DNA of 64,000 nt. Source: Neolewinella lacunae. GTDB taxonomy: Bacteria; Bacteroidota; Bacteroidia; Chitinophagales; Saprospiraceae. Below, one piece after another: positions 1 through 64,000 of the stretch (position 1 is the first letter of the stretch; the number at the start of each line of letters is the position of its first letter). The notes under the pieces were generated by a model. That model saw nothing but the letters and a program-made list of their open reading frames with translations. It ran no database searches and was not told the origin of the DNA. Where the stretch lies: assembly GCF_014349155.1 (NCBI RefSeq), contig NZ_JACSIT010000120.1, positions 1 to 64,000 on the forward strand, in the 5' to 3' direction. The position numbers and the translations under genes were made by a program.

Positions 1-48
1 CTGATCGCATGGGCGGCCCAATGCCGATGGCGGTCGAAGGCCCCAAGG

Positions 49-739
49 TTACTTTGTATCTGAAGTCCGTTGCCCAAGTTTGTAAGTGAAACCTAAGAGT
101 AAGTTTGTTGAATTTGTTTTAATAGTTCCCATATTTGCAACTGGCACAGCGCTAACGTTATAAAGCCCAAGGTTGTTTCTCACTTCAAATGAAAATGCAA
201 ACGCTGTTTTTATAGGAACAGAAAGACCAAGTCCTGTTGAAATGCCAGTGTCAAAACGTTTAATAAGTGAGGTGTTGTCACTTGTGGTAACGGGAAAATT
301 ATCCCCTTGACTTACAAAGTTTTGTTTGATTAAATAGCCAAAGTAGGGTCCAGCATTTATAAAGTAATGAAATTTCTTTCCAAATGTCGCCCGAAGAAGA
401 ATGGGTAAAGTCAAGTAGTTAAAATTAGTGTTTACAGTAATTTCTCCCAAAGGATTTCCATTGATGTCGGTTGTCTGTGAAGTCAATACAGAACCCTTTC
501 TTTCAAAGGCGACATTTGTCCGCAGTGAAACAACCTTTTTTCAAATTGTACTGAAAAAAAAGCCCACCAGAAAATCCAATTGCCGATTCATGGTTATCAT
601 CAATAAAGTCGTTTCCACGTAGGAATGTTACACTCGGGCTGCCCTCAACGCCTAGGTCAAACCTATTTGTTTGGCCGTAAGCTGTTACTCCGACAGTCAG
701 AATAAGAAGTCCGAGCAAAAGTGATTTAATCTTTGTCAT
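49..739 (-). pseudogene. Outer-membrane beta-barrel protein (PorT-like), frameshifted
   Basis: Two consecutive minus-strand reading frames together make one small outer-membrane barrel protein of about 229 residues. The first (739 to 503) starts with a signal peptide (LLLGLLILTVGVTAYGQ) and a first strand. It shifts frame after FFQYNLKK, near 525-535. The second (486 to 49) supplies the remaining strands and ends in LLLGFTYKLGQ. Reading across the shift restores KKVVSLRTNVAFERKG, typical of the PorT/OMP_b-brl_2 group, so a single base was gained or lost near an A-run. It may be a true pseudogene or a sequencing error in a homopolymer. Such barrels lie in the outer membrane; the specific role is unknown. 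Confidence 0.7.
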
Positions 740-1048
740 AGTTGTAAATTTTTAATTGATCTGTTTGTGTTTGCATTGTCGTCCACAATAGCAGCTTATT
801 GCCTTTTATCCGACGGGAAGCACCAAGTTCTTAGCCTCCTGCCAGGGGCGGCTTCTAAGTTTAAAAGATGGGTTCTTTGAGGGTGGGCATCAGGTTAAAG
901 GGGGCGGTGGATTGGGGTTTGGACATTTGTTGGATTTTGGTGGGGAAAGTGTTTGTGGGGGCTTGCCGTTGCTCCCTGCGAAGGTCCGGCTGGTTCTCAA
1001 GGCTGGCAAGATGGGGTTGGATGGACGGTTACACACCATTTCATGTTG
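740..1048. other. Gap without a recognisable gene
   Basis: A 309-base stretch separates the frameshifted barrel gene from the AbiC-like gene. A 70-codon plus-strand reading frame (868-1080) crosses it, but it overlaps the 3' end of the AbiC gene and shows no domain or leader. I see no RNA gene or clear terminator here. The composition changes from G-rich to AT-rich, consistent with a junction of transferred segments. Confidence 0.5.
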
Positions 1049-2119
1049 TCATGTTGGTTGAGTTTTGTCTTTATCATTAGTCGTTTTTCTTTCTTGATAT
1101 TCAAAGTAGTCAGCCGGAAAAAATGAAGTGAGATCTATTTCAGTTTCTTTGTCGAAAAATCCATACGGAATATTTTTCACGAAACGATAACCACTAATTA
1201 AATTTTCATCCCACCATACTTGTCCAATGGGAGTCAAACAGTTTATAAAAAGGAGAGCCTGTTCGTGCGTCGTCAACTGTGCTCTAATTGTTTTTACATA
1301 TTCATACTTATCAATATCGACTGTTTGCTTGTTTACATAACTCACTGTTTGATAAAGATGGCGATAATAGTGTCCAAGTCGTGATTGGTGTCCTTCAAAT
1401 GGGTTGAACTTGAATTTACGCTCTGATTTAACTTTGCTCCGGATGGTTTTATCATTTAAACTCTTTTCAAACTCGTATACAAAAGACTGGTCGTAGCCTT
1501 TCAAAGCTTCTCTTAGCATCCTTGAAGAGTTTGGCCCTACACCAAAAAATAGAGCATAGTATGAAATATTGAAAAATTCCTTTTGATTGAAAGTCTGACC
1601 GTTTTCAAATGCGACACATTTTGCAATTTGCAATATTGCACGAAACTCCCGAATCATTATTACAAATATTTTTTTACCCAAGTCGGCACCTATTCCTATT
1701 TCAGCAACATTGTCACGGTGCATTTTAATGAGTTCAAAATATTTTGTTTCAAATTTTTCTATAGTTGATGTTTCTCGTTGATTTTTAAGTGTAGAATAAA
1801 GAAACACTACACTAACAAGAGCAAAAATTGTCCCGATATAGCCACCGACAAAGTCACCAAGTTGTGCTGCTGTTGCTGGGTCAATAGAATTAGTCTCCCG
1901 GTAGGCCTTAGCAAGAAATATTAAATTAATAGCCAATAGTCCACCTATAATTGTGAAAATTTCGATCCAATTTCTTTCAAGCCAGCTCGGCTTTTTGTAT
2001 GTAGCATATTTCTCAATGTGCGTCGTCATAAATTTGGCACGAACAGTCTCACCCATACGGCGTAGACGGCCTTTGATCGCTATGGTGGCTCCCCCCATTA
2101 TTGCGAGTGGTTTTTTCAT
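1049..2119 (-). CDS. Putative phage abortive infection protein (putAbiC family)
   Basis: The 356-residue protein has two N-terminal membrane segments (about residues 51-70 and 91-108) followed by a soluble domain. FETKYFELIKMH (about 123-134) and the late LGHYYRHLYQTVSYVNK...YVKTIRAQLTTHEQALLFINCL block match the putAbiC family. Members are linked to abortive phage infection, probably from the inner membrane; the mechanism is not established. The start ATG overlaps the stop of the upstream HEPN gene in an ATGA tetranucleotide, which implies translational coupling. An internal ATG at 2029 would remove a basic 30-residue extension. It is the last gene of a three-gene AT-rich cassette. Confidence 0.75.
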   Translation of the reverse strand: MKKPLAIMGGATIAIKGRLRRMGETVRAKFMTTHIEKYATYKKPSWLERNWIEIFTIIGGLLAINLIFLAKAYRETNSIDPATAAQLGDFVGGYIGTIFALVSVVFLYSTLKNQRETSTIEKFETKYFELIKMHRDNVAEIGIGADLGKKIFVIMIREFRAILQIAKCVAFENGQTFNQKEFFNISYYALFFGVGPNSSRMLREALKGYDQSFVYEFEKSLNDKTIRSKVKSERKFKFNPFEGHQSRLGHYYRHLYQTVSYVNKQTVDIDKYEYVKTIRAQLTTHEQALLFINCLTPIGQVWWDENLISGYRFVKNIPYGFFDKETEIDLTSFFPADYFEYQERKTTNDKDKTQPT

Positions 2120-2796
2120 GTCAGATACTTTCTATCAATAAGATATTTCTCAATATTCAGCAAAATCCTCTTTAAATACTTCGTAACCTGATTATAAATC
2201 TGCCTTAAATCTGAAATTGTATAGTTTCTTCCACACTCTGCAAAAGATAAGTCACCGTGTGCTAATTTATTTCTTTGTGTTTTAACCAGATGAAGTTTGG
2301 CTCCATTTTCTAAACTGTAATGAGCTCTTGATGAAAACCCAATATTCTCAGCAAACTCTCTAATTTTTCTCCCATCAATATTTCCAGATATATTTTTTGA
2401 GGCTTCAAACTCTATATCTATTATGTCATCAGCAATTTGATTCAGCACTAAAAAAATATTCCCCGTTCCCATTTGGCTGAAATTTCTATAATTAGTATTG
2501 ATCCATATTCTTTTTATTTCATCTTTTACATTTTTATACTTCACATTTTCCGAAGTAATAACATCATAAATCTCTATAAGAGCTTGCTTAATTGATGATT
2601 CTGCCAAATTGTAAAGTAAAAGAAAAACATTTGCTTTCATTACTTTTTGCAATTCATCATCAAACCGTAAGTATTTACGTGTTTGATTATTGGGTAAAAA
2701 TAACGAAGCATTTTGTTCAATTACTTTTTCAAGTAATTTGAAATACAGCTTTATTTCTTGAGCTCTTTTGTCAAAATCACTTAATACTGTTGTCAC
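2116..2796 (-). CDS. HEPN-family putative RNase (MAE_28990/MAE_18760 type)
   Basis: This 226-residue, largely helical protein carries the HEPN signature R-N-K-L-A-H at residues 175-180 (Rx4H). In active HEPN toxins this motif is the RNase centre. Overall layout and the DUF262 gene one base upstream match the MAE_28990-type HEPN proteins known from such pairs. The gene sits between DUF262 and putAbiC with almost no spacing, so the three are probably one transcript. The expected role is a toxin or defence nuclease whose activity is controlled by a partner. Neither substrate nor trigger can be read from the sequence. Confidence 0.7.
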   Translation of the reverse strand: MTTVLSDFDKRAQEIKLYFKLLEKVIEQNASLFLPNNQTRKYLRFDDELQKVMKANVFLLLYNLAESSIKQALIEIYDVITSENVKYKNVKDEIKRIWINTNYRNFSQMGTGNIFLVLNQIADDIIDIEFEASKNISGNIDGRKIREFAENIGFSSRAHYSLENGAKLHLVKTQRNKLAHGDLSFAECGRNYTISDLRQIYNQVTKYLKRILLNIEKYLIDRKYLT

Positions 2797-2797
2797 C

Positions 2798-3832
2798 TTA
2801 ATTGAGAAGTTTATTTCTTACAAATTCAATTCTATTTTTTATTGCACTTGGAGCATTTTGCCCTCCAGCTGTAGTGATATCTTTAAATTCTTTTCCTTCT
2901 ATCCAATCCACATTTTGTACAGTCAAATTTGGATTTTCTTCAAGTGCAAGATGAACACCAACTGAGATAGAATCAAATCTCACTCTTGGTGTTTTGCTGG
3001 AACCTGGTGCTTTTTTGAATCCATAAGGAAAATTGTCGTTCACAAAATTTAACATTCTGTCAAACCTTGAATAAAACTCTTCTTTATTGAAATATTTATT
3101 CATATCCTCTGTATAATCGTTTAGGAATTCGTTAACTCCAGTTTTAACTTTTTTATATCTATCTGAGTATGCAAAAAACCTTATGATCAATTCTTGAGGC
3201 TCACCCCGCTTCGCCATGTTAGCAGTAAATGATGTGTTAGCGATAAATAAAGGATGAAGAGCACATTCTTCATATGTAAAATCTATAAATTTACCACCAT
3301 AAATTCCTTTTCTTTTTTCCATATCCTTAAGAATGTCACTACCTGTATTGATTCTTTCGAATATCATAAATCTCACATCGTCATCGCTCTTATCTGTTAA
3401 TGAAATCATTCTTATTGTTGTATTATTAAACTTACGCTGCCTTGATTTAATCAAGTCTGAAAAACTGAATCCATTTAATTTATCCAACACCTCAAGATTT
3501 TTTAAACGCAACCTGCCCTGAACAAAATCAACTAATGTTCTAAGTCTTTGAGACCCATCAACAACTTCTAACCTTCCATCTCCTGTATCGGCAGTAAAAA
3601 TGTAAGGTATTGGCAATCCTAACAAAACTGATTCTATAAATTTTGCCTGCCTTTCCTCATTCCAAACAAAATTTCTTTGATATGTTGGTATATAAATATC
3701 ATTTTCATCATCTTTTAATCCTTCCAAATATTTTGAAATTAACAACTCTATTGTAAATTCTTTAATGTCAAAATCTACAATCTTTTGCTTTTCTACTACC
3801 TGGCTTTCAGCGTCTACTTGTATCTTATTCAT
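2798..3832 (-). CDS. DUF262 domain protein (GmrSD/ParB-like N-terminal fold)
   Basis: The 344-residue protein has the DUF262 hallmarks IPTYQRNFVWNEERQAKFIES (from about residue 48) and DGSQRLRTL (92-100), with a downstream helical region. DUF262 proteins have a ParB/sulfiredoxin-like nucleotide-binding fold and occur in GmrSD-type modification-dependent restriction and other defence systems. No HNH (DUF1524) nuclease domain follows, so nuclease activity would have to come from the adjacent HEPN protein. It is the first gene of the cassette. Coding composition is much more AT-rich than in the housekeeping genes from 4.3 kb onward, which suggests horizontal acquisition. Confidence 0.8.
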   Translation of the reverse strand: MNKIQVDAESQVVEKQKIVDFDIKEFTIELLISKYLEGLKDDENDIYIPTYQRNFVWNEERQAKFIESVLLGLPIPYIFTADTGDGRLEVVDGSQRLRTLVDFVQGRLRLKNLEVLDKLNGFSFSDLIKSRQRKFNNTTIRMISLTDKSDDDVRFMIFERINTGSDILKDMEKRKGIYGGKFIDFTYEECALHPLFIANTSFTANMAKRGEPQELIIRFFAYSDRYKKVKTGVNEFLNDYTEDMNKYFNKEEFYSRFDRMLNFVNDNFPYGFKKAPGSSKTPRVRFDSISVGVHLALEENPNLTVQNVDWIEGKEFKDITTAGGQNAPSAIKNRIEFVRNKLLN

Positions 3833-4303
3833 TTAGCTTGCTTTTTATTAACTGCTACCAACGACCTCATTCTAAAATGAATCCAGTATACCGCTATCGC
3901 TTTACCCCCAGAGGGTCATCCAAGAGAGGCACCACTAATCCAAATCGCAGCGGTAAAATAAGCAATCCAAGTACCTATTACCCCTCAAACTCAGTTCAAA
4001 TCAGCTCACCCATTTCCTGGATAGCTGGTAGCTAGCCACAAATAAAAGCATTTCCCCACACTTTACACCCCCAACCCACAAAAAAAATCACTTGGCCACA
4101 GAAAAGCCAAAACCTGGGCCGTCTAATTGGGTAGGCTAAAGTCGTAGTGCGATGCAGGCCCTAAGATCAGGGGCTTAATGGATCGACCCGTAGCGCCCCC
4201 CACCTAAACAAACCTTAGTACAACTCACCGCCCTAAATGCCTTAGTAGTGAAAAAACCGCGCAGCGAAGGAACGCAGTTCCCCAAAACGAGCATGGGCCA
4301 ACC
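3833..4303. other. Island border, intergenic
   Basis: About 470 bases lie between the start of the DUF262 gene and the end of pyruvate carboxylase. Composition shifts from AT-rich to GC-rich across it. The only structure I recognise is a degenerate copy of the dispersed 27-bp repeat at 4244-4265. The promoter of the DUF262 cassette should lie in the first 100 bases, but I see no clear TAnnTTTG element. Short plus-strand reading frames here have no supporting features. Confidence 0.4.
4244..4265 (+). repeat. Degenerate copy of the dispersed 27-bp repeat
   Basis: The sequence AGTAGTGAAAAAACCGCGCA followed by GC resembles the two perfect copies at 14319 and 14360 (AGTGGTGAAAAAAGGAACTG then CGCAGCA). 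It has substitutions in the middle. Confidence 0.45.
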
Positions 4304-7300
4304 CTACCCCACCGTCACCACCAAATCATTCGCCTCCACCAAGGTCTTTTCCTTCAGCGCAATACCCAGCACTTCCCCGTCACTGGGGCTGGTGATGGTC
4401 GACTCCATCTTCATCGCTTCGATGACGAAGAGGGGGTCGCCCGCGCTGACCTTATCGCCCACTTTCACCAGGATGCGGCTCAGGTTGCCCATCAGGGGGC
4501 TACCGACTTGCCCCGGCCCAGCGGCCTTCTGGTGGGCCACCAACTTCGTCGATTTGGAACGGTCGCGCACGGTGATGCTGCGCGTCTGTCCGTTGAGGCT
4601 GAAGAAAACGAGGCGGTTGCCGTGGCCGTCGGCTTCGGTCATGTTGAGATACTTGACCGTGATGGTCTTGCCCGCGCTCAGGCGCACCAGCACTTCTTCG
4701 TTGGGCTTAAGGCCGTAGAAAAAGGCGGGCGTGGGCAGGTTGGCCACCTGGCCAAACTCTTCTTCGAAGGCGAAGTACTCGGCGTACACCTTGGGGTAGA
4801 GCAGGTAAGAGAGCAGGGCTTTGTCGTCGGGCGGAGCGACGCCGAATTGCTTTTCGTAGTCTTCCCGGGCGGCGGCCCAGTCGATGGGCTCCAGGTGGGC
4901 GTTGGGGCGGTCGGTGTAGGGCTTTTCGTCTTTGAGGACGAGCTTCTGCACTTCGGGGTCGAAGCCGCCTTCGATCTGGCCGAGGTCGCCGCGCATGAGG
5001 TCTTTGACGCTGTCGGGGAAGTCCAGTTTTTGCCCACGCTGCCGTACGTCGTCGGCCGTCAGGTCATTGCTGGTCATGAACATGGCCATGTCGCCCACCA
5101 CCTTGCTGGAGGGGGTTACTTTGATGAGGTTGCCGAAGAGTTCGTTGGCCGCGGCGTAGTTCTGGCGGATGGTGGGGAAGCGTTCCTCCAGGCCAAGTCC
5201 CCGCGCCTGCGGACGGAGGTTGGAGTACTGTCCGCCGGGAATTTCCGTGTCGTAGATCGTGGCCGTGCCCGCGCGCAACTCCGTCTCGAAGGGATAGTAA
5301 AAGGTGCGCACCGTCTCCCAGTAATCGGCGTACTGGTTGAGCAAGGGCAAATTGACCGGGTTCTCCCGCGGGTGCCCCTGCAACATGGCCGCAATGCTGT
5401 TGTAGCCCGGCTGCGAAGTGAGGCCGGAAAGGCTGTTGATGGCCACGTCCACAATGTCCACCCCCGCTTCGATGGCCCGCAGGTAAGTCGCGCTCTGGAT
5501 GCCGCTGGTATCGTGGGTGTGCAGGTGAATGGGCAGGCTGGTGGCGTCCTTCAGGGCCTGGATCAGCTCGGTGGCCGCCAGGGGCTTGAGCAGGCCAGCC
5601 ATGTCTTTGATGCAGAGCAGGTGCGCACCGGCGCTCTCCAGCTGCTTGGCCAGCGTGACGTAGTAGTTGAGGTCGAATTTTGTCTTCTTCGGGTCCGTGA
5701 TGTCGCCGGAGTAACAGATGCAGGCCTCGGCGAGGCTCTTGGTGTTTTCCCGCACGGTCTTGATGGAAACCTCCATGTTCTTGACCCAGTTGAGGGAGTC
5801 GAAGATGCGGAAGAGGTCGATGCCGCCGGTCATCCCCGTCACCTGCCCGTCGCGGTCGTGGGTCGGGAAGCCCGTTGCGGCTTCTTCGATGAACTTGATG
5901 ATGAGGTTATCGGGGTAAGCCTTGTAGCCCACGGCGTTGCTGCCGCGCAGCAGCATCTGGAAGAGGGTGTTGGGCATGGCCGTGCGCAGCTTCCGCAGCC
6001 GCCGCCAGGGGTCGGCCTTGAGGAAGCGGAGGGCCACGTCGAAGGTAGCCCCGCCCCAAACCTCCATGCTGAAGAGGTCGGCGGGCTGGTTGATGGCGTA
6101 GCTGCGGGCCACGTTGAGCATGTCGACCATCCGCATCCGGGTGGCGAGCAAGCTCTGGTGCGCATCCCGGAAAGTGGTGTCGGTGTAGTGGATTTTCTTT
6201 TCGGCCTTGAGCCAATCGATGAAGCCGTCCCGGCCTTTTTCCAGCAGCAAGTCGCGGCTCCCCTTCGGCACTTCGGCGAAGGGATCGAAGGTGGGCACCA
6301 CGGGCTTGAGGAAGGTGCGCGTCGGGTCGGGGTTCTTGACGTCGGGGTTGCCGTTTACGATCACGTCGGCCAGGTAGCTGAGCAGCTTCGTGCCCCGGTC
6401 GCGGAAGTTGTGAGCCTTCATCAACTCCGGGTGGTCGGGGATGAAGCGCACGGTGGCTTTGCCCCTTTGGAAGTCTTCGTTTTCCAGCAGGTTGAGCAGG
6501 AAGCCGATGTTGGTCTTCACGCCGCGGACCCGAAACTCCCGCAACGCCCGGTGCAGGCGGTCGGCCGCCCCTTGCAGGGTGCGCCCCGTGCCAGTCACCT
6601 TCACCAGCAAGCTATCGAAGTAGGGACTGATCACTGCACCGGGGAAGGCCGAGCCGGCGTCGAGGCGGATGCCCATGCCGCTGGCCGAGCGGTAGGCGAT
6701 GAGCGTGCCGTAGTCGGGCTTGAAGTTGTTGCCCGGGTCTTCGGTCGTCACCCGGCACTGGATGGCGAAGCCGTTGACTTTGACGCTGTCCTGGTCTTTG
6801 ATGAAGATCGTCGGGTGGCTCAGCGGGTAGCCCATGGTGACGAGAAACTGCGTCCGCACCAGGTCAATGCCCGTCACCTCTTCGGTAATCGTGTGCTCCA
6901 CCTGGATGCGGGGATTGACCTCGATGAAGTACACCGAATCGTCGGCATCCACCAAAAATTCTACGGTGCCAGCGCAGTAGTAGCCCACTTCGCGGCCCAG
7001 GCGCAGGGCGTAGTCGAAGAGCTGGTCTTTGACTTCCTGGGAGAGGTTGGCGGCCGGGGCGACTTCCACCACTTTCTGGAAGCGGCGCTGAACGGAGCAG
7101 TCGCGCTCGTGCAGGTGGACCAGGTTGCCGTAGTGGTCGCCCAGCAGCTGCACCTCAATGTGGCGCGGGTTTTCGATGAACTTTTCCAGGAAGATGGTGC
7201 CGTCGCCGAAGGCTTTCTCGGCTTCGCTGGCGGCGTCGACGACCTCGTTGCGGAGGTCTTTTTCGTTGCGGACCACGCGCATGCCCCGGCCCCCGCCCCC

Positions 7301-7807
7301 GCTGGCGGCTTTGATGATGACGGGGTAGCCGATGTCGGCGGCTTCGGCGGCAGCGACGTTGGGGTCGGAAATGTCTTTGTTGCTGTCGCGGATCAGGGGG
7401 ACGTTCACGCGGCGGGCCAGTTCTTTGGCGGCGACTTTATCGCCGAGCTGGTCCATACTCTCGGGCGAAGGGCCCACGAAGGCGATGCCGGCGTCTCGGC
7501 AGGCGCGGGCAAATTCTACGTTTTCCGAGAGGAAACCGTAGCCGGGGTGGATGGCGTCCACTTTCTGCTCCTGGGCCAGTTTGATGATGGCCTTGATGTC
7601 GATGTAGGGCCGCAGCGGCTCGTCGTCGGGGCCAATCTGGTAGCTCTCGTCGGCCTTGTAACGGTGCAGGCTGTAGCGGTCTTCGTAGGTATAAATGGCT
7701 ACGGTGCGGAGCTTCAACTCGCTGGCCGCCCGCAGGATACGGATGGCGATCTCTCCCCGGTTGGCGACGAGGATTTTGCGGAAACGGGTGATTTTTGGGG
7801 TAGTCAT
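4304..7807 (-). CDS. pyc: Pyruvate carboxylase
   Basis: This single-chain biotin enzyme carboxylates pyruvate to oxaloacetate in the cytoplasm, an anaplerotic and gluconeogenic step. The 1167 residues match the family length. The biotin carboxylase domain comes first (ILVANRGEIAIRI at the start, ATP-grasp glycine loop SGGGGRGMR). The carboxyltransferase domain follows (TFRDAHQSLLATRMR, about residues 540-555). A biotinyl carrier domain closes the protein, with EAMKMES and the biotin-accepting lysine near residue 1133. I chose the ATG at 7807 over a GTG 12 codons upstream because homology begins at KITRFRKILVANRGE. The gene is monocistronic here. Confidence 0.95.
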   Translation of the reverse strand: MTTPKITRFRKILVANRGEIAIRILRAASELKLRTVAIYTYEDRYSLHRYKADESYQIGPDDEPLRPYIDIKAIIKLAQEQKVDAIHPGYGFLSENVEFARACRDAGIAFVGPSPESMDQLGDKVAAKELARRVNVPLIRDSNKDISDPNVAAAEAADIGYPVIIKAASGGGGRGMRVVRNEKDLRNEVVDAASEAEKAFGDGTIFLEKFIENPRHIEVQLLGDHYGNLVHLHERDCSVQRRFQKVVEVAPAANLSQEVKDQLFDYALRLGREVGYYCAGTVEFLVDADDSVYFIEVNPRIQVEHTITEEVTGIDLVRTQFLVTMGYPLSHPTIFIKDQDSVKVNGFAIQCRVTTEDPGNNFKPDYGTLIAYRSASGMGIRLDAGSAFPGAVISPYFDSLLVKVTGTGRTLQGAADRLHRALREFRVRGVKTNIGFLLNLLENEDFQRGKATVRFIPDHPELMKAHNFRDRGTKLLSYLADVIVNGNPDVKNPDPTRTFLKPVVPTFDPFAEVPKGSRDLLLEKGRDGFIDWLKAEKKIHYTDTTFRDAHQSLLATRMRMVDMLNVARSYAINQPADLFSMEVWGGATFDVALRFLKADPWRRLRKLRTAMPNTLFQMLLRGSNAVGYKAYPDNLIIKFIEEAATGFPTHDRDGQVTGMTGGIDLFRIFDSLNWVKNMEVSIKTVRENTKSLAEACICYSGDITDPKKTKFDLNYYVTLAKQLESAGAHLLCIKDMAGLLKPLAATELIQALKDATSLPIHLHTHDTSGIQSATYLRAIEAGVDIVDVAINSLSGLTSQPGYNSIAAMLQGHPRENPVNLPLLNQYADYWETVRTFYYPFETELRAGTATIYDTEIPGGQYSNLRPQARGLGLEERFPTIRQNYAAANELFGNLIKVTPSSKVVGDMAMFMTSNDLTADDVRQRGQKLDFPDSVKDLMRGDLGQIEGGFDPEVQKLVLKDEKPYTDRPNAHLEPIDWAAAREDYEKQFGVAPPDDKALLSYLLYPKVYAEYFAFEEEFGQVANLPTPAFFYGLKPNEEVLVRLSAGKTITVKYLNMTEADGHGNRLVFFSLNGQTRSITVRDRSKSTKLVAHQKAAGPGQVGSPLMGNLSRILVKVGDKVSAGDPLFVIEAMKMESTITSPSDGEVLGIALKEKTLVEANDLVVTVG

Positions 7808-7904
7808 GGGGGAAAACGCTTGCTGCGCCACAATATAGCACACCGGGCGGCTTTCTAGCTTTGCTTAAGGAATAAGTTATTGGGCGTATTACGATTTTCG
7901 GCGG

Positions 7905-7922
7905 GGCGCGGACGCAGGTGCA
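7905..7922 (+). repeat. Dispersed 18-bp motif, copy 1
   Basis: GGCGCGGACGCAGGTGCA, followed by the purine-rich tail ATGGAAGACCG. It forms an inward-facing inverted pair with copy 2 at 8011. Confidence 0.85.
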
Positions 7923-8010
7923 ATGGAAGACCGAGGGGAGCAAGGGAAGTTGGGGGAGGACAAACCCTGCTCCTTTGTCCTAACTCCCCCCTTCGGGGGG
8001 TCGGGGGGGA
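7923..8010. repeat. Nested hairpins between two inverted 18-bp motifs
   Basis: Between motif copies 1 and 2 the sequence can fold twice. GGACAAA pairs with TTTGTCC, with flanking G-run and C-run arms extending the stem. CCCCCC-TTC-GGGGGG follows. The whole 7905-8027 segment is therefore a compact folded element in the gap between pyc and the marR operon. It could act as a bidirectional transcription stop or as a REP-like element; I cannot tell which. Confidence 0.5.
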
Positions 8011-8027
8011 GCACCTGCGGCCGCGCC
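8011..8027 (-). repeat. Dispersed 18-bp motif, copy 2
   Basis: GCACCTGCGGCCGCGCC, the reverse orientation of the motif, ends the folded segment that starts at 7905. Confidence 0.85.
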
Positions 8028-8129
8028 CAGGGCAAGACAAGGTCCTGAAAAAAGTTGGCCCAGACTTGTTAACTATTCCCCAATGGAAGAAAAGTTACGC
8101 AACAAAAGCCCATCTTCACGGTTTCGCCG

Positions 8130-8154
8130 AAATAGTTGATACGGCAAACTATTT
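8130..8154. promoter_or_regulatory. Probable MarR operator
   Basis: AAATAGTT (8130-8137) and AACTATTT (8147-8154) form a perfect inverted repeat with a 9-base spacer, ending 18 bases before the marR start codon. The position suits autoregulation of the marR-efflux operon. The assignment rests on symmetry and position only. Confidence 0.55.
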
Positions 8155-8172
8155 TAGCTACAACGAATTGCG

Positions 8173-8646
8173 ATGGAGGCAGACATTCCCCTTGGTAAAG
8201 TGTTCAGTGAGTTGGCCAAAGCCTACGCCGGTACCTTTACCGAACGGCTGGCGCACCTGCCCATCAGCCGGTACTACTACGCCCTGGTGGTCATTGAGGC
8301 CAAGGGGGGTGAGCTGAACCAGACGGAGCTGGCCGACGAGATATACACCGACAAAGCGACGGTGGTGCGCATGCTCGACTACCTCGAAACGGAGGGATGC
8401 ATCATCCGCCAGCCCAACCCGGCCGACCGCCGCGCTCACCGCCTGGAGCTGACCCCCAAGGCCCTGGCGATGATCCCTTCCATCAAGGAAGCCCTGCAGG
8501 AGACCAACGCCGAGTGCCTGGCGGTGGCCCGGCAGTTTGGCATCGAAGAATTACCCGCCGCGCTGGCGGCCATGCACTCCCAGCTGGCCAGCGAGAAACA
8601 CACCCCATTCCAAATCCATTTCATACGTCGTGAAGAGAACAATTAA
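8173..8646 (+). CDS. MarR-family transcriptional regulator
   Basis: The 157-residue protein shows the winged-helix pattern of the MarR family. Helices around LNQTELADEIYTDKATVVRMLDYLETEG form the DNA-reading unit, and the wing IIRQPNPADRRAHRLELTPKA carries the diagnostic D-R-R. Such dimers usually repress efflux genes and release DNA on binding phenolic or lipophilic ligands. It heads an operon with the three parts of an RND pump; the next gene overlaps its 3' end. A palindrome just upstream (8130-8154) is the likely operator, so local autorepression is expected. Confidence 0.88.
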   Translation: MEADIPLGKVFSELAKAYAGTFTERLAHLPISRYYYALVVIEAKGGELNQTELADEIYTDKATVVRMLDYLETEGCIIRQPNPADRRAHRLELTPKALAMIPSIKEALQETNAECLAVARQFGIEELPAALAAMHSQLASEKHTPFQIHFIRREENN

Positions 8647-9706
8647 GCCATTCGCGGGCCTCTGCCTGGTGGTCGCCCTGGCCGCCTGCGGTAAAGACAG
8701 CGCTGAGGTAAGCACCCCGGCCAGCAGCGCCAGCAGCGTCATGCAGGCCGACTACGTCGTCGTGCAGCCCCAGCCCGTATCCAACGTCATCAACCTGACG
8801 GGTACTTTGCTGCCTTCAGAGTCCGCCATGTTGAGCGCCCAGAGTTCGGGGCTGGTCAAGGAAATCCTGTTCCGCGAAGGGCAGTACGTCAAAAAGGGCC
8901 AGGAGTTGCTGAAGCTCGACGACCGGCAGTGGGTGGTGCAACGGCAAAAGCTGGCCGCCCAGCTGGAAACCGCCGAAAAAGACCTGGAACGGCGGCAGGA
9001 ATTGCTGAAAATCAAAGGCATCAGCCAGGCGGAGGTGGACGCCGCGGAGCTGCTGGTGGCCACCATCCAGGCCGACCAGGCCGAGCTGGCGGTGCTGATC
9101 GACTTCGCCGTGGTGCGCGCGCCCTTCAGCGGGCGGATGGGCCTGCGCAACATCAGTCCGGGGGCCTACCTGGCCGCGGGCACTTCCTTCGCCCGCCTGG
9201 TGCAGACCGACCCGCTGAAACTGGAATTTAACGTGCCGGAGCGCTACGCCCACCAAATCCGCGTTGGCCAGGAGGTGCGCTTCAGCATTGCCGGGGAAGA
9301 CGATGTGTTTGCCGCCAAGGTGTACGCTACGGACCCCGCCGTGAGCGAATCCACGCGCTCGCTGCGGATCCGCGCCACGGTCACCAACCAGCGCGATGCC
9401 CTCGTGCCCGGCGCGTTTACCGAGATCAGCCTCACACTGGGGAACGTCCCCGACGCCCTGCTGGTGCCCACTGAAGCGGTGGTGCCGGTGCTGAACGACC
9501 AGATCGTCTACCGCATCAGCGGTGGCAAGATTGAAGAAGTGGTGGTGAAAACCGGCATTCGCCTGCCGCGGCTGATGGAAGTCGTTTCCGGGCTGGAGGC
9601 GGGTGACACTATAATGGTCTCGGGTCTGCTCCAGGCCAAAGACGGGGTCCCCGTGCGGGCGGGCCAGGAGATTATCGTCAACAAAACGGAGGTATCCAAG
9701 CCATGA
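8630..9706 (+). CDS. RND efflux periplasmic adaptor (membrane fusion protein), lipoprotein
   Basis: From a GTG at 8630 the product begins with a lipoprotein signal (FAGLCLVVALAAC, lipobox LAAC) and is about 358 residues long. The order is membrane-fusion typical. A barrel/lipoyl half (SGLVKEILFREGQYVKKGQELLKLD) leads into a helical hairpin (QLETAEKDLERRQELLKIKG), the second lipoyl half (VVRAPFSGRMGLRNISPGAYL) and beta-barrel/membrane-proximal domains. It links the inner-membrane pump to the outer-membrane channel. An ORF from 8537 exists, but its first 31 residues lie inside marR in another frame and lack a signal, so the GTG start is preferred. It overlaps the pump gene by ATGA. Confidence 0.9.
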   Translation: MKRTIKPFAGLCLVVALAACGKDSAEVSTPASSASSVMQADYVVVQPQPVSNVINLTGTLLPSESAMLSAQSSGLVKEILFREGQYVKKGQELLKLDDRQWVVQRQKLAAQLETAEKDLERRQELLKIKGISQAEVDAAELLVATIQADQAELAVLIDFAVVRAPFSGRMGLRNISPGAYLAAGTSFARLVQTDPLKLEFNVPERYAHQIRVGQEVRFSIAGEDDVFAAKVYATDPAVSESTRSLRIRATVTNQRDALVPGAFTEISLTLGNVPDALLVPTEAVVPVLNDQIVYRISGGKIEEVVVKTGIRLPRLMEVVSGLEAGDTIMVSGLLQAKDGVPVRAGQEIIVNKTEVSKP

Positions 9707-12700
9707 ACCTTTCCACCATCAGCATCCAGCGGCCAGTATTGGCTACGGTGTTCACCATCGTTATCGTGCTCTTCGGGGCCATTGGCTTCACTTACCTCGG
9801 CGTACGGGAATACCCCAGCGTGGACCCGCCCATCGTAACGGTGAGCACCAGCTACACGGGGTCAAGTGCCGACATCATCGAGTCGCAGATCACCGAGCCC
9901 CTGGAGGAGGCGATCAACAGCGTCAGCGGCATCAACACGGTGACGTCTACGAGTGCCGACGGGCGCAGCTCCATCCAGGTGGAATTTGACCTGGGCATTG
10001 ACATGGACAATGCCGCCAACGACATCCGCGACAAGGTGGCCCAGGCCGTGCGCAGTCTGCCACCCGACGCCGACCCGCCCTCGGTGCAGAAGAGCGACGC
10101 CGACGCGCAGACCATTTTTGCCCTGACGGTGCAGTCGGAAAAGCGCAGCCTGCTGGAGCTTTCCGACATTGGCCTCAACATGTTCAAGGAGCGCTTGCAG
10201 ACCATCAGCGGCGTGAGCAGCATCAATATCTGGGGAGACAAGCGCTACGCGATGCGCCTGGAGATTGACCCCGACCGCCTGGCGGCCTACGGGCTGACGC
10301 CGCTGGACGTGCGTAATGCCCTGCTGGCCCAGAACGTGGAGCTGCCCTCGGGCCGCATCGAGGGCTACCGGACGGAGCTGACCATCCGGACCTTCGGCCG
10401 CCTTTCCACCGAGGAAGATTTCAACAACCTCCTGATTGCCGACCGGGAGGGTACCCTCATCCGCCTCAAAGACATTGGCAAGGCGCGCCTGGGCCCGGAG
10501 AACGAACGCAGTCTGCTGCGCGGCAACGGCGGCATTCCCATGATCGGGATTGCCATCCAGCCCCAGCCCGGCTCGAACTACATTGAGATTGTCGATGAGG
10601 TCAAAGCCCGCATCGAGCAGATCAAAAAAGAATTGCCTGATGACCTCCGGCTGGGAGTTGCGCTCGACACCACGGTGAGTATCCGCAAGGCCATTGAAGA
10701 AGTACAGCAGACGGTATTCATCGCCTTCGGGCTGGTGGTGCTCGTCATCTTCTTCTTCCTGCGCAACTGGCGGACTACCCTGATCCCGATTGTGACGATC
10801 CCGATTTCATTGGTGGGTTCCTTTTTCGTGATGTACCTGGCGGGCTTTTCCATCAACATCCTCACCCTGCTGGGCATCGTACTGGCGACGGGTCTGGTGG
10901 TGGACGACGCCATCGTGGTGATGGAAAACATCTATTCCAAGATCGAAGAGGGGCAGGATCGCATCCAGGCGGCCTTTTCCGGTTCGCGGGAGATCTTCTT
11001 TGCCGTCATTTCCACTACGGTCACCCTGGTGGCGGTGTTCTTGCCGGTGATCTTTCTGGATGGCGTCACCGGGCGCCTGTTCCGGGAATTCGGGGTAGTG
11101 GTAGTGGGCAGTGTGGTCATTTCCTCCTTCATCAGCCTGAGCCTGACGCCAATGATGAGTTCGCGGATCCTGAAAAAGAGTACCCCCCGCAGGGGACTGG
11201 GCAACTGGGTTGGCAAGGGGCTGGAGCGCATGGGCCGGGGCTACGAGCGTTCGTTGCGGGGTTTTATGCGCCACCGCTGGCTTTCCTTCCTCGTCATTCT
11301 GGGTTCCGTTGCCCTGGTCTACGTGTTGGGCCGGCAATTGCCTTCGGAGTTGGCGCCGCTGGAAGACAAAGGACGGCTACGGATTTTCTCGACCGCGCCG
11401 GAGGGTACGTCCTACGAAATGATGGACGCCTACATTGCCGAGCTAGTGCAGCTGACCGACACCATCGCCGAAAAAGAATCGCTGCTTTCGGTTACTTCCC
11501 CCGGCTTCGGTTCTTCGAGCAGTGTGAACAGTGGCTTTGTGCGCCTGACGCTGAAACCCCTGGAGGACCGGGAGCGCAGCCAGGCGGATATTGCCACGAT
11601 GCTGACGGAGAAGCTTAAAAATTACAACTTCGCCCGCTCGCTGGTGATCCAGGAGCAGACCATCTCCGTGGGTCGGGGGGGCCGGGGCTTACCCGTACAG
11701 TTCGTTGTGCAGGCTCCGACGCTGGAGGACCTCAAAGCCATTGTGCCGGAGTTTCTGGCGCGGGCCAACGAGAGCGAAATCTTCTCGGCCGTTGACCTCG
11801 ACTTGAAATTCAACAAGCCCGAGTTGCAGATCTCCATTGACCGCAGCAAAGCGCGGGAGATGGGCGTGGAGGTGAGCGACATTGCCCAGACCCTGCAGTT
11901 GCTCTACAGCGGGCAGCGCTTTGGCTACTTCATCAAAGACGGCAAACAGTACTACGTCATTGGCGAAGCGCTGCGCACCTCGCGCGATGAGCCCTCGGAC
12001 ATCAGCGGCATCACCGTACGCAACAGTGCGGGAGAGCCCGTGCAGTTGGACAACCTGGTGACTACCCAGTTTGAGAGCAGTCCGCCCCAGCTCTACCGCT
12101 ACAACCGTTTTGCGGCGGCCACCTTTTCGGCGGGCCCCAAGGATGGCTACACCATTGGGCAGGGCATTGACGAGATGCGGGCGATTGCGGCCGAGGTGTT
12201 GGACGAACGGTATACGACCAGTCTGGCGGGCACCTCCAAGGAATTCAGTGAAAGCTCGGGCAGTTTGTTGTTCGCCTTCTTGCTGGCCCTGGGTCTGGTG
12301 TACCTCACGCTGGCGGCGCAGTTTGAGAGCTTCCGTGATCCGCTGACGATCATGCTCACCGTGCCGCTGGCCATTGGCGGGGCAATTCTGGCGCTCTGGT
12401 TGTTTGGCCACACCCTCAACATCTTCAGCCAGATCGGGATGATCGTTCTGGTGGGCATCGTTACGAAAAACGGCATTCTGATCGTGGAATTTGCCAACCA
12501 GCGCCGCGAGCAAGGCCTCAGCATCCGCGAGGCGGCAACGGACGCCGCCGCTAAGCGCTTCCGGCCGATCCTGATGACGAGTCTGGCCACCATCCTCGGG
12601 GCCATGCCCATCGCTTTGGCCCTCGGCGGAGGTTCTACGAGCCGCATTCCGATGGGGGTAGCCATTATTGGCGGACTGGTATTTTCGCTCATCCTGACCC

Positions 12701-12792
12701 TCTACGTCATTCCGGTGCTTTATACGCTCATCACCAGCAAGCGCGAGAAAAAACAAGTAGTGGAAGAAGTAAAAATGGAGGAATATGCTTAA
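9703..12792 (+). CDS. RND multidrug efflux permease (HAE-1, AcrB-like)
   Basis: The 1029-residue inner-membrane protein matches the AcrB family length. It has the twofold arrangement of one membrane helix, a large periplasmic loop and a helix bundle. TM4 carries the proton-relay acidic pair in GLVVDDAIVVMEN. The second half has GIVTKNGILIVEFANQ and the usual closing helices (GVAIIGGLVFSLILTLYVIPVLYTL). It exports amphiphilic compounds by proton antiport in a tripartite complex with the preceding adaptor and the following TolC-like channel. Overlaps of 4 and 8 bases with its neighbours indicate translational coupling. Substrate cannot be deduced. Confidence 0.95.
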   Translation: MNLSTISIQRPVLATVFTIVIVLFGAIGFTYLGVREYPSVDPPIVTVSTSYTGSSADIIESQITEPLEEAINSVSGINTVTSTSADGRSSIQVEFDLGIDMDNAANDIRDKVAQAVRSLPPDADPPSVQKSDADAQTIFALTVQSEKRSLLELSDIGLNMFKERLQTISGVSSINIWGDKRYAMRLEIDPDRLAAYGLTPLDVRNALLAQNVELPSGRIEGYRTELTIRTFGRLSTEEDFNNLLIADREGTLIRLKDIGKARLGPENERSLLRGNGGIPMIGIAIQPQPGSNYIEIVDEVKARIEQIKKELPDDLRLGVALDTTVSIRKAIEEVQQTVFIAFGLVVLVIFFFLRNWRTTLIPIVTIPISLVGSFFVMYLAGFSINILTLLGIVLATGLVVDDAIVVMENIYSKIEEGQDRIQAAFSGSREIFFAVISTTVTLVAVFLPVIFLDGVTGRLFREFGVVVVGSVVISSFISLSLTPMMSSRILKKSTPRRGLGNWVGKGLERMGRGYERSLRGFMRHRWLSFLVILGSVALVYVLGRQLPSELAPLEDKGRLRIFSTAPEGTSYEMMDAYIAELVQLTDTIAEKESLLSVTSPGFGSSSSVNSGFVRLTLKPLEDRERSQADIATMLTEKLKNYNFARSLVIQEQTISVGRGGRGLPVQFVVQAPTLEDLKAIVPEFLARANESEIFSAVDLDLKFNKPELQISIDRSKAREMGVEVSDIAQTLQLLYSGQRFGYFIKDGKQYYVIGEALRTSRDEPSDISGITVRNSAGEPVQLDNLVTTQFESSPPQLYRYNRFAAATFSAGPKDGYTIGQGIDEMRAIAAEVLDERYTTSLAGTSKEFSESSGSLLFAFLLALGLVYLTLAAQFESFRDPLTIMLTVPLAIGGAILALWLFGHTLNIFSQIGMIVLVGIVTKNGILIVEFANQRREQGLSIREAATDAAAKRFRPILMTSLATILGAMPIALALGGGSTSRIPMGVAIIGGLVFSLILTLYVIPVLYTLITSKREKKQVVEEVKMEEYA

Positions 12793-14122
12793 GCCAAGTC
12801 GCCCACAGCTGGGGCGCTATTATCTGTTATTGTCGCTGGCCCTGGCGCTCCTCTTCCCTACCCCATCGGCGGCGCAAACCGAAATGGGCCTGGAGGAACT
12901 CATCACGCTGGCGCTGGAGCAAAACTACCAGATCAAAATATTCCGCAACGCCGAGCGGGTGGCCGATAACGCCAATACGATTGGCAACGCGGGGATGCTC
13001 CCCACCGTCGTGCTCAACGCCGAGCAGCGCCGGGCGATCAACAATTCCCGACAACAGTTTTTTACGGGCGATTCTCAGCAAGCCAACAACGCCAGCCGGA
13101 ACTCTTCATCCATCGGAGTAGAAGCCAACTGGATCATCTTTGACGGCCTGGCCATGTTCGCCCGCCGGGAACGCCTGGAGCAGTTGGCGGTCCTCAGCCG
13201 GGCAGACACCCGCTTTTTGGTGGAACAGACGGTGGCGGATCTCGCCCAGGCTTACTACCAACTCCAGCGGGAAACGGAATTGTTGAAAGCCTTTCAGCAG
13301 TCGCTGGACGTCTCGCAGGAGCGTGTTCGCTTCGCCGAACAGACCCTCGCCATCGGGACGGGCAACGAACTTGATCTGCAACTGGCCCGGGTAGACCGCA
13401 ACACCGACAGCTCCCTGGTCGTAAACCAAAGCATCCTCATCGGCGAGGTGACGCTGGCCATCAACCGCCTGCTGAACCGGGACCTGACGGCGGAGATCAT
13501 TCCCACCGATAGCCTCCGCCTGAGCACCAACCTGCGCCTGCCGGAGTTACTGGAAAGTGCCCAAAGCAACAACGCCGGGGTAAAGCAACAGCGGCTGGCC
13601 GAAATGCTGGCCCAAACGGAAATCGACATCCTCAACGGTACGCGCTACCCCGAAGTGTCTCTGTTTGGGCGCTACGACTACGGCCGGCAGGTCAATGAAA
13701 TCGGCTTTTTGGCCTCCAGCCGCACCTTCGGGCCGGAGTACGGCATCCGCGTGCGCTTCAACCTTTTTGCGGGCAACCGCGACAAAATTGCCCGGGAAAA
13801 CGCCGTCATTCTGGCCGAAAGTGAGCAGTTGCGCACGAGCGACGTCCAGCTCCAGGTAGCGCAAGCCGTCCGCGCCGCCCACCTCCGCTGGAGCCGCTCC
13901 CTGGAATTGGCGAGGCTCGAGCAGGCCAGCCTGGAAGCGGCGCGGGCGGCACTGGAAATTGCCCAGCGGCAACTGGAACTCAGCGCCATCACCAGTCTGG
14001 ATTTCCGGATCATCCAACTCAACGCCCTTAACGCCGAGACCCGTTTTCTGGAAGCCCGGTTCACGGCCAAAAACCAGGAGATTGAGCTGCTGCGGCTGAG
14101 TGGAAAGGTGTTGGAGGGATAG
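12785..14122 (+). CDS. TolC-family outer-membrane efflux channel
   Basis: This 445-residue protein has a signal peptide (LLLSLALALLFPTPSAAQ) and two repeats of the OEP type: long helices such as ALEQNYQIKIFRNAERVADNANTIGNAG, and short outer-membrane strands (VGVEANWIIFDG, GIRVRFNLFAGN). It forms the trimeric exit duct of the tripartite pump encoded just upstream. The 8-base overlap with the pump gene makes it the last member of the marR operon. A REP-like hairpin follows its stop codon directly. Confidence 0.9.
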   Translation: MLKPSRPQLGRYYLLLSLALALLFPTPSAAQTEMGLEELITLALEQNYQIKIFRNAERVADNANTIGNAGMLPTVVLNAEQRRAINNSRQQFFTGDSQQANNASRNSSSIGVEANWIIFDGLAMFARRERLEQLAVLSRADTRFLVEQTVADLAQAYYQLQRETELLKAFQQSLDVSQERVRFAEQTLAIGTGNELDLQLARVDRNTDSSLVVNQSILIGEVTLAINRLLNRDLTAEIIPTDSLRLSTNLRLPELLESAQSNNAGVKQQRLAEMLAQTEIDILNGTRYPEVSLFGRYDYGRQVNEIGFLASSRTFGPEYGIRVRFNLFAGNRDKIARENAVILAESEQLRTSDVQLQVAQAVRAAHLRWSRSLELARLEQASLEAARAALEIAQRQLELSAITSLDFRIIQLNALNAETRFLEARFTAKNQEIELLRLSGKVLEG

Positions 14123-14159
14123 GGTTACGTATTTTGGATTACGGACGCTGCGCATGATA

Positions 14160-14196
14160 CCCCGGATTACGGATGCTGCGCATCCTCCATCCGGGG
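14160..14196. repeat. REP-like nested hairpin (CCCCGGAT...ATCCGGGG), copy 1
   Basis: CCCCGGAT-tac-GGATG-ctgcg-CATCC-tcc-ATCCGGGG is a 37-base nested inverted repeat directly downstream of the efflux operon. A nearly identical element ends the tandem array at 46932-46968, and both are followed by an ATTAA..GTTCGACCCCT segment. A second, smaller hairpin (GACCCC-TAC-CGGGGTC) follows at about 14208. It may terminate or stabilise the operon transcript. Confidence 0.7.
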
Positions 14197-14318
14197 CCAT
14201 TAACGTTCGACCCCTACCGGGGTCAGGAGGGGCTCGTGGGATACCCCTACCGGGGTCAGGAGAGGCGAGCCACGTAGAGACGCTTCGCCTTAGTGCCCCT
14301 TCGTGTCCTTACATCCTT

Positions 14319-14345
14319 AGTGGTGAAAAAAGGAACTGCGCAGCA
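14319..14345 (+). repeat. Dispersed 27-bp repeat, copy A
   Basis: AGTGGTGAAAAAAGGAACTG followed by CGCAGCA. An identical copy starts 41 bases downstream; related copies lie near 4244 and, inverted, near 40479. The unit contains the palindrome TGCGCA. Confidence 0.7.
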
Positions 14346-14359
14346 AATCCAAAAACAAC

Positions 14360-14386
14360 AGTGGTGAAAAAAGGAACTGCGCAGCA
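14360..14386 (+). repeat. Dispersed 27-bp repeat, copy B
   Basis: An exact copy of the unit at 14319-14345, separated from it by 14 bases. It ends 10 bases before the 3' end of the MscS gene. Confidence 0.7.
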
Positions 14387-14395
14387 GATCCACCA

Positions 14396-15268
14396 CTACG
14401 CCTTCGGGCTCTCCTTGGAGGCCACCACAAGGCGGCCGGCAATGTGGCTGAAGACCTGGCGGACGGTCTTGCGGCGGATTTGCCGTTGCAGCTCCTGGTC
14501 CAATCGCTTGAGGGTGTACTGAAACTTGAAGTCGATCGAGTCCTTCTTCATCTCCACAATTTTGAGGTTGAAGGAATGCGATTCGATGAATTCGCCGAAC
14601 ATGGTGAGGGATTCGATGAGTTCGTCTTCCAAGGTTTCGATGTTGCCGACGTTGTTGATGTTGATCTGAAAGTCGATACTCATCAGGCGGATGTCGCGCT
14701 TGGTGTAGTTGATGATTTCGTTGTTGTAGATCTTGCCGTTGGGGATGACTACGGAGTCGTCGTCGTCGTTCAGGATTTTGATTTTGAGCATCTGCAGCTC
14801 GGTAATCTTTCCTTTGTGTTCGCCGAGTTTTACGTAGTCGTTGATCTCGAAATCCTTGGAAAAACTGAAGTAGATGCCGACGACGAAATCGGAGATATAA
14901 TCTTTGGAAATGATGGCGATGGCCGCCGCGACGATGCTCAGGGAGGTGAGCAGCGAGTGGATGTCTACCCCGAAAAAGGCAAACAGGCTCACGATTAAGC
15001 CCATGCCGATCAACAGCTTGGCGATGTTATCGAGGCCGTACTGGAAGTTCGCCTTTTGGTTGGGGTTGAGGCGGTGCTGCCGGGCGTACCAGCGGCTGAA
15101 GGAGCGCCGCACGAAGTCCACCACGGCCACGAAAAAAATAAAACTGAAGACCGTCCTCACCTCAGTGTGATCGGCCAGGTAGTTGCTCACGGCTGCACTG
15201 TAATACTTGAGGTAGACCAGTAAGGCAATGAGCAATAGCTCCGCGAAGTAGAAGAGGTTTTTCAGCAT
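14396..15268 (-). CDS. MscS-family mechanosensitive ion channel
   Basis: From the ATG at 15268 the protein is 290 residues with about four membrane segments. It then has the MscS core: the pore helix region HSLLTSLSIVAAAIAIISKDYISDFVVGIYF and the beta domain EINDYVKLGEHKGKITELQMLKIKILNDDDDSVVIPNGKIYNNEIINY. This inner-membrane channel opens under membrane tension and releases solutes during osmotic downshock. A longer frame to 15328 adds an N-terminal extension without membrane features, so the internal start is preferred. It is convergent with the efflux operon, with repeats between the two. Confidence 0.88.
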   Translation of the reverse strand: MLKNLFYFAELLLIALLVYLKYYSAAVSNYLADHTEVRTVFSFIFFVAVVDFVRRSFSRWYARQHRLNPNQKANFQYGLDNIAKLLIGMGLIVSLFAFFGVDIHSLLTSLSIVAAAIAIISKDYISDFVVGIYFSFSKDFEINDYVKLGEHKGKITELQMLKIKILNDDDDSVVIPNGKIYNNEIINYTKRDIRLMSIDFQININNVGNIETLEDELIESLTMFGEFIESHSFNLKIVEMKKDSIDFKFQYTLKRLDQELQRQIRRKTVRQVFSHIAGRLVVASKESPKA

Positions 15269-15413
15269 GGTGCTAAGGACCCGCCCCGCAGGCAAGTCTG
15301 GTCTGGAAACGACAAAGTTACCGGCCATTGGGCAGACGGAAGTAGCGGTAAAGCATAATTTTTGCGGCGATTGCTGAAGTTTTGGTCATCTTCCGCTACC
15401 TTATCCCCTGCCC

Positions 15414-15431
15414 TGCACCTGCGTCCGCGCC
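15414..15431 (-). repeat. Dispersed 18-bp motif, copy 3
   Basis: TGCACCTGCGTCCGCGCC, in the gap between the divergent mscS and tagaturonate reductase genes. Confidence 0.85.
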
Positions 15432-15509
15432 CACAAAATGCCCCAGCGCGGGTAAGGGTTGGTGCGGGGCCAGGCGTTTTATAGTTGAACCACCCAAGCG
15501 CTGTTGCCG

Positions 15510-16982
15510 ATGCCCGCTTCCCCTACCCTTTCCGCCGCCACCCGCCCCCCCGAACGCATTTTGCAATTTGGCACCGGCGTCCTGCTGCGGGGCCTGTGCG
15601 ACTACGCCATCGACGCGGGCAACCGGCAGGGCCTGTACAACGGCAGCGTGGTGATGGTGAAATCTACGGCCAGCGGCAGCATCGACGCTTTTGTGCGGCA
15701 GGGAGGCCAATATACCCTGTGCATGCGCGGACAATCGGCCGGGCGGACGGTGGACGAAGCCGTACGCATTTCGGCCATCAGCCGCGTGGTGGAAGCCCAA
15801 AACGACTGGACTGCGCTGCTGGACCTGGCCGAAATCCCGGACCTGGAAATCGTTATTTCCAACACCACGGAACTGGGTTTGCGGCTGGACCCAGCGGATG
15901 ACCTCACTGCCTCGCCACCGGCCAGCTTCCCGGCAAAACTCCTGGCCCTCCTCCTCCGCCGCTACCAAAAATTCGGCAACGACGCCAGCAAAGGCTGGGT
16001 GATCCTGCCCACGGAATTGGTCCAGGACAACGGCGCGGTACTGCGGGAACTGGTGACGACTCTGGCCCAAAAATCCGACCTGCGGGCGGATTTCCTGGAT
16101 TGGCTGGACCAGGCCAACCACTTCTGCAATACCCTGGTAGACCGGATCGTCCCTGGCCAACCCACGGCGGAGGTCCAGGCCCAACTGACGCAGCGCCTGG
16201 GCTGCCAGGACGAGCTGCTCATCGTCTCCGAGCCCTATTTGCTCTGGGCCATTGCGGCCGACGAGCGGGTGGCCGCGCGGCTCGGCTTTGCCCGGGCGCT
16301 GCCGGGCGTGGTGGTCCAGCCCGACATTGAGGTATTCCGGACCCTGAAACTGTACCTGCTCAACGGGCTGCACACGGCGGCCTGCGCGCTGGCGCACCTG
16401 GCGGGGTTGGACACCGTTTATGTGGCTACCCAGGACCCTGAATTCCGGCGGCTGCTTGAGCAAATCCTTTTCGAAGAACTCCTTCCTGCCCTCCCCGATG
16501 GCGTGGACGAAAGTCAGGCCCGAACCTTTGCGGCGCAGGTACTGGACCGCTTCGGCAACCCCTTTCTGGCCCACCACTGGCTGGACATCAGCTTTCAGTA
16601 CACCACCAAATGGCTGCACCGCTGCCAGCCGCTGCTGGAAAATTATTCCGCCAAGTTCGGGCACTACCCGCCGGGGCTGCTGCTGGGGATGGCCGCTTTT
16701 TTTCGCTTCGCGCGGGCGGAGGGACAAAATGCAGCGGGTTTTTACGGCATCGCCAATGGCCGGCCCTATCCCTTGCGCGACGAGCTGGCCGCCATCTGGC
16801 GGGCGCATTGGGCGTTGCCTACGGTGGCGGAAACGGTAAAGGCTGCCCTGAAGGATACGCAATTGTGGCAGGGAAGGACATTGGACTTGCCGGGGTTGGC
16901 GGAGGCGCTGGTGGCGCTGGTGGAAAACCTCAGCCAGCACGACCTCGCACTCGAAAACATTGAAATTCCTTACCAATTTTAA
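15510..16982 (+). CDS. uxaB: Tagaturonate reductase (altronate oxidoreductase), mannitol dehydrogenase family
   Basis: The enzyme interconverts tagaturonate and altronate with NAD(H) in cytoplasmic galacturonate breakdown. It is 490 residues from the ATG at 15510; a TTG two codons earlier is also open. The N-terminal nucleotide fold carries ILQFGTGVLLRGL (about 17-29). The family motifs PTELVQDNG and ANHFCNTLVDRIVPG follow. The C-terminal helical domain holds the catalytic Lys region (DIEVFRTLKLYLLNGLHT). The gene next door, a GH28 pectin-type hydrolase, supports a uronate role. The exact substrate within the mannitol dehydrogenase family is inferred. Confidence 0.82.
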   Translation: MPASPTLSAATRPPERILQFGTGVLLRGLCDYAIDAGNRQGLYNGSVVMVKSTASGSIDAFVRQGGQYTLCMRGQSAGRTVDEAVRISAISRVVEAQNDWTALLDLAEIPDLEIVISNTTELGLRLDPADDLTASPPASFPAKLLALLLRRYQKFGNDASKGWVILPTELVQDNGAVLRELVTTLAQKSDLRADFLDWLDQANHFCNTLVDRIVPGQPTAEVQAQLTQRLGCQDELLIVSEPYLLWAIAADERVAARLGFARALPGVVVQPDIEVFRTLKLYLLNGLHTAACALAHLAGLDTVYVATQDPEFRRLLEQILFEELLPALPDGVDESQARTFAAQVLDRFGNPFLAHHWLDISFQYTTKWLHRCQPLLENYSAKFGHYPPGLLLGMAAFFRFARAEGQNAAGFYGIANGRPYPLRDELAAIWRAHWALPTVAETVKAALKDTQLWQGRTLDLPGLAEALVALVENLSQHDLALENIEIPYQF

Positions 16983-16996
16983 GGGCTTATCACAGG

Positions 16997-17014
16997 GGCG
17001 CGGCCGCAGGTGCA
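16997..17014 (+). repeat. Dispersed 18-bp motif, copy 4
   Basis: GGCGCGGCCGCAGGTGCA abuts the annotated start codon of the GH28 gene. The motif plus its following ATGGAA resembles copy 1 at 7905, so the GH28 start codon may be part of the repeat. Confidence 0.85.
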
Positions 17015-18490
17015 ATGGAAAGAACAGAAAAGCAAGGAGCGACGAACCCTCATCCCTTTAAGCCAACTGCTGCGCAATTATTGGTACTTGCCGCGTGCTG
17101 CTTAACCCTCGCCTGCGGGGAGGCCCCCGGTGGCCCTTCCAGCAATTTTAACGCGGCGCAAGCCCGGAACACGGCCGCTGCCGCCTGGGATTCCTGGCCA
17201 GAGCGGGTAGCCCGCATCCAGCCGCCCACCTTCCCCGAGCGCCAGTTCCAATTGCCTGCCCCAACGGATACGACGGAGAATATGCGGCCCCGCATCCAGG
17301 CAGCCATCGACTCCCTGCACCAGCTCGGTGGTGGAAAAGTCATCCTGGCCGCCGGGGTGTACCACTGCCATGGCCCCCTCCACCTGCGCTCCAACATCCA
17401 CCTGCACCTGGCAGCCGGTGCTTTGCTGCGCTTTGGGGATGACCCTTCGGATTATCTGCCGCTGGTGAAAGTCCGGTGGGAAGGAACCGTTTGCTGGAAT
17501 TGGTCGCCCCTCCTTTACGCCTACCGGGCGGAAAACATCGCCCTGACGGGGCAGGGAGAAATTGACGGGAACGGGCGGCGATGGTCCGGCGAATGGCGCA
17601 AAAAACAAAAAAAGGATCAAACCTTGCTCCGACAAATGGGCAATGACCGCCTGCCGGAAGACCAACGCGTTTTTGGCAATGGCTACCTGGACCAGGACGG
17701 CGATGGCCAGGACGATGGCTTCGGCGACGGCCAGGCGCATTACCTCCGCCCAACGCTGGTAGAATTTTACGAATGCAAAAACATCCTCCTGGCGGGTCTG
17801 ACGCTGCGGAATAGTCCATTCTGGACGGTCCATCCCGTATTTTCCAGCAACATCAGCATCCGGGGGTTGCGGGTGCTGGGGGAAACCCTGAACGACGATG
17901 GCATTGACCCCGACAGCTGCAGCGATGTGTTGATTGAGGATTGCTACGTGGCCACCCACGACGACGCGATCTCCATCAAAGCGGGCCGCGATCAAGACGC
18001 CTGGGATCGCCTGCCTGCCACCAATATCCTCGTTCGCAACTGCGTCCTGGCCTCCGGCGTCAATGCATTTTGTGTGGGCTCGGAGATGTCGGGCGGAGTA
18101 CACGACGTCTTTGTACAAGACTGCCACATTAGCCAGGGGAAATACGCGGTACACCTGAAATGCAACCTCGACCGCGGCGGCGAAGTCAGCCGCCTGTTTA
18201 TCCGCCGCCTGGACGTGGACACCGTTAAGGAGGCATTATTCCGCGGCAGTATGGACTACCACAGCTACCGGGGGAACAACTTCCCCACCCGCTTTACCGA
18301 CGTATTCGTCCAAGACGTACAGTGCGCGGATGCGGGCTCCTACGGTATTCGCCTGGTGGGGGTGGAGGCCTCGCCCATCACGCGCTTCTTTTTTGAGGAC
18401 CTGAATATGGAGCGGGTGGACACGGCCGCGCAGTTGCTGCACACGGCAGAGATCGTTCTGGACCAAGTGGAAGGAAAAATGGAGCGGTAG
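17015..18490 (+). CDS. Glycoside hydrolase family 28 protein (polygalacturonase-like), lipoprotein
   Basis: The 491-residue beta-helix enzyme has a lipoprotein signal (LLVLAACCLTLAC). The GH28 core is clear: NSPFWTVHPVFSSN, then ETLNDDGIDPDSCSDVLIEDC, then THDDAISIKAG. These carry the acidic residues that cleave galacturonic-acid or related linkages. SGVNAFCVGSEMSGGV corresponds to the usual histidine-containing turn. It probably acts at the cell surface or in the periplasm on pectin-like chains, feeding the uronate pathway of the preceding gene. The ATG at 17015 lies right behind repeat copy 4; the 20 residues before the signal are unusually long, so the start may be later. Confidence 0.85.
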   Translation: MERTEKQGATNPHPFKPTAAQLLVLAACCLTLACGEAPGGPSSNFNAAQARNTAAAAWDSWPERVARIQPPTFPERQFQLPAPTDTTENMRPRIQAAIDSLHQLGGGKVILAAGVYHCHGPLHLRSNIHLHLAAGALLRFGDDPSDYLPLVKVRWEGTVCWNWSPLLYAYRAENIALTGQGEIDGNGRRWSGEWRKKQKKDQTLLRQMGNDRLPEDQRVFGNGYLDQDGDGQDDGFGDGQAHYLRPTLVEFYECKNILLAGLTLRNSPFWTVHPVFSSNISIRGLRVLGETLNDDGIDPDSCSDVLIEDCYVATHDDAISIKAGRDQDAWDRLPATNILVRNCVLASGVNAFCVGSEMSGGVHDVFVQDCHISQGKYAVHLKCNLDRGGEVSRLFIRRLDVDTVKEALFRGSMDYHSYRGNNFPTRFTDVFVQDVQCADAGSYGIRLVGVEASPITRFFFEDLNMERVDTAAQLLHTAEIVLDQVEGKMER

Positions 18491-18568
18491 GCGGCGGGAT
18501 CAACAGCCTTGCCATGATCACAACCAATTGTTTTTCAATGGCCCTTCGAAGGCAGTTCGGTAGTGTTG

Positions 18569-18620
18569 TAGTTCGGTAGTGGAGCATTGTGCACTACAGA
18601 ACTAAAGAACTACCGAACTA
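18569..18620. terminator. Bidirectional terminator-like hairpin between convergent genes
   Basis: TAGTTCGGTAGT (18569-18580) pairs perfectly with ACTACCGAACTA (18609-18620), followed by AAAAAAG. It lies between the converging GH28 and enolase-superfamily genes, so it can stop transcription from both sides. A further partial copy of GTTCGGTAGT sits at 18555. Confidence 0.65.
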
Positions 18621-18666
18621 AAAAAGGGAGTTCGGGTTAACCCCAGTGAAATAGACCGCCTTACCT

Positions 18667-19884
18667 TTAATTCTCCCGCATCCGCTCCATCCGCTCCAGG
18701 TCGGGCTCGAGGCCCAGGCCGGGTGTTTTCGGAATCTCCAGATAGCCGTCTTTGGCTACGATGGGGTTTTGGAAGAGTTCATTCAGCCCAAGTTCCGGGC
18801 GAGAACCGCCGTATTCCTGCACGCGGGCGGCGTTGGGGATCGCGGCGAGCAGTTGCAGGGAGGCGGCGCAGGCCAGCGTGGGGCGGGCATTGTGGGCCAT
18901 GATGGGGCGATCAAAAGCGTAAGCCAGGTGGGCCACCTTAAGGCATTCGCTGATGCCGGCACACTTAATCACGTCGGCGTTGATGGTATCTACCTGTCCG
19001 GTAACGATCAAATCCCGTACTTGCCACTTATTGAATTCGTGTTCGCCGGCCATTACGGAAACGGGAACGGCGGCCACGACTTGCGCCAGGCCGGGGTAAT
19101 TGAACTGGGAGACGGGCTCCTCCACCGCCGCAATGCCAAAGGCTTCGTAGAGGCGCAAGGCCATGTCGATCGCCTTTGCTGGCGTATAGCCGTTGTTGAA
19201 ATCGACGAACAGTTCGATGTCGTCTCCGATGGCGCGCCGCACTTCCCGCACGATGGCGAAGGTTTCGTCGGGGTCGGGGTCTACGTTGATCTGCCGGATC
19301 TGCATACGGGCCTTGACTGTCTTATAGCCTTCGGCGACGAAAGCCGCCGCAGTCGCCGCCATTTCTGTGGGCGTTTTGAGGCCGTTTTTTCCACCGGAAC
19401 GCCCGAAGCTGCCGTAGCAACGCACGCGGTCGAGGCCGTTGCCGCCCAGCAATTGGTGGACCGGCAGCCCCAGAAGACGGCCTTTTAAGTCCCACAGCGC
19501 ATTATCCACCCCCGCCAGCGCGCCGGGCAACAGGCCAGTGCTGCCCGCGTCTTCGCCCTTAAACCAGGTCTTGTGCCAGATGGCGTTGCTCTCGAAGGGG
19601 TTTTTGCCAATGCAGTTGGGGGCGCAGAGTTCCTCCACCACCGCCGCAGTAAGTTTGGGCAGGTCGTGGTCGGCTTCCCCCCAGCCGCTCACGCCGGCGT
19701 CGGTGTCAATGCGCACGAAAGTCGCTTTGCGGAAAACATATGGCCGGACGGCTGTGATCTTCACCCGGGGCAGCGCGACGGGGTTGGGCAGGTGGGTGGT
19801 GGCCGCCTGTATCTTGCCGCCCAAGGGCAGGGCAACGGCTCCTGCGCCACCGACGAGGCTACGGATGAATGATTTTCTGTTCAT
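18667..19884 (-). CDS. Mandelate racemase/muconate lactonizing-family enzyme, Tat-exported
   Basis: The 405-residue enolase-superfamily protein begins with a Tat-like leader (MNRKSFIRSLVGGAGAVALPLGG). The barrel carries TVKARMQIRQ as the candidate base strand. Metal ligands are in ELFVDFNNG, AVEEPVSQF and MAGEHEF. A late NARPTLACAASLQLLAAIP contributes to the active site. Family members abstract a proton next to a carboxylate in acid sugars and often dehydrate them. The substrate is not predictable, but neighbours suggest an acid sugar from pectin-type chains. It overlaps the anti-sigma-like gene by 26 bases, so it is probably cotranscribed with the sigma factor. Confidence 0.85.
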   Translation of the reverse strand: MNRKSFIRSLVGGAGAVALPLGGKIQAATTHLPNPVALPRVKITAVRPYVFRKATFVRIDTDAGVSGWGEADHDLPKLTAAVVEELCAPNCIGKNPFESNAIWHKTWFKGEDAGSTGLLPGALAGVDNALWDLKGRLLGLPVHQLLGGNGLDRVRCYGSFGRSGGKNGLKTPTEMAATAAAFVAEGYKTVKARMQIRQINVDPDPDETFAIVREVRRAIGDDIELFVDFNNGYTPAKAIDMALRLYEAFGIAAVEEPVSQFNYPGLAQVVAAVPVSVMAGEHEFNKWQVRDLIVTGQVDTINADVIKCAGISECLKVAHLAYAFDRPIMAHNARPTLACAASLQLLAAIPNAARVQEYGGSRPELGLNELFQNPIVAKDGYLEIPKTPGLGLEPDLERMERMREN

Positions 19885-20098
19885 CGTTTAATTTTTGTTG
19901 CAGCTTTTCCCACGCAGCCCCGGTGGCACACCCGCAGGAGGGCTCGGGCAGCGCGTGCGTCCAGATGCTCAGCAGGTGCTCATACTCCGCGCGGTAAACC
20001 GCTTGCGCCAAATATTTTTGTAATTCCGCAAGCTGTTCGGCGCTGGCGTTTCCCGTCAGGTGGGCCACTGCAACATTTATAAAATCACGTTCATCCAT
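19859..20098 (-). CDS. Minimal anti-sigma (FecR N-terminal-like) protein
   Basis: The 79-residue product starts at the ATG at 20098; a TTG three codons upstream is also open. It resembles only the N-terminal domain of Bacteroidota FecR-type anti-sigma factors: DFINVAVAHLTGNASAEQLAELQKYLAQ and the later AAWEKLQQKL. No membrane helix and no periplasmic FecR domain follow, because the frame ends inside the start of the enolase-superfamily gene. It lies just downstream of an ECF sigma gene, as such partners do. It may be a soluble sigma-binding protein or the remnant of a full FecR. Confidence 0.6.
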   Translation of the reverse strand: MDERDFINVAVAHLTGNASAEQLAELQKYLAQAVYRAEYEHLLSIWTHALPEPSCGCATGAAWEKLQQKLNDEQKIIHP

Positions 20099-20187
20099 CG
20101 CCCGCAAAGTTATTTGGCGTATTGGTTAAACGTAGAGACAAAGCTGCAACCCTTACACCGGAGAGGCCCCGGCGCTTCCGCCCCGCC

Positions 20188-20760
20188 TTACTTCAACCAG
20201 CCCTGCAGATCTTTCCGGAGCTGAATAAAGGTGCGGCGCATGTGGGTTTCCACGGTTTTTATCGAGATGCCCAGTTCTTCGGCAATCTCCCGGTATTTGA
20301 GGTTCCGCTCGCGGCTCATGCGGAAAATCAGTTGGCCCTGCCGAGGCAGTTTACTCACCGCTGCCTCCACCGCAGCACTGAATTCCTGGCGGATGTACTG
20401 GTCTTCGGCACTGTCGAGCACCGGCACACTTTCCAACTGCAACTTTCGCTCCAGGCGCTGCCGCGACTGCTGCTGCCGCAAAAAATCGAAAGCCCGGTTG
20501 CGCACCGCGATAAACAAGTAAGCCTTTACCTGGGTATCAATCTGCAATTCCTCCCGCCGCTTCCACAACTTGGTAAAAACGTCCAGCACAATCTCTTCCG
20601 AACGCTGCAAACAACAGCAGTAGGCAAAGGCCTGCTCGCACAACCAGCCATAGTAACGGTGAAAAAGCTGGGAAAAAGCCGCCTGGTCGTGGTGGTACTT
20701 GATGCGCAAAACCAAAGCCGGATCGGCTTGGGAAGTGGTGGGGGGATTGGCAATTTGCAT
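20188..20760 (-). CDS. ECF RNA polymerase sigma-70 factor
   Basis: This 190-residue ECF sigma factor has region 2 (AFSQLFHRYYGWLCEQAFAYCC...EEIVLDVFTKLWKRRE) and region 4 with its helix-turn-helix (LPRQGQLIFRMSRERNLKYREIAEELGISIKTVETHMRRTF). In Bacteroidota such factors pair with FecR-like anti-sigmas and TonB receptors to sense imported glycans. Here the anti-sigma-like partner follows, but it is truncated, and a TonB receptor lies 1.5 kb away on the other strand. A LacI-type palindrome sits 13 bases upstream of its start, so the LacI protein encoded upstream probably controls it. Confidence 0.9.
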   Translation of the reverse strand: MQIANPPTTSQADPALVLRIKYHHDQAAFSQLFHRYYGWLCEQAFAYCCCLQRSEEIVLDVFTKLWKRREELQIDTQVKAYLFIAVRNRAFDFLRQQQSRQRLERKLQLESVPVLDSAEDQYIRQEFSAAVEAAVSKLPRQGQLIFRMSRERNLKYREIAEELGISIKTVETHMRRTFIQLRKDLQGWLK

Positions 20761-20772
20761 GATAGTTGATTA

Positions 20773-20788
20773 ATGTAATCGATTACAT
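20773..20788. promoter_or_regulatory. LacI-family operator 1 (upstream of the ECF sigma gene)
   Basis: ATGTAATCGATTACAT is a perfect 16-base palindrome with the central CG typical of LacI/GalR operators. It lies between the end of lacI and the start of the sigma gene. Confidence 0.75.
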
Positions 20789-20802
20789 AAGAGCGAAAAA
20801 AA

Positions 20803-21825
20803 TTATGCTTTACGGAGGGAAGAGCCTCGCAAGACCAAATCCGGTTCGAGGATGCGGACGTGGGGGGTAAAGGGCTTATTGGCCTGAATTTCTTCCAGGA
20901 AGAGTTCGGCGGCGATCTGCCCCATGGTGTGGGTATGCTGATCGACGGTGGAGAGCGCGGGGGTGACGAACTGGGTGAAAGGCTCGTTGGCAAAGCCGAT
21001 GATGGCGATCTGGCCGGGCACGTCGATGCCCGCCGCCTGAAGGCTTTGCAGGACGCCAACGGCAGCGAAGTCGCTGGAAGAAAAGATGCCGTCTACGTCG
21101 GGGTGCTGGGCGAGAATATCGGCCGTGATGCGCTGTCCCGCGGCGGGATCGGATTTACATTCGTACACCAGGGTATCGTCAACACGGATACCGGCGTCTG
21201 CCAGCGCAGCTTTGTATCCCCGCAGCCGTTCCTGGTAAAGATAGGAAGTGCGGTGCCCCCAGAGGTGGACGATCCGGCGGCAACCCTGTTCAATTAAATG
21301 TTCGGTAGCCCGGTAGGCGCCCAGGTAATCATCAATGACGACTGAACTGACTGGCATGCTCCGCCAAACGTTGTCAAAAAACAGGAGGGGAACGCCAGCC
21401 TGCCGGACCTTTTCGAAGTAATGGAACTCGGCAGAGCCCTTGGCCACGGAAGCCAGGATACCGTCCACCTGCAAGCGCAAAAGGGTCTCGACGGCCCGCT
21501 CTTCGGCCTGCTGCCCTTCGTGGGTTTGGGCCACAATTACGCTGTAATGCGCAGCAGCCAGAACCTCTTCAATCCCCCGGATGATGGAGCCGAAAAAGGA
21601 GCGGTCGGCAGCCGGCACCAGCACTCCTACGGTGAAGGTCTTGCCCGTCCGCAGCGAAGCGGCAATCTGGTTCGGTTTATACTGCAGGCGGACCGCCGCA
21701 TCCGCCACCGCCTGCCGGGTACGCGCACTGATGGCCTGGTTTCCGTTGAGCGCACGCGATACCGTTGCTGCCGTAATGTGCAGCTCTTTGGCAATATCAT
21801 GTATGGTAGTCCTCGCCTTGGCCAA
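20803..21825 (-). CDS. LacI-family transcriptional regulator
   Basis: The 340-residue protein has the LacI helix-turn-helix and hinge (TIHDIAKELHITAATVSRALNGNQAISARTRQAVADAAVRLQYKPNQIAASLRTGKT). A periplasmic-binding-like effector domain follows (TVGVLVPAADRSFFGSIIRGIEE through the C-terminus). Palindromes of the AATCGATT type lie on both sides of the gene. One is 11 bases beyond its start (21838-21853) and one is between its stop and the sigma gene. Autoregulation plus control of the sigma/anti-sigma/enolase-superfamily genes is therefore likely. The divergent TonB receptor gene may share control. The inducer is probably a sugar acid or oligogalacturonide, by context only. Confidence 0.92.
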   Translation of the reverse strand: MAKARTTIHDIAKELHITAATVSRALNGNQAISARTRQAVADAAVRLQYKPNQIAASLRTGKTFTVGVLVPAADRSFFGSIIRGIEEVLAAAHYSVIVAQTHEGQQAEERAVETLLRLQVDGILASVAKGSAEFHYFEKVRQAGVPLLFFDNVWRSMPVSSVVIDDYLGAYRATEHLIEQGCRRIVHLWGHRTSYLYQERLRGYKAALADAGIRVDDTLVYECKSDPAAGQRITADILAQHPDVDGIFSSSDFAAVGVLQSLQAAGIDVPGQIAIIGFANEPFTQFVTPALSTVDQHTHTMGQIAAELFLEEIQANKPFTPHVRILEPDLVLRGSSLRKA

Positions 21826-21837
21826 AATTCAATCGTT

Positions 21838-21853
21838 TGTGCAATCGATTACA
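21838..21853. promoter_or_regulatory. LacI-family operator 2 (upstream of lacI)
   Basis: TGTGCAATCGATTACA is an imperfect version of the palindrome at 20773, sharing AATCGATT and the outer TGT/ACA. It lies just upstream of the lacI start codon. Confidence 0.65.
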
Positions 21854-22015
21854 AAGATATTAAATGCGGCGAATCTGGCAAGCGGATGGCGATTTTTTTC
21901 GTAAATTTTGTGAGGAGAGGGGGCAAAACGGGAAAAGTACGGCTCTTCGGGGGGGGGAAGATGGAAAGGATGGCCAAAAGGCCTGAGTGCTGAGCCCCGC
22001 TCCCCCACCCTGCAT

Positions 22016-22033
22016 TGCACCTGCGACCGCGCC
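22016..22033 (-). repeat. Dispersed 18-bp motif, copy 5
   Basis: TGCACCTGCGACCGCGCC lies in the lacI-TonB receptor gap. It faces away from the imperfect copy at 22064. Confidence 0.8.
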
Positions 22034-22063
22034 TGTGGATGGTAACCTGGTACGAAAAATGCG

Positions 22064-22081
22064 GGCGCTGCCGCAGGTGCC
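22064..22081 (+). repeat. Dispersed 18-bp motif, imperfect copy 6
   Basis: GGCGCTGCCGCAGGTGCC differs from the consensus at two positions. With copy 5 it forms an outward-facing inverted pair. The rest of the 21826-22240 gap shows no gene or clear promoter element. Confidence 0.65.
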
Positions 22082-22240
22082 CGCGCCGTTGAAAAAGCAA
22101 AGTCCGGCGCGGGAGCCCCGGCGCACTCACCAACGGAGAATGCCGGTAAAGAAAGGTGGGTACCCAAACCCAATTTTTTTCACCCTTCGGTCAGGGTACC
22201 GAATCCAGGGCACGTTTTCACTAAAATTTCGCAAGCGATC

Positions 22241-25200
22241 ATGAGTATCAGAAAGGGCAGGTTTATCCACTACGGCGTGTTCCTCCTGGGCTTTTTGGGC
22301 CTGGGTGTGGCAAGTGGTATCCGCGCCCAGGGTACGGGGACGCTGGAAGGCATCCTTACGGACGGCAGCCTGGAGGAGCCGCTGGCCTTTGCCAACGTTG
22401 GCATTACCAGCCTGGGCCTGGGCACAACCACGGAGTTGAACGGCAGTTACGTTCTGGATCAGGTGCCCGCTGGTACCTATACCGTTGCGTTCAGTTACCT
22501 GGGTTACGGCACCGTGGAGGAGACGGTGAGCATCACCGCCGGAGCACGTGCTACCCTCAACGTGACGCTGCGCCCGGACGGCGTGACCATGACAGAGATC
22601 GTCGTATCGACCCAAGCCGTAGGGCAGCGGGCGGCCATCAACCAGCAGATCAATTCGAACACCATCGTTAACGTCGTCTCCAAGGAACGCTTGCAGGAAA
22701 TGCCAGACCAAAACGCCGCCGAAAGTGTGGGCCGGCTGCCTGGCGTATCCATCCAGCGCGACGGCGGCGAAGGGCAACGGGTGGTGGTGCGCGGGATGTC
22801 GCCCCGCTTCAGTTCCATAACCGTCAACGGCGTACGCGTGCCCAGCACCGATGCTCAGGACCGCTCGGTGGACCTGAGCATGATCTCACCCGACGCGCTG
22901 GCGGGGATTGAACTGTTCAAGGCCCTCCGCCCCGACATGGACGGCGACGCCATTGGTGGGACGGTAAATTTTACGGCCCGCAAGGCACCCAGTGGCCGGG
23001 AATTCGACCTCCGCATTCTCAAGGGTTACAACGACCACCAGCAGAGTTTCCTCCCTTTCCGCGGCAGTTTCAGCGCCAGCCAACGCTCGAAAAACGAAAA
23101 ACTCGGGGCCATCCTTACGGGGAATTTCCAGCGGGCCGACCGCAGCGCCGACGGCCTTAATGTGGACTACAGCTACGATGGCATCGACCCTGCGAGCGGC
23201 CTGTTCCGGGTACGGGTGGATAACCTCCGCCTGATCGACCAGCTGGAAACCCGCGACCGCCTCGGGGGCAGCCTCACCCTTGACTGGACACCTAACACCC
23301 GCAACAGCATCGTCTTCAACAGCAATTACGGCCGTACCAACCGCGATGAACTCCGCCGCCGCCGCAGCTACCGCGTGGAGGCGGCTTACCAGGAGTACGA
23401 CATTCGGCAGCGCAGCACCAACATCAATTTACTTTCCAATACCCTCGACGGCGACCACAAACTCGGCAAAGGCTGGCGGCTCAAATGGCTGGCCGCCTAC
23501 GCTGCAACGGCCCAACGAACGCCCGAGGAACTGGGCTTGCGCTTCCGTGAGCAATCCGCCCAACGCGCCGACATCGTCATCAACCAGGGCCCCGACGCCG
23601 TCATCCCCGGCTTCTTCAACAATCTTGATGAGACCTTCGTGCAGGTCCTGGAATTTAACCAGACGGACACCGAAGAATCCAACACAACGGGCCGGGTGGA
23701 TTTGCAGTACGACTTCCGCATCGGGGGAAACTCTACTGGCTTTTTCAAGACGGGCCTCAGCTACCGGGCCACCCGGCGGGAGCGCGACAACGGCGGGCTG
23801 ATCATCCGGCCCTACCTGCCCGCCGAGAACGTGGTGGTTTTGGAAGGCGACCGCGATTTATTCATCACCGACGCCAACGGGCGGGCGCTGCTCGTCAATT
23901 TCCTGGGCGGGGGGCAGATCCGGCCCTTCCTGGGTGGCGATTACGACTTCGGACCAGGCACTCCAGAACAACGGCAAGGGCTGCGGACGCCGCTGGGCGA
24001 AAACATCGACCTCAACGCCTACAACGCCTTCTTCAATACCAACTACCAGCCGGGGGACGCACTGGGTTACGACTCCCAGCTCGACATGGCCAAAGTGCGG
24101 TCGTTTTTTGAGCGCTACCGCAGTGTGCTGGATACCAACGTCATTGCCAACCAGGAGGACTACGCGGCCAACGAAGACATCTACGGGGCCTACGCCATGG
24201 CCCAGCTCAACCTCGGCAAAGCCTGGATGCTGATGGGGGGCGTCCGGCTGGAAGACACGCGGCAGAACTACCGCAGCGCCAATGCCGCGCCACTGGACGA
24301 GGACGCCGGGGGCTCAGGATTCGGCGCTTTGATCAATCAGGAGGCCAGCCAGGGTTACGCCGAGTTATTGCCCATGGCCCACCTGCGCTACAAGCCGAGC
24401 GAGTGGTTTGACGTGCGCCTTGCGGTCACCAAGTCCCTGGCCCGCCCCAACTTCCTGAGCCTCGTCCCCTGGGAGCGTATCAACAACACCGACCGGGAGA
24501 TCAACCGCGGGCGCCCTGACCTGCTGCATACGACGGCCTGGAATTACGACGCTTACGTATCTTTTTACAACAAGTTCGGCCTCTTTACGGTGGGCGTTTT
24601 CCAGAAAGACTTTTTTGATACAGACTACATCCGCACCTACATCATCCGCGACCCCGCGAGCCGCTTCCGGGGCTACCAGGTGACGGAGCCGGAGAACGTT
24701 CCCGAATCGAGCGTCCGGGGCCTGGAGTTTGATTTGCAGGCCAACTTTGCGAGCCTGCCCAAACCGTGGCGGGGTCTCATCCTCGGGGCCAACCTGACGC
24801 TGGCCAAATCCCAAACGAGCTACCCCGTATCCTTCATCCGGCGGGACACCGTGTTTTTGGACGTGCCGCCTTTCGTGCAGATTACTACGGCGGCCATCGA
24901 TACCCTGCGCAGCGGGCGCAACGTAGGGCAAGCCAACACCATTGCCAACCTGACCCTTGGCTATGAGCTGGGCCGCTTCTCCACCCGCTTATCCATGCTT
25001 TACCAGGACAACGCCTTCGACCGCCTGGGTGCGCGCGGCGAGCTGGATGGTTTTACCGCCCGGTCGGTTCGTTGGGATTACAGCCTGACCTACTGGGTGA
25101 ATAAAAAGCGCTCCTGGCAAATTGTCGCCAACGTCAACAACATCAGTAACCAACCCGAACAATCCTTTGTGGGCAATACCAGCTTTTTATCGGAGTCCGA

Positions 25201-25252
25201 ATTCTACGGCATGACGGCCGACCTCGGCCTGCGGTTCCGCTGGCAGAAATGA
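22241..25252 (+). CDS. TonB-dependent receptor with N-terminal CarboxypepD_reg-like domain
   Basis: This 1003-residue outer-membrane receptor has a signal peptide ending near SGIRAQG. A carboxypeptidase-regulatory-like fold comes first (LEGILTDGSLEEPLAFANVGI). The plug follows (LPGVSIQRDGGEGQRVVVRGMSPRFSSITVNGVRVPS; DAIGGTVNFTARKAP), then a long beta-barrel. It takes up large ligands using TonB energy. No SusD-like lipoprotein accompanies it, so it resembles receptors that work alone. The next gene encodes a secreted beta-helix protein 37 bases downstream, and the LacI/ECF regulators lie upstream. A role in uptake of uronate-rich oligosaccharides is inferred. Confidence 0.92.
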   Translation: MSIRKGRFIHYGVFLLGFLGLGVASGIRAQGTGTLEGILTDGSLEEPLAFANVGITSLGLGTTTELNGSYVLDQVPAGTYTVAFSYLGYGTVEETVSITAGARATLNVTLRPDGVTMTEIVVSTQAVGQRAAINQQINSNTIVNVVSKERLQEMPDQNAAESVGRLPGVSIQRDGGEGQRVVVRGMSPRFSSITVNGVRVPSTDAQDRSVDLSMISPDALAGIELFKALRPDMDGDAIGGTVNFTARKAPSGREFDLRILKGYNDHQQSFLPFRGSFSASQRSKNEKLGAILTGNFQRADRSADGLNVDYSYDGIDPASGLFRVRVDNLRLIDQLETRDRLGGSLTLDWTPNTRNSIVFNSNYGRTNRDELRRRRSYRVEAAYQEYDIRQRSTNINLLSNTLDGDHKLGKGWRLKWLAAYAATAQRTPEELGLRFREQSAQRADIVINQGPDAVIPGFFNNLDETFVQVLEFNQTDTEESNTTGRVDLQYDFRIGGNSTGFFKTGLSYRATRRERDNGGLIIRPYLPAENVVVLEGDRDLFITDANGRALLVNFLGGGQIRPFLGGDYDFGPGTPEQRQGLRTPLGENIDLNAYNAFFNTNYQPGDALGYDSQLDMAKVRSFFERYRSVLDTNVIANQEDYAANEDIYGAYAMAQLNLGKAWMLMGGVRLEDTRQNYRSANAAPLDEDAGGSGFGALINQEASQGYAELLPMAHLRYKPSEWFDVRLAVTKSLARPNFLSLVPWERINNTDREINRGRPDLLHTTAWNYDAYVSFYNKFGLFTVGVFQKDFFDTDYIRTYIIRDPASRFRGYQVTEPENVPESSVRGLEFDLQANFASLPKPWRGLILGANLTLAKSQTSYPVSFIRRDTVFLDVPPFVQITTAAIDTLRSGRNVGQANTIANLTLGYELGRFSTRLSMLYQDNAFDRLGARGELDGFTARSVRWDYSLTYWVNKKRSWQIVANVNNISNQPEQSFVGNTSFLSESEFYGMTADLGLRFRWQK

Positions 25253-25289
25253 TTCACCCCGCCCAAGCATCACCATTAAAAATTGAATT

Positions 25290-26792
25290 ATGCGCAGACT
25301 TTACGTACTTCTCCTTGCCCTGTGCAGCGGCCTGACGGCGGGTGCACAAACCGTCATCAGCGTTCCCCCCGGCAGTACGCTCAACGACGTGATTACGGCC
25401 GATTCCAACCGCATTTATGAACTTACCCGGGGGGCGATATACTTCGTCAATTCCCCCATTGCTCACCAAGGCTTTACCCTGCACCTGCGCGCCGCGGGAA
25501 ATGAACAATTCGCCAGGCCGCTGATCGTCTCCGACCCGCCTTCAGCGGACGTAGAAATCAACGCGCTTTTTGAAGCCCGGGGCAATTTGATTCTGGAGGG
25601 CCTCCACCTCACGCAGCGCAGCACCCTCGGTGTGGTATTCGAACGCATGATTCGCGCGCGTGCTAATGATATTCGCATTACCGTCGACGACTGCCTGATG
25701 GACGATTCCGGGCAAACGGTTTTTCGCCTGGACAATGCCAATACCAAGATTTACGTCCGCAACAGCGTCGCCAGTCGCCTCGGCGAGCCGAGCAACCCCG
25801 ACAATGGGCGCTTCATCGACGACCGGGGCAACCTGGTGGACAGTATTGTGCTGGAAAACAACCTGTTTTACAACATCACCAGCCGGCTCATCCGCGACGG
25901 CGGGGGGGAAATCAACTACTTTAAGTTCAACCAGAACACGGTGGATAACGTAGGGCAGCGCTGCATGGCCATTGGGCCCGTGGGCACTCTGGAAGTAACC
26001 AATAATATTTTCGCCAACGGGGCTTTCCTGGGCCGGCAGTTCAGCCTGGACCCAGCCGAGCAGGACGACCGCGCGGTGCTGGACCCCGACACCACTGCCC
26101 TGGGCATCAGCAACTGGTTGATCAGCCACAACAACTTCTTCCGTACGCCCGCACTGGTGGAAGCAACGCCCTTCACCCAGGTAGATATGGATACCATCGA
26201 ACAGGTGCCGAACTTCAGCGTCGAAGCGGAACTGGCGGTGGCCGCCCGGGGGACGGAGGCAACAATCATCAACGACGTTCTCAACTTCGCCAATCCCGCG
26301 CCGCAGCCCCTGGCCTGGATCATGGCCCACCACAGCGAAATGGACGCCCCGGCCTGGGACCACAGTGGCATCGACGTTGACGCCGTACTGAGCACCGTCG
26401 GTGACGGCAGCATCCTGCGCTACTCGACTTACCACGACTACGGTTACGCCCAGGGCGCGGGCTCCTACCGCGCGGGCACGGAAGGACAACCCCTGGGGGC
26501 CAACCTCCCCGACTTCGAATTTTCCACCCGCACCCGCGATCTTTTCGTAGCGGCCAACATCCTCTACTATCCTAACCCCGTGGCCGACCGCCTCTTTGTC
26601 CGCCACCTGAACGGAACCGACATCAGCCGCATCGTCATTTATGACCTGATGGGCCGCCCGCTGCAAGTGGTCCACAACGTCAATAATGACCGCCACGAGC
26701 TGGACCTGGCCCACCTTCCCAGCGGTACCTACCTGCTGAGTTTGGTGGATAGCCGGGGCGGGGTGAGTGCCCGGCAAGTGGTGAAGCAATAG
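25290..26792 (+). CDS. Secreted right-handed beta-helix protein with T9SS sorting domain
   Basis: The 500-residue protein has a signal peptide (LYVLLLALCSGLTAGAQ). A beta-helix region follows (GNLILEGLHLTQRS, DSIVLENNLFYNITSRLIRDGGG, GTLEVTNNIFANG), similar to DUF4957/DUF5123 proteins of pectin loci and to PL6-type lyases. It closes with a type A T9SS sorting domain (ILYYPNPVADRLFV to GTYLLSLVDSRGG). It is thus exported across the outer membrane and probably anchored at the surface. Lyase or glycan-binding activity cannot be decided, as no unambiguous catalytic set is visible. It follows the TonB receptor closely and is likely cotranscribed. Confidence 0.75.
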   Translation: MRRLYVLLLALCSGLTAGAQTVISVPPGSTLNDVITADSNRIYELTRGAIYFVNSPIAHQGFTLHLRAAGNEQFARPLIVSDPPSADVEINALFEARGNLILEGLHLTQRSTLGVVFERMIRARANDIRITVDDCLMDDSGQTVFRLDNANTKIYVRNSVASRLGEPSNPDNGRFIDDRGNLVDSIVLENNLFYNITSRLIRDGGGEINYFKFNQNTVDNVGQRCMAIGPVGTLEVTNNIFANGAFLGRQFSLDPAEQDDRAVLDPDTTALGISNWLISHNNFFRTPALVEATPFTQVDMDTIEQVPNFSVEAELAVAARGTEATIINDVLNFANPAPQPLAWIMAHHSEMDAPAWDHSGIDVDAVLSTVGDGSILRYSTYHDYGYAQGAGSYRAGTEGQPLGANLPDFEFSTRTRDLFVAANILYYPNPVADRLFVRHLNGTDISRIVIYDLMGRPLQVVHNVNNDRHELDLAHLPSGTYLLSLVDSRGGVSARQVVKQ

Positions 26793-26952
26793 ACTGGCTT
26801 TTTTTGAACAACACCGTTGGAGGGGTGGGGCTGCGGAGCGGCCTCCCCCACTTCGGTTTTGTAGGGAAAGTTTCGCTTTTTTTGAACCAAATAGATATAA
26901 GTTGGGCACTAAGCGCACTGAGTGCACTAAGAGCTGGTCTAAAATTTTTCTT

Positions 26953-28251
26953 ATGTCTTTTCCTTCCTCTTCTGAATTGAGCCGGCGGCAGTGGCTGAAG
27001 CGTGGGCTGGCCCTGGGTGCCGGAGCGGCGCTGCCAGCCTGGCCAGCTGGTGCAACCGCGCAGGATCTCTCCTCCCATACTCCGTTTAGGTCTGCCCAAG
27101 CCCTGCGGCCATTGGCGGATATTTACCAGCGGATTACCGAGCCGGTTATTATCGCTAGGGTGGAAATCCTGCGCTTCGGCAATGAATACATGACGCGGGT
27201 AACGAGCAGCGAAGGGGTCGTTGGGTACAGTATGGGCAATAATCGCATTCCCAACCTGATATCGATTTTCCGGGACCTGGTAGCGCCATTTTTTATTGGC
27301 CAGGATGCCCGGTCTTTGGCCGATTTATGGGAGCGTTTTTATTACAACGGTAAGGAGCGCGTGTATAAATACACCTCGATGCCCCTGTGGAATTGTTTTG
27401 GACAAATTGAAGTGGCCGTACTGGATATTCTTGGGCAGGTGGCGGGCCAACCCGTTTGCGAACTGTTGGGCCCGGTGCTGCGCAGCGAAATTCCCGTCTA
27501 CCTTTCGAGTTTACGCCGCAACACCACTCCCGAAGAAGAGTGTGCGTGGCTGGGTAAACGGGTGGAAGAAACCCAGGCGAAATCCATCAAAATTAAAATC
27601 GGCGGACGAATGTCAAAAAATGCCGACGCTTACCCCGGGCGGACGGATGCGCTCGTTCCCTACGCCCGCAAATTTTTCGGCGACGGGATGGACATTAACG
27701 TCGATGCCAACGGCAGTTACGACGCGCCGACGGCCATCCGCGTCGGGCGGATGCTGGAAGATCATGGCGTTGGTTTTTTCGAGGAACCCTGTGAATGGGA
27801 GGATTTTGTGGCGCACCAGCAGGTCGCTAAAGCCCTCAAAATCAGTGTCGCGGGCGGCGAACAAGACCACAGCCTGCCGAAGTGGGAATGGATGATGGCC
27901 AACGGTGCGCTCGCGCTCGTCCAGCCCGACATCATGTACAACGGAGGCATGCTGCGCACCATCCACGTCGCCAACATGGCCTTGGGCTACGGCCTGCCCG
28001 TCACGACCCACAACCCCCGCAACAATGCCGAGTACGCCAACCTGCTCCACCTGGCCGCTGTGCTGCCCAATTTGGGCCCCTTCCAGGAGTTCCGGGCCGA
28101 TGACGCCAAGAGCAAAATCCCTTTCACGCCAGACATCGAATGCCGCAACGGTACGGTGAAAATCCTCACCGCCCCCGGCATGAGCATCCAGTACGACCCT
28201 GAATTCATGGCCAAAGCCGAGGTGCTGGCCAGTATTTCTGAAGGGTGGTGA
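26953..28251 (+). CDS. Second mandelate racemase/muconate lactonizing-family enzyme, Tat-exported
   Basis: From the ATG at 26953 the product is 432 residues with a twin-arginine leader (SRRQWLKRGLALGAGAALPAW). Enolase-superfamily residues are visible: SIKIKIGGRM (K-x-K base strand), MDINVDANGSY, GFFEEPCEWEDF, VAGGEQDHS and the late PVTTHNPRNNAEYANLLHLAAV. It is distinct from the enzyme at 18667, sharing only the fold and export route. The product probably acts on a sugar acid in the periplasm. A frame back to 26902 adds residues before the Tat motif and is not preferred. Confidence 0.85.
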   Translation: MSFPSSSELSRRQWLKRGLALGAGAALPAWPAGATAQDLSSHTPFRSAQALRPLADIYQRITEPVIIARVEILRFGNEYMTRVTSSEGVVGYSMGNNRIPNLISIFRDLVAPFFIGQDARSLADLWERFYYNGKERVYKYTSMPLWNCFGQIEVAVLDILGQVAGQPVCELLGPVLRSEIPVYLSSLRRNTTPEEECAWLGKRVEETQAKSIKIKIGGRMSKNADAYPGRTDALVPYARKFFGDGMDINVDANGSYDAPTAIRVGRMLEDHGVGFFEEPCEWEDFVAHQQVAKALKISVAGGEQDHSLPKWEWMMANGALALVQPDIMYNGGMLRTIHVANMALGYGLPVTTHNPRNNAEYANLLHLAAVLPNLGPFQEFRADDAKSKIPFTPDIECRNGTVKILTAPGMSIQYDPEFMAKAEVLASISEGW

Positions 28252-28285
28252 GGTAGCTGGGTTTGGCCCCGCGATCAGGGTGTGT

Positions 28286-28303
28286 GGCGCGGCCGCAGGT
28301 GCA
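28286..28303 (+). repeat. Dispersed 18-bp motif, copy 7
   Basis: GGCGCGGCCGCAGGTGCA, followed by a GA-rich tract, 35 bases behind the stop codon of the enolase-superfamily gene. Confidence 0.85.
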
Positions 28304-28413
28304 GAGAGAGGGGATGGGGAGAATGATCGGGCCAAGTCGGGAGTAGAGCAGGAAACTGCGGCGAAGGAAGTTCGGGAAAGGGCTTACCTTGCGCGGGCTG
28401 AAGTTGCCCGTTT

Positions 28414-28581
28414 ATGAACATCTTTACCACCCATGAGGAAATTATTGCTAAGCGCTTTTGCCGGGTGAGCTTACGGAAAAGCGATCACATAACGTGGTCG
28501 ATTCTATTCACCCCGCTCGTGCCATCAGACCTCAGTTTGCGGGAAGCCTTCAGCGAAGACTTTATTGCGAAGATGAATTAA
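28414..28581 (+). CDS. Hypothetical small protein (55 residues)
   Basis: An ATG-initiated frame of 55 codons lies 37 bases upstream of the SEC-C gene. Its product starts MNIFTTHEEIIAKRFCRV and ends SEDFIAKMN. It has no membrane segment or known motif. TACCTTGC about 25 bases before its start resembles a degenerate Bacteroidota -7 element. It could be a small gene of the same operon as the SEC-C gene, or a chance reading frame. Confidence 0.35.
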   Translation: MNIFTTHEEIIAKRFCRVSLRKSDHITWSILFTPLVPSDLSLREAFSEDFIAKMN

Positions 28582-28618
28582 ACAAGTGCCAGACAATACA
28601 TTTACTACATTGCTTTTT

Positions 28619-30115
28619 ATGTCAACAATTGAAACGATTATCAAGGATATAGGGGAAAACCAGCCCATACTGATCCCGCAAATGGCGATTGACCATCTTG
28701 AATCCGTACCCGCCGATTCTTCCTTTGCGGGCTCGGTATTCGTGGCTAAAACGCTCGTGCCAACGCTATTCCTAAAGCTTACGGCCAAATCAGCGGCCTT
28801 GGTAGGGTTTACTCCAGACAGTTATTATAACCCATCCTACAAATTCTTGACGGTTGATGATCAAGACGGAAACGCCGTTATGCTGGTGACGCTCCAACAT
28901 AGTGAGAAAAGATTAATGCACGCACAACTGGACCCTGCCGATCGGCAGGTACAGGAATTCCTCCGGCTGGCCAAACAACAGGAGTGTTTTTGTCTTGACC
29001 TTACGGTGGACCATAAAAATAAACCTTATGGGAGTACAGAATTTTTTGATATTGACGGCGAACACCTCGAATGGGTTACCCGCAACTTAGTACGAGCAAC
29101 CAGCGTCAAAACTTCAAATGACTGGTCGGTAGTATCACAGGGTTACCAACGCCACTTGGGCTTTTTCAATAGGGATGTTTTTCTCCACTTTCGTTTGGCT
29201 GGCAAACGCCAGTTGCACGCCAACCGTAGCTTCGATTTTGTCACCCGGGGCGAGGAGAGCCACGAGGTAGACCTTGATCTAGTGCAAAAGTCCGGAAATT
29301 CTTACCAAATCGATTGGCTCGCCAGCCAGCACGGTATTTCGCTTACGGAGGCCCCTGCCCTGCCCGTGCCCCTGGAACTATCACGAAAAATGACAGAAAT
29401 TGAGGCTAACTCTACCACCATCTCTGCCTCCCAGCAAACGGCGCTAGAAGCACTCCGTATACAATACCCCGACGAAGCCATAATCCTCTTTCCGCTTCTC
29501 GTGCTCTATGAAAACAGCGGGAATGAACAAAAGAGGCGGGAGGTGCTCTCAATACTGGAACGCTTTGGGCAGACGCGTACCTACGTAGCACTCTCGTTGT
29601 TACAAATTTTGGACGATGAGGCCTTCCTAAGCAAATTTCGCAAAGAGTGGCCTGGAAAGGAACTTACCGATCACCCCATCCGGGGCGGCCACCCTTTCAC
29701 CCCGAAAGACTTCACGCTTTTTGAAGAGCTATCCATACGTTATGCTCGACTTAAGCAGCAAACAGAAGTCGCGATTGACCGATTTACCCGACTGACCGAG
29801 TTCGGAGCAAACTGGGAAGTGCTGGAATCGGTAGCCAATAACCTTTCGGAACAGCTCCTCTTTAGACAACTTGACCAAAATCCTGTGCTACCGGATACGC
29901 TGCCGGATATTCTACGCAAGGTAAAAAACCCGACAGCACTCAAATTACTAACGGACAATTTCTGGGGAAAGGTAGAAGTTTTGCGTACGAAGGTCGACCT
30001 ACGGACGAAGGCAGAAAAGGCCTCTACCATGGTCCGAAAAGGGCCAAAGATCGGCAGGAACGCCCCCTGCCCCTGCGGCAGCGGCAAAAAATACAAAAAC
30101 TGTTGTGGAAAGTAG
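28619..30115 (+). CDS. SEC-C metal-binding motif protein of unknown function
   Basis: The 498-residue protein ends in a SEC-C zinc-binding tail (GRNAPCPCGSGKKYKNCCGK) with ligands at about C484, C486, C495 and C496. The rest shows no recognisable enzyme motif. Residues 60-260 look globular and beta-rich, and 270-460 look helical. SEC-C tails bind zinc and occur in SecA and in many uncharacterised proteins. I take the ATG at 28619, since the longer frame from 28586 adds only a leader without features. The next gene follows after 82 bases on the same strand. Confidence 0.65.
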   Translation: MSTIETIIKDIGENQPILIPQMAIDHLESVPADSSFAGSVFVAKTLVPTLFLKLTAKSAALVGFTPDSYYNPSYKFLTVDDQDGNAVMLVTLQHSEKRLMHAQLDPADRQVQEFLRLAKQQECFCLDLTVDHKNKPYGSTEFFDIDGEHLEWVTRNLVRATSVKTSNDWSVVSQGYQRHLGFFNRDVFLHFRLAGKRQLHANRSFDFVTRGEESHEVDLDLVQKSGNSYQIDWLASQHGISLTEAPALPVPLELSRKMTEIEANSTTISASQQTALEALRIQYPDEAIILFPLLVLYENSGNEQKRREVLSILERFGQTRTYVALSLLQILDDEAFLSKFRKEWPGKELTDHPIRGGHPFTPKDFTLFEELSIRYARLKQQTEVAIDRFTRLTEFGANWEVLESVANNLSEQLLFRQLDQNPVLPDTLPDILRKVKNPTALKLLTDNFWGKVEVLRTKVDLRTKAEKASTMVRKGPKIGRNAPCPCGSGKKYKNCCGK

Positions 30116-30197
30116 GTGGAAATAAAATCCGCCCGGCCCTTCCCTGGGGTTCGGGGGATGGTTTTGGGGATGATTACTACCGAAAAAAATAATTAAA

Positions 30198-30926
30198 ATG
30201 AACAAGGAAATATACCAAGATAGATCTTTTGACGATTTGCTGCAAACCCTCCCCCACTACCAGCTTTATCCTCAAATGCTTCCCTTCATCGGCTCCCATT
30301 ACCGCCGGATGAATAAGCGGGTGCTGGTGATTGGGGAGAGCCATTATTTACGGAAAGAAAGTGAGCAGAAAAGCGAGTCGGGCGCGTGGTACGATGGCAC
30401 AGCCGCCGCGATGCTTGACGATGAAGACCGCAACTGGATACATACCCGTGGAACCGCCGGATCCGGCGAAAAGCAGCGGTACGCAAGTAAAGCCTTCGGT
30501 ATTTATCGCAACGTAGAGTTCGCGATCCGGGATTTATTAGTAGACAAAGACCTACCCACCGACAATTATTTGCGTTACGTCGCCTACTATAATTATTTCC
30601 AGCGCCCGGCAAAGACCGGAGACAGTTTAGAAGTGACGGATTTGGATAAAAAGACGGCCTACCATCATCTACTTGCCCTAGGGGATATCCTTGAAGTCAC
30701 CCATTTTGCTTTCGTCAGTAAGTTAGCCTATTACGCTTTTTGGAAAAGTCACGGAAAGGATGAGTTCTTTACGCGAAATATTTTTGGTACAGCGCATCCA
30801 AGTACTTCATGGTGGAATACGCCACATCAACATGATTGGTGGGAGGAAAAATTTAAGATGACTAGCCGGGAATGGTTCATTAAGAGAATTGGGAAATTGC
30901 AATTAAAAGTAGACGATCATGAATAA
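30198..30926 (+). CDS. Uncharacterised protein with uracil-DNA-glycosylase-like motifs
   Basis: This 242-residue protein has a strand-turn VLVIGESHYLRKE (GESHY at residues 46-50) and a late FGTAHPSTSWWN. The pair resembles the two active-site loops of the UDG-like fold, where a G-x-x-P/H loop precedes an H-P-S loop. That similarity is weak, and the central region (residues 60-190) is not recognisable. The gene overlaps the ASCH gene by 8 bases, so the two are translated together. Whether it is an enzyme on nucleic acid is uncertain. Confidence 0.4.
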   Translation: MNKEIYQDRSFDDLLQTLPHYQLYPQMLPFIGSHYRRMNKRVLVIGESHYLRKESEQKSESGAWYDGTAAAMLDDEDRNWIHTRGTAGSGEKQRYASKAFGIYRNVEFAIRDLLVDKDLPTDNYLRYVAYYNYFQRPAKTGDSLEVTDLDKKTAYHHLLALGDILEVTHFAFVSKLAYYAFWKSHGKDEFFTRNIFGTAHPSTSWWNTPHQHDWWEEKFKMTSREWFIKRIGKLQLKVDDHE

Positions 30927-31257
30927 GAAGCAGACCCTCAAAACCACCCTAAAACGCGAATTTTTCGACGCGATCTACCGTGGTGAAAAGACCGAAGAGT
31001 ACCGCGACCTCAGCGACTTTTGGATGAGCCGCCTACTCGTCAAAGAAGCGGACGGTAGCTATTCCTTTGAAAAGTTCCGCGAGTACGATACCATCGTTTT
31101 CCGCAACGGCTACAACCCCGATTCCCCGACTATGGAAGTGGAGTGGAAAGGCACGCGCATCCTGGAGTACCTGGACGAACCGAAAGATGCCTTTGAGCGG
31201 TACGGTTTTGTGATTGACTTGGGGAAGGTGTTGAAGATAGAGAACTATAAACCGTAA
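30919..31257 (+). CDS. ASCH (PUA-like) domain protein
   Basis: The 112-residue product matches the small ASCH/PUA-like beta-barrel: LKTTLKREFFDAIYRGEKTEEYRDLSDFW at the start and YDTIVFRNGYNPDSPTMEVEWKG in the middle. ASCH proteins bind RNA or modified nucleosides; similar stand-alone versions are common in phages and mobile DNA. It overlaps the preceding gene by 8 bases and is the last gene of the 28.6-31.3 kb cluster. Confidence 0.65.
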   Translation: MNKKQTLKTTLKREFFDAIYRGEKTEEYRDLSDFWMSRLLVKEADGSYSFEKFREYDTIVFRNGYNPDSPTMEVEWKGTRILEYLDEPKDAFERYGFVIDLGKVLKIENYKP

Positions 31258-31408
31258 ACGATCACTTCTCAAATGCCTGATAAGCCAGTAGCGGAACTGC
31301 GACCAGGATAACAATAAGTTGAGGATGCTGATCGTGCAAAGCCTCGCAAGCCCCATCAAATCCCAAGAATCGTCCATCTTTCAGGGGTGTAACTTTTCAC
31401 CCCCCCCA

Positions 31409-31424
31409 TGTGATCCAGATCACC
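31409..31424. promoter_or_regulatory. Crp/Fnr-type activator site
   Basis: TGTGATCCAGATCACC matches the TGTGA-N6-TCACA consensus at nine of ten half-site positions. It is centred about 44 bases before the expected transcription start of the rhodanese gene, a position typical of activation. Confidence 0.6.
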
Positions 31425-31446
31425 ATTGCCGGAGAGATTGCGCCCC

Positions 31447-31454
31447 TAGCTTTG
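31447..31454 (+). promoter_or_regulatory. Bacteroidota -7 promoter element
   Basis: TAGCTTTG fits TAnnTTTG exactly. ATTG at 31425-31428 could be the -33 element, 18 bases upstream. The start codon of the rhodanese gene follows 10 bases later, so the mRNA leader would be very short. Confidence 0.6.
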
Positions 31455-31464
31455 CGCAAAACCA

Positions 31465-32025
31465 ATGAAGATGAAGACGATTTATTTTTCCGTTCTAATG
31501 CTTGGCCTACTGCTGCTGTCCGGGCAAATCCTTGGCCAGGCCAGTAGCGTAGCAGCGGTAGCTCCCAACGCCGTACTGCCCATGGTAGCGCAAGGCACCC
31601 TCGTGATTGACGTACGGGAGGCCAACGAAATCGAGGTGCTCGCCTACGATGTACCCGGGGTAATCAATATCCCCCTGAGCGAGCTCCCCGATCGCCTGGC
31701 GGAACTGCCGACCGACCGCCCCCTCATCTTGGCCTGTCGCACAGGTCTGCGAAGTGCGAAAGCAGGCAACTTACTCGCCGCAGCCCACTTCGCGCCCTTA
31801 TTCCACATCGAGGGGGGCATCATCGCTTGGGAGGCCGCCGGACTCCCGGTCAAAAAATCCGGGCGGGCACCAGACGCTCCCGCCACGGGCCAAAAGCCAT
31901 GTTGCCCCCCGGGGACTGCGGATCAAACCACGGGCAAATCCTGCTGCGCTAAAGCGTCAGGCGCGACTGCGACGGCGGGCTGCGGTGGCAAAGAAAAAGG
32001 AAAATCCTGCGGCACTAAGGAGTAA
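31465..32025 (+). CDS. Exported rhodanese-like protein with Cys-rich tail
   Basis: The 186-residue protein has a signal peptide (FSVLMLGLLLLSGQILGQ) and one rhodanese domain with the active-site loop ACRTGLRSAKAG (Cys 91). Rhodanese domains carry sulfur as a Cys persulfide. An unusual tail of about 50 residues holds CCPPG, SCCAK, GCGG and SCGTKE, seven cysteines likely to bind a metal or add redox capacity. It is probably periplasmic. A Crp/Fnr-like site and a good -7 element precede it, suggesting control by redox state, nitric oxide or nutrient signals. Confidence 0.78.
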   Translation: MKMKTIYFSVLMLGLLLLSGQILGQASSVAAVAPNAVLPMVAQGTLVIDVREANEIEVLAYDVPGVINIPLSELPDRLAELPTDRPLILACRTGLRSAKAGNLLAAAHFAPLFHIEGGIIAWEAAGLPVKKSGRAPDAPATGQKPCCPPGTADQTTGKSCCAKASGATATAGCGGKEKGKSCGTKE

Positions 32026-32333
32026 GGAAACGATAGCTTAACCTACGGAGCTGGATTTTATAATTCCAGGCGTAGCGCACACTGCGCACTTCCCCATCGG
32101 TGGCATTTTTGCAAAAACGACTGATTCCCCTTGCGTAGCTACTCCCAAAAGAAATCCCCCCCAACGATTTCTCCTCCGAGGCATCATTTGCCGTATGCAA
32201 TGAGGACCATCACTTCGAAGGGATGATCTTTGAAGGCAAATGTTCCTCGGAGGTGTAAATCGTAGCCGGAGTGAAAAGTAAGAGGTCTGAATCGTAGCCG
32301 GAGTGAAAAACCAAAGGCCCAAATCGTAAACCC
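32026..32333. repeat. Intergenic region with 32-base-spaced direct repeats
   Basis: AATCGTAGCCGGAGTGAAAA occurs at 32258-32277 and again exactly at 32290-32309. A third partial start (AAATCGTAAA) lies after 32320. The rest of this 308-base gap shows no gene. It lies between convergent genes. Confidence 0.5.
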
Positions 32334-33437
32334 TCACGCCCTGAGCACCCCCACCCCATTCAGGCCAAACTGCTCCAGCAATACATTTGCCGAAGCGGGT
32401 ACGCCATTCACGTGCGGGGTAGGAATTTGTTGCGCCAACAAGGGCAGCATATTGCCGGCCAGCAACTCCTGGATACTGAAGATGGGGTGCTTGGTAAGCG
32501 GCCTGACCTCTTCCATCAACAACTGGCTGGCGGTGAACAGCCCACTGATCAGCACGGGGGCAATGCCCCAGCTTTTCAGGATTTCGATGCCGGAAAGTAC
32601 CCCAAGGCTATCGCCGCAGGAAAGTACTACGCCGCCGACCGTATGCATAAACTCGCTGTTTTGCAGCAGCTCCCGGGTCTCTTGCTGGAGGATGCCGTCA
32701 GCAATTTCTACCACGATGTAGTCAGGCTTAACCTGCCGTACGCATTCGTCGAGCAGTTCCTGGTAAAGCGAAAGCAAAGTGGGGGTTCCAACCTGAAAAG
32801 TAGAAGTAAAGCCGCGTTGGGAAAAGTCCGTAACGTAATCCGCTCCCCGGTCGTAACAATAAATGGTATCCTTAGGGTAGGCCGTGCCCGTCAGTTTAAT
32901 GTATGCGGTTTTATAACCCACCCGCCCGAGTCCTCCGCAGAGGTGGGCCGCAGTGGTCGTTTTCCCGCTGTCCATGGAAGATCCTACGGAGAGCAACACT
33001 TTTGCTCCCTGGGTATCCCCGCGGAAGGGCGTCAGGGCCTGAAGGGTGTTGATTACTGCCCCCTGGGCATCCACGGCAAAGGCGAGCAACTCCAGCGGAA
33101 TGGCCTGACCGGGGTGGGTGTGATTTTTGCTTGCCACCTGGGCGACTACTCCTCCCCGGCCAACCAGCTCAACGTGGCGGGTGGGCAACTGCGGCAGGTA
33201 GGCTTCGTACTGATTGGTAGCGTACCGCGCTCCGTAGGCCGCCATGATCAGATCGTCGGTAAAGAGCGAGCAAGTGCCGCCATCCCTGGTCTTCATGTAC
33301 TTGCCGTCAGAGTCCATCACGCGAAACAAACCCACGTCGCCAATCCAGGGAATATGGGCGTCGGGCAGCTCGTAATGCCAGTTGATTTGGCCGGGCACGC
33401 CAGCGCAGGTGTAAGCCATTTTAATTCGCTTATTCAT
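32334..33437 (-). CDS. P-loop NTPase domain protein of unknown function (DUF1611-like)
   Basis: The 367-residue product from the ATG at 33437 contains a Walker A motif, LLSVGSSMDSGKTTTAAHL, and a later VVEIADG that could be the Walker B strand. The N-terminal part is a separate domain with HTHPGQAIPLELLAFAVDAQGAVIN. The layout is reminiscent of DUF1611 proteins and of MobB-type P-loop proteins, but I cannot assign a reaction. No signal peptide is present, so it should be cytoplasmic. The gene stands alone, convergent with the rhodanese gene. Confidence 0.5.
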   Translation of the reverse strand: MNKRIKMAYTCAGVPGQINWHYELPDAHIPWIGDVGLFRVMDSDGKYMKTRDGGTCSLFTDDLIMAAYGARYATNQYEAYLPQLPTRHVELVGRGGVVAQVASKNHTHPGQAIPLELLAFAVDAQGAVINTLQALTPFRGDTQGAKVLLSVGSSMDSGKTTTAAHLCGGLGRVGYKTAYIKLTGTAYPKDTIYCYDRGADYVTDFSQRGFTSTFQVGTPTLLSLYQELLDECVRQVKPDYIVVEIADGILQQETRELLQNSEFMHTVGGVVLSCGDSLGVLSGIEILKSWGIAPVLISGLFTASQLLMEEVRPLTKHPIFSIQELLAGNMLPLLAQQIPTPHVNGVPASANVLLEQFGLNGVGVLRA

Positions 33438-33651
33438 GATGATGTTGGTTTCGTTTTTGATTCCAAGGAGCAGGGTTTGTGCCCGCCGCACAAAGATATG
33501 CGGCGGCCCTAGTACCTTCGCTACAAAAGTCTCCGGGCCCGATATTGTCTTAGTTCCAGGTTGGCGCTCCGTCGTCGGTACAGCGCCGAAATGCTAAGCC
33601 CTGCTTAACTTTAGCCCCCCAGTCTTCCCTACCCCCAAAAGCTGCTTTCTA

Positions 33652-36600
33652 ATGTCTTTGCGCCCCGCCACGTCTTTCCTCGCCCTCTTCCTGCTGCTCC
33701 TTTTCGGTGCAGGCCTCTCCGGCCAAGCCCCCACGCTGGTGGTGCCCACCGGCCACGGCAAGGCCATCACCGATCTGGCGGCCTCCCCGGCCGGTGATCT
33801 CCTCGCCTCGGCGGCGCTCGATGCCACGGTGAAAGTCTGGAACACGGCCGCCAGCCGCGAAGTCCACACCTTCCGCCCCAAAGACTACGCCCGCTCCCTG
33901 GCCTTCAGCCCCGACGGCAAGTACCTGGCCGCCGCCACCTTTACGGAGCTCTACGTCTGGGAAGTCGGCTCCTGGCGGCCCGTCAAAACCATCAAAGGCT
34001 GGTTCATGGACGCCCTCGTCTTCCACCCCACCCGCAACGAGCTTTTCTACCAGACCCAGAAGATCAACAGCACGGGCGAAGACCCCCAGCAGGTGTGGCG
34101 GATCACCCTGCCCGCCGGCAGCCCCAGCCAGCTCGCTACCGTCCCCTTCGCCGAAAGCGGACGCCACAAAATGGATCACCTGGACATCTCCCCCACCGGC
34201 CAGCAACTGCTGCTCGTCACCGGCGACGGCATCGGCCACCTCATCCCCACAAATGGAGCGGCCCGCACCCAGGTGGAAGGCGCCCGCCGCTTCACCCCCA
34301 CGGGCAATCTCCTCTGCATCTCCGACGCCGGCACGAGTCCAAGCCTTAGCCTGCGCCGGACGGACGGCAGCAGCATCTGGCAAAGCAACTCCACCAAGGA
34401 ACAAACGGCCAACCGCAACCTCACCCACGTGGCCGGCTTCGGCGGTCCGGCCGGCCACCTCTACTGGATCAACCAGGACGGCAAACTGGTCTCGGGCGAT
34501 TACCGCACCAATACCCTGACCGTGCGCAACCTGCCCGGTATCCTCGACAGTGAACTCACCATCGCCACCAACGGCATCCTTTACGTAGCGGGCAAAAGCC
34601 CCTTCCAGATCCACGGCTACGCCCTGCCCGACCTCCAGACCGTCGTCACCCTCGGCGAAAGCATCCTTCTGCCCGCCCAACTCGCCGCCCAGGACGGCAG
34701 CCAACTGCTCGCCTGGGGCAGTGCCGGCAGCCTGAAAACGCTGGAAATGAAGGGCCGCAAAACCATCACCACGGCCATCACCCCCAGCCTCCACGCCGGT
34801 CGGCTGCACCTGAGCGCCAACGGCAGCCTGCTGGCCACCGGCGCTACCAGTGGCGACAACTTCAGCTACCACCACCGCAGCAAGCCCCTGGAAACCAAGC
34901 GCTTCAAATCTGAGCTCGGCCCCACCGCCGGCGTGGCCAGCAGCGGAGACGGCAACTTCATCGGCGTTGCAGGTCGCAATGGCTTCATGGTGTTGAACAC
35001 CGCCAGCCACAAGTTCGTCGTCCGCGAAGCCCTGCCGGCCACCACTGGCTTTTACCAGGATGACGTCGCGCTATCCCCCACCGGCAACCTGCTCCTCCTC
35101 AACCAGGCCCGCATCCAGCCGGATGGCAGCAACCGCACCTGGCACCTGCTCTACGACGTCAGCCAAAAAAGCAAGCGCTGGGAAGCCACCGGACGCCTCG
35201 AGGACCCGTCGTTTTCCGCCGACGGCAGCACGATCTACGGCCTCATCTACGAGTTCGTCGTGCAGCTCGACGCCAGCACCGGCCGGGAGCTCCGCCGCTG
35301 GCCACTGCCCAAGGGCCGCTTCCCCTACGCCGCCCAGTTCAACCGGGCCAAGACCATGGTCGCCTACAGCCACAGCAGCCGGGGCTACGTGCTGGACCTC
35401 CGCACGGGCCAGGAAAGCGAGCTCAAGACGGATGCCACCCTACCCATCGAGCGCGTGGCCTTCGTGGGCGAGGACTTCATGATCAGTGCCGGCAACGACG
35501 AGCTCGTCAGCCTCTGGGACCTCCGCAGCCGCCGCCGCGTCGCCCAACTCGTTCAGTACGCCGCCGCCGAGGGCTGGGCCGTGGTGGCCCCCGACGGCCG
35601 CTTCGACGCCGCGCCTTGGGCCATGCAGCGCATGTACTACCGGGTCGGGACCGAAAATTACCCCCTCGAACAACTCCTGGAGGGCTTCTACACGCCGGGT
35701 CTGCTGGCGGAAATCCTGAGCCGCAGCAGCACGCCCCCACCGCCGGTCAACATCAACCGCATCGGGCAAAAACCCACGGTCACCATCCAGTACACGGCCG
35801 GTACGCGCAACCTCACGGTGGAAGATGACGACGTAGCAGCGTCCATTGTGGCGCTGACGCAGGATGCAAAGATCGTTGTGAAGGCCGTGGCCGCCGGAAG
35901 CACCGTTGCCGAGATCCGCCTGTACCACAACGGCAAGCTCGTCTCGCCCGGCACCCGCAACCTCATTGTGGAAGACGACCCCGGCGGCAACGAAAAAAGC
36001 TTCCAGCTCCGCCTTTTGCCGGGAGAGAATACGCTCAAAGCCGTCGCCATCAACGCCGAACGCACGGAGAGTGACCCCGCCTTGCTCCTCATCCAGTACA
36101 CGGCACCTGCGGACGCGCCCGCGAACAACAGCCTCCGCGACGGCATTACCCTCCACCTCCTCACGGTGGGCATCAACCAGTACAAAAACCCCCGCTACAA
36201 CCTCAATTACGCCGAGGCCGACGCGGCGGGCCTCGAAAATCGCCTGCAAACGGGGATGCAGGGCCTGGTGGGCAACACCCGCCTGTACAGCATCCGCAAC
36301 GAGCAGGCGACGCGGGCCAACATCCTCGCCGCCCTGGAAACGGTCCGGACCCAGGCCGGGCCCAACGATGTTTTCGTCTTCTACTTTGCCGGCCACGGCG
36401 TGATGAGCGAAGGGACGGAAGCGGACTTTTTCCTGGTTCCCCACGACGTCACCCAGCTCTACGGCGACCCCAACAGCCTGCAAAACAAGGGCATCTCGGC
36501 CACGGAGATGAAGAACCTGGCGGCGGCCATCCCCGCCCAGAAGCAGCTCTACCTGCTGGACGCCTGCCAGAGCGCCGGGGCCGTGCAGCGCATGGCCGCC

Positions 36601-36912
36601 CGCGGGGCCGCCGAAGAAAAGGCCATTGCCCAGCTCGCACGCAGCACCGGCACCCACTGGCTTACGGCCTCCGGCTCCGAGCAATTTGCCAGCGAATTCG
36701 ACCAGCTGGGCCACGGGGCGTTTACCTACGTCTTGCTGGCCGGGCTGGCCGGCGAGGCCGCTGGCAACGACCAGCGCGTCTCCGTCAACGAACTGAAAGC
36801 CTACCTGGAAGCAACGGTGCCCGAACTGACCGAAAAACACAGCGGCCAGGCCCAGTACCCGGCCAGCTTCGGCTTTGGGCAAGACTTCCCCGTCGGCGTC
36901 GTAAAAAAGTAA
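33652..36912 (+). CDS. Secreted WD40-repeat protein with C-terminal caspase-like peptidase (C14)
   Basis: The 1086-residue protein starts with a signal peptide (FLALFLLLLFGAGLSGQ). WD40-type blades span about residues 35-690 (for example ITDLAASPAGDLLASAALDATVKVWN and SLAFSPDGKYLAAATFTELYVWE). Two Ig-like stretches precede a caspase domain from about residue 838. Catalytic candidates are H915 in FYFAGHG and C972 in YLLDACQS. It is a bacterial metacaspase/orthocaspase relative, expected to cleave after basic or acidic residues. The export signal places it outside the cytoplasm, unlike most characterised members. A copy of the dispersed motif lies in the linker encoding APADAP. Confidence 0.88.
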   Translation: MSLRPATSFLALFLLLLFGAGLSGQAPTLVVPTGHGKAITDLAASPAGDLLASAALDATVKVWNTAASREVHTFRPKDYARSLAFSPDGKYLAAATFTELYVWEVGSWRPVKTIKGWFMDALVFHPTRNELFYQTQKINSTGEDPQQVWRITLPAGSPSQLATVPFAESGRHKMDHLDISPTGQQLLLVTGDGIGHLIPTNGAARTQVEGARRFTPTGNLLCISDAGTSPSLSLRRTDGSSIWQSNSTKEQTANRNLTHVAGFGGPAGHLYWINQDGKLVSGDYRTNTLTVRNLPGILDSELTIATNGILYVAGKSPFQIHGYALPDLQTVVTLGESILLPAQLAAQDGSQLLAWGSAGSLKTLEMKGRKTITTAITPSLHAGRLHLSANGSLLATGATSGDNFSYHHRSKPLETKRFKSELGPTAGVASSGDGNFIGVAGRNGFMVLNTASHKFVVREALPATTGFYQDDVALSPTGNLLLLNQARIQPDGSNRTWHLLYDVSQKSKRWEATGRLEDPSFSADGSTIYGLIYEFVVQLDASTGRELRRWPLPKGRFPYAAQFNRAKTMVAYSHSSRGYVLDLRTGQESELKTDATLPIERVAFVGEDFMISAGNDELVSLWDLRSRRRVAQLVQYAAAEGWAVVAPDGRFDAAPWAMQRMYYRVGTENYPLEQLLEGFYTPGLLAEILSRSSTPPPPVNINRIGQKPTVTIQYTAGTRNLTVEDDDVAASIVALTQDAKIVVKAVAAGSTVAEIRLYHNGKLVSPGTRNLIVEDDPGGNEKSFQLRLLPGENTLKAVAINAERTESDPALLLIQYTAPADAPANNSLRDGITLHLLTVGINQYKNPRYNLNYAEADAAGLENRLQTGMQGLVGNTRLYSIRNEQATRANILAALETVRTQAGPNDVFVFYFAGHGVMSEGTEADFFLVPHDVTQLYGDPNSLQNKGISATEMKNLAAAIPAQKQLYLLDACQSAGAVQRMAARGAAEEKAIAQLARSTGTHWLTASGSEQFASEFDQLGHGAFTYVLLAGLAGEAAGNDQRVSVNELKAYLEATVPELTEKHSGQAQYPASFGFGQDFPVGVVKK
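36102..36119 (-). repeat. Dispersed 18-bp motif, coding copy 8
   Basis: GGCACCTGCGGACGCGCC lies inside the metacaspase gene, in a linker read as A-P-A-D-A-P. The identical 18-mer in opposite orientation lies in the DUF1573 gene (53671). Confidence 0.75.
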
Positions 36913-37017
36913 AGCTGGACTTTTGTGAAGGGGATGACTGGATTTCCCGCCACGTGTCCGCCAAACGTCCTATCCGCTGGTAATTCGGGGAATCGTGATT
37001 CGGGTGGCGAACGTTTC

Positions 37018-37025
37018 TATCTTTG
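37018..37025 (+). promoter_or_regulatory. Bacteroidota -7 promoter element
   Basis: TATCTTTG fits TAnnTTTG and lies 15 bases before the ATG run at 37041. No convincing -33 element was seen. Confidence 0.5.
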
Positions 37026-37040
37026 CGCCCCAACCTGCTT

Positions 37041-39440
37041 ATGATGATGCAACGCTTCCTTTTGCTCGCCCTTTTGGCCTACTCTTCTTTGCTCACTGCC
37101 CAGCTAAATACCACGCTGCGGGCCAACCTCCCCTACAACGACGGCGTGAACGACGTATGGGGCTATGCAGCGCCGGACGGCACGGAGTACGCCATCGTAG
37201 GCCTGGTCAACGGCGTATCGTTCGTCAGCCTGGCCGACCCTGATAACCCGGTGGAGGTGGCCCGGATTGCGGGCGCGCGTTCGCAGTGGCGCGACATGAA
37301 GACCTTTGGAGAATACGCTTATTCCGTGGCCGACCAGGGTGCGGAGGGCATTACGGCCTTTGACTTGCGCTTTTTGCCGGATAGCGTGCCCTTCCGCCGG
37401 ACCCAGTACGACATTCCCGGCTTCCCGCGGACCTTCGTGCGGGCCCACAACCTTTACATCGATACCGAAATCGGGCGTATTTACACCGCTGGCGGCGACC
37501 GCAACATCAACGACGGCGGAATTTTCATGTTCGATTTGGTGGCCAACCCCATGATCCCCACTTTGGTGGGTATGGGGCCGCAGATTTATTCCCACGACGT
37601 CTACGTCAAAAATGACACGATGTACTGTTCGGAAATTTACCTCGGACGGCTGGCCATTTACGACGTTGCCGACCTGGCCGACGTTGAACTGTTGGGGTCT
37701 ACCCTGACGCCTTTCACCTTCACCCACAATGCCTGGACGACCGACGATGCCCAGCTGGTGTTCACTACTGACGAGGAACCCAACGCCCCGGTGGCGGCCT
37801 ACGACATCAGCAACAAAGACGATATTGAACTGCTGGACGAGTATCGTCCGGCGGGCACCCTGAACCGGGGGACGATCCCGCACAACGTCCACGTCATTGA
37901 CGAATACCTCTCCATCAGTTACTACACCGATGGACTGCGGGTAGTCGATGCCAGCGTCCCCGATAACTTGGTGGAAGTGGCCAACTACGATACCTGGCTG
38001 GGGGCCGACGGAGACTTCAACGGTGCCTGGGGTGCCTACCCTTTCCTGCCCAGCGGCCTGACTTTGGTCTCCGACCGGCAAACTGGCCTGTACGTTGTTG
38101 ACGTCAACTACCTGCGGGCGGCCCGCCTGAAGGGAACGATCGTCGACCGCGACCTCCGCACCCCCATCAACAACGTCAACGTCAGCATCGCCTCCACCCA
38201 ACCCAACGTGGAAGCCACCGACGCCCTGGGGCGCTACAAAACCGGCCTCGGCACCGCTGGCACCTACCAGGTGACTTTCAGCGTAGAAAACTACCTCCCC
38301 CTAACCGTTACGGTTAATTTAGAAAACGGCGTAGAGACCATCCTCGACACCGCACTGCAAACCACCGTCCCCCGCTTTGACATCGACGTTACGGTCATCG
38401 ACGACGCTACCGAAGCCGTCATCCCCAACGCTACCTTCCGCTTCTTTAACGAAGAGCTCAACGTGGAGCGCCTGGCCGACGCGAATGGCAAGGTGGAGGT
38501 GCCCGCCATTTTCGACGGCGAGTACACCCTCTACGTAGCCGAATGGGGCTACCAGACCGAAGCCCGCACGGCCATCAGTTCCCAAGACCTCCAGGGCGTC
38601 ACCATCCGCCTCAAGCGCGGATACATGGATGACTTCGTTACGGACGAAGGCTGGAGTGCTACGGGCGACGCAACTTCCGGGCAGTGGGTGCGGGATATCC
38701 CCATCGCCACCGTCAACGAAAACCTGATTTTTGCCCCCGGCACCGATGCTCCCGGCGACCTGGGCGAAGAAGCCTACATCACCGGCAACGGCGGCGGCAG
38801 CGCAGGCACGGACGACGTGGATAACGGCACCGTCATCCTGACTTCCCCCACTTTCCGCCCCTTAGCGGGTCAGGATACCCTGGTGGTCCACTACCAGTAC
38901 TACTTCGCCAACGGCGGCGGTACGGGAACGCCGCTGGACGATACCCTCGTCATCCGCATCACCAATGGCAGGGACACCGTCGTAGCCCGCCGCCACGCTG
39001 AAGATGGCCGGGTGTGGACCCAGGATTCTTTCCGCATCAATGATTTTATGGACCTCAGCGACGAATTGCGGGTCATCGTCAGTACGAGCGACTTTAATAC
39101 CTCCGGCCACCTGGTCGAGGCGGGCTTCGACAACTTCCTCGTAACGGGCAACAATCTCCCGACCAGCACCGAATACTTCGGCCGGGAGGACCTGGACCTC
39201 ACGCTGTTCCCCAACCCCAGCGCCGCTGCCTTTGCCCTCCGCTACGACCTCGGGAGCGCCCGGGCCACACAACTGCGGGTACGCGACGCCCTGGGCCGGC
39301 AAGTACTGGCGCGGAACATCGAAGGATCGCAGGGCACGGTACGCTTCGGCGCGGAATTGCCGGCGGGTCTGTACTTCGTAGAAGTCATGACCAACAACGC
39401 CCGCCTGTGGGTGGGTAAAGCGATTAAGTCGGCGGAGTAA
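37041..39440 (+). CDS. Choice-of-anchor B family (LVIVD-repeat) protein with T9SS sorting domain
   Basis: About 799 residues are encoded from the triple ATG at 37041. A signal peptide (FLLLALLAYSSLLTAQ) precedes LVIVD/beta-propeller-type repeats (VNGVSFVSLADPDNPVEVARI; DGLRVVDASVPDNLVEVANYD), to about residue 360. Carboxypeptidase-regulatory-like domains follow (LKGTIVDRDLRTPINNVNVSI). A jelly-roll region precedes a type A T9SS domain (LTLFPNPSAAAFALRYDL to GLYFVEVMTNN). The protein should be displayed on the cell surface; its ligand is unknown. The upstream TTG at 37023 overlaps the promoter element and is not used here. Confidence 0.8.
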   Translation: MMMQRFLLLALLAYSSLLTAQLNTTLRANLPYNDGVNDVWGYAAPDGTEYAIVGLVNGVSFVSLADPDNPVEVARIAGARSQWRDMKTFGEYAYSVADQGAEGITAFDLRFLPDSVPFRRTQYDIPGFPRTFVRAHNLYIDTEIGRIYTAGGDRNINDGGIFMFDLVANPMIPTLVGMGPQIYSHDVYVKNDTMYCSEIYLGRLAIYDVADLADVELLGSTLTPFTFTHNAWTTDDAQLVFTTDEEPNAPVAAYDISNKDDIELLDEYRPAGTLNRGTIPHNVHVIDEYLSISYYTDGLRVVDASVPDNLVEVANYDTWLGADGDFNGAWGAYPFLPSGLTLVSDRQTGLYVVDVNYLRAARLKGTIVDRDLRTPINNVNVSIASTQPNVEATDALGRYKTGLGTAGTYQVTFSVENYLPLTVTVNLENGVETILDTALQTTVPRFDIDVTVIDDATEAVIPNATFRFFNEELNVERLADANGKVEVPAIFDGEYTLYVAEWGYQTEARTAISSQDLQGVTIRLKRGYMDDFVTDEGWSATGDATSGQWVRDIPIATVNENLIFAPGTDAPGDLGEEAYITGNGGGSAGTDDVDNGTVILTSPTFRPLAGQDTLVVHYQYYFANGGGTGTPLDDTLVIRITNGRDTVVARRHAEDGRVWTQDSFRINDFMDLSDELRVIVSTSDFNTSGHLVEAGFDNFLVTGNNLPTSTEYFGREDLDLTLFPNPSAAAFALRYDLGSARATQLRVRDALGRQVLARNIEGSQGTVRFGAELPAGLYFVEVMTNNARLWVGKAIKSAE

Positions 39441-39446
39441 GAGCTC

Positions 39447-40463
39447 TCACCCCAAAATCTGCCGGGCCACTACCAGCGGATCGGGGCTAGCGGCGGTCAC
39501 CCGCCGTACCACGGGCGCTTCCCGTCGCTCGCCATAGTGGTGGTAAGCTTTATCGTAGTAAACCAGGGCAATGCGGGCGGCGGTGGCCAGGTCGTTGGCC
39601 TCCAGGGCGGCGATGGCGGCGTTGAGATGCTGCCCCCCCAGTCTTTTGCGAATGCGGGTAAAGGCCGTCAGCAGGTCTTCGCGCGGGTAAGCGCCGTAGA
39701 GCTGCACCAGGCGGCCCACCCGCCACTCCAGCGGCTGTTCCAGCAGCGTCACCGGAGCGGCCGTGAGGCGGTGGTAAAATTCGTCGGGGAGGTAGATATG
39801 GCCAATCATGCGGCTTTCGTCTTCCACCCAAACGGGTTGGCCGGTCGGCAAATCCCGCAGGGCGGCGAAAAGCTGATTCTCGAACTCCTCCGTGCTGGGC
39901 TGGGGGGATTCTCCGATGGCCCCGAACGACGAACCTTTGTGGTGAGCAAGGCCCTCCAGATCGATGACGCTGGCACCGAGGGATTGCATGGCCCGCAGGA
40001 CCTGGGTTTTGCCGGAGCCCGTAGGCCCGCTCAGCACCCGCAACCCGTGCTCACTGTCTTTGAGGTAGGTGCGGATGGTGGCGCGGGCCGCCTTGTAGCC
40101 CCCCGTCAGCTGCCCCACCTCCAGGCCCGCCCGCTCCAGCAGCCAGGCGACGCTGCCGCTGCGCTGTCCGCCCCGCCAGCAGTGCACCACCACCCGGCCG
40201 ACGGGTGCCAGCCGGCGGGCTTCTTCCACCAGGTAACGCATTTTTCCACCCGCAATCTCCAGTCCTTTCAGCAAAGCCTCGTCCGGGCTCACCTGCTTAT
40301 AGAGCGTACCGACCTCCGCCCTTTCGGCATCGCTGAAGAGCGGCAGGCTCCGGGCGGCGGGCAACTTTCCCGTGGCGTATTCGGCCGGCGAGCGTACGTC
40401 CAGCAGGGTAAAGCCCCGCCAGGCGGAATCAAAAAACCATTCTTGCGGAGTAAGGGTGCGCAT
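39447..40463 (-). CDS. mnmH: tRNA 2-selenouridine synthase
   Basis: The 338-residue enzyme exchanges sulfur for selenium at the wobble uridine of certain tRNAs, using selenophosphate via a geranylated intermediate. An N-terminal rhodanese domain carries the catalytic VHCWRGGQRSGS (Cys 95). The C-terminal P-loop domain carries SGPTGSGKT (Walker A near 145-152) and the family motif HHKGSSFG. Order, length and motifs agree with SelU/MnmH. It lies convergent with the T9SS protein gene. Its start region lies next to an inverted copy of the dispersed 27-bp repeat. Confidence 0.93.
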   Translation of the reverse strand: MRTLTPQEWFFDSAWRGFTLLDVRSPAEYATGKLPAARSLPLFSDAERAEVGTLYKQVSPDEALLKGLEIAGGKMRYLVEEARRLAPVGRVVVHCWRGGQRSGSVAWLLERAGLEVGQLTGGYKAARATIRTYLKDSEHGLRVLSGPTGSGKTQVLRAMQSLGASVIDLEGLAHHKGSSFGAIGESPQPSTEEFENQLFAALRDLPTGQPVWVEDESRMIGHIYLPDEFYHRLTAAPVTLLEQPLEWRVGRLVQLYGAYPREDLLTAFTRIRKRLGGQHLNAAIAALEANDLATAARIALVYYDKAYHHYGERREAPVVRRVTAASPDPLVVARQILG

Positions 40464-40478
40464 GGAAGGCGAAGGTAC

Positions 40479-40502
40479 TGCTGCGCAGCTCCTTTTTTCG
40501 CT
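40479..40502 (-). repeat. Inverted copy of the dispersed 27-bp repeat
   Basis: Read on the minus strand it is AGCGAAAAAAGGAGCTGCGC followed by AGCA. It matches the 14319 unit except at its ends and one internal base. It lies in the gap between divergent mnmH and pabB. Confidence 0.55.
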
Positions 40503-40556
40503 CCAAAGGTATCAAGCTCAGACGCAACTCGCCTGCCCCGCCTGCCCCAGGAAGCG

Positions 40557-40589
40557 TTTAACCTGAGTAAGCCGGCAATGGTAACTTTG
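40557..40589 (+). promoter_or_regulatory. Promoter of pabB
   Basis: TTTA (40557-40560) and TAACTTTG (40582-40589) are spaced 21 bases apart, fitting the Bacteroidota -33/-7 promoter. The expected start of transcription lies near 40597, which favours the ATG at 40639 over the GTG at 40594 for pabB. Confidence 0.6.
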
Positions 40590-40638
40590 CAACGTGAAAA
40601 ACGTCTCAGCAGCAGTGCCAACCGAAAGCAACGTAACG

Positions 40639-41628
40639 ATGACCCAGTGGGCGGAGCGCCTCAACGCGCTCGGTGGACAGCGGCAAGCCTGCTTTTTCCT
40701 GGTGGATTTTGAGCAAATTGCTCCCCAGGTCTGGCCCCTGGACGATACTGCGGCCATCCCGCCCCGCTTCTCCTTTCCGGGCCGGCCCGACGTGCCCTCC
40801 ACCACGCTGAGCAGCAAAGTTCCCCGCCTGACCGCTACCCACGTCCCCGCAGCCGATTTCCGCCGCGCCTTCGCCGTCGTGCAGGCGGGCCTGCGGCGTG
40901 GCGACAGTTTCCTGACCAACCTTACCTTCCCCACCCCCGTTCAACTGAACGGCAACTACGAGGAGATCTACTGGAAAAGCGAGGCCAAGTACCGCATCTG
41001 GTGGCCGGGGCACTTCGTATGCTTCAGTCCGGAGACCTTCGTGACGGTCAGCGAGGCGGGCTACATCGAAAGTCGCCCCATGAAAGGCACGGCCCCCGAT
41101 ACCGCCAAGGGGCGGCGCGAACTACTCGGCAGCGCCAAGGAAATTGCCGAGCACGCCACCATCGTCGACCTGATCCGCAACGACCTCAGCCAGGTGGCCA
41201 AGGGGGTGCGGGTGACGGACTACCGCTACTTCCACAAAATTGCGACCAGCCGCCGGGGATTGGTCCAGACGAGCAGCAACATCGGTGGGCAACTCCCCCC
41301 CGGCTGGCAGGCCAACCTGGGTACGCTGCTCGCCAGACTATTGCCGGCCGGCTCCGTCAGCGGGGCCCCGAAGCCGGCCACGGTCGACCTCATCCGGCGG
41401 GCCGAAAACGGTCCACGGGGCTACTACTGCGGCATCGGCGGCTACTTCGATGGCCATCAGTTGGATACCTGCGTGCTGATCCGTTTCATCACCGAACACC
41501 CCGGTGGCGGGCACGTTTTCCACTCGGGCGGCGGCATTACCGCCAGCAGCCAGTGGGAGGACGAGTACGCCGAATTGCAACGAAAAATCCGGATTCCTTT
41601 AGCACTTAAGACAAAATCCTTACATTAA
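40639..41628 (+). CDS. pabB: Aminodeoxychorismate synthase component I
   Basis: The 329-residue chorismate-binding enzyme adds ammonia or glutamine nitrogen to chorismate for folate synthesis. Family motifs are ESRPMKGTAPD, HATIVDLIRNDLSQVAKG, LLARLLPAGSVSGAPKPATVDLI and GYYCGIGGYFDG, ending in HSGGGITASSQWEDEYAEL. The length is that of stand-alone PabB proteins that lack the N-terminal subdomain. The following gene is the lyase that completes p-aminobenzoate synthesis. The ATG at 40639 is preferred because a promoter lies at 40557-40589. Confidence 0.9.
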   Translation: MTQWAERLNALGGQRQACFFLVDFEQIAPQVWPLDDTAAIPPRFSFPGRPDVPSTTLSSKVPRLTATHVPAADFRRAFAVVQAGLRRGDSFLTNLTFPTPVQLNGNYEEIYWKSEAKYRIWWPGHFVCFSPETFVTVSEAGYIESRPMKGTAPDTAKGRRELLGSAKEIAEHATIVDLIRNDLSQVAKGVRVTDYRYFHKIATSRRGLVQTSSNIGGQLPPGWQANLGTLLARLLPAGSVSGAPKPATVDLIRRAENGPRGYYCGIGGYFDGHQLDTCVLIRFITEHPGGGHVFHSGGGITASSQWEDEYAELQRKIRIPLALKTKSLH

Positions 41629-41758
41629 CCGCCGATTAAATGGTGTTAAGGTAATCTTTCCCCGCTGGTAAGTCACCCCCAACATTCGGATCCCAGACCG
41701 GCCCTGGACCTACCCTTGCCCCGGTACCGGTAAAATTCATCCGCTCGACAATCACTAT

Positions 41759-42379
41759 TTGAATACAAATTCAACTCCCCCGCCACTATTGCTGGAATCG
41801 ATCCGCATATTGGATGGTCAGGCCGACTTGCTGGCCTACCACCAGCAGCGCCTCGACCGGACGCGCCGTGCCTTCTGGCCCAAATGCCCGGCGATTGACC
41901 TGGCGCGGGTGGTCGCTGAGGCCAGTCCGCCCGCGCGCGGACTGTTCAAGCTCCGCGTGGAATACGGCGAGCGGGTGCGTAAAACGGAGTTGATCCCCTA
42001 CCAGGTCCTTCCCGTCACCAGCCTGCGCTTGCTGCCCGCCGACGAGATCCGGTACGGCAGCAAGTTTGCCGACCGCACGGCCATCCGCCGCTGCCTGGAG
42101 CGCAAGGGCAGCTGCGACGACGTCCTGATGAGCCAGCGGGGCTACCTCACGGATACGAGCTACGCCAACGTCGCCCTCTTCGACGGCCGCCACTGGTACA
42201 CACCCGCCTGGCCCCTGTTGCGGGGCACCCGGCGCGAAAGCCTCCTCGAAAAGGGCATCATCCGCGCCTCCATCATCCGCGACCGCGACCTGCCCCAGTT
42301 CCAGAAAATCCGCCTCATCAACGCCATGCTGCCCTGGGAAGAAGGTCCTACCCTCGACATCAACGCCGTGATGGTGTAG
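41759..42379 (+). CDS. pabC: Aminotransferase class IV, probable aminodeoxychorismate lyase
   Basis: This 206-residue fold-type IV PLP protein should release pyruvate from aminodeoxychorismate to give p-aminobenzoate. Visible features are LLAYHQQRLDRTRRAFW, the middle ELIPYQ strand that should hold the PLP lysine region, and LTDTSYANVALFDG and TPAWPLLRGTRRESLLEKGII, typical of class IV enzymes. It follows pabB after 130 bases on the same strand. The only reasonable start is a TTG at 41759. It is shorter than many PabC proteins, so a branched-chain-type activity cannot be excluded. Confidence 0.8.
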   Translation: MNTNSTPPPLLLESIRILDGQADLLAYHQQRLDRTRRAFWPKCPAIDLARVVAEASPPARGLFKLRVEYGERVRKTELIPYQVLPVTSLRLLPADEIRYGSKFADRTAIRRCLERKGSCDDVLMSQRGYLTDTSYANVALFDGRHWYTPAWPLLRGTRRESLLEKGIIRASIIRDRDLPQFQKIRLINAMLPWEEGPTLDINAVMV

Positions 42380-42390
42380 TGAAGAATGGG

Positions 42391-42408
42391 GGCGCGGCCG
42401 CAGGTGCA
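42391..42408 (+). repeat. Dispersed 18-bp motif, copy 9
   Basis: GGCGCGGCCGCAGGTGCA lies 12 bases after pabC, directly ahead of the 69-bp minisatellite. Confidence 0.85.
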
Positions 42409-42446
42409 GGGAACGTTGGACGGCTCAGCGGAGGGGGCGCTCCCAC

Positions 42447-43140
42447 TTACGAGGAATCCTGGTTGAAGGTGTCTCCCTTTCCGAATAGACTTGGTTGAGG
42501 GTGTCCTCACCCGAATACACCAGGCTGAGGGTGTGCTCACTCGAAACACGATATTCGTTCGGGTGGGGACACCCTCAGCCGGCTCCATCCTATTCGGGGG
42601 GGACAGCCCCAGCCAGGTTGGTTTTGTTCGGGTGGGGACAGCCTCAGCCGGCTCCATTCTATTCGGTGGGGACAGCCCCAGCCAGGTTGGTTTCGTTCGG
42701 GTGGGGACACCCTCAGCCGGCTCCATCCAATTCGGGGGAGACAGCCCCAGCCAGGTTGGTTTCGTTCGGGTGGGGATACCCTCAGCCGGCTCCATCCAAT
42801 TCGAGGGGGACAGCCACTGCCAGGTTGGTTTTGTTCGGGTGGGGACACCCTCAACCGGCTCCATCCAATTCGAGGGGGACAGCCACTGCCAGGTTGGTTT
42901 TGTTCGGGTGGAGACAGCCTCAGCCGGCTCCATCCAATTCGAGGGGGACAGCCACTGCCAGGTTGGTTTCGTTCGGGTGGGGACACCCTCAGCCGGCTCC
43001 ATCCAATTCGGGGGAGACAGCCCCAGCCAGGTTGGTTTCGTTCGGGTGGGGACACCCTCAGCCGGCTCCATCCTATTCGGGGGGGGGACTGCCACAGCCA
43101 GGTTGGTCTTGTTCGGGTGGAGACAGCCTCAGCCGGGTCA
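42447..43140. repeat. 69-bp minisatellite, about nine units
   Basis: Units of exactly 69 bases start at 42561, 42630, 42699, 42768, 42837, 42906, 42975 and 43044. A last unit near 43115 is shifted by two extra G. Each begins GGGTGGGGACACCCTCAGCC and contains GGGGACAGCCCC, so each holds two small hairpins. Units differ by a few substitutions. At 42480-42560 degenerate units appear in inverted orientation, giving a larger hairpin around 42550. Because 69 is a multiple of three, long open frames run through on both strands; I treat these as by-products, since no start signal or domain supports them. Confidence 0.85.
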
Positions 43141-43148
43141 GCAAAGTC

Positions 43149-43769
43149 TTAACCCTGTTTCGCTTCCACGCGGGCGACGAAATTCTGCATGGTCCTGACG
43201 GGGCCGGAGGTCATTACCTCCCGGCGCAACCAGGCGGGCAATCCGCTGGCGGCGGTTGTCTGGAAGGTGGAAGAAATGTCGATGCCCCCGCTCGCGTTGG
43301 GGGTGATGACCCACTCGCCGGAGTAAGTCTGTTCGCGGTCGTAGTCTTTGCTGGCGGGCAGGGCCTGGGGGGCGTTCGTGATGCGCCGCGTGAGGACGCC
43401 CGTGGTGGGGTGTATGGACTGTTCCACGATGGCGACTACCTCACGGTTGCGGAAGGGAAAGGGCAGTTTTACCCGCGAGCAGTAGGTGTAGCGATTGGCG
43501 TTTCCGCCGGGGAGGACGAAGGCTTCGGTACAGCGGTGCACCCAGGAAGGGTACGCTTTGGCGTCGTCTAAAACCGCTAAAGCCGCAACTATTTTCGCCT
43601 GGGCAGTAGTGGTAACCCGTACGCTCATTACGTCTTTAGCAGCGGAACGGACGTAGACCCGCACGCCGGCCTCATCGGCCAGCAGTTGGTACCCGCCCTG
43701 CTCTTGTTGGGCAAGACCCGGCACCTGCGTCAGCGCCATAAAAACCAAAAACAGCCCCAAAAAACGCAT
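43149..43769 (-). CDS. Exported START-domain (SRPBCC) lipid-binding-like protein
   Basis: The 206-residue product has a signal peptide (FLGLFLVFMALTQVPGLAQ) followed by a START-type helix-grip domain. Typical segments are LLADEAGVRVYVRSAAKD, DAKAYPSWVHRCTEAFVL, FPFRNREVVAIVEQS and GLPAWLRREVMTSGPVRTMQNF. START-like bacterial proteins bind lipids or other hydrophobic ligands; the ligand here is unknown. It is transcribed toward the minisatellite, whose end lies just past its stop codon. A one-mismatch copy of the dispersed motif lies within its signal-peptide region. Confidence 0.8.
   Translation of the reverse strand: MRFLGLFLVFMALTQVPGLAQQEQGGYQLLADEAGVRVYVRSAAKDVMSVRVTTTAQAKIVAALAVLDDAKAYPSWVHRCTEAFVLPGGNANRYTYCSRVKLPFPFRNREVVAIVEQSIHPTTGVLTRRITNAPQALPASKDYDREQTYSGEWVITPNASGGIDISSTFQTTAASGLPAWLRREVMTSGPVRTMQNFVARVEAKQG
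43720..43737 (-). repeat. Dispersed 18-bp motif, imperfect coding copy 10
   Basis: GGCACCTGCGTCAGCGCC has one mismatch to the consensus. It lies in the signal-peptide coding region of the START-domain gene. Confidence 0.5.
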
Positions 43770-43876
43770 ACTACTCAGGTTCAGAAAGTTAAGACTTTAT
43801 CGCCACGGATAAGAACTGCTGAAATGACGGGAATAGTATCGGTTGGGTTGCTTACTTTACCCCCAAAATACGGATC

Positions 43877-45241
43877 ATGCATCGCTTGTTTTTCTTTCCG
43901 CTCCTGCTGTTCCTCGGGTGGCCGCTGGGTGCCCAGGACGACGGATTCCGCCCCATTTTCAACGGCAAAGACCTGACGGGCTGGGAAAGTTACGGCGGCA
44001 AAGCCCCCTTCCGCGTGGAAGACGACGCTATTGTGGGCGAGGCCGTCATCAATACGCCCAACACTTTTCTGTGTACCACCCGGCCCTACGGCGATTTCAT
44101 CCTGGAGCTGGATTTCTACAACGAAGCACCGCTCAATTCCGGCGTCATGGCCCGTGGGCAGTGGCGGCAGGAGGGGGAGCAGCGCGTCATTTTTGGTTAC
44201 CAGGTGGAGATTGACCCCGAGCCGCGGGCGTACACCGGGGGGATTTACGACGAGCGCCGCCGGGGCTGGATTTATCCCCTGCACTACAACGAGCCGGCCC
44301 GCCACGCCTTCCGCCACGGGGCCTGGAACCAACTGCGCATCGAGTGCCTTGGCCAGGAAATCCGGACCTTCATCAACGGCATCCCCGCCGCCAACCTGAT
44401 CGATGACCTCGATGCATCGGGCATGATCTGCCTGCAGGTCCACAGCATCCCGAAAGCCCTGGAAGGCAAGGAGATGCGCTGGAAAAACCTCCGCGTGAAA
44501 GAAAAACCCAGCGCCGCCGACCGACTGCCCTCCGGCGACCGCATCCCGGTGGTTAACCTCGTACCCAATTTCCTCAGCGCCAGCGAAATCCGCCAGGGCT
44601 GGCGCTTGCTCTGGGACGGCAAAAGCAGCCAGGGCTGGCGCGGGGTGAAGCGCGACGACTTCCCCACCAAAGGCTGGGAGATGGCCGACGGCGAGCTGCG
44701 CGTCTTGGCCGGCAACGGCGGCGAAAGCACCAACGGCGGCGACATCATCACCCTCGATCACTTCAGCGACTTTGAATTGCAATTTGAGTTCAAGCCCTCC
44801 GTCGGGGCCAACAGCGGCGTGAAGTACTTCGTCGATCCCACCCTCAACAAAGGAGCGGGCTCGGCCATCGGGCTGGAGTTTCAGATTCTGGACGATAAAG
44901 TCCACCCCGACGCTAAAATGGGCGTTGCCGGCAACCGCACCGCTGGCTCGCTGTACGACCTCATCACCGCCAAAGTGCTTGATACGCCCCGCAACAAAGA
45001 CCTCTTCATCGGCGACTGGAACCGGGGCCGCATCGTCGTCAGAGGCGGCAAAGTAGAGCACTGGCTCAACGGCTTCAAGGTGGTGGAATACGACCGCTTC
45101 AGCCAGATGTTCGGAGCCCTGGTCAACTACAGCAAATACAAAGACTGGGAGAACTTCGGGCGCTGGCCCGCTGGCCCCATCCTGCTCCAGGACCACGGCG
45201 ATGCGGTCGCTTTCCGTTCCATCAAAATCCGGGAACTGTAG
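43877..45241 (+). CDS. Double DUF1080 (3-keto-disaccharide hydrolase-like) protein, secreted
   Basis: A signal peptide (LFFFPLLLFLGWPLGAQ) precedes two DUF1080 jelly-roll domains in this 454-residue protein. The first begins FRPIFNGKDLTGWESYGGKAPFRVEDDAIVGE. The second begins LLWDGKSSQGWRG...GWEMADGELRVL and contains ELQFEFKPSVGANSGVKYFV. DUF1080 proteins bind or hydrolyse carbohydrates, including 3-keto-glycosides. The next genes (Gfo/Idh/MocA oxidoreductase and, in opposite orientation, a TIM-barrel isomerase) are common partners, supporting a 3-keto sugar pathway outside the cytoplasm. Catalytic residues cannot be fixed from sequence alone. Confidence 0.85.
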   Translation: MHRLFFFPLLLFLGWPLGAQDDGFRPIFNGKDLTGWESYGGKAPFRVEDDAIVGEAVINTPNTFLCTTRPYGDFILELDFYNEAPLNSGVMARGQWRQEGEQRVIFGYQVEIDPEPRAYTGGIYDERRRGWIYPLHYNEPARHAFRHGAWNQLRIECLGQEIRTFINGIPAANLIDDLDASGMICLQVHSIPKALEGKEMRWKNLRVKEKPSAADRLPSGDRIPVVNLVPNFLSASEIRQGWRLLWDGKSSQGWRGVKRDDFPTKGWEMADGELRVLAGNGGESTNGGDIITLDHFSDFELQFEFKPSVGANSGVKYFVDPTLNKGAGSAIGLEFQILDDKVHPDAKMGVAGNRTAGSLYDLITAKVLDTPRNKDLFIGDWNRGRIVVRGGKVEHWLNGFKVVEYDRFSQMFGALVNYSKYKDWENFGRWPAGPILLQDHGDAVAFRSIKIREL

Positions 45242-45334
45242 GCACTATAGCTTCCCAAAATCCATTTATTTGGTGCCCAACGGCCCTTGCTCCGCTGCGC
45301 TGCGTACCTTATCCCCAAAAAATTGATTTCGACC

Positions 45335-46651
45335 ATGCCAAGCAGAAGAAAATTCCTCCGCAATTCTGCCCTTACCGGGGCGGGACTCACTTTAGGTTTT
45401 TCGGCCCTCGCCAATAAGGCCATTCCCGGTGCCAATGACCGCGTCCGGGTGGCCATTTTCGGCACCAACAGCCGCGGCGAATCCCTCACCCAAACCTTTG
45501 CCGGGGCGAAAAACTGCCAGGTTTACGGCATCGGCGACGTCGATACCCGCGCCATTGCCAAGGGACAAAAGGCGGCGGTGGACAAAGGCCAGGCCAAGCC
45601 AAAGGGCGAGCAGGATTTCCGGCGTTTTCTGGATGACAAGGACGTCGACGCCGTAGTCATTGCCACCCCCGACCACTGGCACGCCCCGATGGCCATGATG
45701 GCGCTCGACGCTGGTAAGCACGTCTACGTCGAAAAGCCCTGCAGCCAGAACCCTTACGAAGGCGAGCTCCTCATCGCCAAACAGGCCAGCACCGGCCTGC
45801 TGGTGCAGATGGGCAATCAGACGCGCAGTTCGGTCTCGCTTAACCAGGTCATCAAAGAAATCCACGACGGACTCATCGGCGAAGCCTACGCTGGCAAAGC
45901 CTGGTACAGCAATTCCCGCGATAGCATCGGCCGGGGAAAAGTCGTTGCCGTTCCCGAATGGCTCGACTGGGAACTCTGGCAGGGCCCCGCACCCCGCCGC
46001 CCATACAAAGACAACATCGTTCATTACAACTGGCACTGGCTCTGGCACTACGGCACCGGAGAACTGCTCAACAACGGTACCCACGAGGTGGACCTCTGCC
46101 GCTGGGCCCTTGACGTCCACTACCCCATCCGCGTGACCAGCACGGGGGGGCGCTACCACTTCGATGACGATTGGGAAGCCTACGACACCCAGGTGGCCGG
46201 TTACGAATTTCCGGGCGGCAAGACCATCAACTGGGAAGGCCGCAGTTGCAACGGCATGCCCATGTGGGGCCGGGGCCGGGGAGCCTTCATCCACGGCACG
46301 AAAGGCTCGGTATTGCTGGACCGCGCCGGCTACTGGCTGTATGACCTCGGCGGCAAGGAAATCCGGGTGGTCAAGGAAGAAGGCGAGAGCGTATCGATGG
46401 GCACCGCCGGCGGTGGCAACCTGGACGATCTGCACATCCGCAACTTCCTGGCGGGCATTACCGAGAACGAAAAACTCAATAGCCCCATCGACGATGCCAA
46501 CCCCAGCGTCACGATCTGCCACCTGGGCAACATCGCCCAGCGCACCGGCGGCTCCTTCCACACCGACCCCGAAACGGGCAAACCCACCGACGACCCCCAG
46601 GCGATGGAACTCTGGAGCCGGGAATACGAGCCGGGCTGGGAACCGAAGTAA
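45335..46651 (+). CDS. Gfo/Idh/MocA-family oxidoreductase, Tat-exported
   Basis: From the ATG at 45335 the protein has 438 residues. A Tat-like leader (SRRKFLRNSALTGAGLTLGFSALA) precedes a Rossmann fold (RVAIFGTNSRGESLTQTFAG). The dehydrogenase signature AVVIATPDHWHAPMAMMALDAGKHVYVEKPCSQNP includes the EKP lysine. WHWLWHYGTGELLNNGTHEVDLCRWAL belongs to the C-terminal domain. Such enzymes oxidise or epimerise sugars with tightly bound NAD(P), and exported forms act in periplasmic keto-sugar chemistry. It lies 93 bases after the DUF1080 gene, probably in one operon. A frame back to 45287 would place residues before the Tat motif. Confidence 0.88.
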   Translation: MPSRRKFLRNSALTGAGLTLGFSALANKAIPGANDRVRVAIFGTNSRGESLTQTFAGAKNCQVYGIGDVDTRAIAKGQKAAVDKGQAKPKGEQDFRRFLDDKDVDAVVIATPDHWHAPMAMMALDAGKHVYVEKPCSQNPYEGELLIAKQASTGLLVQMGNQTRSSVSLNQVIKEIHDGLIGEAYAGKAWYSNSRDSIGRGKVVAVPEWLDWELWQGPAPRRPYKDNIVHYNWHWLWHYGTGELLNNGTHEVDLCRWALDVHYPIRVTSTGGRYHFDDDWEAYDTQVAGYEFPGGKTINWEGRSCNGMPMWGRGRGAFIHGTKGSVLLDRAGYWLYDLGGKEIRVVKEEGESVSMGTAGGGNLDDLHIRNFLAGITENEKLNSPIDDANPSVTICHLGNIAQRTGGSFHTDPETGKPTDDPQAMELWSREYEPGWEPK

Positions 46652-46694
46652 GGGGGGAAGGGAATAAAGGAATAAAGGATTAAGGGAATAATGG

Positions 46695-46711
46695 GGCGCG
46701 GACGCAGGTGC
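46695..46711 (+). repeat. Dispersed 18-bp motif, copy 11
   Basis: GGCGCGGACGCAGGTGC, followed by GAGGAAAGGACAGGGAGAAAG. Both the motif and its flanks resemble copy 12 (51956, opposite strand), including an upstream GGGAATAAAGG-like tract, so these two copies share about 80 bases. Confidence 0.85.
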
Positions 46712-46816
46712 GAGGAAAGGACAGGGAGAAAGGGAGAAGGGCCGCCTCCTGGTCGAGGCGTTCTACCTCGAAGTGTTCGCCTGGATTATGGATGCACTGC
46801 CATCTGATGTGGGAGT

Positions 46817-46968
46817 ACCCCGGATTACGGATGCTGCACATGATTTTGCGAGAGACCCCGGATTACGGATGCTGCACATGATTTTGCGAGAGACCCCGGA
46901 TTACGGATGCTGCACATGATTTTGCGAGAGACCCCGGATTACGGATGCTGCGCATCCTACATCCGGGG
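46817..46968. repeat. 38-bp tandem array ending in a REP-like nested hairpin
   Basis: Three identical 38-base units start at 46817, 46855 and 46893 (ACCCCGGATTACGGATGCTG then CACATGATTTTGCGAGAG). A fourth, beginning at 46931, diverges after ATGCTG and completes the hairpin CCCCGGAT...ATCCGGGG (46932-46968), as at 14160. The array lies between the convergent Gfo/Idh and isomerase genes. GACCCCTCGGGGGTC follows as at 14208. The unit looks like an amplified 5' half of the REP-like element. Confidence 0.85.
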
Positions 46969-47031
46969 TTATTAAGGTTCGACCCCTCGGGGGTCAGTCG
47001 GGTTGGGCTGTGATGGCGCTTGATGTGGATG

Positions 47032-47988
47032 CTAGCCCAGGGCTTTATCCACGCTCCGCTTGAGGGCGGCGAAGGTGGCGGCAATGGCCAGGTCATCGTC
47101 CATTGCGTTGAGGGTACGGCTGAAGGGTTCGGCGCGGAGGGGTCCGTCGTACCCAATTTTTACCAGGGCCTGGAGGAAGCCGTTGAGGTCAATTACCCCC
47201 GTGGCGCCGGGCAGTTCGCGGGCGGTGTCCGTCTGGGCGTCCAGGCTCAGCTGGGCGTTGGCGTCGTTGAGGTCTACGGCGACGATCTCTTCGTTGCTCC
47301 ACTGCAACAAATCTTCGGGCGTTTCGCGGGCGGTGTACCAGTGGTAGCTGTCCAGGATAACGCCTACGTTGGGTTCGCCGATGGCGGCAATCAGTTCCCG
47401 CAGTTCCATCCCGGATGAGAGGAAGGCAAAACGGTTGGCGTGACGAAGGGCAGTGGTACCGATGTATTCAAGCCCCAGGGAGAGGCCTTCTCCCCCGAGG
47501 ATGCGGGCGGCGTCGCGGAGGCGGTCAGCGTGCTCGGCCAGGTTTTGGTTGTAGCTTAGGGTAGAATGGCTGGGAAGGATCCAGGTGCCGATACGGGTGA
47601 CGCCAATTTCCCGCAGGTTTTTGGCGTGGGCGGGTAGGGCCCCGAGGTCGGCCCGAAACTGTTCGGCGGATTTGCGGAACTCGACGGGTAAGCCATTGGC
47701 TCCCCAGGCAATGTCGTTGTCTTTGGCCTTGGCGGCGAAGGTGGCTTTTTGGCTGCCCGTCCAGTTTTCCAACCAGTGGGCGGGGACGGAGAGTGCACCG
47801 TAGCCGTGGCGGATGGCAGCGTCCAGGAGTTCCCCTGCCGTGCCCCCCACGCCGATGGCATCGGCCTTGAGGCTGATGCGGAATTTAGCGGCGGGCGGCA
47901 AGGAGGGCCGGGCTGTTTGCGGGTGATTTGCGGCGGCCAGGACCGTGGGGACGGCTAATCCGGTAGCTAAAAAAGTTCTGCGTTGCAT
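47032..47988 (-). CDS. Sugar phosphate isomerase/epimerase-like TIM-barrel protein, exported
   Basis: The 318-residue product has a Tat-type leader (MQRRTFLATGLAVPTVLAAA) and an AP-endonuclease-2/xylose isomerase-like barrel. Likely metal ligands lie in LSLGLEYIGT, NVGVILDSYHWY, VAVDLND and LRAEPFS. Family members isomerise or epimerise sugars and keto-sugars. With the neighbouring DUF1080 and Gfo/Idh proteins it fits a keto-glycoside route. It runs toward those genes across the 38-bp array. Confidence 0.8.
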   Translation of the reverse strand: MQRRTFLATGLAVPTVLAAANHPQTARPSLPPAAKFRISLKADAIGVGGTAGELLDAAIRHGYGALSVPAHWLENWTGSQKATFAAKAKDNDIAWGANGLPVEFRKSAEQFRADLGALPAHAKNLREIGVTRIGTWILPSHSTLSYNQNLAEHADRLRDAARILGGEGLSLGLEYIGTTALRHANRFAFLSSGMELRELIAAIGEPNVGVILDSYHWYTARETPEDLLQWSNEEIVAVDLNDANAQLSLDAQTDTARELPGATGVIDLNGFLQALVKIGYDGPLRAEPFSRTLNAMDDDLAIAATFAALKRSVDKALG

Positions 47989-48048
47989 GATCCGAAAGTT
48001 GAAAGCGAAGGAATGAAGACGGAGGGGCCTTGCCCTCCTGCGCCAAAG

Positions 48049-49110
48049 CTACTCTACTGCTGGCGACCGTTGGCACCAATCCCCTAAAAAATCCAGGACC
48101 AACTGCGTGTAGGCCTGCCGGTCCCAGATGATGTTGTGGGCGTGCCAGGCTCCCCAGTCGAGCGCGTGGTACGTCAGCAAATCCGCCGGCGTGGCTGCGG
48201 CAATTTCGTCGGCCTGCCCGGGCCCCGTCAAGGTATCCGCCAGGGAATGAAACAGCAGCAGGGGCACTTCCAGCTCCGCAGCGGCCTGGACGGTACTGAC
48301 CGCAGAAAAGTCGACCCCAGCGCGGTAGCCCACCCAGGCAAAGGCTCCAGGCGTCAGTAAATTGAGCCCGACGCCGTATTCTTTCAGTCCGCGCTCCATC
48401 ACCGCACTCTCCCAGTCGGCGAAGGGACTTTCGGCGACCACCCAGGCGGGGCCCCCAGGTATTGTCGCGGCTTCAGCCCGACCCCCGGAAGCTCCAGCTT
48501 CCCCCCCAGGTATTGTCGCGGCTTTAGCCCGACCCCCGAAAGCTTCAGCTTCCCCACCAATCCTCCGGGAAGCCCGAGCTGCCGCCATAATCACCGCAGC
48601 CCCGCCCCAGCTTTCGCCGAACCAGCCGATGCGGCCGGGGGCTAAGCCCGTGCGGGCGGCCAGGAAGTCGGAGGCGGCGATGAGGTCCGTAGCTTCGTGG
48701 TAGCCCCCGCTCGCCGGGGCTTCGTCGCTGCCCTGCGGACCGCCGTGGCCCCGGTGATCGTACAGCAACATGGCGCAGCGGCAACTGTCAAAAATGGGGG
48801 CATACTTCAGCATATTGGCGCGGTTGACGCTGTAGCCGTGGGCCATCACGACGCCGCAACGTGCTGAATCCGGGAGAAACAGCCAGCCGCGGAGCGTGAT
48901 GCCATCGTAGGGGCTCCGAAATTCAATCTCTTCCCGCGGTGGCAGGGTCTGGAGCAGGCTATCCAGGTCCAGGTTCCAACGGTCCTCGTTCATCTGGTAG
49001 ACCGTCGCCAGATCGCGGTCGGGCGTATGCAGAATGAGCGAGCTGAAGTAATACGTAATCCCGAGGTACAACACGACGACGGCGGCAAGGAAATAGAGGA
49101 GTTTACGCAT
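48049..49110 (-). CDS. Alpha/beta hydrolase with an in-frame palindromic repeat insertion
   Basis: The 353-residue protein from the ATG at 49110 has one N-terminal membrane anchor (LLYFLAAVVVLYLGITYYFSSLIL). An alpha/beta hydrolase fold follows: GVVMAHGYSVNRANM (oxyanion strand), LLYDHRGHGGPQGS, the nucleophile elbow GWFGESWGG (Ser 167) and a late HSLADTLTGPGQ and HAHNI for the acid and His. Residues 185-218 are two copies of a 17-residue Ala/Gly-rich unit (GGEAEAFGGRAKAATIP-like), encoded by 51-base palindromic repeats, placed after the nucleophile helix. It probably acts on an ester at the outer face of the inner membrane; the substrate is unknown. Confidence 0.83.
   Translation of the reverse strand: MRKLLYFLAAVVVLYLGITYYFSSLILHTPDRDLATVYQMNEDRWNLDLDSLLQTLPPREEIEFRSPYDGITLRGWLFLPDSARCGVVMAHGYSVNRANMLKYAPIFDSCRCAMLLYDHRGHGGPQGSDEAPASGGYHEATDLIAASDFLAARTGLAPGRIGWFGESWGGAAVIMAAARASRRIGGEAEAFGGRAKAATIPGGEAGASGGRAEAATIPGGPAWVVAESPFADWESAVMERGLKEYGVGLNLLTPGAFAWVGYRAGVDFSAVSTVQAAAELEVPLLLFHSLADTLTGPGQADEIAAATPADLLTYHALDWGAWHAHNIIWDRQAYTQLVLDFLGDWCQRSPAVE
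48457..48558. repeat. Two 51-bp palindrome-containing units inside a coding sequence
   Basis: Each unit contains GGAAGCT-cc-AGCTTCC (or a near copy) and GTCG-c-GGCT-tt-AGCC-CGAC, two hairpins. The units keep the reading frame of the hydrolase gene and add a 34-residue Ala/Gly-rich loop, resembling protein-coding palindromic elements known from Rickettsia. Confidence 0.7.
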
Positions 49111-49354
49111 AGCGGTAAAGTTGCGGCAAATTTGTGAGAAGCCCGCCGGCACCCAAAGGGGATATCCCCGGCACGGAGGGGTAGAAGCCCGGATGTTAAA
49201 GATCGTTAAAACAGATGAATGGAAGCAAAGAGAAAGTTAATCCCATTAGCCGCAGGTCTCCAGCTGCCAACTCCCCCTCCCCCCGAAGCATTCTTTAGCC
49301 TCGGACGGATGGCCAACTCCCCGCCAGTTATTTTTCTGTTTCAGACACTCGACT

Positions 49355-51829
49355 TTGAAAACTGCCCTTCATCTACTCTTTTTGCTGCTCGGGCCCTGGG
49401 CCTTTGCGCAGACGGTTACCGGGATCATCACCAACGAGTTCGGTGAGCCCGTGCCCTACGCCAACGTACTGGTACAGGAAACCGGCCAGGGAACGATGTC
49501 CGACGACGTAGGTGCCTACGCACTGCGCTTCGAAACGGAAGGGACTTACCGCCTCGTGTTTTCCAGCCTGGGCTACGAAAACCGTAAGGAAACCGTAGTG
49601 CTGGCGGTGGAGGTCAAAACCCTCGACGTCCGCCTCAACACTGCTCTGCTCGACCTGGAGGAGATTACCATCAAGGCCACCGCCAAAGACCCCGCCTATG
49701 GCATCATCAAAAAGGTGGTGGCGAACAAGGCATTGCACCTGCGTTCAGCGCCCACTTACCGCACCAAAGTGTACGTAAAAGCCGTCGAGGCAATCGAGCG
49801 CACCCCCCGCAAAACAGCCCCCGTTGCCGAGGAAGAGCAAGAAGGGCCGCCCGATCCTTTCGCCGAAGAGGCCCGCAAAAACCGCGAACTGCTGGGGCGA
49901 CTCAACCTGGTGGAAATGGAGCTCATCCTCAATTTCCAATACCCCCGGCAGTACAAGGAAGAGCGCATCGCCTACCAGGCCGCCGGCCAAACCCAGGGCC
50001 TGTTCATCCCCCGCTTCGGCGAGACGGACTTCAATTTTTACCGCAATACGGTGTCCCTGACCGGCATTTCCGACGCGGTGGTCATTTCTCCACTGAGCAC
50101 TACGGGCGTCCTTTCTTATAAATACCAGCTGGAAAGCACCGACCTGGAGGGGCAGCAAATCGTCTACAAAATCCGCGTTACCCCCCGCAAGAAAGGCAAC
50201 AGTACCTGCGAAGGGTGGCTCTACATCAATGAGGGTTCCTGGACGATCAACCGCCTGGACCTCACCTTCAGCAAATACGCCCTGAAATTTTTCGATGACT
50301 TCCGCCTGGAGCAGGACTACGTGCGCCACCAGGACAGCCTCTGGATCGTCCGGCGGCAAGCCTTTCATTACGTCGCCAGGCAAGGCAACAAAGCCACCTT
50401 TACCGGCACCACTACCCTGAGCTACACCGACTACGAACACAATTACCCCTTCCCGGAGCGCTTTTTTGGCAACGAGGTGGCCGTTACCACCCGCGAAGCC
50501 TACCAGCGCGACAGCAGCTACTGGCGCAGCAGCCGGACCGTTGCGCTGACCGCCGAGGAGGCCCGCCTGGTGACGCTGCGCGACAGCCTCAAGGCCATTA
50601 CCGAAAGCCAGGCTTACCAGGACAGCATTCAGGAACGCTACAACCGGGTCAGTTTACTGGAGCTCGCCTGGGAGGGCGTGGGCCTGCGCAACAACGCCCG
50701 CAAGAGCCATCTTTACCTCGGTTCCCTGGCTTCCCTGATCGACTTTTCGGTGGTGGGCGGCTGGCGCTTCGGGCCCTACGTTTCCTACCACCGCCGCTAC
50801 GCTTCCGGGACCGTGCTCAATACTTCGGGCTCCCTGAACTACGGGGTGAAAAACAACGACTTGCAGGGCGATTTCTCCGCCTGGTACCGCTACGATGCTT
50901 TCCGGCTGGCGGACATTTCCGTCAGCGGTGGCCGCAGTTTTGAGTCCATCAACCAGTACGACGCCTACCTCAACCAGCTGCGGCCTTCGAACTACATCCT
51001 GCTCAACGCCGGGCGGGTCAGGCATTCCATCGAGCTGTTCAACGGCTTTTTCCTGGTCAACGAAGTGGGGCTCAACCACCGTATGCCCATTACGGGGTTA
51101 GCGACCAGTTCCTTCCTCCAGGACCTGGTAGAGGACGAAGAAGAGCCTCAGCAATTCGAGGCCTACACCGCCCTCATCAGCACAAACGCCATCGCCTACA
51201 CCCCGGGCCTGAAGTACATGCGGGAGCCCGACCGCAAAATCCGGCTCGGGAGCAAATGGCCCACCTTCACCCTGCTGCACCGCAAGGGCTGGGACGGGCC
51301 GCTATCGAGCGATATCGACTTCGATTACCTCCGTTTTTCCGTGGATCAGGAAATTGTGCTGGGGACGATGGGAACGTCCTTCTACGAGTTGCGACTCGGG
51401 CAGTTTTTGAATACGCGGGATCTGCGCTTCGTGGATTTCCAGCGTTTCCGGGAGTCTGACCCCCTGCTGTTTTCCGACCCGAAAAACTCCTTCCAGGCCC
51501 TGGATACTTCGTTGGCGACTACTGACTTCCACGTCGAATTTCACCACATCCACCACTTCAACGGGGCCCTGGTCAACAACATCCCACTCCTGAAAAAGAC
51601 GCGCATCCGGGCCGTGGGTGGTGGGGGACTCCTCTGGATTCCCGCCCAGCAGTTCCGCTACCAGGAGCTTTTCTTTGGCGTGGAGCGCGTGTTCAAGGTG
51701 GGGGCCCGCAGGCGGCTGCGGGTGGGGACTTATGCCGTCTTGGCCGACGCCAGCAACGCCCAGCCCCGCACGGCGTTTAAGGTCAGCTTTGACCTGATTG
51801 ATCTTTGGAAGCGGGACTGGAGTTTTTAG
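49355..51829 (+). CDS. DUF5686 family outer-membrane protein with CarboxypepD_reg-like domain
   Basis: The 824-residue protein starts at a TTG (no nearby ATG precedes the signal peptide LHLLFLLLGPWAFAQ). A carboxypeptidase-regulatory-like domain comes first (VTGIITNEFGEPVPYANVLVQETGQGTMSDDVGAYALRF). The DUF5686 region begins near IIKKVVANKALHLRSAPTYRTKVYVKA and continues to a C-terminal barrel-like part. It is widespread in Bacteroidota and thought to lie in the outer membrane; its function is unknown. It stands alone, divergent from the hydrolase gene. Confidence 0.85.
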   Translation: MKTALHLLFLLLGPWAFAQTVTGIITNEFGEPVPYANVLVQETGQGTMSDDVGAYALRFETEGTYRLVFSSLGYENRKETVVLAVEVKTLDVRLNTALLDLEEITIKATAKDPAYGIIKKVVANKALHLRSAPTYRTKVYVKAVEAIERTPRKTAPVAEEEQEGPPDPFAEEARKNRELLGRLNLVEMELILNFQYPRQYKEERIAYQAAGQTQGLFIPRFGETDFNFYRNTVSLTGISDAVVISPLSTTGVLSYKYQLESTDLEGQQIVYKIRVTPRKKGNSTCEGWLYINEGSWTINRLDLTFSKYALKFFDDFRLEQDYVRHQDSLWIVRRQAFHYVARQGNKATFTGTTTLSYTDYEHNYPFPERFFGNEVAVTTREAYQRDSSYWRSSRTVALTAEEARLVTLRDSLKAITESQAYQDSIQERYNRVSLLELAWEGVGLRNNARKSHLYLGSLASLIDFSVVGGWRFGPYVSYHRRYASGTVLNTSGSLNYGVKNNDLQGDFSAWYRYDAFRLADISVSGGRSFESINQYDAYLNQLRPSNYILLNAGRVRHSIELFNGFFLVNEVGLNHRMPITGLATSSFLQDLVEDEEEPQQFEAYTALISTNAIAYTPGLKYMREPDRKIRLGSKWPTFTLLHRKGWDGPLSSDIDFDYLRFSVDQEIVLGTMGTSFYELRLGQFLNTRDLRFVDFQRFRESDPLLFSDPKNSFQALDTSLATTDFHVEFHHIHHFNGALVNNIPLLKKTRIRAVGGGGLLWIPAQQFRYQELFFGVERVFKVGARRRLRVGTYAVLADASNAQPRTAFKVSFDLIDLWKRDWSF

Positions 51830-51955
51830 GGTGCCCAACGGTTGGTGATAACCAATTGCTTATGGGGGGCTAAAAGCTTGTTTGGAGTTTTACTTCCTGA
51901 TGCCTTCCGGGTTTTGAGACCGCACCTGTACCCCACTTTCTCCTTGTCCTTTCCT

Positions 51956-51973
51956 GGCACCTGCGGCCGCGCC
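51956..51973 (-). repeat. Dispersed 18-bp motif, copy 12
   Basis: GGCACCTGCGGCCGCGCC lies between the DUF5686 and ybbR genes. Its flanks match those of copy 11. Confidence 0.85.
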
Positions 51974-51983
51974 CCTTTACCCT

Positions 51984-52970
51984 TTATTCCCTTACTCTGG
52001 TCTTGCCCAGGAGGTAGTACTCTACGGACAAGGGCGTAAAAAACACGGAGATCACCGCGTCGGGCTGCCGCGTCAGGGTGAGGAGCACCTGGTTGCCCCC
52101 GCTGCCTTTGCGGACCCTGGCCAGGTCGGCCTCCAGCAGAAAATCTTCCGGGCCCACGGCTTCGTAGGCCCCCTGGGGAATGGACACGCGCAATTCCACC
52201 TCCGAAGGATTGAGCCGGAAACTGTCGGTGGGCGAAGCATTGACCACCGTCACCGGCACGGTCAGCGTACGCTCAATGAAGGGCTCTACCTCCAAAGCAT
52301 AGTTCACCTCTTCCCGCGTGAGGGTCAGGCCCGGTCCCGGTGGCTGCAGGCGGACGCTGCGGCGGATATCGCCGTCCACCTGCCGCAGTTCGAGTTCTTC
52401 GGTGGGCCACTCCTCGATGGATTCCAGCTCATCGATTGCCCCGCTGACGGTGACGCTATCGGGCTCAAAAACCGGCGGGGCGGTAGCCAGGTAGCCAGGG
52501 GCGAAGCGTGAACGGATGTTGGAGACAATCGGCACCCGCTTCCCTTCGCGGGGGGTGGTGAGCAAGACCAGCGGCTCGAAGTCCAGTTCGTTGGTGTGCA
52601 AGTCGTTGCTGGAAAGCCTGCGATTGACTTCCAGGCTGATCTCATTGCCCGTCAGGCGGAGGCTCTCCGCACTCCCCACTTCGATCGTCAGGGGGATGGT
52701 TCCCATCCGGAGGCTTTCCCAGATCAGGCTCCAGCCGCTGCCGGCCACCCGCACGTTCATCCTGGTTGGCACCTGTCCCACCAGCGCCCGTTCGGGATCG
52801 ACCTGATAGGAAATTTCTACCTCGCGGGTGATCTCGTAATTTTCCGAGAGGTTCAGAATGAGCCAAAAGACAAAGGCGGCCGTCAGGCAAATGGCCAGGA
52901 TATTGCGGTCCTCGGCGGCCATTTTGCCAATGCGGTTATTCTTTATCAGCCTTTGTAGTGAAGATAGCAT
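51984..52970 (-). CDS. YbbR-like domain protein
   Basis: The 328-residue protein has one N-terminal membrane segment (ILAICLTAAFVFWLILNLS) and several YbbR-type repeats on the outside (EISYQVDPERALVGQVPTRMNVRVAGSG; TVPVTVVNASPTDSFRLNPSEVELRVS). YbbR proteins accompany CdaA-type cyclases in Firmicutes; in Bacteroidota they sit in a conserved yajC cluster. The start at 52970 overlaps the yajC 3' end by 35 bases; an ATG at 52922 would avoid the overlap but trim a conserved basic N-terminus. The usual next gene, coaE, is missing here. Confidence 0.8.
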   Translation of the reverse strand: MLSSLQRLIKNNRIGKMAAEDRNILAICLTAAFVFWLILNLSENYEITREVEISYQVDPERALVGQVPTRMNVRVAGSGWSLIWESLRMGTIPLTIEVGSAESLRLTGNEISLEVNRRLSSNDLHTNELDFEPLVLLTTPREGKRVPIVSNIRSRFAPGYLATAPPVFEPDSVTVSGAIDELESIEEWPTEELELRQVDGDIRRSVRLQPPGPGLTLTREEVNYALEVEPFIERTLTVPVTVVNASPTDSFRLNPSEVELRVSIPQGAYEAVGPEDFLLEADLARVRKGSGGNQVLLTLTRQPDAVISVFFTPLSVEYYLLGKTRVRE

Positions 52971-53256
52971 CCGTCAGTTCCTTGGAAATAGCGTTTTTGG
53001 TCACCCGAATATAGGTTTTATTTCCGACGTTGAGGGTCACGATGCGATCTTCGATCTTATCGATGCTGCCCAGAATGCCGCTGGCGGTCACTACCTGCTG
53101 CCCCTTCTCCAGGCCTTCCATGAACTCCTTTTGCTCGCGGGCCTTCTTGCGCTGGGGGATGATCATAAAAAAGATCAGGACCGCCAGCATGGCGATCATG
53201 AAGAAACCGTTGGTGAAAAGGCTGCCGCCTCCGGCCTGAAGTAAGATAGTAGTCAT
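52936..53256 (-). CDS. yajC: Preprotein translocase subunit YajC
   Basis: The 106-residue protein has a single membrane helix (GFFMIAMLAVLIFFMIIPQRKKAREQKEFMEGL) followed by the small beta domain QQVVTASGILGSIDKIEDRIVTLNVGNKTYIRVTKNAI. This matches YajC, an accessory of the SecDF complex in protein export. It follows the DUF1573 gene by 8 bases and overlaps ybbR, as is common in Bacteroidota. Confidence 0.93.
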   Translation of the reverse strand: MTTILLQAGGGSLFTNGFFMIAMLAVLIFFMIIPQRKKAREQKEFMEGLEKGQQVVTASGILGSIDKIEDRIVTLNVGNKTYIRVTKNAISKELTDAIFTTKADKE

Positions 53257-53264
53257 GCTGGATT

Positions 53265-53741
53265 TTATTCGTTGATAACGGTGCCGTCCACGTAAATGGT
53301 TGTTGTGGCCGGGTAAGTATTTGCGGTGATGGTGATGGGCTTGCGTTGCCGCCCGTACTTGCCTTTGGTATCGAAATTGACGCTGATCACGCTGCTGTCA
53401 CCCGGAGCGATGGGCGTTTCGGGGTAGGCCGCTACGGTACAGCCGCAGGTCGAGCGGGCGTTGGTAATCAGCAGGGGCACGCGGCCGGTGTTGGTGAAGT
53501 GGAAGTCGTGGCTGACGACCTCGCCTACGGGCACCTCGCCAAATTGGAATTCCGGCGTAGCAAAGGCCAGGCGGGCCACCGTGGCGGTGTCGGTCACGCC
53601 CGTTCCATCGTCCACGGGGTTGCGGATGATGGCGGCATTGGGTCCCAGTTCGGCGGGGTCCAGGTCATTGGGCGCGTCCGCAGGTGCCGGGGAACAACTG
53701 AACAGCAGGGCGAGAAGGGCAAGCAAGGTCGTAATCCGCAT
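53265..53741 (-). CDS. DUF1573 lipoprotein
   Basis: The 158-residue protein has a lipoprotein signal (LLALLALLFSC) and a DUF1573 immunoglobulin-like domain: EFQFGEVPVGEVVSHDFHFTNTGRVPLLITNARSTCGCTVAAYPETPIAPGDSSVISVNFDTKGKYG. The CGC pair is typical of this family. It is anchored in the cell envelope; the function is unknown. It heads the DUF1573-yajC-ybbR set. A copy of the dispersed motif lies in the low-complexity APADAP stretch right after the lipobox. Confidence 0.9.
   Translation of the reverse strand: MRITTLLALLALLFSCSPAPADAPNDLDPAELGPNAAIIRNPVDDGTGVTDTATVARLAFATPEFQFGEVPVGEVVSHDFHFTNTGRVPLLITNARSTCGCTVAAYPETPIAPGDSSVISVNFDTKGKYGRQRKPITITANTYPATTTIYVDGTVINE
53671..53688 (+). repeat. 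Dispersed 18-bp motif, coding copy 13
   Basis: GGCGCGTCCGCAGGTGCC is identical (on the opposite strand) to the copy in the metacaspase gene. It encodes A-P-A-D-A-P behind the DUF1573 lipobox. Confidence 0.75.
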
Positions 53742-53809
53742 GGGTTCGTTTTAAAGGAAAGCTCCGGATGCGCGGCAAAGGTAGCGCAGCGGGGGCCAAT
53801 CGCAGTGGG

Positions 53810-53840
53810 TTTTGGGGTACGGCGGCCTAAGATTACTTTT
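53810..53840 (+). promoter_or_regulatory. Strong Bacteroidota promoter in the DUF1573-shikimate kinase gap
   Basis: TTTG (53811-53814) and TACTTTTG (53833-53840) are 18 bases apart, a good -33/-7 pair. No gene starts nearby. The next plus-strand gene, shikimate kinase, begins about 300 bases on, behind a hairpin of CCCCTCTCC and GGAGAGGGG near 53905. It may give that gene a long leader or serve a lost gene. Confidence 0.5.
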
Positions 53841-54131
53841 GCAGGAGCAAATTGTTTCGCAGCAGTTCGTGTGTTCATTTCAGATCAGATCCCTCTCCCC
53901 CGGCCCCTCTCCACAGGAGAGGGGTGACCCAAGCACCAGTCTTTTCCAGGTAAAATTATTTGTTATTCGCGGGTTAATGTTGGAGGTTGTAGCACCTCAT
54001 AATGATGAGTAGGGCGGGTAATCCCAAAAGAGAGAACCTTAAGCTGCTAAAGCTTGAGACTACAACCAAAATAACAAAGTGCATATCTACTGTCTTGCTG
54101 GCCTAGCAGCTTCACCACAAAAAACGCTCAC

Positions 54132-54656
54132 ATCACTACCCCACTCTACCTGACCGGCTTCATGGGCTCGGGAAAATCCTGGACCGGCCAGCGCCTGGCC
54201 GCCCTGCTCGGCCTGCCCTTCGTCGATCTGGATGCCGAGGTCGAAACCCTCACGGAAATGTCCATCCCTACCCTCTTCAGCCGCTACGGCGAAGCGGCCT
54301 TCCGCGACCTCGAAGCCCAGGCCCTGCGGCAATTCCCGGCCGGGCGGGCCGTAGTTTTGGCCACCGGTGGCGGCGCACCCTGCTTCCACGGTGGCATGGA
54401 CTGGATGAACGAACAAGGGTGTACCGTTTTCCTCGACCCCTCCCCTACCATCCTGCTGGCCCGCCTCAACGCCGGACGCGCCCACCGGCCACTGCTGGGG
54501 ACCACAGAAGAACTAGCCATTTTCATCGCCAACAAACTGGCTGAACGCCGACCGACTTACGAAAAAGCGAAGATTCACCTGCCCATCGAAGACCCAAACG
54601 CCGATGTAGCGCGTTTGCTCTACGATCGTCTCCAACCCACAACGGAGCATCACTAA
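54132..54656 (+). CDS. aroK: Shikimate kinase with unclear start codon
   Basis: Shikimate kinase phosphorylates shikimate on the path to chorismate. Visible motifs are TGFMGSGKSWTGQRLA (Walker A), VDLDAEVE (shikimate-binding Asp), RYGEAAFRDLE, LATGGGAPC and AHRPLL (lid Arg). The first ATG in frame (54162) lies inside the Walker A strand and would delete the first beta-strand. The frame stays open back to a stop at 54072 but offers only CTG or ATC codons, so I place the start provisionally at the ATC 54132 to keep TTPLYLTGFMGSGKS. It may use a rare start or hide a frameshift. Confidence 0.8.
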   Translation: MTTPLYLTGFMGSGKSWTGQRLAALLGLPFVDLDAEVETLTEMSIPTLFSRYGEAAFRDLEAQALRQFPAGRAVVLATGGGAPCFHGGMDWMNEQGCTVFLDPSPTILLARLNAGRAHRPLLGTTEELAIFIANKLAERRPTYEKAKIHLPIEDPNADVARLLYDRLQPTTEHH

Positions 54657-54678
54657 ACCGACACATATCCCAAGCCCA

Positions 54679-56079
54679 ATGCGCATTCTCCTCGCCGCAC
54701 TTCTCCTTTGCCTTTCCCTGCCCACTTTTGCCCAGAAGGCTACGCCCGAAGGAGCCATGTACTTCGTTGGCTTTGCCGACAAAGCCGGCACCCCCTTCCG
54801 CATCGATGAGCCCACGGCTTTCCTCGGCGAAAAAGCCCTCCAGCGCCGCCAACTCCACGGCAGCGCCATTACCGAATTGGACCTGCCCGTGAGCCCCGCC
54901 TACGTCAGCGGCGTCCAGCAAACCGGTGCTCAGGTCTGGCTGAAGAGCAAGTGGATGAACGGCGTCGTGGTGGCTGCCAAAGAGGAGCAAGTCGCCGCCC
55001 TCAAAAAACTCCCCTTCGTCCGGGAAGTCTACCTGGCCGCGCCCAAACAGTACACGCGGAGCAGCGCCCTGCCCGTAGTGCCCAACCTCGACCGCCCGGC
55101 CCCCAGCTTCGAGCCCGTCCCCGTCAACCCCCAGTTCTACGGCTACGGATGGCAGAACCTGGATAATATGGAAGGCGACAGTCTCCACCACTGGGGCTTC
55201 CGCGGCAAGGGCGTTTTGGTGGCCGTATTCGACGGCGGCTTCCCGAGCGTGAACTACAAAGACTTCCTGGGCTACGCCGACGCTGCGGCCGTCCCTGCCA
55301 ACTACGACCTGGTAGAGCAGGACGATACCGCCCTGGATGGCTCCACCCACGGCTCCACGGTCTTGAGCACCATGGCCGCCCACCACCCCTTCTTCTTCGT
55401 GGGTACCGCCCCCGACGCCCGCTACGTCCTCTTCAAAACGGAGAACGGCCGCGGCGAACACCGCCTGGAAGAAATCAACTACGCCATTGCTTTGGAAATT
55501 GCCGACAGCATCGGCGTCGATGTAGTCAATTCCTCCCTGGGCTACACCACCTTCGGGATGAAGGAAATGGACTACACGGCCAAGGACCTGGATGGCAAAA
55601 CGAGCCCGGCCAGCATCGCCATCGGCCACGCCTTCGCCCGCGGCATGATCATCGTCACCAGCGCCGGTAATTCGGGAGGCGACGACTGGAAATACATTGG
55701 CACCCCCGCCGATGCGCCCGACGCCCTCTCCATCGGTGCGCTCAACGACGACGGCACCCGCGCCTACTTCTCCAGCTTCGGCCCCACGGCGGATGGACGG
55801 ACTAAGCCCGACGTCAGCGCCCTGGGGGTTTCCGTGGCCGCCATCACGGCTTCCGGCCGGGGACTCACCGCCGCCGACGGCACCAGCCTGGCCTCCCCAC
55901 TCGTGGCGGGGCTGGTGGCTTGCCTCCGCCAGGCCGTCCCAACGGCCACCAACCGGGAACTGCTCGACGCCATCCGCGCCACGGCCGACCAAGCCGCCCA
56001 ACCCGACAACGAACGCGGCTACGGACGGCCCAACTTCGCCGCCGCCTACCGCCTGCTCCAGCAAGCCCGCAAGCGCTAA
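54679..56079 (+). CDS. Secreted subtilisin-like serine peptidase (S8)
   Basis: The 466-residue protein has a signal peptide (LLAALLLCLSLPTFAQ) and a propeptide-like region to about residue 130. The S8 catalytic domain carries Asp 185 (VAVFDGGFP), His 224 (DGSTHGSTV) and Ser 403 (DGTSLASPLVAG). GMIIVTSAGNSGGD contains the oxyanion Asn. No T9SS domain is present, so it probably stays in the periplasm or is released by another route. It follows the shikimate kinase gene by 22 bases, though the two are unlikely to share a function. Confidence 0.92.
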   Translation: MRILLAALLLCLSLPTFAQKATPEGAMYFVGFADKAGTPFRIDEPTAFLGEKALQRRQLHGSAITELDLPVSPAYVSGVQQTGAQVWLKSKWMNGVVVAAKEEQVAALKKLPFVREVYLAAPKQYTRSSALPVVPNLDRPAPSFEPVPVNPQFYGYGWQNLDNMEGDSLHHWGFRGKGVLVAVFDGGFPSVNYKDFLGYADAAAVPANYDLVEQDDTALDGSTHGSTVLSTMAAHHPFFFVGTAPDARYVLFKTENGRGEHRLEEINYAIALEIADSIGVDVVNSSLGYTTFGMKEMDYTAKDLDGKTSPASIAIGHAFARGMIIVTSAGNSGGDDWKYIGTPADAPDALSIGALNDDGTRAYFSSFGPTADGRTKPDVSALGVSVAAITASGRGLTAADGTSLASPLVAGLVACLRQAVPTATNRELLDAIRATADQAAQPDNERGYGRPNFAAAYRLLQQARKR

Positions 56080-56236
56080 GGCTCCGCTCCAGCCACTGCT
56101 CATAAATTGCTTACACGGGCAAAGGGAAAAAAAATTTCCGCCCCGGAAACGCTTTTAGCCCGGCTTAGCGCAAATATGCAATTTTATCTTCATGCGTAAA
56201 AACCTCTTAAAAAGCCTTTTAAGCAAAAAATTGATA

Positions 56237-56269
56237 CTGCCCTGTTTGCAAGGGCAGAAAGCTTTTTTC
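56237..56269 (+). terminator. Terminator-like hairpin downstream of the subtilase gene
   Basis: CTGCCCT (56237-56243) pairs with AGGGCAG (56251-56257). After AAAGC comes a run of six T. It is about 160 bases past the subtilase stop codon. CTTAAAA-AGCC-TTTTAAG just upstream (56207-56224) is a second hairpin. Confidence 0.5.
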
Positions 56270-56320
56270 GCCGGACCGTTTGTGGGACCGCCAAGTGTTA
56301 ACTAATTTTACCAAAGTAAC

Positions 56321-56464
56321 GGGAAGGGTTCGGGCCTTCCCGGCGGGGTCTAGGCCCCGCAAAACCCAAAATCTCGTGGTGTCTGCAAACACCACCACCT
56401 CTTTTATTTGGTATCAGTAAGTTGGAACGAGCCCCGCCGGAGCACCTGGCGGGGTTCTTTTTTT
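56321..56464 (+). ncRNA. Candidate structured small RNA ending in a rho-independent terminator
   Basis: Four strong hairpins follow in series on the plus strand: GGGAAGG/CCTTCCC (56321-56341), GCGGGG/CCCCGC (56343-56360), GTGGTGT/ACACCAC (56376-56395), and CCCCGCC/GGCGGGG (56432-56454) followed by TTCTTTTTTT. No reading frame is supported here. The arrangement, with spacers free of long frames and a U-tract at the end, looks like an independent RNA gene. I recognise no known RNA family in it, and no clear promoter was found. Confidence 0.4.
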
Positions 56465-56515
56465 GGTCTGGTCGGACCAGGGCGGGGTCCCTCCCCCGCT
56501 CCTTCACCTTCACTT

Positions 56516-56533
56516 TGCACCTGCGGCCGCGCC
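56516..56533 (-). repeat. Dispersed 18-bp motif, copy 14
   Basis: TGCACCTGCGGCCGCGCC lies between the candidate RNA and the end of the WYL gene. Confidence 0.85.
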
Positions 56534-56551
56534 CAAAACTGAATACTGCGC

Positions 56552-57559
56552 TCAGGCGTAAAGGGCGAGGGCATTTTGGAGCCGGACGGCGATCCGTTCG
56601 CGCAGGCTGGTGGGTTCAACTACTTCCACCGCGTCTCCGAAGCTGAGCAATTGCATTTCCAGTTCGGGATTAGGGATGATGGTGAGCGTGAACTCCGGGC
56701 GTGCGGCACCGGGAGCGGAGACTTCCGCTTGGGTGCGGTGGAGCGGTTTGGTCCGCAGGTAACAGGCTTGGAGGGGCGTAGCCCGCAATTTTATCGTTAC
56801 CGCTGGTTCCGCTGGCGGGCGGATGACGCCAACGATGGGGTCGAGCCACTGGAGGGGTTGCAGGTGGGAGGCGTCATAAAAAGCCGTCAGGGAAAGTTCG
56901 GTGACGGAAGTAATGCGGTCGAGGGGGTAAGTCCAGAGTTGCCGCGTTTCGTGATCGTAGGCCAAAACGAACCAGCGCCGGTTGTACTCCTTGAGCAAGT
57001 AGGGGCTGAGTGTAATTTCCTGGGCTTCGGCCAGGTATTCCTGATAATTTACCCGGACGGCCTGGCGGGCGAGGATGGCGTGGTGGAGGGGTTGGAGGTT
57101 TTCGCGGCCGTCGAGGCTGCCGGGGCGGTCCAATTGAATGCTGGGATTTTGGGCGCGGACGCTGGTGCGGAGGTGGTTGGCCAGGCGATGGATGGTCTCG
57201 GAAAAGCCGGCGGGTAATTGCCCATAAGTCAGCTGTTCGGCCCAGTCGACGAGGTTGAGCAAGGTGGTAAAATCTTCGCGGCCGAGGGGTTCCACCTGAA
57301 AGGCATATCCTTTTTCGGTATAGCGGTATCCGCGGCGATTGTGGTATTCAATGGGTGCGGGCGGCCCGTAGGTGCCATTGCGCAGGGTGCGGATATCGTC
57401 CATAATGGTCCGCCGGCTGGGCAATTGAAAATTTTCTATTCCGCATTGCTGAAAACTTTCGTAACATGCGTGCGCTAATTGTTGCCAGGAAATTCCGTCG
57501 GGGTTACGCCGGAGGGCGCGATCGATGGCCAAGTAGCGAAGGTGGGCAGTTTTGCTCAT
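56552..57559 (-). CDS. WYL-domain transcriptional regulator
   Basis: From the ATG at 57559 the product is 335 residues. An N-terminal winged-helix part (LRYLAIDRALRRNPDGISWQQLAHACYE...LPSRRTIMDDIRTLR) is followed by a WYL domain: HHAILARQAVRVNYQEY, LLKEYNRRWFVLAYDHETRQLWTYPLDRI, and a C-terminal WCX-like part. WYL proteins sense nucleic-acid-type ligands and often control CRISPR or DNA-stress genes. It is divergent from the type III operon. A 27-base inverted repeat lies 8 bases upstream of its start, so it probably represses itself and perhaps the cas genes. A GTG/ATG frame to 57646 would run across that operator and is rejected. Confidence 0.87.
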   Translation of the reverse strand: MSKTAHLRYLAIDRALRRNPDGISWQQLAHACYESFQQCGIENFQLPSRRTIMDDIRTLRNGTYGPPAPIEYHNRRGYRYTEKGYAFQVEPLGREDFTTLLNLVDWAEQLTYGQLPAGFSETIHRLANHLRTSVRAQNPSIQLDRPGSLDGRENLQPLHHAILARQAVRVNYQEYLAEAQEITLSPYLLKEYNRRWFVLAYDHETRQLWTYPLDRITSVTELSLTAFYDASHLQPLQWLDPIVGVIRPPAEPAVTIKLRATPLQACYLRTKPLHRTQAEVSAPGAARPEFTLTIIPNPELEMQLLSFGDAVEVVEPTSLRERIAVRLQNALALYA

Positions 57560-57566
57560 GATTTTT

Positions 57567-57593
57567 TTGGTGTGCAGCGAATCTGCACGCCAA
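57567..57593. promoter_or_regulatory. Probable operator of the WYL regulator
   Basis: TTGGtGTGCAG (57567-57577) and CTGCACgCCAA (57583-57593) form an inverted repeat with ten of eleven pairs and a 5-base centre (CGAAT). It lies between the WYL start codon and a minus-strand TACCTTGG that resembles a -7 element, so bound protein would block WYL transcription. The cas6 start is 65 bases away on the other side. Confidence 0.65.
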
Positions 57594-57657
57594 GGTACTA
57601 ACTTAGCACCGAAACAAAAACTATTGTCTCCGTCTCCTAAAATCAACCCAGGAAAGC

Positions 57658-58338
57658 TTGAAAAACATCCGTTATCTCTCCGTACAATTTGACCAGTGCC
57701 TTCAGCACGATGAGCTTCGTTTTTTTCGATCGGCGGTGATTGAGAAGACGGAGCGTAAAAGCGATCTGTTTCACAACCACCTGGCTGGTGAGCAAAAGGT
57801 CATTTACCGTTACCCATTAATCCAGTACAAGCTGCTAGATGGCGGCCACGCAGGTATTGTCTGCCTGGAGGAGGGAACAGAAGACATCCACCAGCTTTTT
57901 CAGGCACAAAAACTCGATCTACGGATTGGTAATAAGCAGCAAACGTTTAAGGTTGTAGATATGCAACTGCGTTATTACCAACTTGCCCTTACGGATCCCC
58001 CGCTAGAATACCGTATTTCCAACTACCTGCCCTTTACCCAGGAGCGTTACGCCCGCTGGCAAGCCTTAGCGGGGCAGGAAGAGGCGCGCAAGGAACTGCT
58101 GGCAGCAACCTTGCGGGGTAATATCCTCACTTTCGCAAAAGGACTTGAATGGTGGATTGATGGCAGGCTGGAAGTTGACTTCCAGCAAATTAGTCCGGCA
58201 CGGGTGGTACGCTTCAAGGAGCAACAGCTCTTAGCTTTTGACTTAAACTTCACCACCAACGTAAACCTCCCCCCCTGGATCGGCCTCGGCAAAGGCGTCA
58301 GTATCGGCCACGGCACCGTCACACCCATCAACCAGTAA
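57658..58338 (+). CDS. cas6: CRISPR-associated endonuclease Cas6-like
   Basis: The 226-residue protein begins at a TTG (MKNIRYLSVQFD) and is rich in beta-strands. YPLIQYKLLDGGHAGIVCLEEGTEDI fits the Bacteroidota Cas6 N-terminal ferredoxin-like fold. The C-terminal VNLPPWIGLGKGVSIGHGTVTPI holds the glycine-rich RAMP loop. Cas6 cuts the CRISPR transcript in each repeat to free crRNA. It is the first gene of the operon, 7 bases before cas10. No CRISPR array lies in the window, so the array must be beyond 64 kb or elsewhere. Confidence 0.75.
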   Translation: MKNIRYLSVQFDQCLQHDELRFFRSAVIEKTERKSDLFHNHLAGEQKVIYRYPLIQYKLLDGGHAGIVCLEEGTEDIHQLFQAQKLDLRIGNKQQTFKVVDMQLRYYQLALTDPPLEYRISNYLPFTQERYARWQALAGQEEARKELLAATLRGNILTFAKGLEWWIDGRLEVDFQQISPARVVRFKEQQLLAFDLNFTTNVNLPPWIGLGKGVSIGHGTVTPINQ

Positions 58339-58345
58339 ATAAACC

Positions 58346-59887
58346 ATGACACAATACCTCTACGGAGCGAAGGTGCAGGGCATCCAGTCCTACATTTTTG
58401 AAACCAACAAGCTGAAAGACATTGGCGGTGCCAGTGAATTGATTGAGTCGCTGGCGGGGGAGCGTTTTGCGGGCTTCTTTAGCCAAGTAGGCGTCTCCTA
58501 TAAAGAAGAGCAACTTCTACGCAACGCCGCCGGAGAAATCTCCTACTTATTTCATGATAAAGCGTCCTGCGCTGCGGTAGTACGCGGCTTTGAACGCTTT
58601 ATTTCTACCGAGATACCGGGGCTGACCGTAAGCCAGGCGGTAGTCCCTCTTGAAGGAACGACGCTGAACTTGAGCGATGCATCCCATGAAGTAAATCGTC
58701 TGCTTCAGGTCCAACGCAACCGCGCAACCCCACCCTCGGAACTAGGCTGGATGATTAGCGAGCGCGCGCGGCGAACTGGGAGGCCTGGGGTGAAGCAGGT
58801 TAAAAAAGATGGGTTAATTGACCGGCGGCAGCAGAGCAAACGTGAGGTAGCCGATCACCGCCGGCTACACGACAAGCTTATCGGCGACACCCACCCCTTT
58901 GAAAAAGAAGATTTTGCTTTTGAGCTGGAGGACATTGTCAACAAACGTGAAGGCGCTTGGCTAGCCGTCGTCCACGCAGACGGAAATAATCTTGGAAAGC
59001 TCATCCAAAAGTTGTTGCCAGAACTCCCAGCAGATCAGCTGGAGAAAGGCTATCGCCAGTTCAGTATAAAACTGGAGGAGGCTACGGTAGCAGCCGCCCG
59101 AATCGCTTACCAAAAGCTTTTAGATTGCTTGAAAGCGGAGGAGCGTAATGCGGTCATAGCGGGGGAAATGAAACTCCCCATCCGCCCAGTCATCATTGGC
59201 GGCGACGACCTCACCGTGATTCTACGGGCTGAACACGCTGTGGCATTCACCAAGGCATACTTAGAGGCTTTTGAGCAGGAAACCCAGGAAAAATTCGGCA
59301 ATTATGCTAAAGAATTCGGCGTAGCAGAACACTTCAAAGATGGCCTAACTGCCTGCGCTGGCATCGCCATCATCAAACCCAAGTTCCCCTTTCATTACGC
59401 CGCCCATCTGGCAGAAGAGCTGTGCAGCTGGACGAAGAACGTTGCTAAGAAAATCGACGAGCACCACACGCCATCGTCCTTACACTTCCACAAAGTCCAG
59501 GCCAGTTTCGTAGAAAACTACAAGGATATTATTGAACGGGAACTAACTACGGTTAAAGACGACGCAGTTGACGAAAAGTTACTGACTGCCGGACCATACT
59601 TCGTGAACGATTCACAAGAAGGGTATCCTACTGTAAAGCAGTTGCTCCGCTATACCGAAGTGTTAGGCTATAAAGACACTCCCGCTGGCCCCTTGCGCGA
59701 CTACTTGGGAGAACTACGGGTGGATGCACAGGCTGCAGCTCAAAAACTGGAGCGTATCCGTGACCTTAATAAGGATGTAAACAAAGAACTAGACTTAAGC
59801 GAAGAGACGCTCTTCCAGAAAAGAGGAAGTAACGAAAAAGCATCCACCCACCTCTACGACGCCATTCAACTCGCTAACCTATTATGA
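58346..59887 (+). CDS. cas10: Cas10/Cmr2-like type III signal-generating subunit, HD-less
   Basis: The 513-residue protein starts LYGAKVQGIQSYIFETNKLKDIGGASELIE, the Cmr2-type first palm. It has HADGNNLGKLI (211-215 ADGNN) and a second-palm GGDD at 285-288 (VIIGGDDLTVIL). GGDD is the centre that makes cyclic oligoadenylates when target RNA is bound. No N-terminal HD nuclease domain is present, so it should signal rather than cut DNA. The expected zinc-finger cysteines are not evident near RARRTGRPGV, where relatives carry C-x-x-TGRPA. It overlaps the next gene by ATGA. Confidence 0.85.
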   Translation: MTQYLYGAKVQGIQSYIFETNKLKDIGGASELIESLAGERFAGFFSQVGVSYKEEQLLRNAAGEISYLFHDKASCAAVVRGFERFISTEIPGLTVSQAVVPLEGTTLNLSDASHEVNRLLQVQRNRATPPSELGWMISERARRTGRPGVKQVKKDGLIDRRQQSKREVADHRRLHDKLIGDTHPFEKEDFAFELEDIVNKREGAWLAVVHADGNNLGKLIQKLLPELPADQLEKGYRQFSIKLEEATVAAARIAYQKLLDCLKAEERNAVIAGEMKLPIRPVIIGGDDLTVILRAEHAVAFTKAYLEAFEQETQEKFGNYAKEFGVAEHFKDGLTACAGIAIIKPKFPFHYAAHLAEELCSWTKNVAKKIDEHHTPSSLHFHKVQASFVENYKDIIERELTTVKDDAVDEKLLTAGPYFVNDSQEGYPTVKQLLRYTEVLGYKDTPAGPLRDYLGELRVDAQAAAQKLERIRDLNKDVNKELDLSEETLFQKRGSNEKASTHLYDAIQLANLL

Positions 59888-60474
59888 CGCTGCACTACAC
59901 CCTCCAATTTTACGACTACTGGCACACGGGCTCCGGCCTTTCTGGTGGCACTTACGCCGATCAGGTAGTCAACAAGACCGCCGCCGGGCTTCCCGTAGTG
60001 CCCGGAAAAACTATTAAGGGCCTGCTGCGGCACGCCGCCGAAGACTTGCTGGAACTCGGCGACGCGGTCATTAACCAGGAAGCTATTGATGCCATTTTCG
60101 GCCAGAGACACGAAAAAAGGCGGGGCGAAGACCAATCAGGAAAAGCTGAGGAGAAAAAACGAACAATCGGCGAATGCTGGTTCAGCAGCGCAGAACTTCC
60201 GGAAAGCACCACTTCTCAAATCACCGACTCACAACGCCCTCAACTTTACGAAATTCTCGCTTCCACCAAGATTGATGAAAAGACGGGTACGGCAAAAGAC
60301 AGTTCCCTTCGCCAAATGGAGGTCACTATTCCGCTTACCCTCACGGGCTATATTTCCGGCGTGCCAAATGATCAGCAAGTAGTCCTCGAACGCTGTCTGC
60401 AGTACGTCAAGCGCCTGGGACAAAACCGCTCGCGGGGGCTGGGCCGCTGTACCTTTAAAATTTATATGCCATGA
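59884..60474 (+). CDS. Csm3-like Cas7 RAMP protein
   Basis: This 196-residue RAMP protein has a Cas7-type ferredoxin fold: GLSGGTYADQVVNKTAAGLPVVPGKTIKGLLRHAAE at the start, STKIDEKTGTAKDSSLRQMEVTIP in the middle and LGQNRSRGLGRCTF as the glycine-rich loop. Asp 131 (K-I-D-E-K-T-G) matches the residue that cuts target RNA in Csm3. It should form part of the crRNA backbone. It is coupled to its neighbours by ATGA overlaps on both sides. Confidence 0.78.
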   Translation: MTLHYTLQFYDYWHTGSGLSGGTYADQVVNKTAAGLPVVPGKTIKGLLRHAAEDLLELGDAVINQEAIDAIFGQRHEKRRGEDQSGKAEEKKRTIGECWFSSAELPESTTSQITDSQRPQLYEILASTKIDEKTGTAKDSSLRQMEVTIPLTLTGYISGVPNDQQVVLERCLQYVKRLGQNRSRGLGRCTFKIYMP

Positions 60475-61952
60475 CCCTACATTTCACCTGTACACTAATG
60501 TCCAAGGTCGTGCTTTCCGCGCGGGCCGCTACCGAAGGTCAGGTTGACTCACTGGATTACCTCCCGGGCGCTAAGTTCATGGGAATCGTTGCGAGGCAGT
60601 ACGAGTCTATGGACGACCCTGCCCGCCACGACCTCTTTCACAATGGCAAGGTGCGCTTCGGTAATGCCTATCCCTTCGCTAAAGGGGTGCGATTTTATCC
60701 AGCCCCACTGGTCTACTTTACCAAAAAGGGAAGTAAGCCCACCGATACCGATGGTGTGATATACCTTGATCATTTGCTTGACGAAACCAAACGAAAGCAA
60801 TTTTCGAAAGATGGAGACCAACTCAAGCAGGTGCGCAGCGGTTACATTGATGCAGGGGGAAAAAAATCCCTGACCATCGAAACCGATTATCAACTAAAAT
60901 CAGCCTACGACGCGGATTTGCGCCGCAGCAAAGACAGCCAGATGTACGGCTATAGCAGCATACCCCGAGGCACGGTCTTTGCATTCAGCGTTGAAGACAC
61001 TACGGGTAAGTACGCGGAGAAGATCAAAAAAGCCCTCGTGGGAGAGCATGGCCTGGGCCGTTCTCGCACCGCAGAATACGGGCGGGTACGCATTGAAGTA
61101 GCGGAAGCCCCGAAGGACACCGTAATGCAGTCAGCAGTAACAAATGTCGCCCTGGTTTACGCCCTCTCCGACCTGTGTTTATATGACAAATTCGGGCAGC
61201 CGAAGCAACCCACGGCGGAAGACTTAGGCTTCAGTGCTGGAGCCAAAATTGATTGGACGCGTACGCAGGTGCGAAGTGGAGAATACCAGAGTTGGAACAC
61301 CATCCGTTGGAACCGAAATACGGACCGCTGGGTCATTGGCAAAGGATCGGTTTTTTGTGTTGAAAACGTGCAAGAAAAGGTATCCAGCCAGCAAAAATGG
61401 GTAGGCAGCTACCACCAGGAGGGCTTCGGCCAGATCTGGATCAATCCGCCGTTCCTCGAAGCTACCAAGGGAGACCACCAGCGGCCAGGTCTTAAAAAGG
61501 TAGAAGACCAGGAAAAAGTAGCTCCGCTCAAAACGACCAACATCGTACCGGAGAATACCAATAAAGGGTTGTTGGATTTACTGAATCGGCGTGCAGCCCT
61601 TGACAACCTGGAGAACACGATTTATCGCCAGGTGAATGCCTTCATCGAAAAGCAAAAAGCAAGTTTTAGTGGCATCAGCTCCAGCCAGTGGGGAACCCTG
61701 CGCAGCTACGCCAGCCACGCCGCGAATAGTACCGCGCTTCATAAACTGATTTTTGACGAAAAAACGGGCTTCTTGCACCGGGGACAGTCGGAAAAAGTCT
61801 GGCGTAAATGCCGCGACGAGTTGCAAAAAGCGGTGTCACAAATTGAAGATAAAACGAAAAACAAGCCCAACGAAAAAGACGACAGGCCTCTCCTCTTCCT
61901 CCAAAAACTGGCCGCCGAAATGGCCAAACGCACCAAAAACCAAGAAGCATGA
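60471..61952 (+). CDS. Csx10-like RAMP protein (type III-D-like)
   Basis: The 493-residue protein has an N-terminal RAMP segment, KVVLSARAATEGQVDSLDYLPGAKFMGIVARQYE, and the glycine loop HGLGRSRTAEYGRVRIEV. It resembles Csx10 (cyan_RAMP_2), the Cas5-like subunit that grips the 5' handle of crRNA in type III-D complexes. The C-terminal third is helical and less conserved. Position between the Csm3-like and double-Cas7 genes fits a III-D operon. A degenerate copy of the dispersed motif lies at 61257. Confidence 0.65.
   Translation: MTLHFTCTLMSKVVLSARAATEGQVDSLDYLPGAKFMGIVARQYESMDDPARHDLFHNGKVRFGNAYPFAKGVRFYPAPLVYFTKKGSKPTDTDGVIYLDHLLDETKRKQFSKDGDQLKQVRSGYIDAGGKKSLTIETDYQLKSAYDADLRRSKDSQMYGYSSIPRGTVFAFSVEDTTGKYAEKIKKALVGEHGLGRSRTAEYGRVRIEVAEAPKDTVMQSAVTNVALVYALSDLCLYDKFGQPKQPTAEDLGFSAGAKIDWTRTQVRSGEYQSWNTIRWNRNTDRWVIGKGSVFCVENVQEKVSSQQKWVGSYHQEGFGQIWINPPFLEATKGDHQRPGLKKVEDQEKVAPLKTTNIVPENTNKGLLDLLNRRAALDNLENTIYRQVNAFIEKQKASFSGISSSQWGTLRSYASHAANSTALHKLIFDEKTGFLHRGQSEKVWRKCRDELQKAVSQIEDKTKNKPNEKDDRPLLFLQKLAAEMAKRTKNQEA
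61257..61272 (+). repeat. Dispersed 18-bp motif, degenerate coding copy 15
   Basis: ACGCGTACGCAGGTGC keeps the CGCG and CGCAGGTGC core inside the csx10-like gene. It may be chance. Confidence 0.35.
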
Positions 61953-63601
61953 CGAACAGTAAAATCTATCTCGCCCGCCTGACGGTGGAAGCAGCCAGCC
62001 CCCTCGGTATCGGCTCCGGACGCCGGGGTATTACCACCGACCGATTGGTTGCGCGCGATGCTTACGGGCTGCCCTACCTGCCGGGGACAGCTCTGGCGGG
62101 CTGCTTACGCAACTCTCTTAGTGGGCAGTTGGAGGATAAGGTGCTCAATGAAGTCTTTGGGTTTCAGGACAACGACGAAGGGATTGGCAGTCGCCTCATC
62201 ATTTCCTCCGGGCACCTGATCGGGCCGGATGGAAAAGTCGTCGGCGAAGACAATGGATTACCCACCTACGAAAACGACTACCTCAAAAGCCTGACTGAAG
62301 GAAGCCTTCCGCAGCGCGACCACGTCCGCATCAACAGCCGGGGTGTGGCAGATGCGAAAGGCCACGGTAAGTTCGATGAGCAACTCGTGCCACGGGGCGT
62401 ACGCTTCGTGTTTGAACTGTGTTTGCACGGTACTGATGATGACGCTGATGTGTGGAAGCAGTTGGTACAGGAATTCTGCCAGCCCATTTTTCGCATTGGT
62501 GGAGGGACTCGGAAGGGTTTCGGGAAGCTGAGTGTAAAAGCCATCAAGCAGTGCATACTGGACCTCAGAAATGCCGAACAATTGTCCGCTTACCTCCAGC
62601 TTACTTCGGCGCTCGACGCTCCCCTACCCTCTGCTTTTACTACTTCCATTGCACCTGCGGACGCGCGCCAAGATGATAAGTGGCTTACCTACGAATTAAG
62701 GCTTACGGCCCGCGACTATTTCCAGTTTGGCAGGGGTATTGGCGGGATATCGGAAAGCGCTAGTGCCGTTAAAGATGGCTGGGTCAGCAAGCTGGCTAAG
62801 CGCGAACCTGTTGTGACCTGGGAAAATGGCAAGCCGAGTCTACTGTCTGGTGATAAAGCCTGTTACTTGCTCCCGGCCACCTCTTTAAAAGGAGCGCTGA
62901 GCCACCGGACGGCCTTTCACTACAACCAATTACGGAAAAACTACGTAGAAGACCAGAAAATCAAGGAAACCAGTGGCCCCGACTACGACAGCATTGTGGA
63001 GGATCTCATGCCGGTTCATAGCACACTGCCCAAGACCCCGGAGGAAATCAAGCGGGAGATTGAGCGATTGATGGAGTTTCAATCGACCATAAACGAGATA
63101 GACGTCGACAAGAGCGCGACCTTCCGGAAATTCACCGAAGAAATTGATAACGCTCAAACCGACGAGGCAAGACCCAACGTCGGCGAAAACAATGACGCCG
63201 TACGCGCCCTGTTCGGCTTCGCCGTGGAGCGGCAAAAAGACGAAAATGGTAAAGACAAAAGCGCCCAGCGCGGCCGGGTACTGATTGACGACGTATTTCT
63301 CGACTCCGACGAGGTGCAAGTCAAAACCTTCAGCCACGTGATGATCGACCGCTTTACCGGCGGGGCCAAGGCGGGAGCGCTGTTCAACGAAGACGTGGCC
63401 AGGACAAAGGAAAAAATCGTCTTCACCATTCAAGTGGAGAAAACGGCTTTTGACGGAGATAACGGCGACCTTATTAAAAATGCCTTCGAAGAGGCGTTGC
63501 TAGATCTATCCCGAGGTCAACTTCCCCTTGGCGGCGGAATAGCAAAAGGCCACGGCGTCTTCTCCGGCGAATTAATCACCCCAGAAACCCAGCAGGTATG
63601 A
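61949..63601 (+). CDS. Fused double Cas7 (Csm3-like) RAMP protein
   Basis: Two Cas7-type domains are fused in 550 residues. The first starts LTVEAASPLGIGSGRRGITTDRLVARDAYGLPYLPGTALAGCLRNSL and has RDHVRINSRGVADAKGHG, where Asn 129 stands at the usual catalytic Asp. The second starts about residue 240 (LRLTARDYFQFGRG..., LLPATSLKGALSHRTAF) and keeps the motif HVMIDRFTGGAKAGALFNED with Asp 467. If active, only the second domain would cut target RNA. Fusion of Cas7 units is a feature of III-D/III-E-like systems. It overlaps both neighbours by ATGA. Confidence 0.78.
   Translation: MTNSKIYLARLTVEAASPLGIGSGRRGITTDRLVARDAYGLPYLPGTALAGCLRNSLSGQLEDKVLNEVFGFQDNDEGIGSRLIISSGHLIGPDGKVVGEDNGLPTYENDYLKSLTEGSLPQRDHVRINSRGVADAKGHGKFDEQLVPRGVRFVFELCLHGTDDDADVWKQLVQEFCQPIFRIGGGTRKGFGKLSVKAIKQCILDLRNAEQLSAYLQLTSALDAPLPSAFTTSIAPADARQDDKWLTYELRLTARDYFQFGRGIGGISESASAVKDGWVSKLAKREPVVTWENGKPSLLSGDKACYLLPATSLKGALSHRTAFHYNQLRKNYVEDQKIKETSGPDYDSIVEDLMPVHSTLPKTPEEIKREIERLMEFQSTINEIDVDKSATFRKFTEEIDNAQTDEARPNVGENNDAVRALFGFAVERQKDENGKDKSAQRGRVLIDDVFLDSDEVQVKTFSHVMIDRFTGGAKAGALFNEDVARTKEKIVFTIQVEKTAFDGDNGDLIKNAFEEALLDLSRGQLPLGGGIAKGHGVFSGELITPETQQV
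62650..62667 (-). repeat. Dispersed 18-bp motif, coding copy 16
   Basis: TGCACCTGCGGACGCGCG lies in the linker between the two Cas7 domains, read as A-P-A-D-A-R, in the same frame as the metacaspase and DUF1573 copies. Confidence 0.65.
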
Positions 63602-64000
63602 GCACCCCAAGCAATTCAAGGCGAATACTAGACCAGATCCCCACCGGTAACCAGTACGAAGGTTACCTCTGGTATTCTGATAAAGACAAACCAGCAGTCT
63701 TCCAGCCCGGAAAAGATTTCACCGATGACTTTTCCCCGACGACGATTCCCTTTATCGTGGAGGGCTGGCTCTACGACCGGGAGAACCAGAAAAGTTACGC
63801 CATCCGCTACCTTGATGGCCAGTATCTACGCACGGAATACGATCTGGCCGCTACGGAAGAAGCGCCCATAGAATACCAGGCGCACGATCTCCAACCCATC
63901 ACCCATTTCAAAGTAGTCGAGCACTGGAGTCCGGAAGAGGACGAGAACTGTGCTGAAATGGAAGTACTGCGCCACGCCTGGACGGCCTTTGCCGGATTTG
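63598..64000 (+). CDS. Type III CRISPR accessory protein (Csx19/TIGR03984-like), partial
   Basis: An ATG overlapping the previous stop (ATGA) opens a frame that is still open at the end of the window, 134 codons so far. The visible part (YEGYLWYSDKDKPAVFQPGKDF...IPFIVEGWLYDRENQKSYAIRYLDGQYLRTEYDL) is a beta-rich domain resembling the TIGR03984/Csx19 proteins of type III-D operons. That match is from memory and position, so it is tentative. The 3' end lies outside the window. Confidence 0.5.
   Translation, partial: MSTPSNSRRILDQIPTGNQYEGYLWYSDKDKPAVFQPGKDFTDDFSPTTIPFIVEGWLYDRENQKSYAIRYLDGQYLRTEYDLAATEEAPIEYQAHDLQPITHFKVVEHWSPEEDENCAEMEVLRHAWTAFAGF

Follow-up and report, generated by a model that had tools for sequence, protein, structure and literature searches.

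To our knowledge, uptake-sequence systems are known from two proteobacterial families. Chi sites, read by RecBCD or AddAB, are polar sequences of 5–8 nt that are useful to phages; there are about 1,000 copies per E. coli genome, where they are replichore-biased. REP sequences with their RAYTs occur as hundreds of dispersed, mainly intergenic copies, with inverted pairs and strain-specific families, and HIP1 of cyanobacteria is a very abundant dispersed short palindrome of uncertain function. USS+ and USS− of the Pasteurellaceae were reportedly found by Karlin in 1996 to be evenly spaced. The DUS of Neisseriaceae is dispersed and abundant, with species dialects about a conserved core (PMC3630211); it is rarer in diversifying or acquired DNA, its spacing matches conversion-fragment size and its density is about one per 1.1–1.5 kb (PMC2397512). 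For 23% of USS, the next copy is no more than 100 bp away (PMC7811141). Riemerella, a member of the Bacteroidota, is transformed via machinery with several unfamiliar proteins (PMC8459023).

The motif described here, from the genus Neolewinella, resembles the DUS in being dispersed and abundant, with species dialects. It differs in occurring in Bacteroidota, with a longer bipartite core, a density of about one per 3.75 kb, no pilus ATPase found and copies on phage contigs; its strand-wise spacing likewise sets it apart from the DUS as described in the papers cited. It shares A/T-rich parts with the USS, from which it may differ in how close neighbouring copies lie on one strand. A polar sequence, some 1,000 copies and presence on phages recall Chi, whereas the much greater length, the dialects within a genus and the absence of strand bias do not. 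Dispersed, mainly intergenic copies and inverted pairs are reminiscent of REP/RAYT; unlike REP, the copies that were folded singly gave no hairpin, insertion is mostly lacking and many copies are coding. HIP1 is likewise dispersed and abundant, but palindromic where the Neolewinella motif is polar.

The window, meaning the whole 64-kb stretch analysed, contains 12 exact and five one-mismatch copies of GCACCTGCGNNCGCGCC, counted over its 15 fixed positions (Table 1). A scan allowing up to three mismatches gave 22 matches, 12 of them exact, against 2.9 expected (sd 1.7; top shuffle 8). A preliminary description had reported about 16 dispersed copies, in both orientations and missing from an AT-rich stretch at 1–4.3 kb. 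All 16 of its coordinates were correct or one base off, both orientations are indeed seen and the AT-rich stretch is free of copies; the one-mismatch copy at 57152 is an addition. That three coding copies encode A-P-A-D-A is true for 36103, 53671 and 62651, and a simple gene caller placed three further copies within genes (43721, 57152 and 61256), two in antisense orientation. Three of seven related genes have motif variants in the linker that carries copy 36103. The similarity over about 80 bases ascribed to the copies at 46695 and 51956, inspected by eye, is a putative one. The middle two bases, described as variable, do vary, but they are biased rather than free (in G000, the 5.8-Mb genome of the marine source bacterium: first base G 0.65, T 0.20, A 0.11; second base C 0.86), and the 'purine-rich tail' ascribed to intergenic copies is their pyrimidine-rich 5' flank seen from the opposite strand. 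An Rfam search of the window returned no family, and a plasmid search with positions 7800–8200 no match.

Table 1. Motif copies in the window, with strand, match class and setting.
Positions	Strand	Match	Setting
7905..7921	-	exact	intergenic; head-to-head with 8011
8011..8027	+	exact	intergenic; after C-rich/G-rich hairpin-like sequence; head-to-head with 7905
15415..15431	+	exact	intergenic
16997..17013	-	exact	intergenic
22017..22033	+	exact	intergenic; tail-to-tail with 22064
22064..22080	-	one mismatch	intergenic; tail-to-tail with 22017
28286..28302	-	exact	intergenic
36103..36119	+	exact	A-P-A-D-A; variable linker of WD40/caspase-domain protein
42391..42407	-	exact	intergenic
43721..43737	+	one mismatch	in gene, antisense
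46695..46711	-	exact	intergenic, amid pyrimidine-rich repeats
51957..51973	+	exact	intergenic
53671..53687	-	exact	A-P-A-D-A; near start of DUF1573 protein
56517..56533	+	exact	intergenic
57152..57168	-	one mismatch	in gene
61256..61272	-	one mismatch	in gene, antisense
62651..62667	+	one mismatch	in gene; A-P-A-D-A

Copies are not confined to the window. The genome-wide count that the preliminary description had proposed yielded 1,028 exact copies of GCACCTGCGNNCGCGCC in G000 (508 and 520 on the two strands), compared with none for the reversed pattern. The 17-bp core is bipartite, its 15 fixed positions forming a TTGC-half and a CGCC-half separated by two loose bases. An A-rich stretch lies 3' of the core. 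Some copies also have a TGCTC box roughly two helical turns 5' of it; the box starts 11–30 bp upstream at 51 of 225 sites in G000 and 38 of 110 in G193, but at only 2 of 34 in G205. The mismatch spectrum was steep in G000 (91/27/11, and near background beyond that) and flatter in G205 and G193 (45/47/18 and 16/18/17, respectively). Although 85% of the DNA is coding, 153 of the 225 G000 sites are intergenic. Windows below 50% GC in G000 had 2 sites in 32 kb, compared with 122 in 420 kb elsewhere, a depletion that was weak in G193 and not evident in G205. Since orientation is independent of genes (tandem regions, 34 same and 44 opposite; coding copies, 40 sense and 31 antisense), we rejected a transcription-linked element.

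Exact copies of the main core were present in 20 of 21 Neolewinella genomes (0 to 1,028 each), and among the genera compared the motif is confined to this one. G205 has a dialect of its own, TTGCTACTTTGNNAGYC, with 436 copies and none in the other 20 genomes, and G207 has another, TACCTGCGNTCCGCCGCC, with 159 copies and at most one in any other genome; both are in the same register as the main motif. These are whole-genome counts, and a G204 variant was found in a genome sample (15 intergenic sites, compared with at most three for shuffled seeds). A single gene position can bear each species' own variant. De novo motif runs on samples of G006, G201, G202, G203 and G206 did not rise above shuffled-seed controls, those on G201 and G202 converging on other repeats. 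With the G116 sample a shuffled seed gave 23 sites, more than the 13 of the best run, yet the main core has 528 copies in that whole genome.

How coding copies arose was assessed from alignments of at least 50% identity (92 were available at 35% or above). Among 77 such alignments, 64 were gap-free, compared with a background of 94%, and eight were insertion-like. Because 19 of the 64 came from weak G207 sites, the count was repeated with strict sites (six genomes, 112 sites), giving 45 alignments of 29 sites. Here 33 alignments were gap-free, with a gap-free orthologue for 22 of the 29 sites, and eight were again insertion-like, above the background of 2.6%. The majority of coding copies amenable to this check thus arose in place, without insertion. 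Together with the count of 1,028 against 0, the species dialects and the steep G000 spectrum, this strongly supports the earlier proposal of an effect at the DNA level, through selection or drive.

Copies on the same strand avoid one another below about 3–4 kb, whereas copies on opposite strands are not repelled. Same-strand spacing had a mean of 7.2 kb and a CV of 0.50, compared with 0.85 for shuffled labels; the per-strand values for G000, G193 and G205 were 0.50, 0.52 and 0.48, and none of 2,000 label shuffles was as low. Opposite-strand pairs were near expectation except for an excess below 200 bp, where 19 head-to-head pairs were found and 3 expected. These were spread over tandem (11), divergent (5) and convergent (3) regions, and terminator pairs were discarded on that ground. 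The two strands were balanced within a 384-kb contig (53 '+' and 54 '-' copies) and nearly so in five shorter stretches, so that the suggestion of a KOPS-like site was not borne out; nor would a plain nucleoid-protein site, also suggested, predict strand-wise spacing. Directional double-strand uptake was rejected as the source of the spacing: on our reasoning it should make tail-to-tail pairs scarce, and no such scarcity was seen.

Matches to the type IV pilus/T2SS ATPase (PF00437) in the 21 genomes were all partial and scored no more than about 25 bits; 11 genomes nominally reached the cut-off, and the two weak-match proteins scanned were ClpB/ClpC-like. ComEC was found in all 21, a weak criterion because the same model also matches E. 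coli and nine other control genomes. DUF5689 occurs in a protein that Riemerella requires for transformation; this domain was present in a single genome and was dismissed as motif reader for that reason. Our searches gave no uptake data for the genus. PF12705 nuclease matches lay in open frames of 998–1,147 aa in 20 genomes, a length that would suit AddB. Y1_Tnp proteins were likewise found in 20 genomes, but not in the fragmented assembly of G211, which has 654 motif copies. For six single copies, predicted folding was no stronger than that of shuffled sequences (z −1.1 to 0.7).

The best single reading of these results is the DNA-uptake-like signal of the preliminary description, but type IV pilus ATPases were not detected. 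We favour it tentatively, with doubt still outweighing confidence, as a polar, genome-wide 'self-DNA' recognition site like the DUS or USS-type signals. The copy number, dialects, gap-free coding sites and Riemerella precedent argue for it, as do the steep spectrum, intergenic bias and low-GC depletion of G000 and the universal ComEC; the missing pilus ATPase, the rarity of DUF5689, carriage by phages, the flatter spectra of G205 and G193 with their weak or missing low-GC depletion, and the insertion-like alignments argue against. It also counts against uptake that a double-strand model would have close copies on opposite strands redundant as well, and this is not the case. A Chi-like signal read directionally fits the strand-wise spacing and the phage carriage at least as well. 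Here a DNA-translocating helicase-nuclease, of the AddAB type or another, would read the site during resection of broken or linear DNA and switch mode there; every strand would need a site each several kb, and a second one nearby on the same strand would be redundant. The regular spacing per strand, the largely unperturbed opposite-strand pairs, the distances on phages and the putative AddB frames are all consistent with this. The length of the motif is not, with 15 fixed core bases plus flanks against the 5–8 nt of Chi; moreover, dialects and restriction to one genus would be unusual, and there is none of the strand bias of E. coli Chi within contigs. We regard a Chi-like role as rather unlikely.

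It is improbable that the motif serves a chromosome-organising or segregation protein for which even spacing is directly selected. The regularity on each strand would suit such a protein, and the TGCTC box resembles protein binding, but the dialects would require hundreds of sites to change along with it, phages carry the motif, contigs show no strand bias and, with a binder that lacks polarity, neighbours on opposite strands should be redundant as well. We give slightly less credence still to the spacing as a by-product of deletion, in which close direct copies delete the intervening DNA and such cells are lost. Depletion is limited to same-orientation copies, as this predicts; however, among other repeats of at least 16 bp at 0.4–3.2 kb in G000 intergenic DNA, direct ones outnumber inverted ones (38 and 8 distinct bin pairs), and the idea accounts for the spacing only, not for the motif. 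Spread by transposition of a REP/RAYT or MITE repeat would fit the common Y1_Tnp, the close head-to-head pairs and the insertion-like alignments, but is very hard to reconcile with the predominance of gap-free alignments, with flanks shared only as short boxes, with the poor folding and with the many copies in G211; as the origin of coding copies it is largely refuted.

Returning to the self-DNA signal, it probably serves to label DNA as 'self', be it for uptake or for repair. We infer a protein reader that would bind the core, with its A-rich stretch and, in some copies, its TGCTC box. DNA bearing sites would be preferentially taken up and recombined, so that sites, arising mostly by point mutation, may spread and be kept by molecular drive, and each species would drift to its own dialect jointly with its reader. 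The strand-wise spacing suggests that the reader works strand by strand, making only same-strand copies within about 3–4 kb redundant. It is possible, if doubtful, that chromosomes and code-sharing phages are marked in dialect on each strand independently, every 3–10 kb or so, because a DNA-translocating machine without a pilus, whether it serves uptake or resection and defence, reads a single strand at a time and spares or imports only marked DNA. We know of no earlier DUS-like self signal in Bacteroidota. If the reading is correct, a dialect-forming code exists there, apparently without a type IV pilus, and such codes would have arisen once more with different machinery. The strand-wise spacing, being quantitative, can be looked for straight away in Haemophilus and Neisseria, and would help to tell whether drive alone spreads uptake sequences.

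Phages bearing the host code at spaced sites would offer a handle on the reader. On phage contigs the motif is about half as dense as in the host. The statistics come from 12 loci from two sets (45 and 10 stretches), picked by eye for the pyrimidine flank while avoiding near-duplicates. Four of the loci matched a tail, tape-measure, portal or terminase family, and the other eight are candidate phage loci; a terminase query matched solely its own contig. At these loci all ten same-strand neighbour distances were at least 3.3 kb.

The dispersed motif of the preliminary description was borne out: the window holds 12 exact and five one-mismatch copies of the 17-bp bipartite sequence GCACCTGCGNNCGCGCC, in which 15 positions are fixed and the two middle bases loose, and 22 sites with up to three mismatches against 2.9 expected from dinucleotide shuffles. 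Counting both strands of the whole genome (G000; 5.8 Mb in 154 contigs), as that description had proposed, gave 508 exact copies on the forward strand and 520 on the reverse, whereas the reversed pattern had none. In 460 kb, the real core yielded 91 exact and 27 one-mismatch copies, compared with 0.0 and 0.2 for scrambled cores. Across 21 genomes of the genus (a comparison with related genomes had also been proposed), exact copies ranged from 0 to 1,028 per genome. Across a family survey of 199 genomes, four of them in this genus, one of the 195 others had a single copy. A relaxed pattern that keeps this architecture gave 302, 237 and 512 matches in three sampled genomes of the genus against 12, 6 and 7 for the reversed control; no comparable enrichment was found in 177 genomes of 111 other genera with this pattern, which sees only dialects of that architecture. 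The highest count outside the genus was 18 versus 1 in the reversed control, in G018, a member of the same family; there, TTGCAACTTCGTTGCCTC stood at 4 of the 16 listed places of the relaxed pattern and is possibly a separate dispersed repeat.

The spelling of the motif differs between species. In G205, 436 copies of TTGCTACTTTGNNAGYC accompany two of the main core, and TTGCTACTTTGNNAGYC is absent from the 20 other genomes; G207 has no main core and 159 copies of TACCTGCGNTCCGCCGCC, which occurs at most once in any other genome. Motif refinement on intergenic samples, with thresholds from reversed sequence and four shuffled seeds per genome as control, supported the variant GCACCTGCGGCAGCGCC in G204 (15 sites versus at most 3 from shuffled seeds) and variants in G208 (29 versus at most 5), G214 (20 versus at most 2), G209 (12 versus at most 2), G215 (10 versus at most 3) and, narrowly, G199 (9 versus at most 6). 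In the samples from G006, G201, G202, G203 and G206, the refined motifs were not clearly over these controls. One shuffled seed reached 23 sites in G116 and 69 in G193, both with several hundred exact main copies, and the latter had very probably found the same motif. The mismatch spectrum (0, 1 and 2 mismatches) is steep in G000 (91, 27, 11) and flatter in G193 (45, 47, 18) and G205 (16, 18, 17).

In G000 and G193, the core consists of GCACCTGCG, two loose bases and CGCGCC(C), followed by A-rich sequence at +18 to +22 and preceded by a pyrimidine-rich 5' flank. A TGCTC box, with its start 11-30 bp upstream, is present at 51 of 225 sites in G000, 38 of 110 in G193 and 2 of 34 in G205. TGCT start positions are concentrated at -19 to -22; the 31 counts at -41 to -43 in G000 are probably the usual box shifted outward. 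C-rich/G-rich hairpin-like sequence (CCCCCCTTCGGGGGG type) accompanies the core on its 5' side, no more than 60 bp away, at 40/225 copies in G000 and 0/110 in G193, and six single copies folded no better than shuffled DNA. Genome-specific simple repeats of 7-9 bp, for example CTTTATTCC and ACATCTGAC in G000 and GGGAGTC and CATTAGATC in G205, often adjoin motif copies in intergenic DNA.

Copies on the same strand avoid one another. With ten genomes pooled, 204 of 250 neighbouring pairs up to 3.2 kb apart were on opposite strands, an alternation significant at 0.05 in six of the ten individually (not in G207, G199, G006 or G209). In 844 kb of G000, observed (expected) same-strand pairs numbered 0 (12) below 400 bp, 3 (36) at 0.4-1.6 kb, 6 (24) at 1.6-2.4 kb, and 14 (24) at 2.4-3.2 kb. 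The two following 0.8-kb bins held 13 (24) and 19 (24), and the range from 4.8 to 6.4 kb held 46 (48). Pairs on opposite strands were about as frequent as expected, except for a surplus at distances under 200 bp, where 19 were head-to-head and 7 tail-to-tail (3 expected of each). Same-strand spacing in G000 averaged 7.2 kb with a CV of 0.50, compared with 0.85 for shuffled strand labels (minimum 0.70 in 2,000). The CV was 0.52 in G193 and 0.48 in G205, despite its other dialect (0/2,000 shuffles as low in each); spacing was less regular in G207 (0.69; 52/2,000). The spacing implies a process that works on one strand or reads the DNA with a direction. A general purge of direct repeats was not seen, repeats being 38 direct versus 8 inverted.

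The 225 sites with at most one mismatch in 844 kb of G000, DNA that our own simple gene caller scored as 85% coding, comprised 153 intergenic, 71 coding and one partial, oriented independently of gene direction. The first 120 nt of genes held 14 of the 71 coding copies, twice the 7.1 expected; by eye, some look like signal-peptide regions. Windows below 50% GC had 2 sites in 32 kb, and the remainder 122 in 420 kb; this depletion was a weak trend in G193 and absent from G205.

Orthologues of at least 50% identity were available in the other sequences for 54 of the 197 coding sites from eight genomes, a set that includes weak sites. The alignment was gap-free at the site in 64 of 77 cases, covering 46 of the 54 sites; random positions in the same alignments were 94% gap-free. 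For strict sites in six genomes, the figures were 33/45 alignments and 22/29 sites. Eight of these 45 alignments were insertion-like, well over the 2.6% background, so that indels may have played a part in a minority of copies in loose linkers. One gene position carries GCACCTGCGGCAGCGCC in G204 and GCACCTGCGGGCGCGCC in G116. The exact copy at 36103, in a variable linker of a WD40/caspase-domain gene, has equivalents in G204 (GCACCTGCGTCAGCGCC), N. persica (GCACCTGCGGCCCCGCC) and an N. persica paralogue (GCACCTGCGTCCGCGCC); the motif is absent from that linker in G208, G211, G205 and a G000 paralogue. Because the linker differs in length, alignment there gives no verdict on in-place origin.

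Scanning IMG/VR with the extended core returned 45 stretches, many of which, GC-rich with single matches, look like chance. The others mostly have a GC of 0.51-0.58, a pyrimidine flank and often several copies; among them are loci encoding a tape-measure protein and helicase (L342/L320), terminase and portal-like proteins (L306) and tail-fibre-like proteins (L302, L305, L307). Twelve loci (127 kb), picked by eye for the flank and without near-duplicates, contained 17 copies besides the one that recruited each, a density per kb of 0.13 (G000, 0.27; scrambled cores, 0.0), and 10/10 same-strand neighbour distances were at least 3.3 kb. No copies occurred in four viral loci of GC 0.32-0.38 whose tape-measure proteins are more distant (47-52% identity). 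One phage type recurs across several samples (L311, L315, L316, L319, L342) with constant motif positions, its tape-measure gene flanked by two same-strand copies 3.6 kb apart.

The preliminary description had suggested, among other readings, an uptake-like or Chi-like signal; features of each were found but, given the mixed fit, the motif is assigned to neither family. The most likely reading, which we hold tentatively, is uptake-type self recognition. The motif closely matches DNA uptake sequences (PMC3630211, PMC2397512, PMC7811141, PMC1939737) in having dialects, a preference for intergenic DNA, symmetry and an origin mostly in place. ComEC is present in 21/21 genomes of the genus. Strand-wise redundancy and phage carriage do not fit this comparison, nor does the machinery: no type IV pilus/T2SS ATPase was found in the 21 genomes, the best PF00437 matches scoring about 25 bits with partial model coverage; the cut-off was nominally reached in 11/21, and both proteins scanned were ClpB/ClpC-like. 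Uptake in Haemophilus is reported to be unaffected by uptake-sequence orientation (PMC1939737), which also fits badly with strand-wise redundancy. In Riemerella, of the same phylum, transformation is reported to use ComEC, DprA, ComF and also proteins unlike known transformation machinery (PMC8459023). No earlier report of uptake sequences in Bacteroidetes/Bacteroidota or Lewinella turned up in the open-access papers searched, subscription papers lying mostly outside the search.

A polar signal akin to Chi, the RecBCD/AddAB signal, would explain strand-wise redundancy and phage carriage better, and PF12705 nuclease matches lie within AddB-sized open frames in 20/21 genomes. However, the motif would be far longer than known Chi; we know of no Chi site approaching its length. 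We therefore rank this possibility second, as rather unlikely, behind uptake-type recognition.

Y1 transposases occur in 20/21 genomes; none was found in the fragmented assembly of G211, which has 654 motif copies. In at least 8/21, the gene with the weak PF00437 match, ClpB/ClpC-like in the cases scanned, has a RAYT-like Y1-transposase match some 2.5-4.5 kb away, a proximity that suggests vertical inheritance of the transposase. DUF5689 was present in one of 21 genomes, G205.

Locations of features associated with the motif or with candidate genes
Feature	Location	Remark
C-rich/G-rich hairpin-like sequence	window 7975-8010	just 5' of core
Intergenic simple repeats	window about 46670-46790 and 51930-52000	also G000 and G205 intergenic regions
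Y1 transposase / weak PF00437 neighbourhood	G006:C7:9900 and 13784	example
Three tandem DUF5689 domains	G205 contig C115:8691-10592	one 708-aa frame
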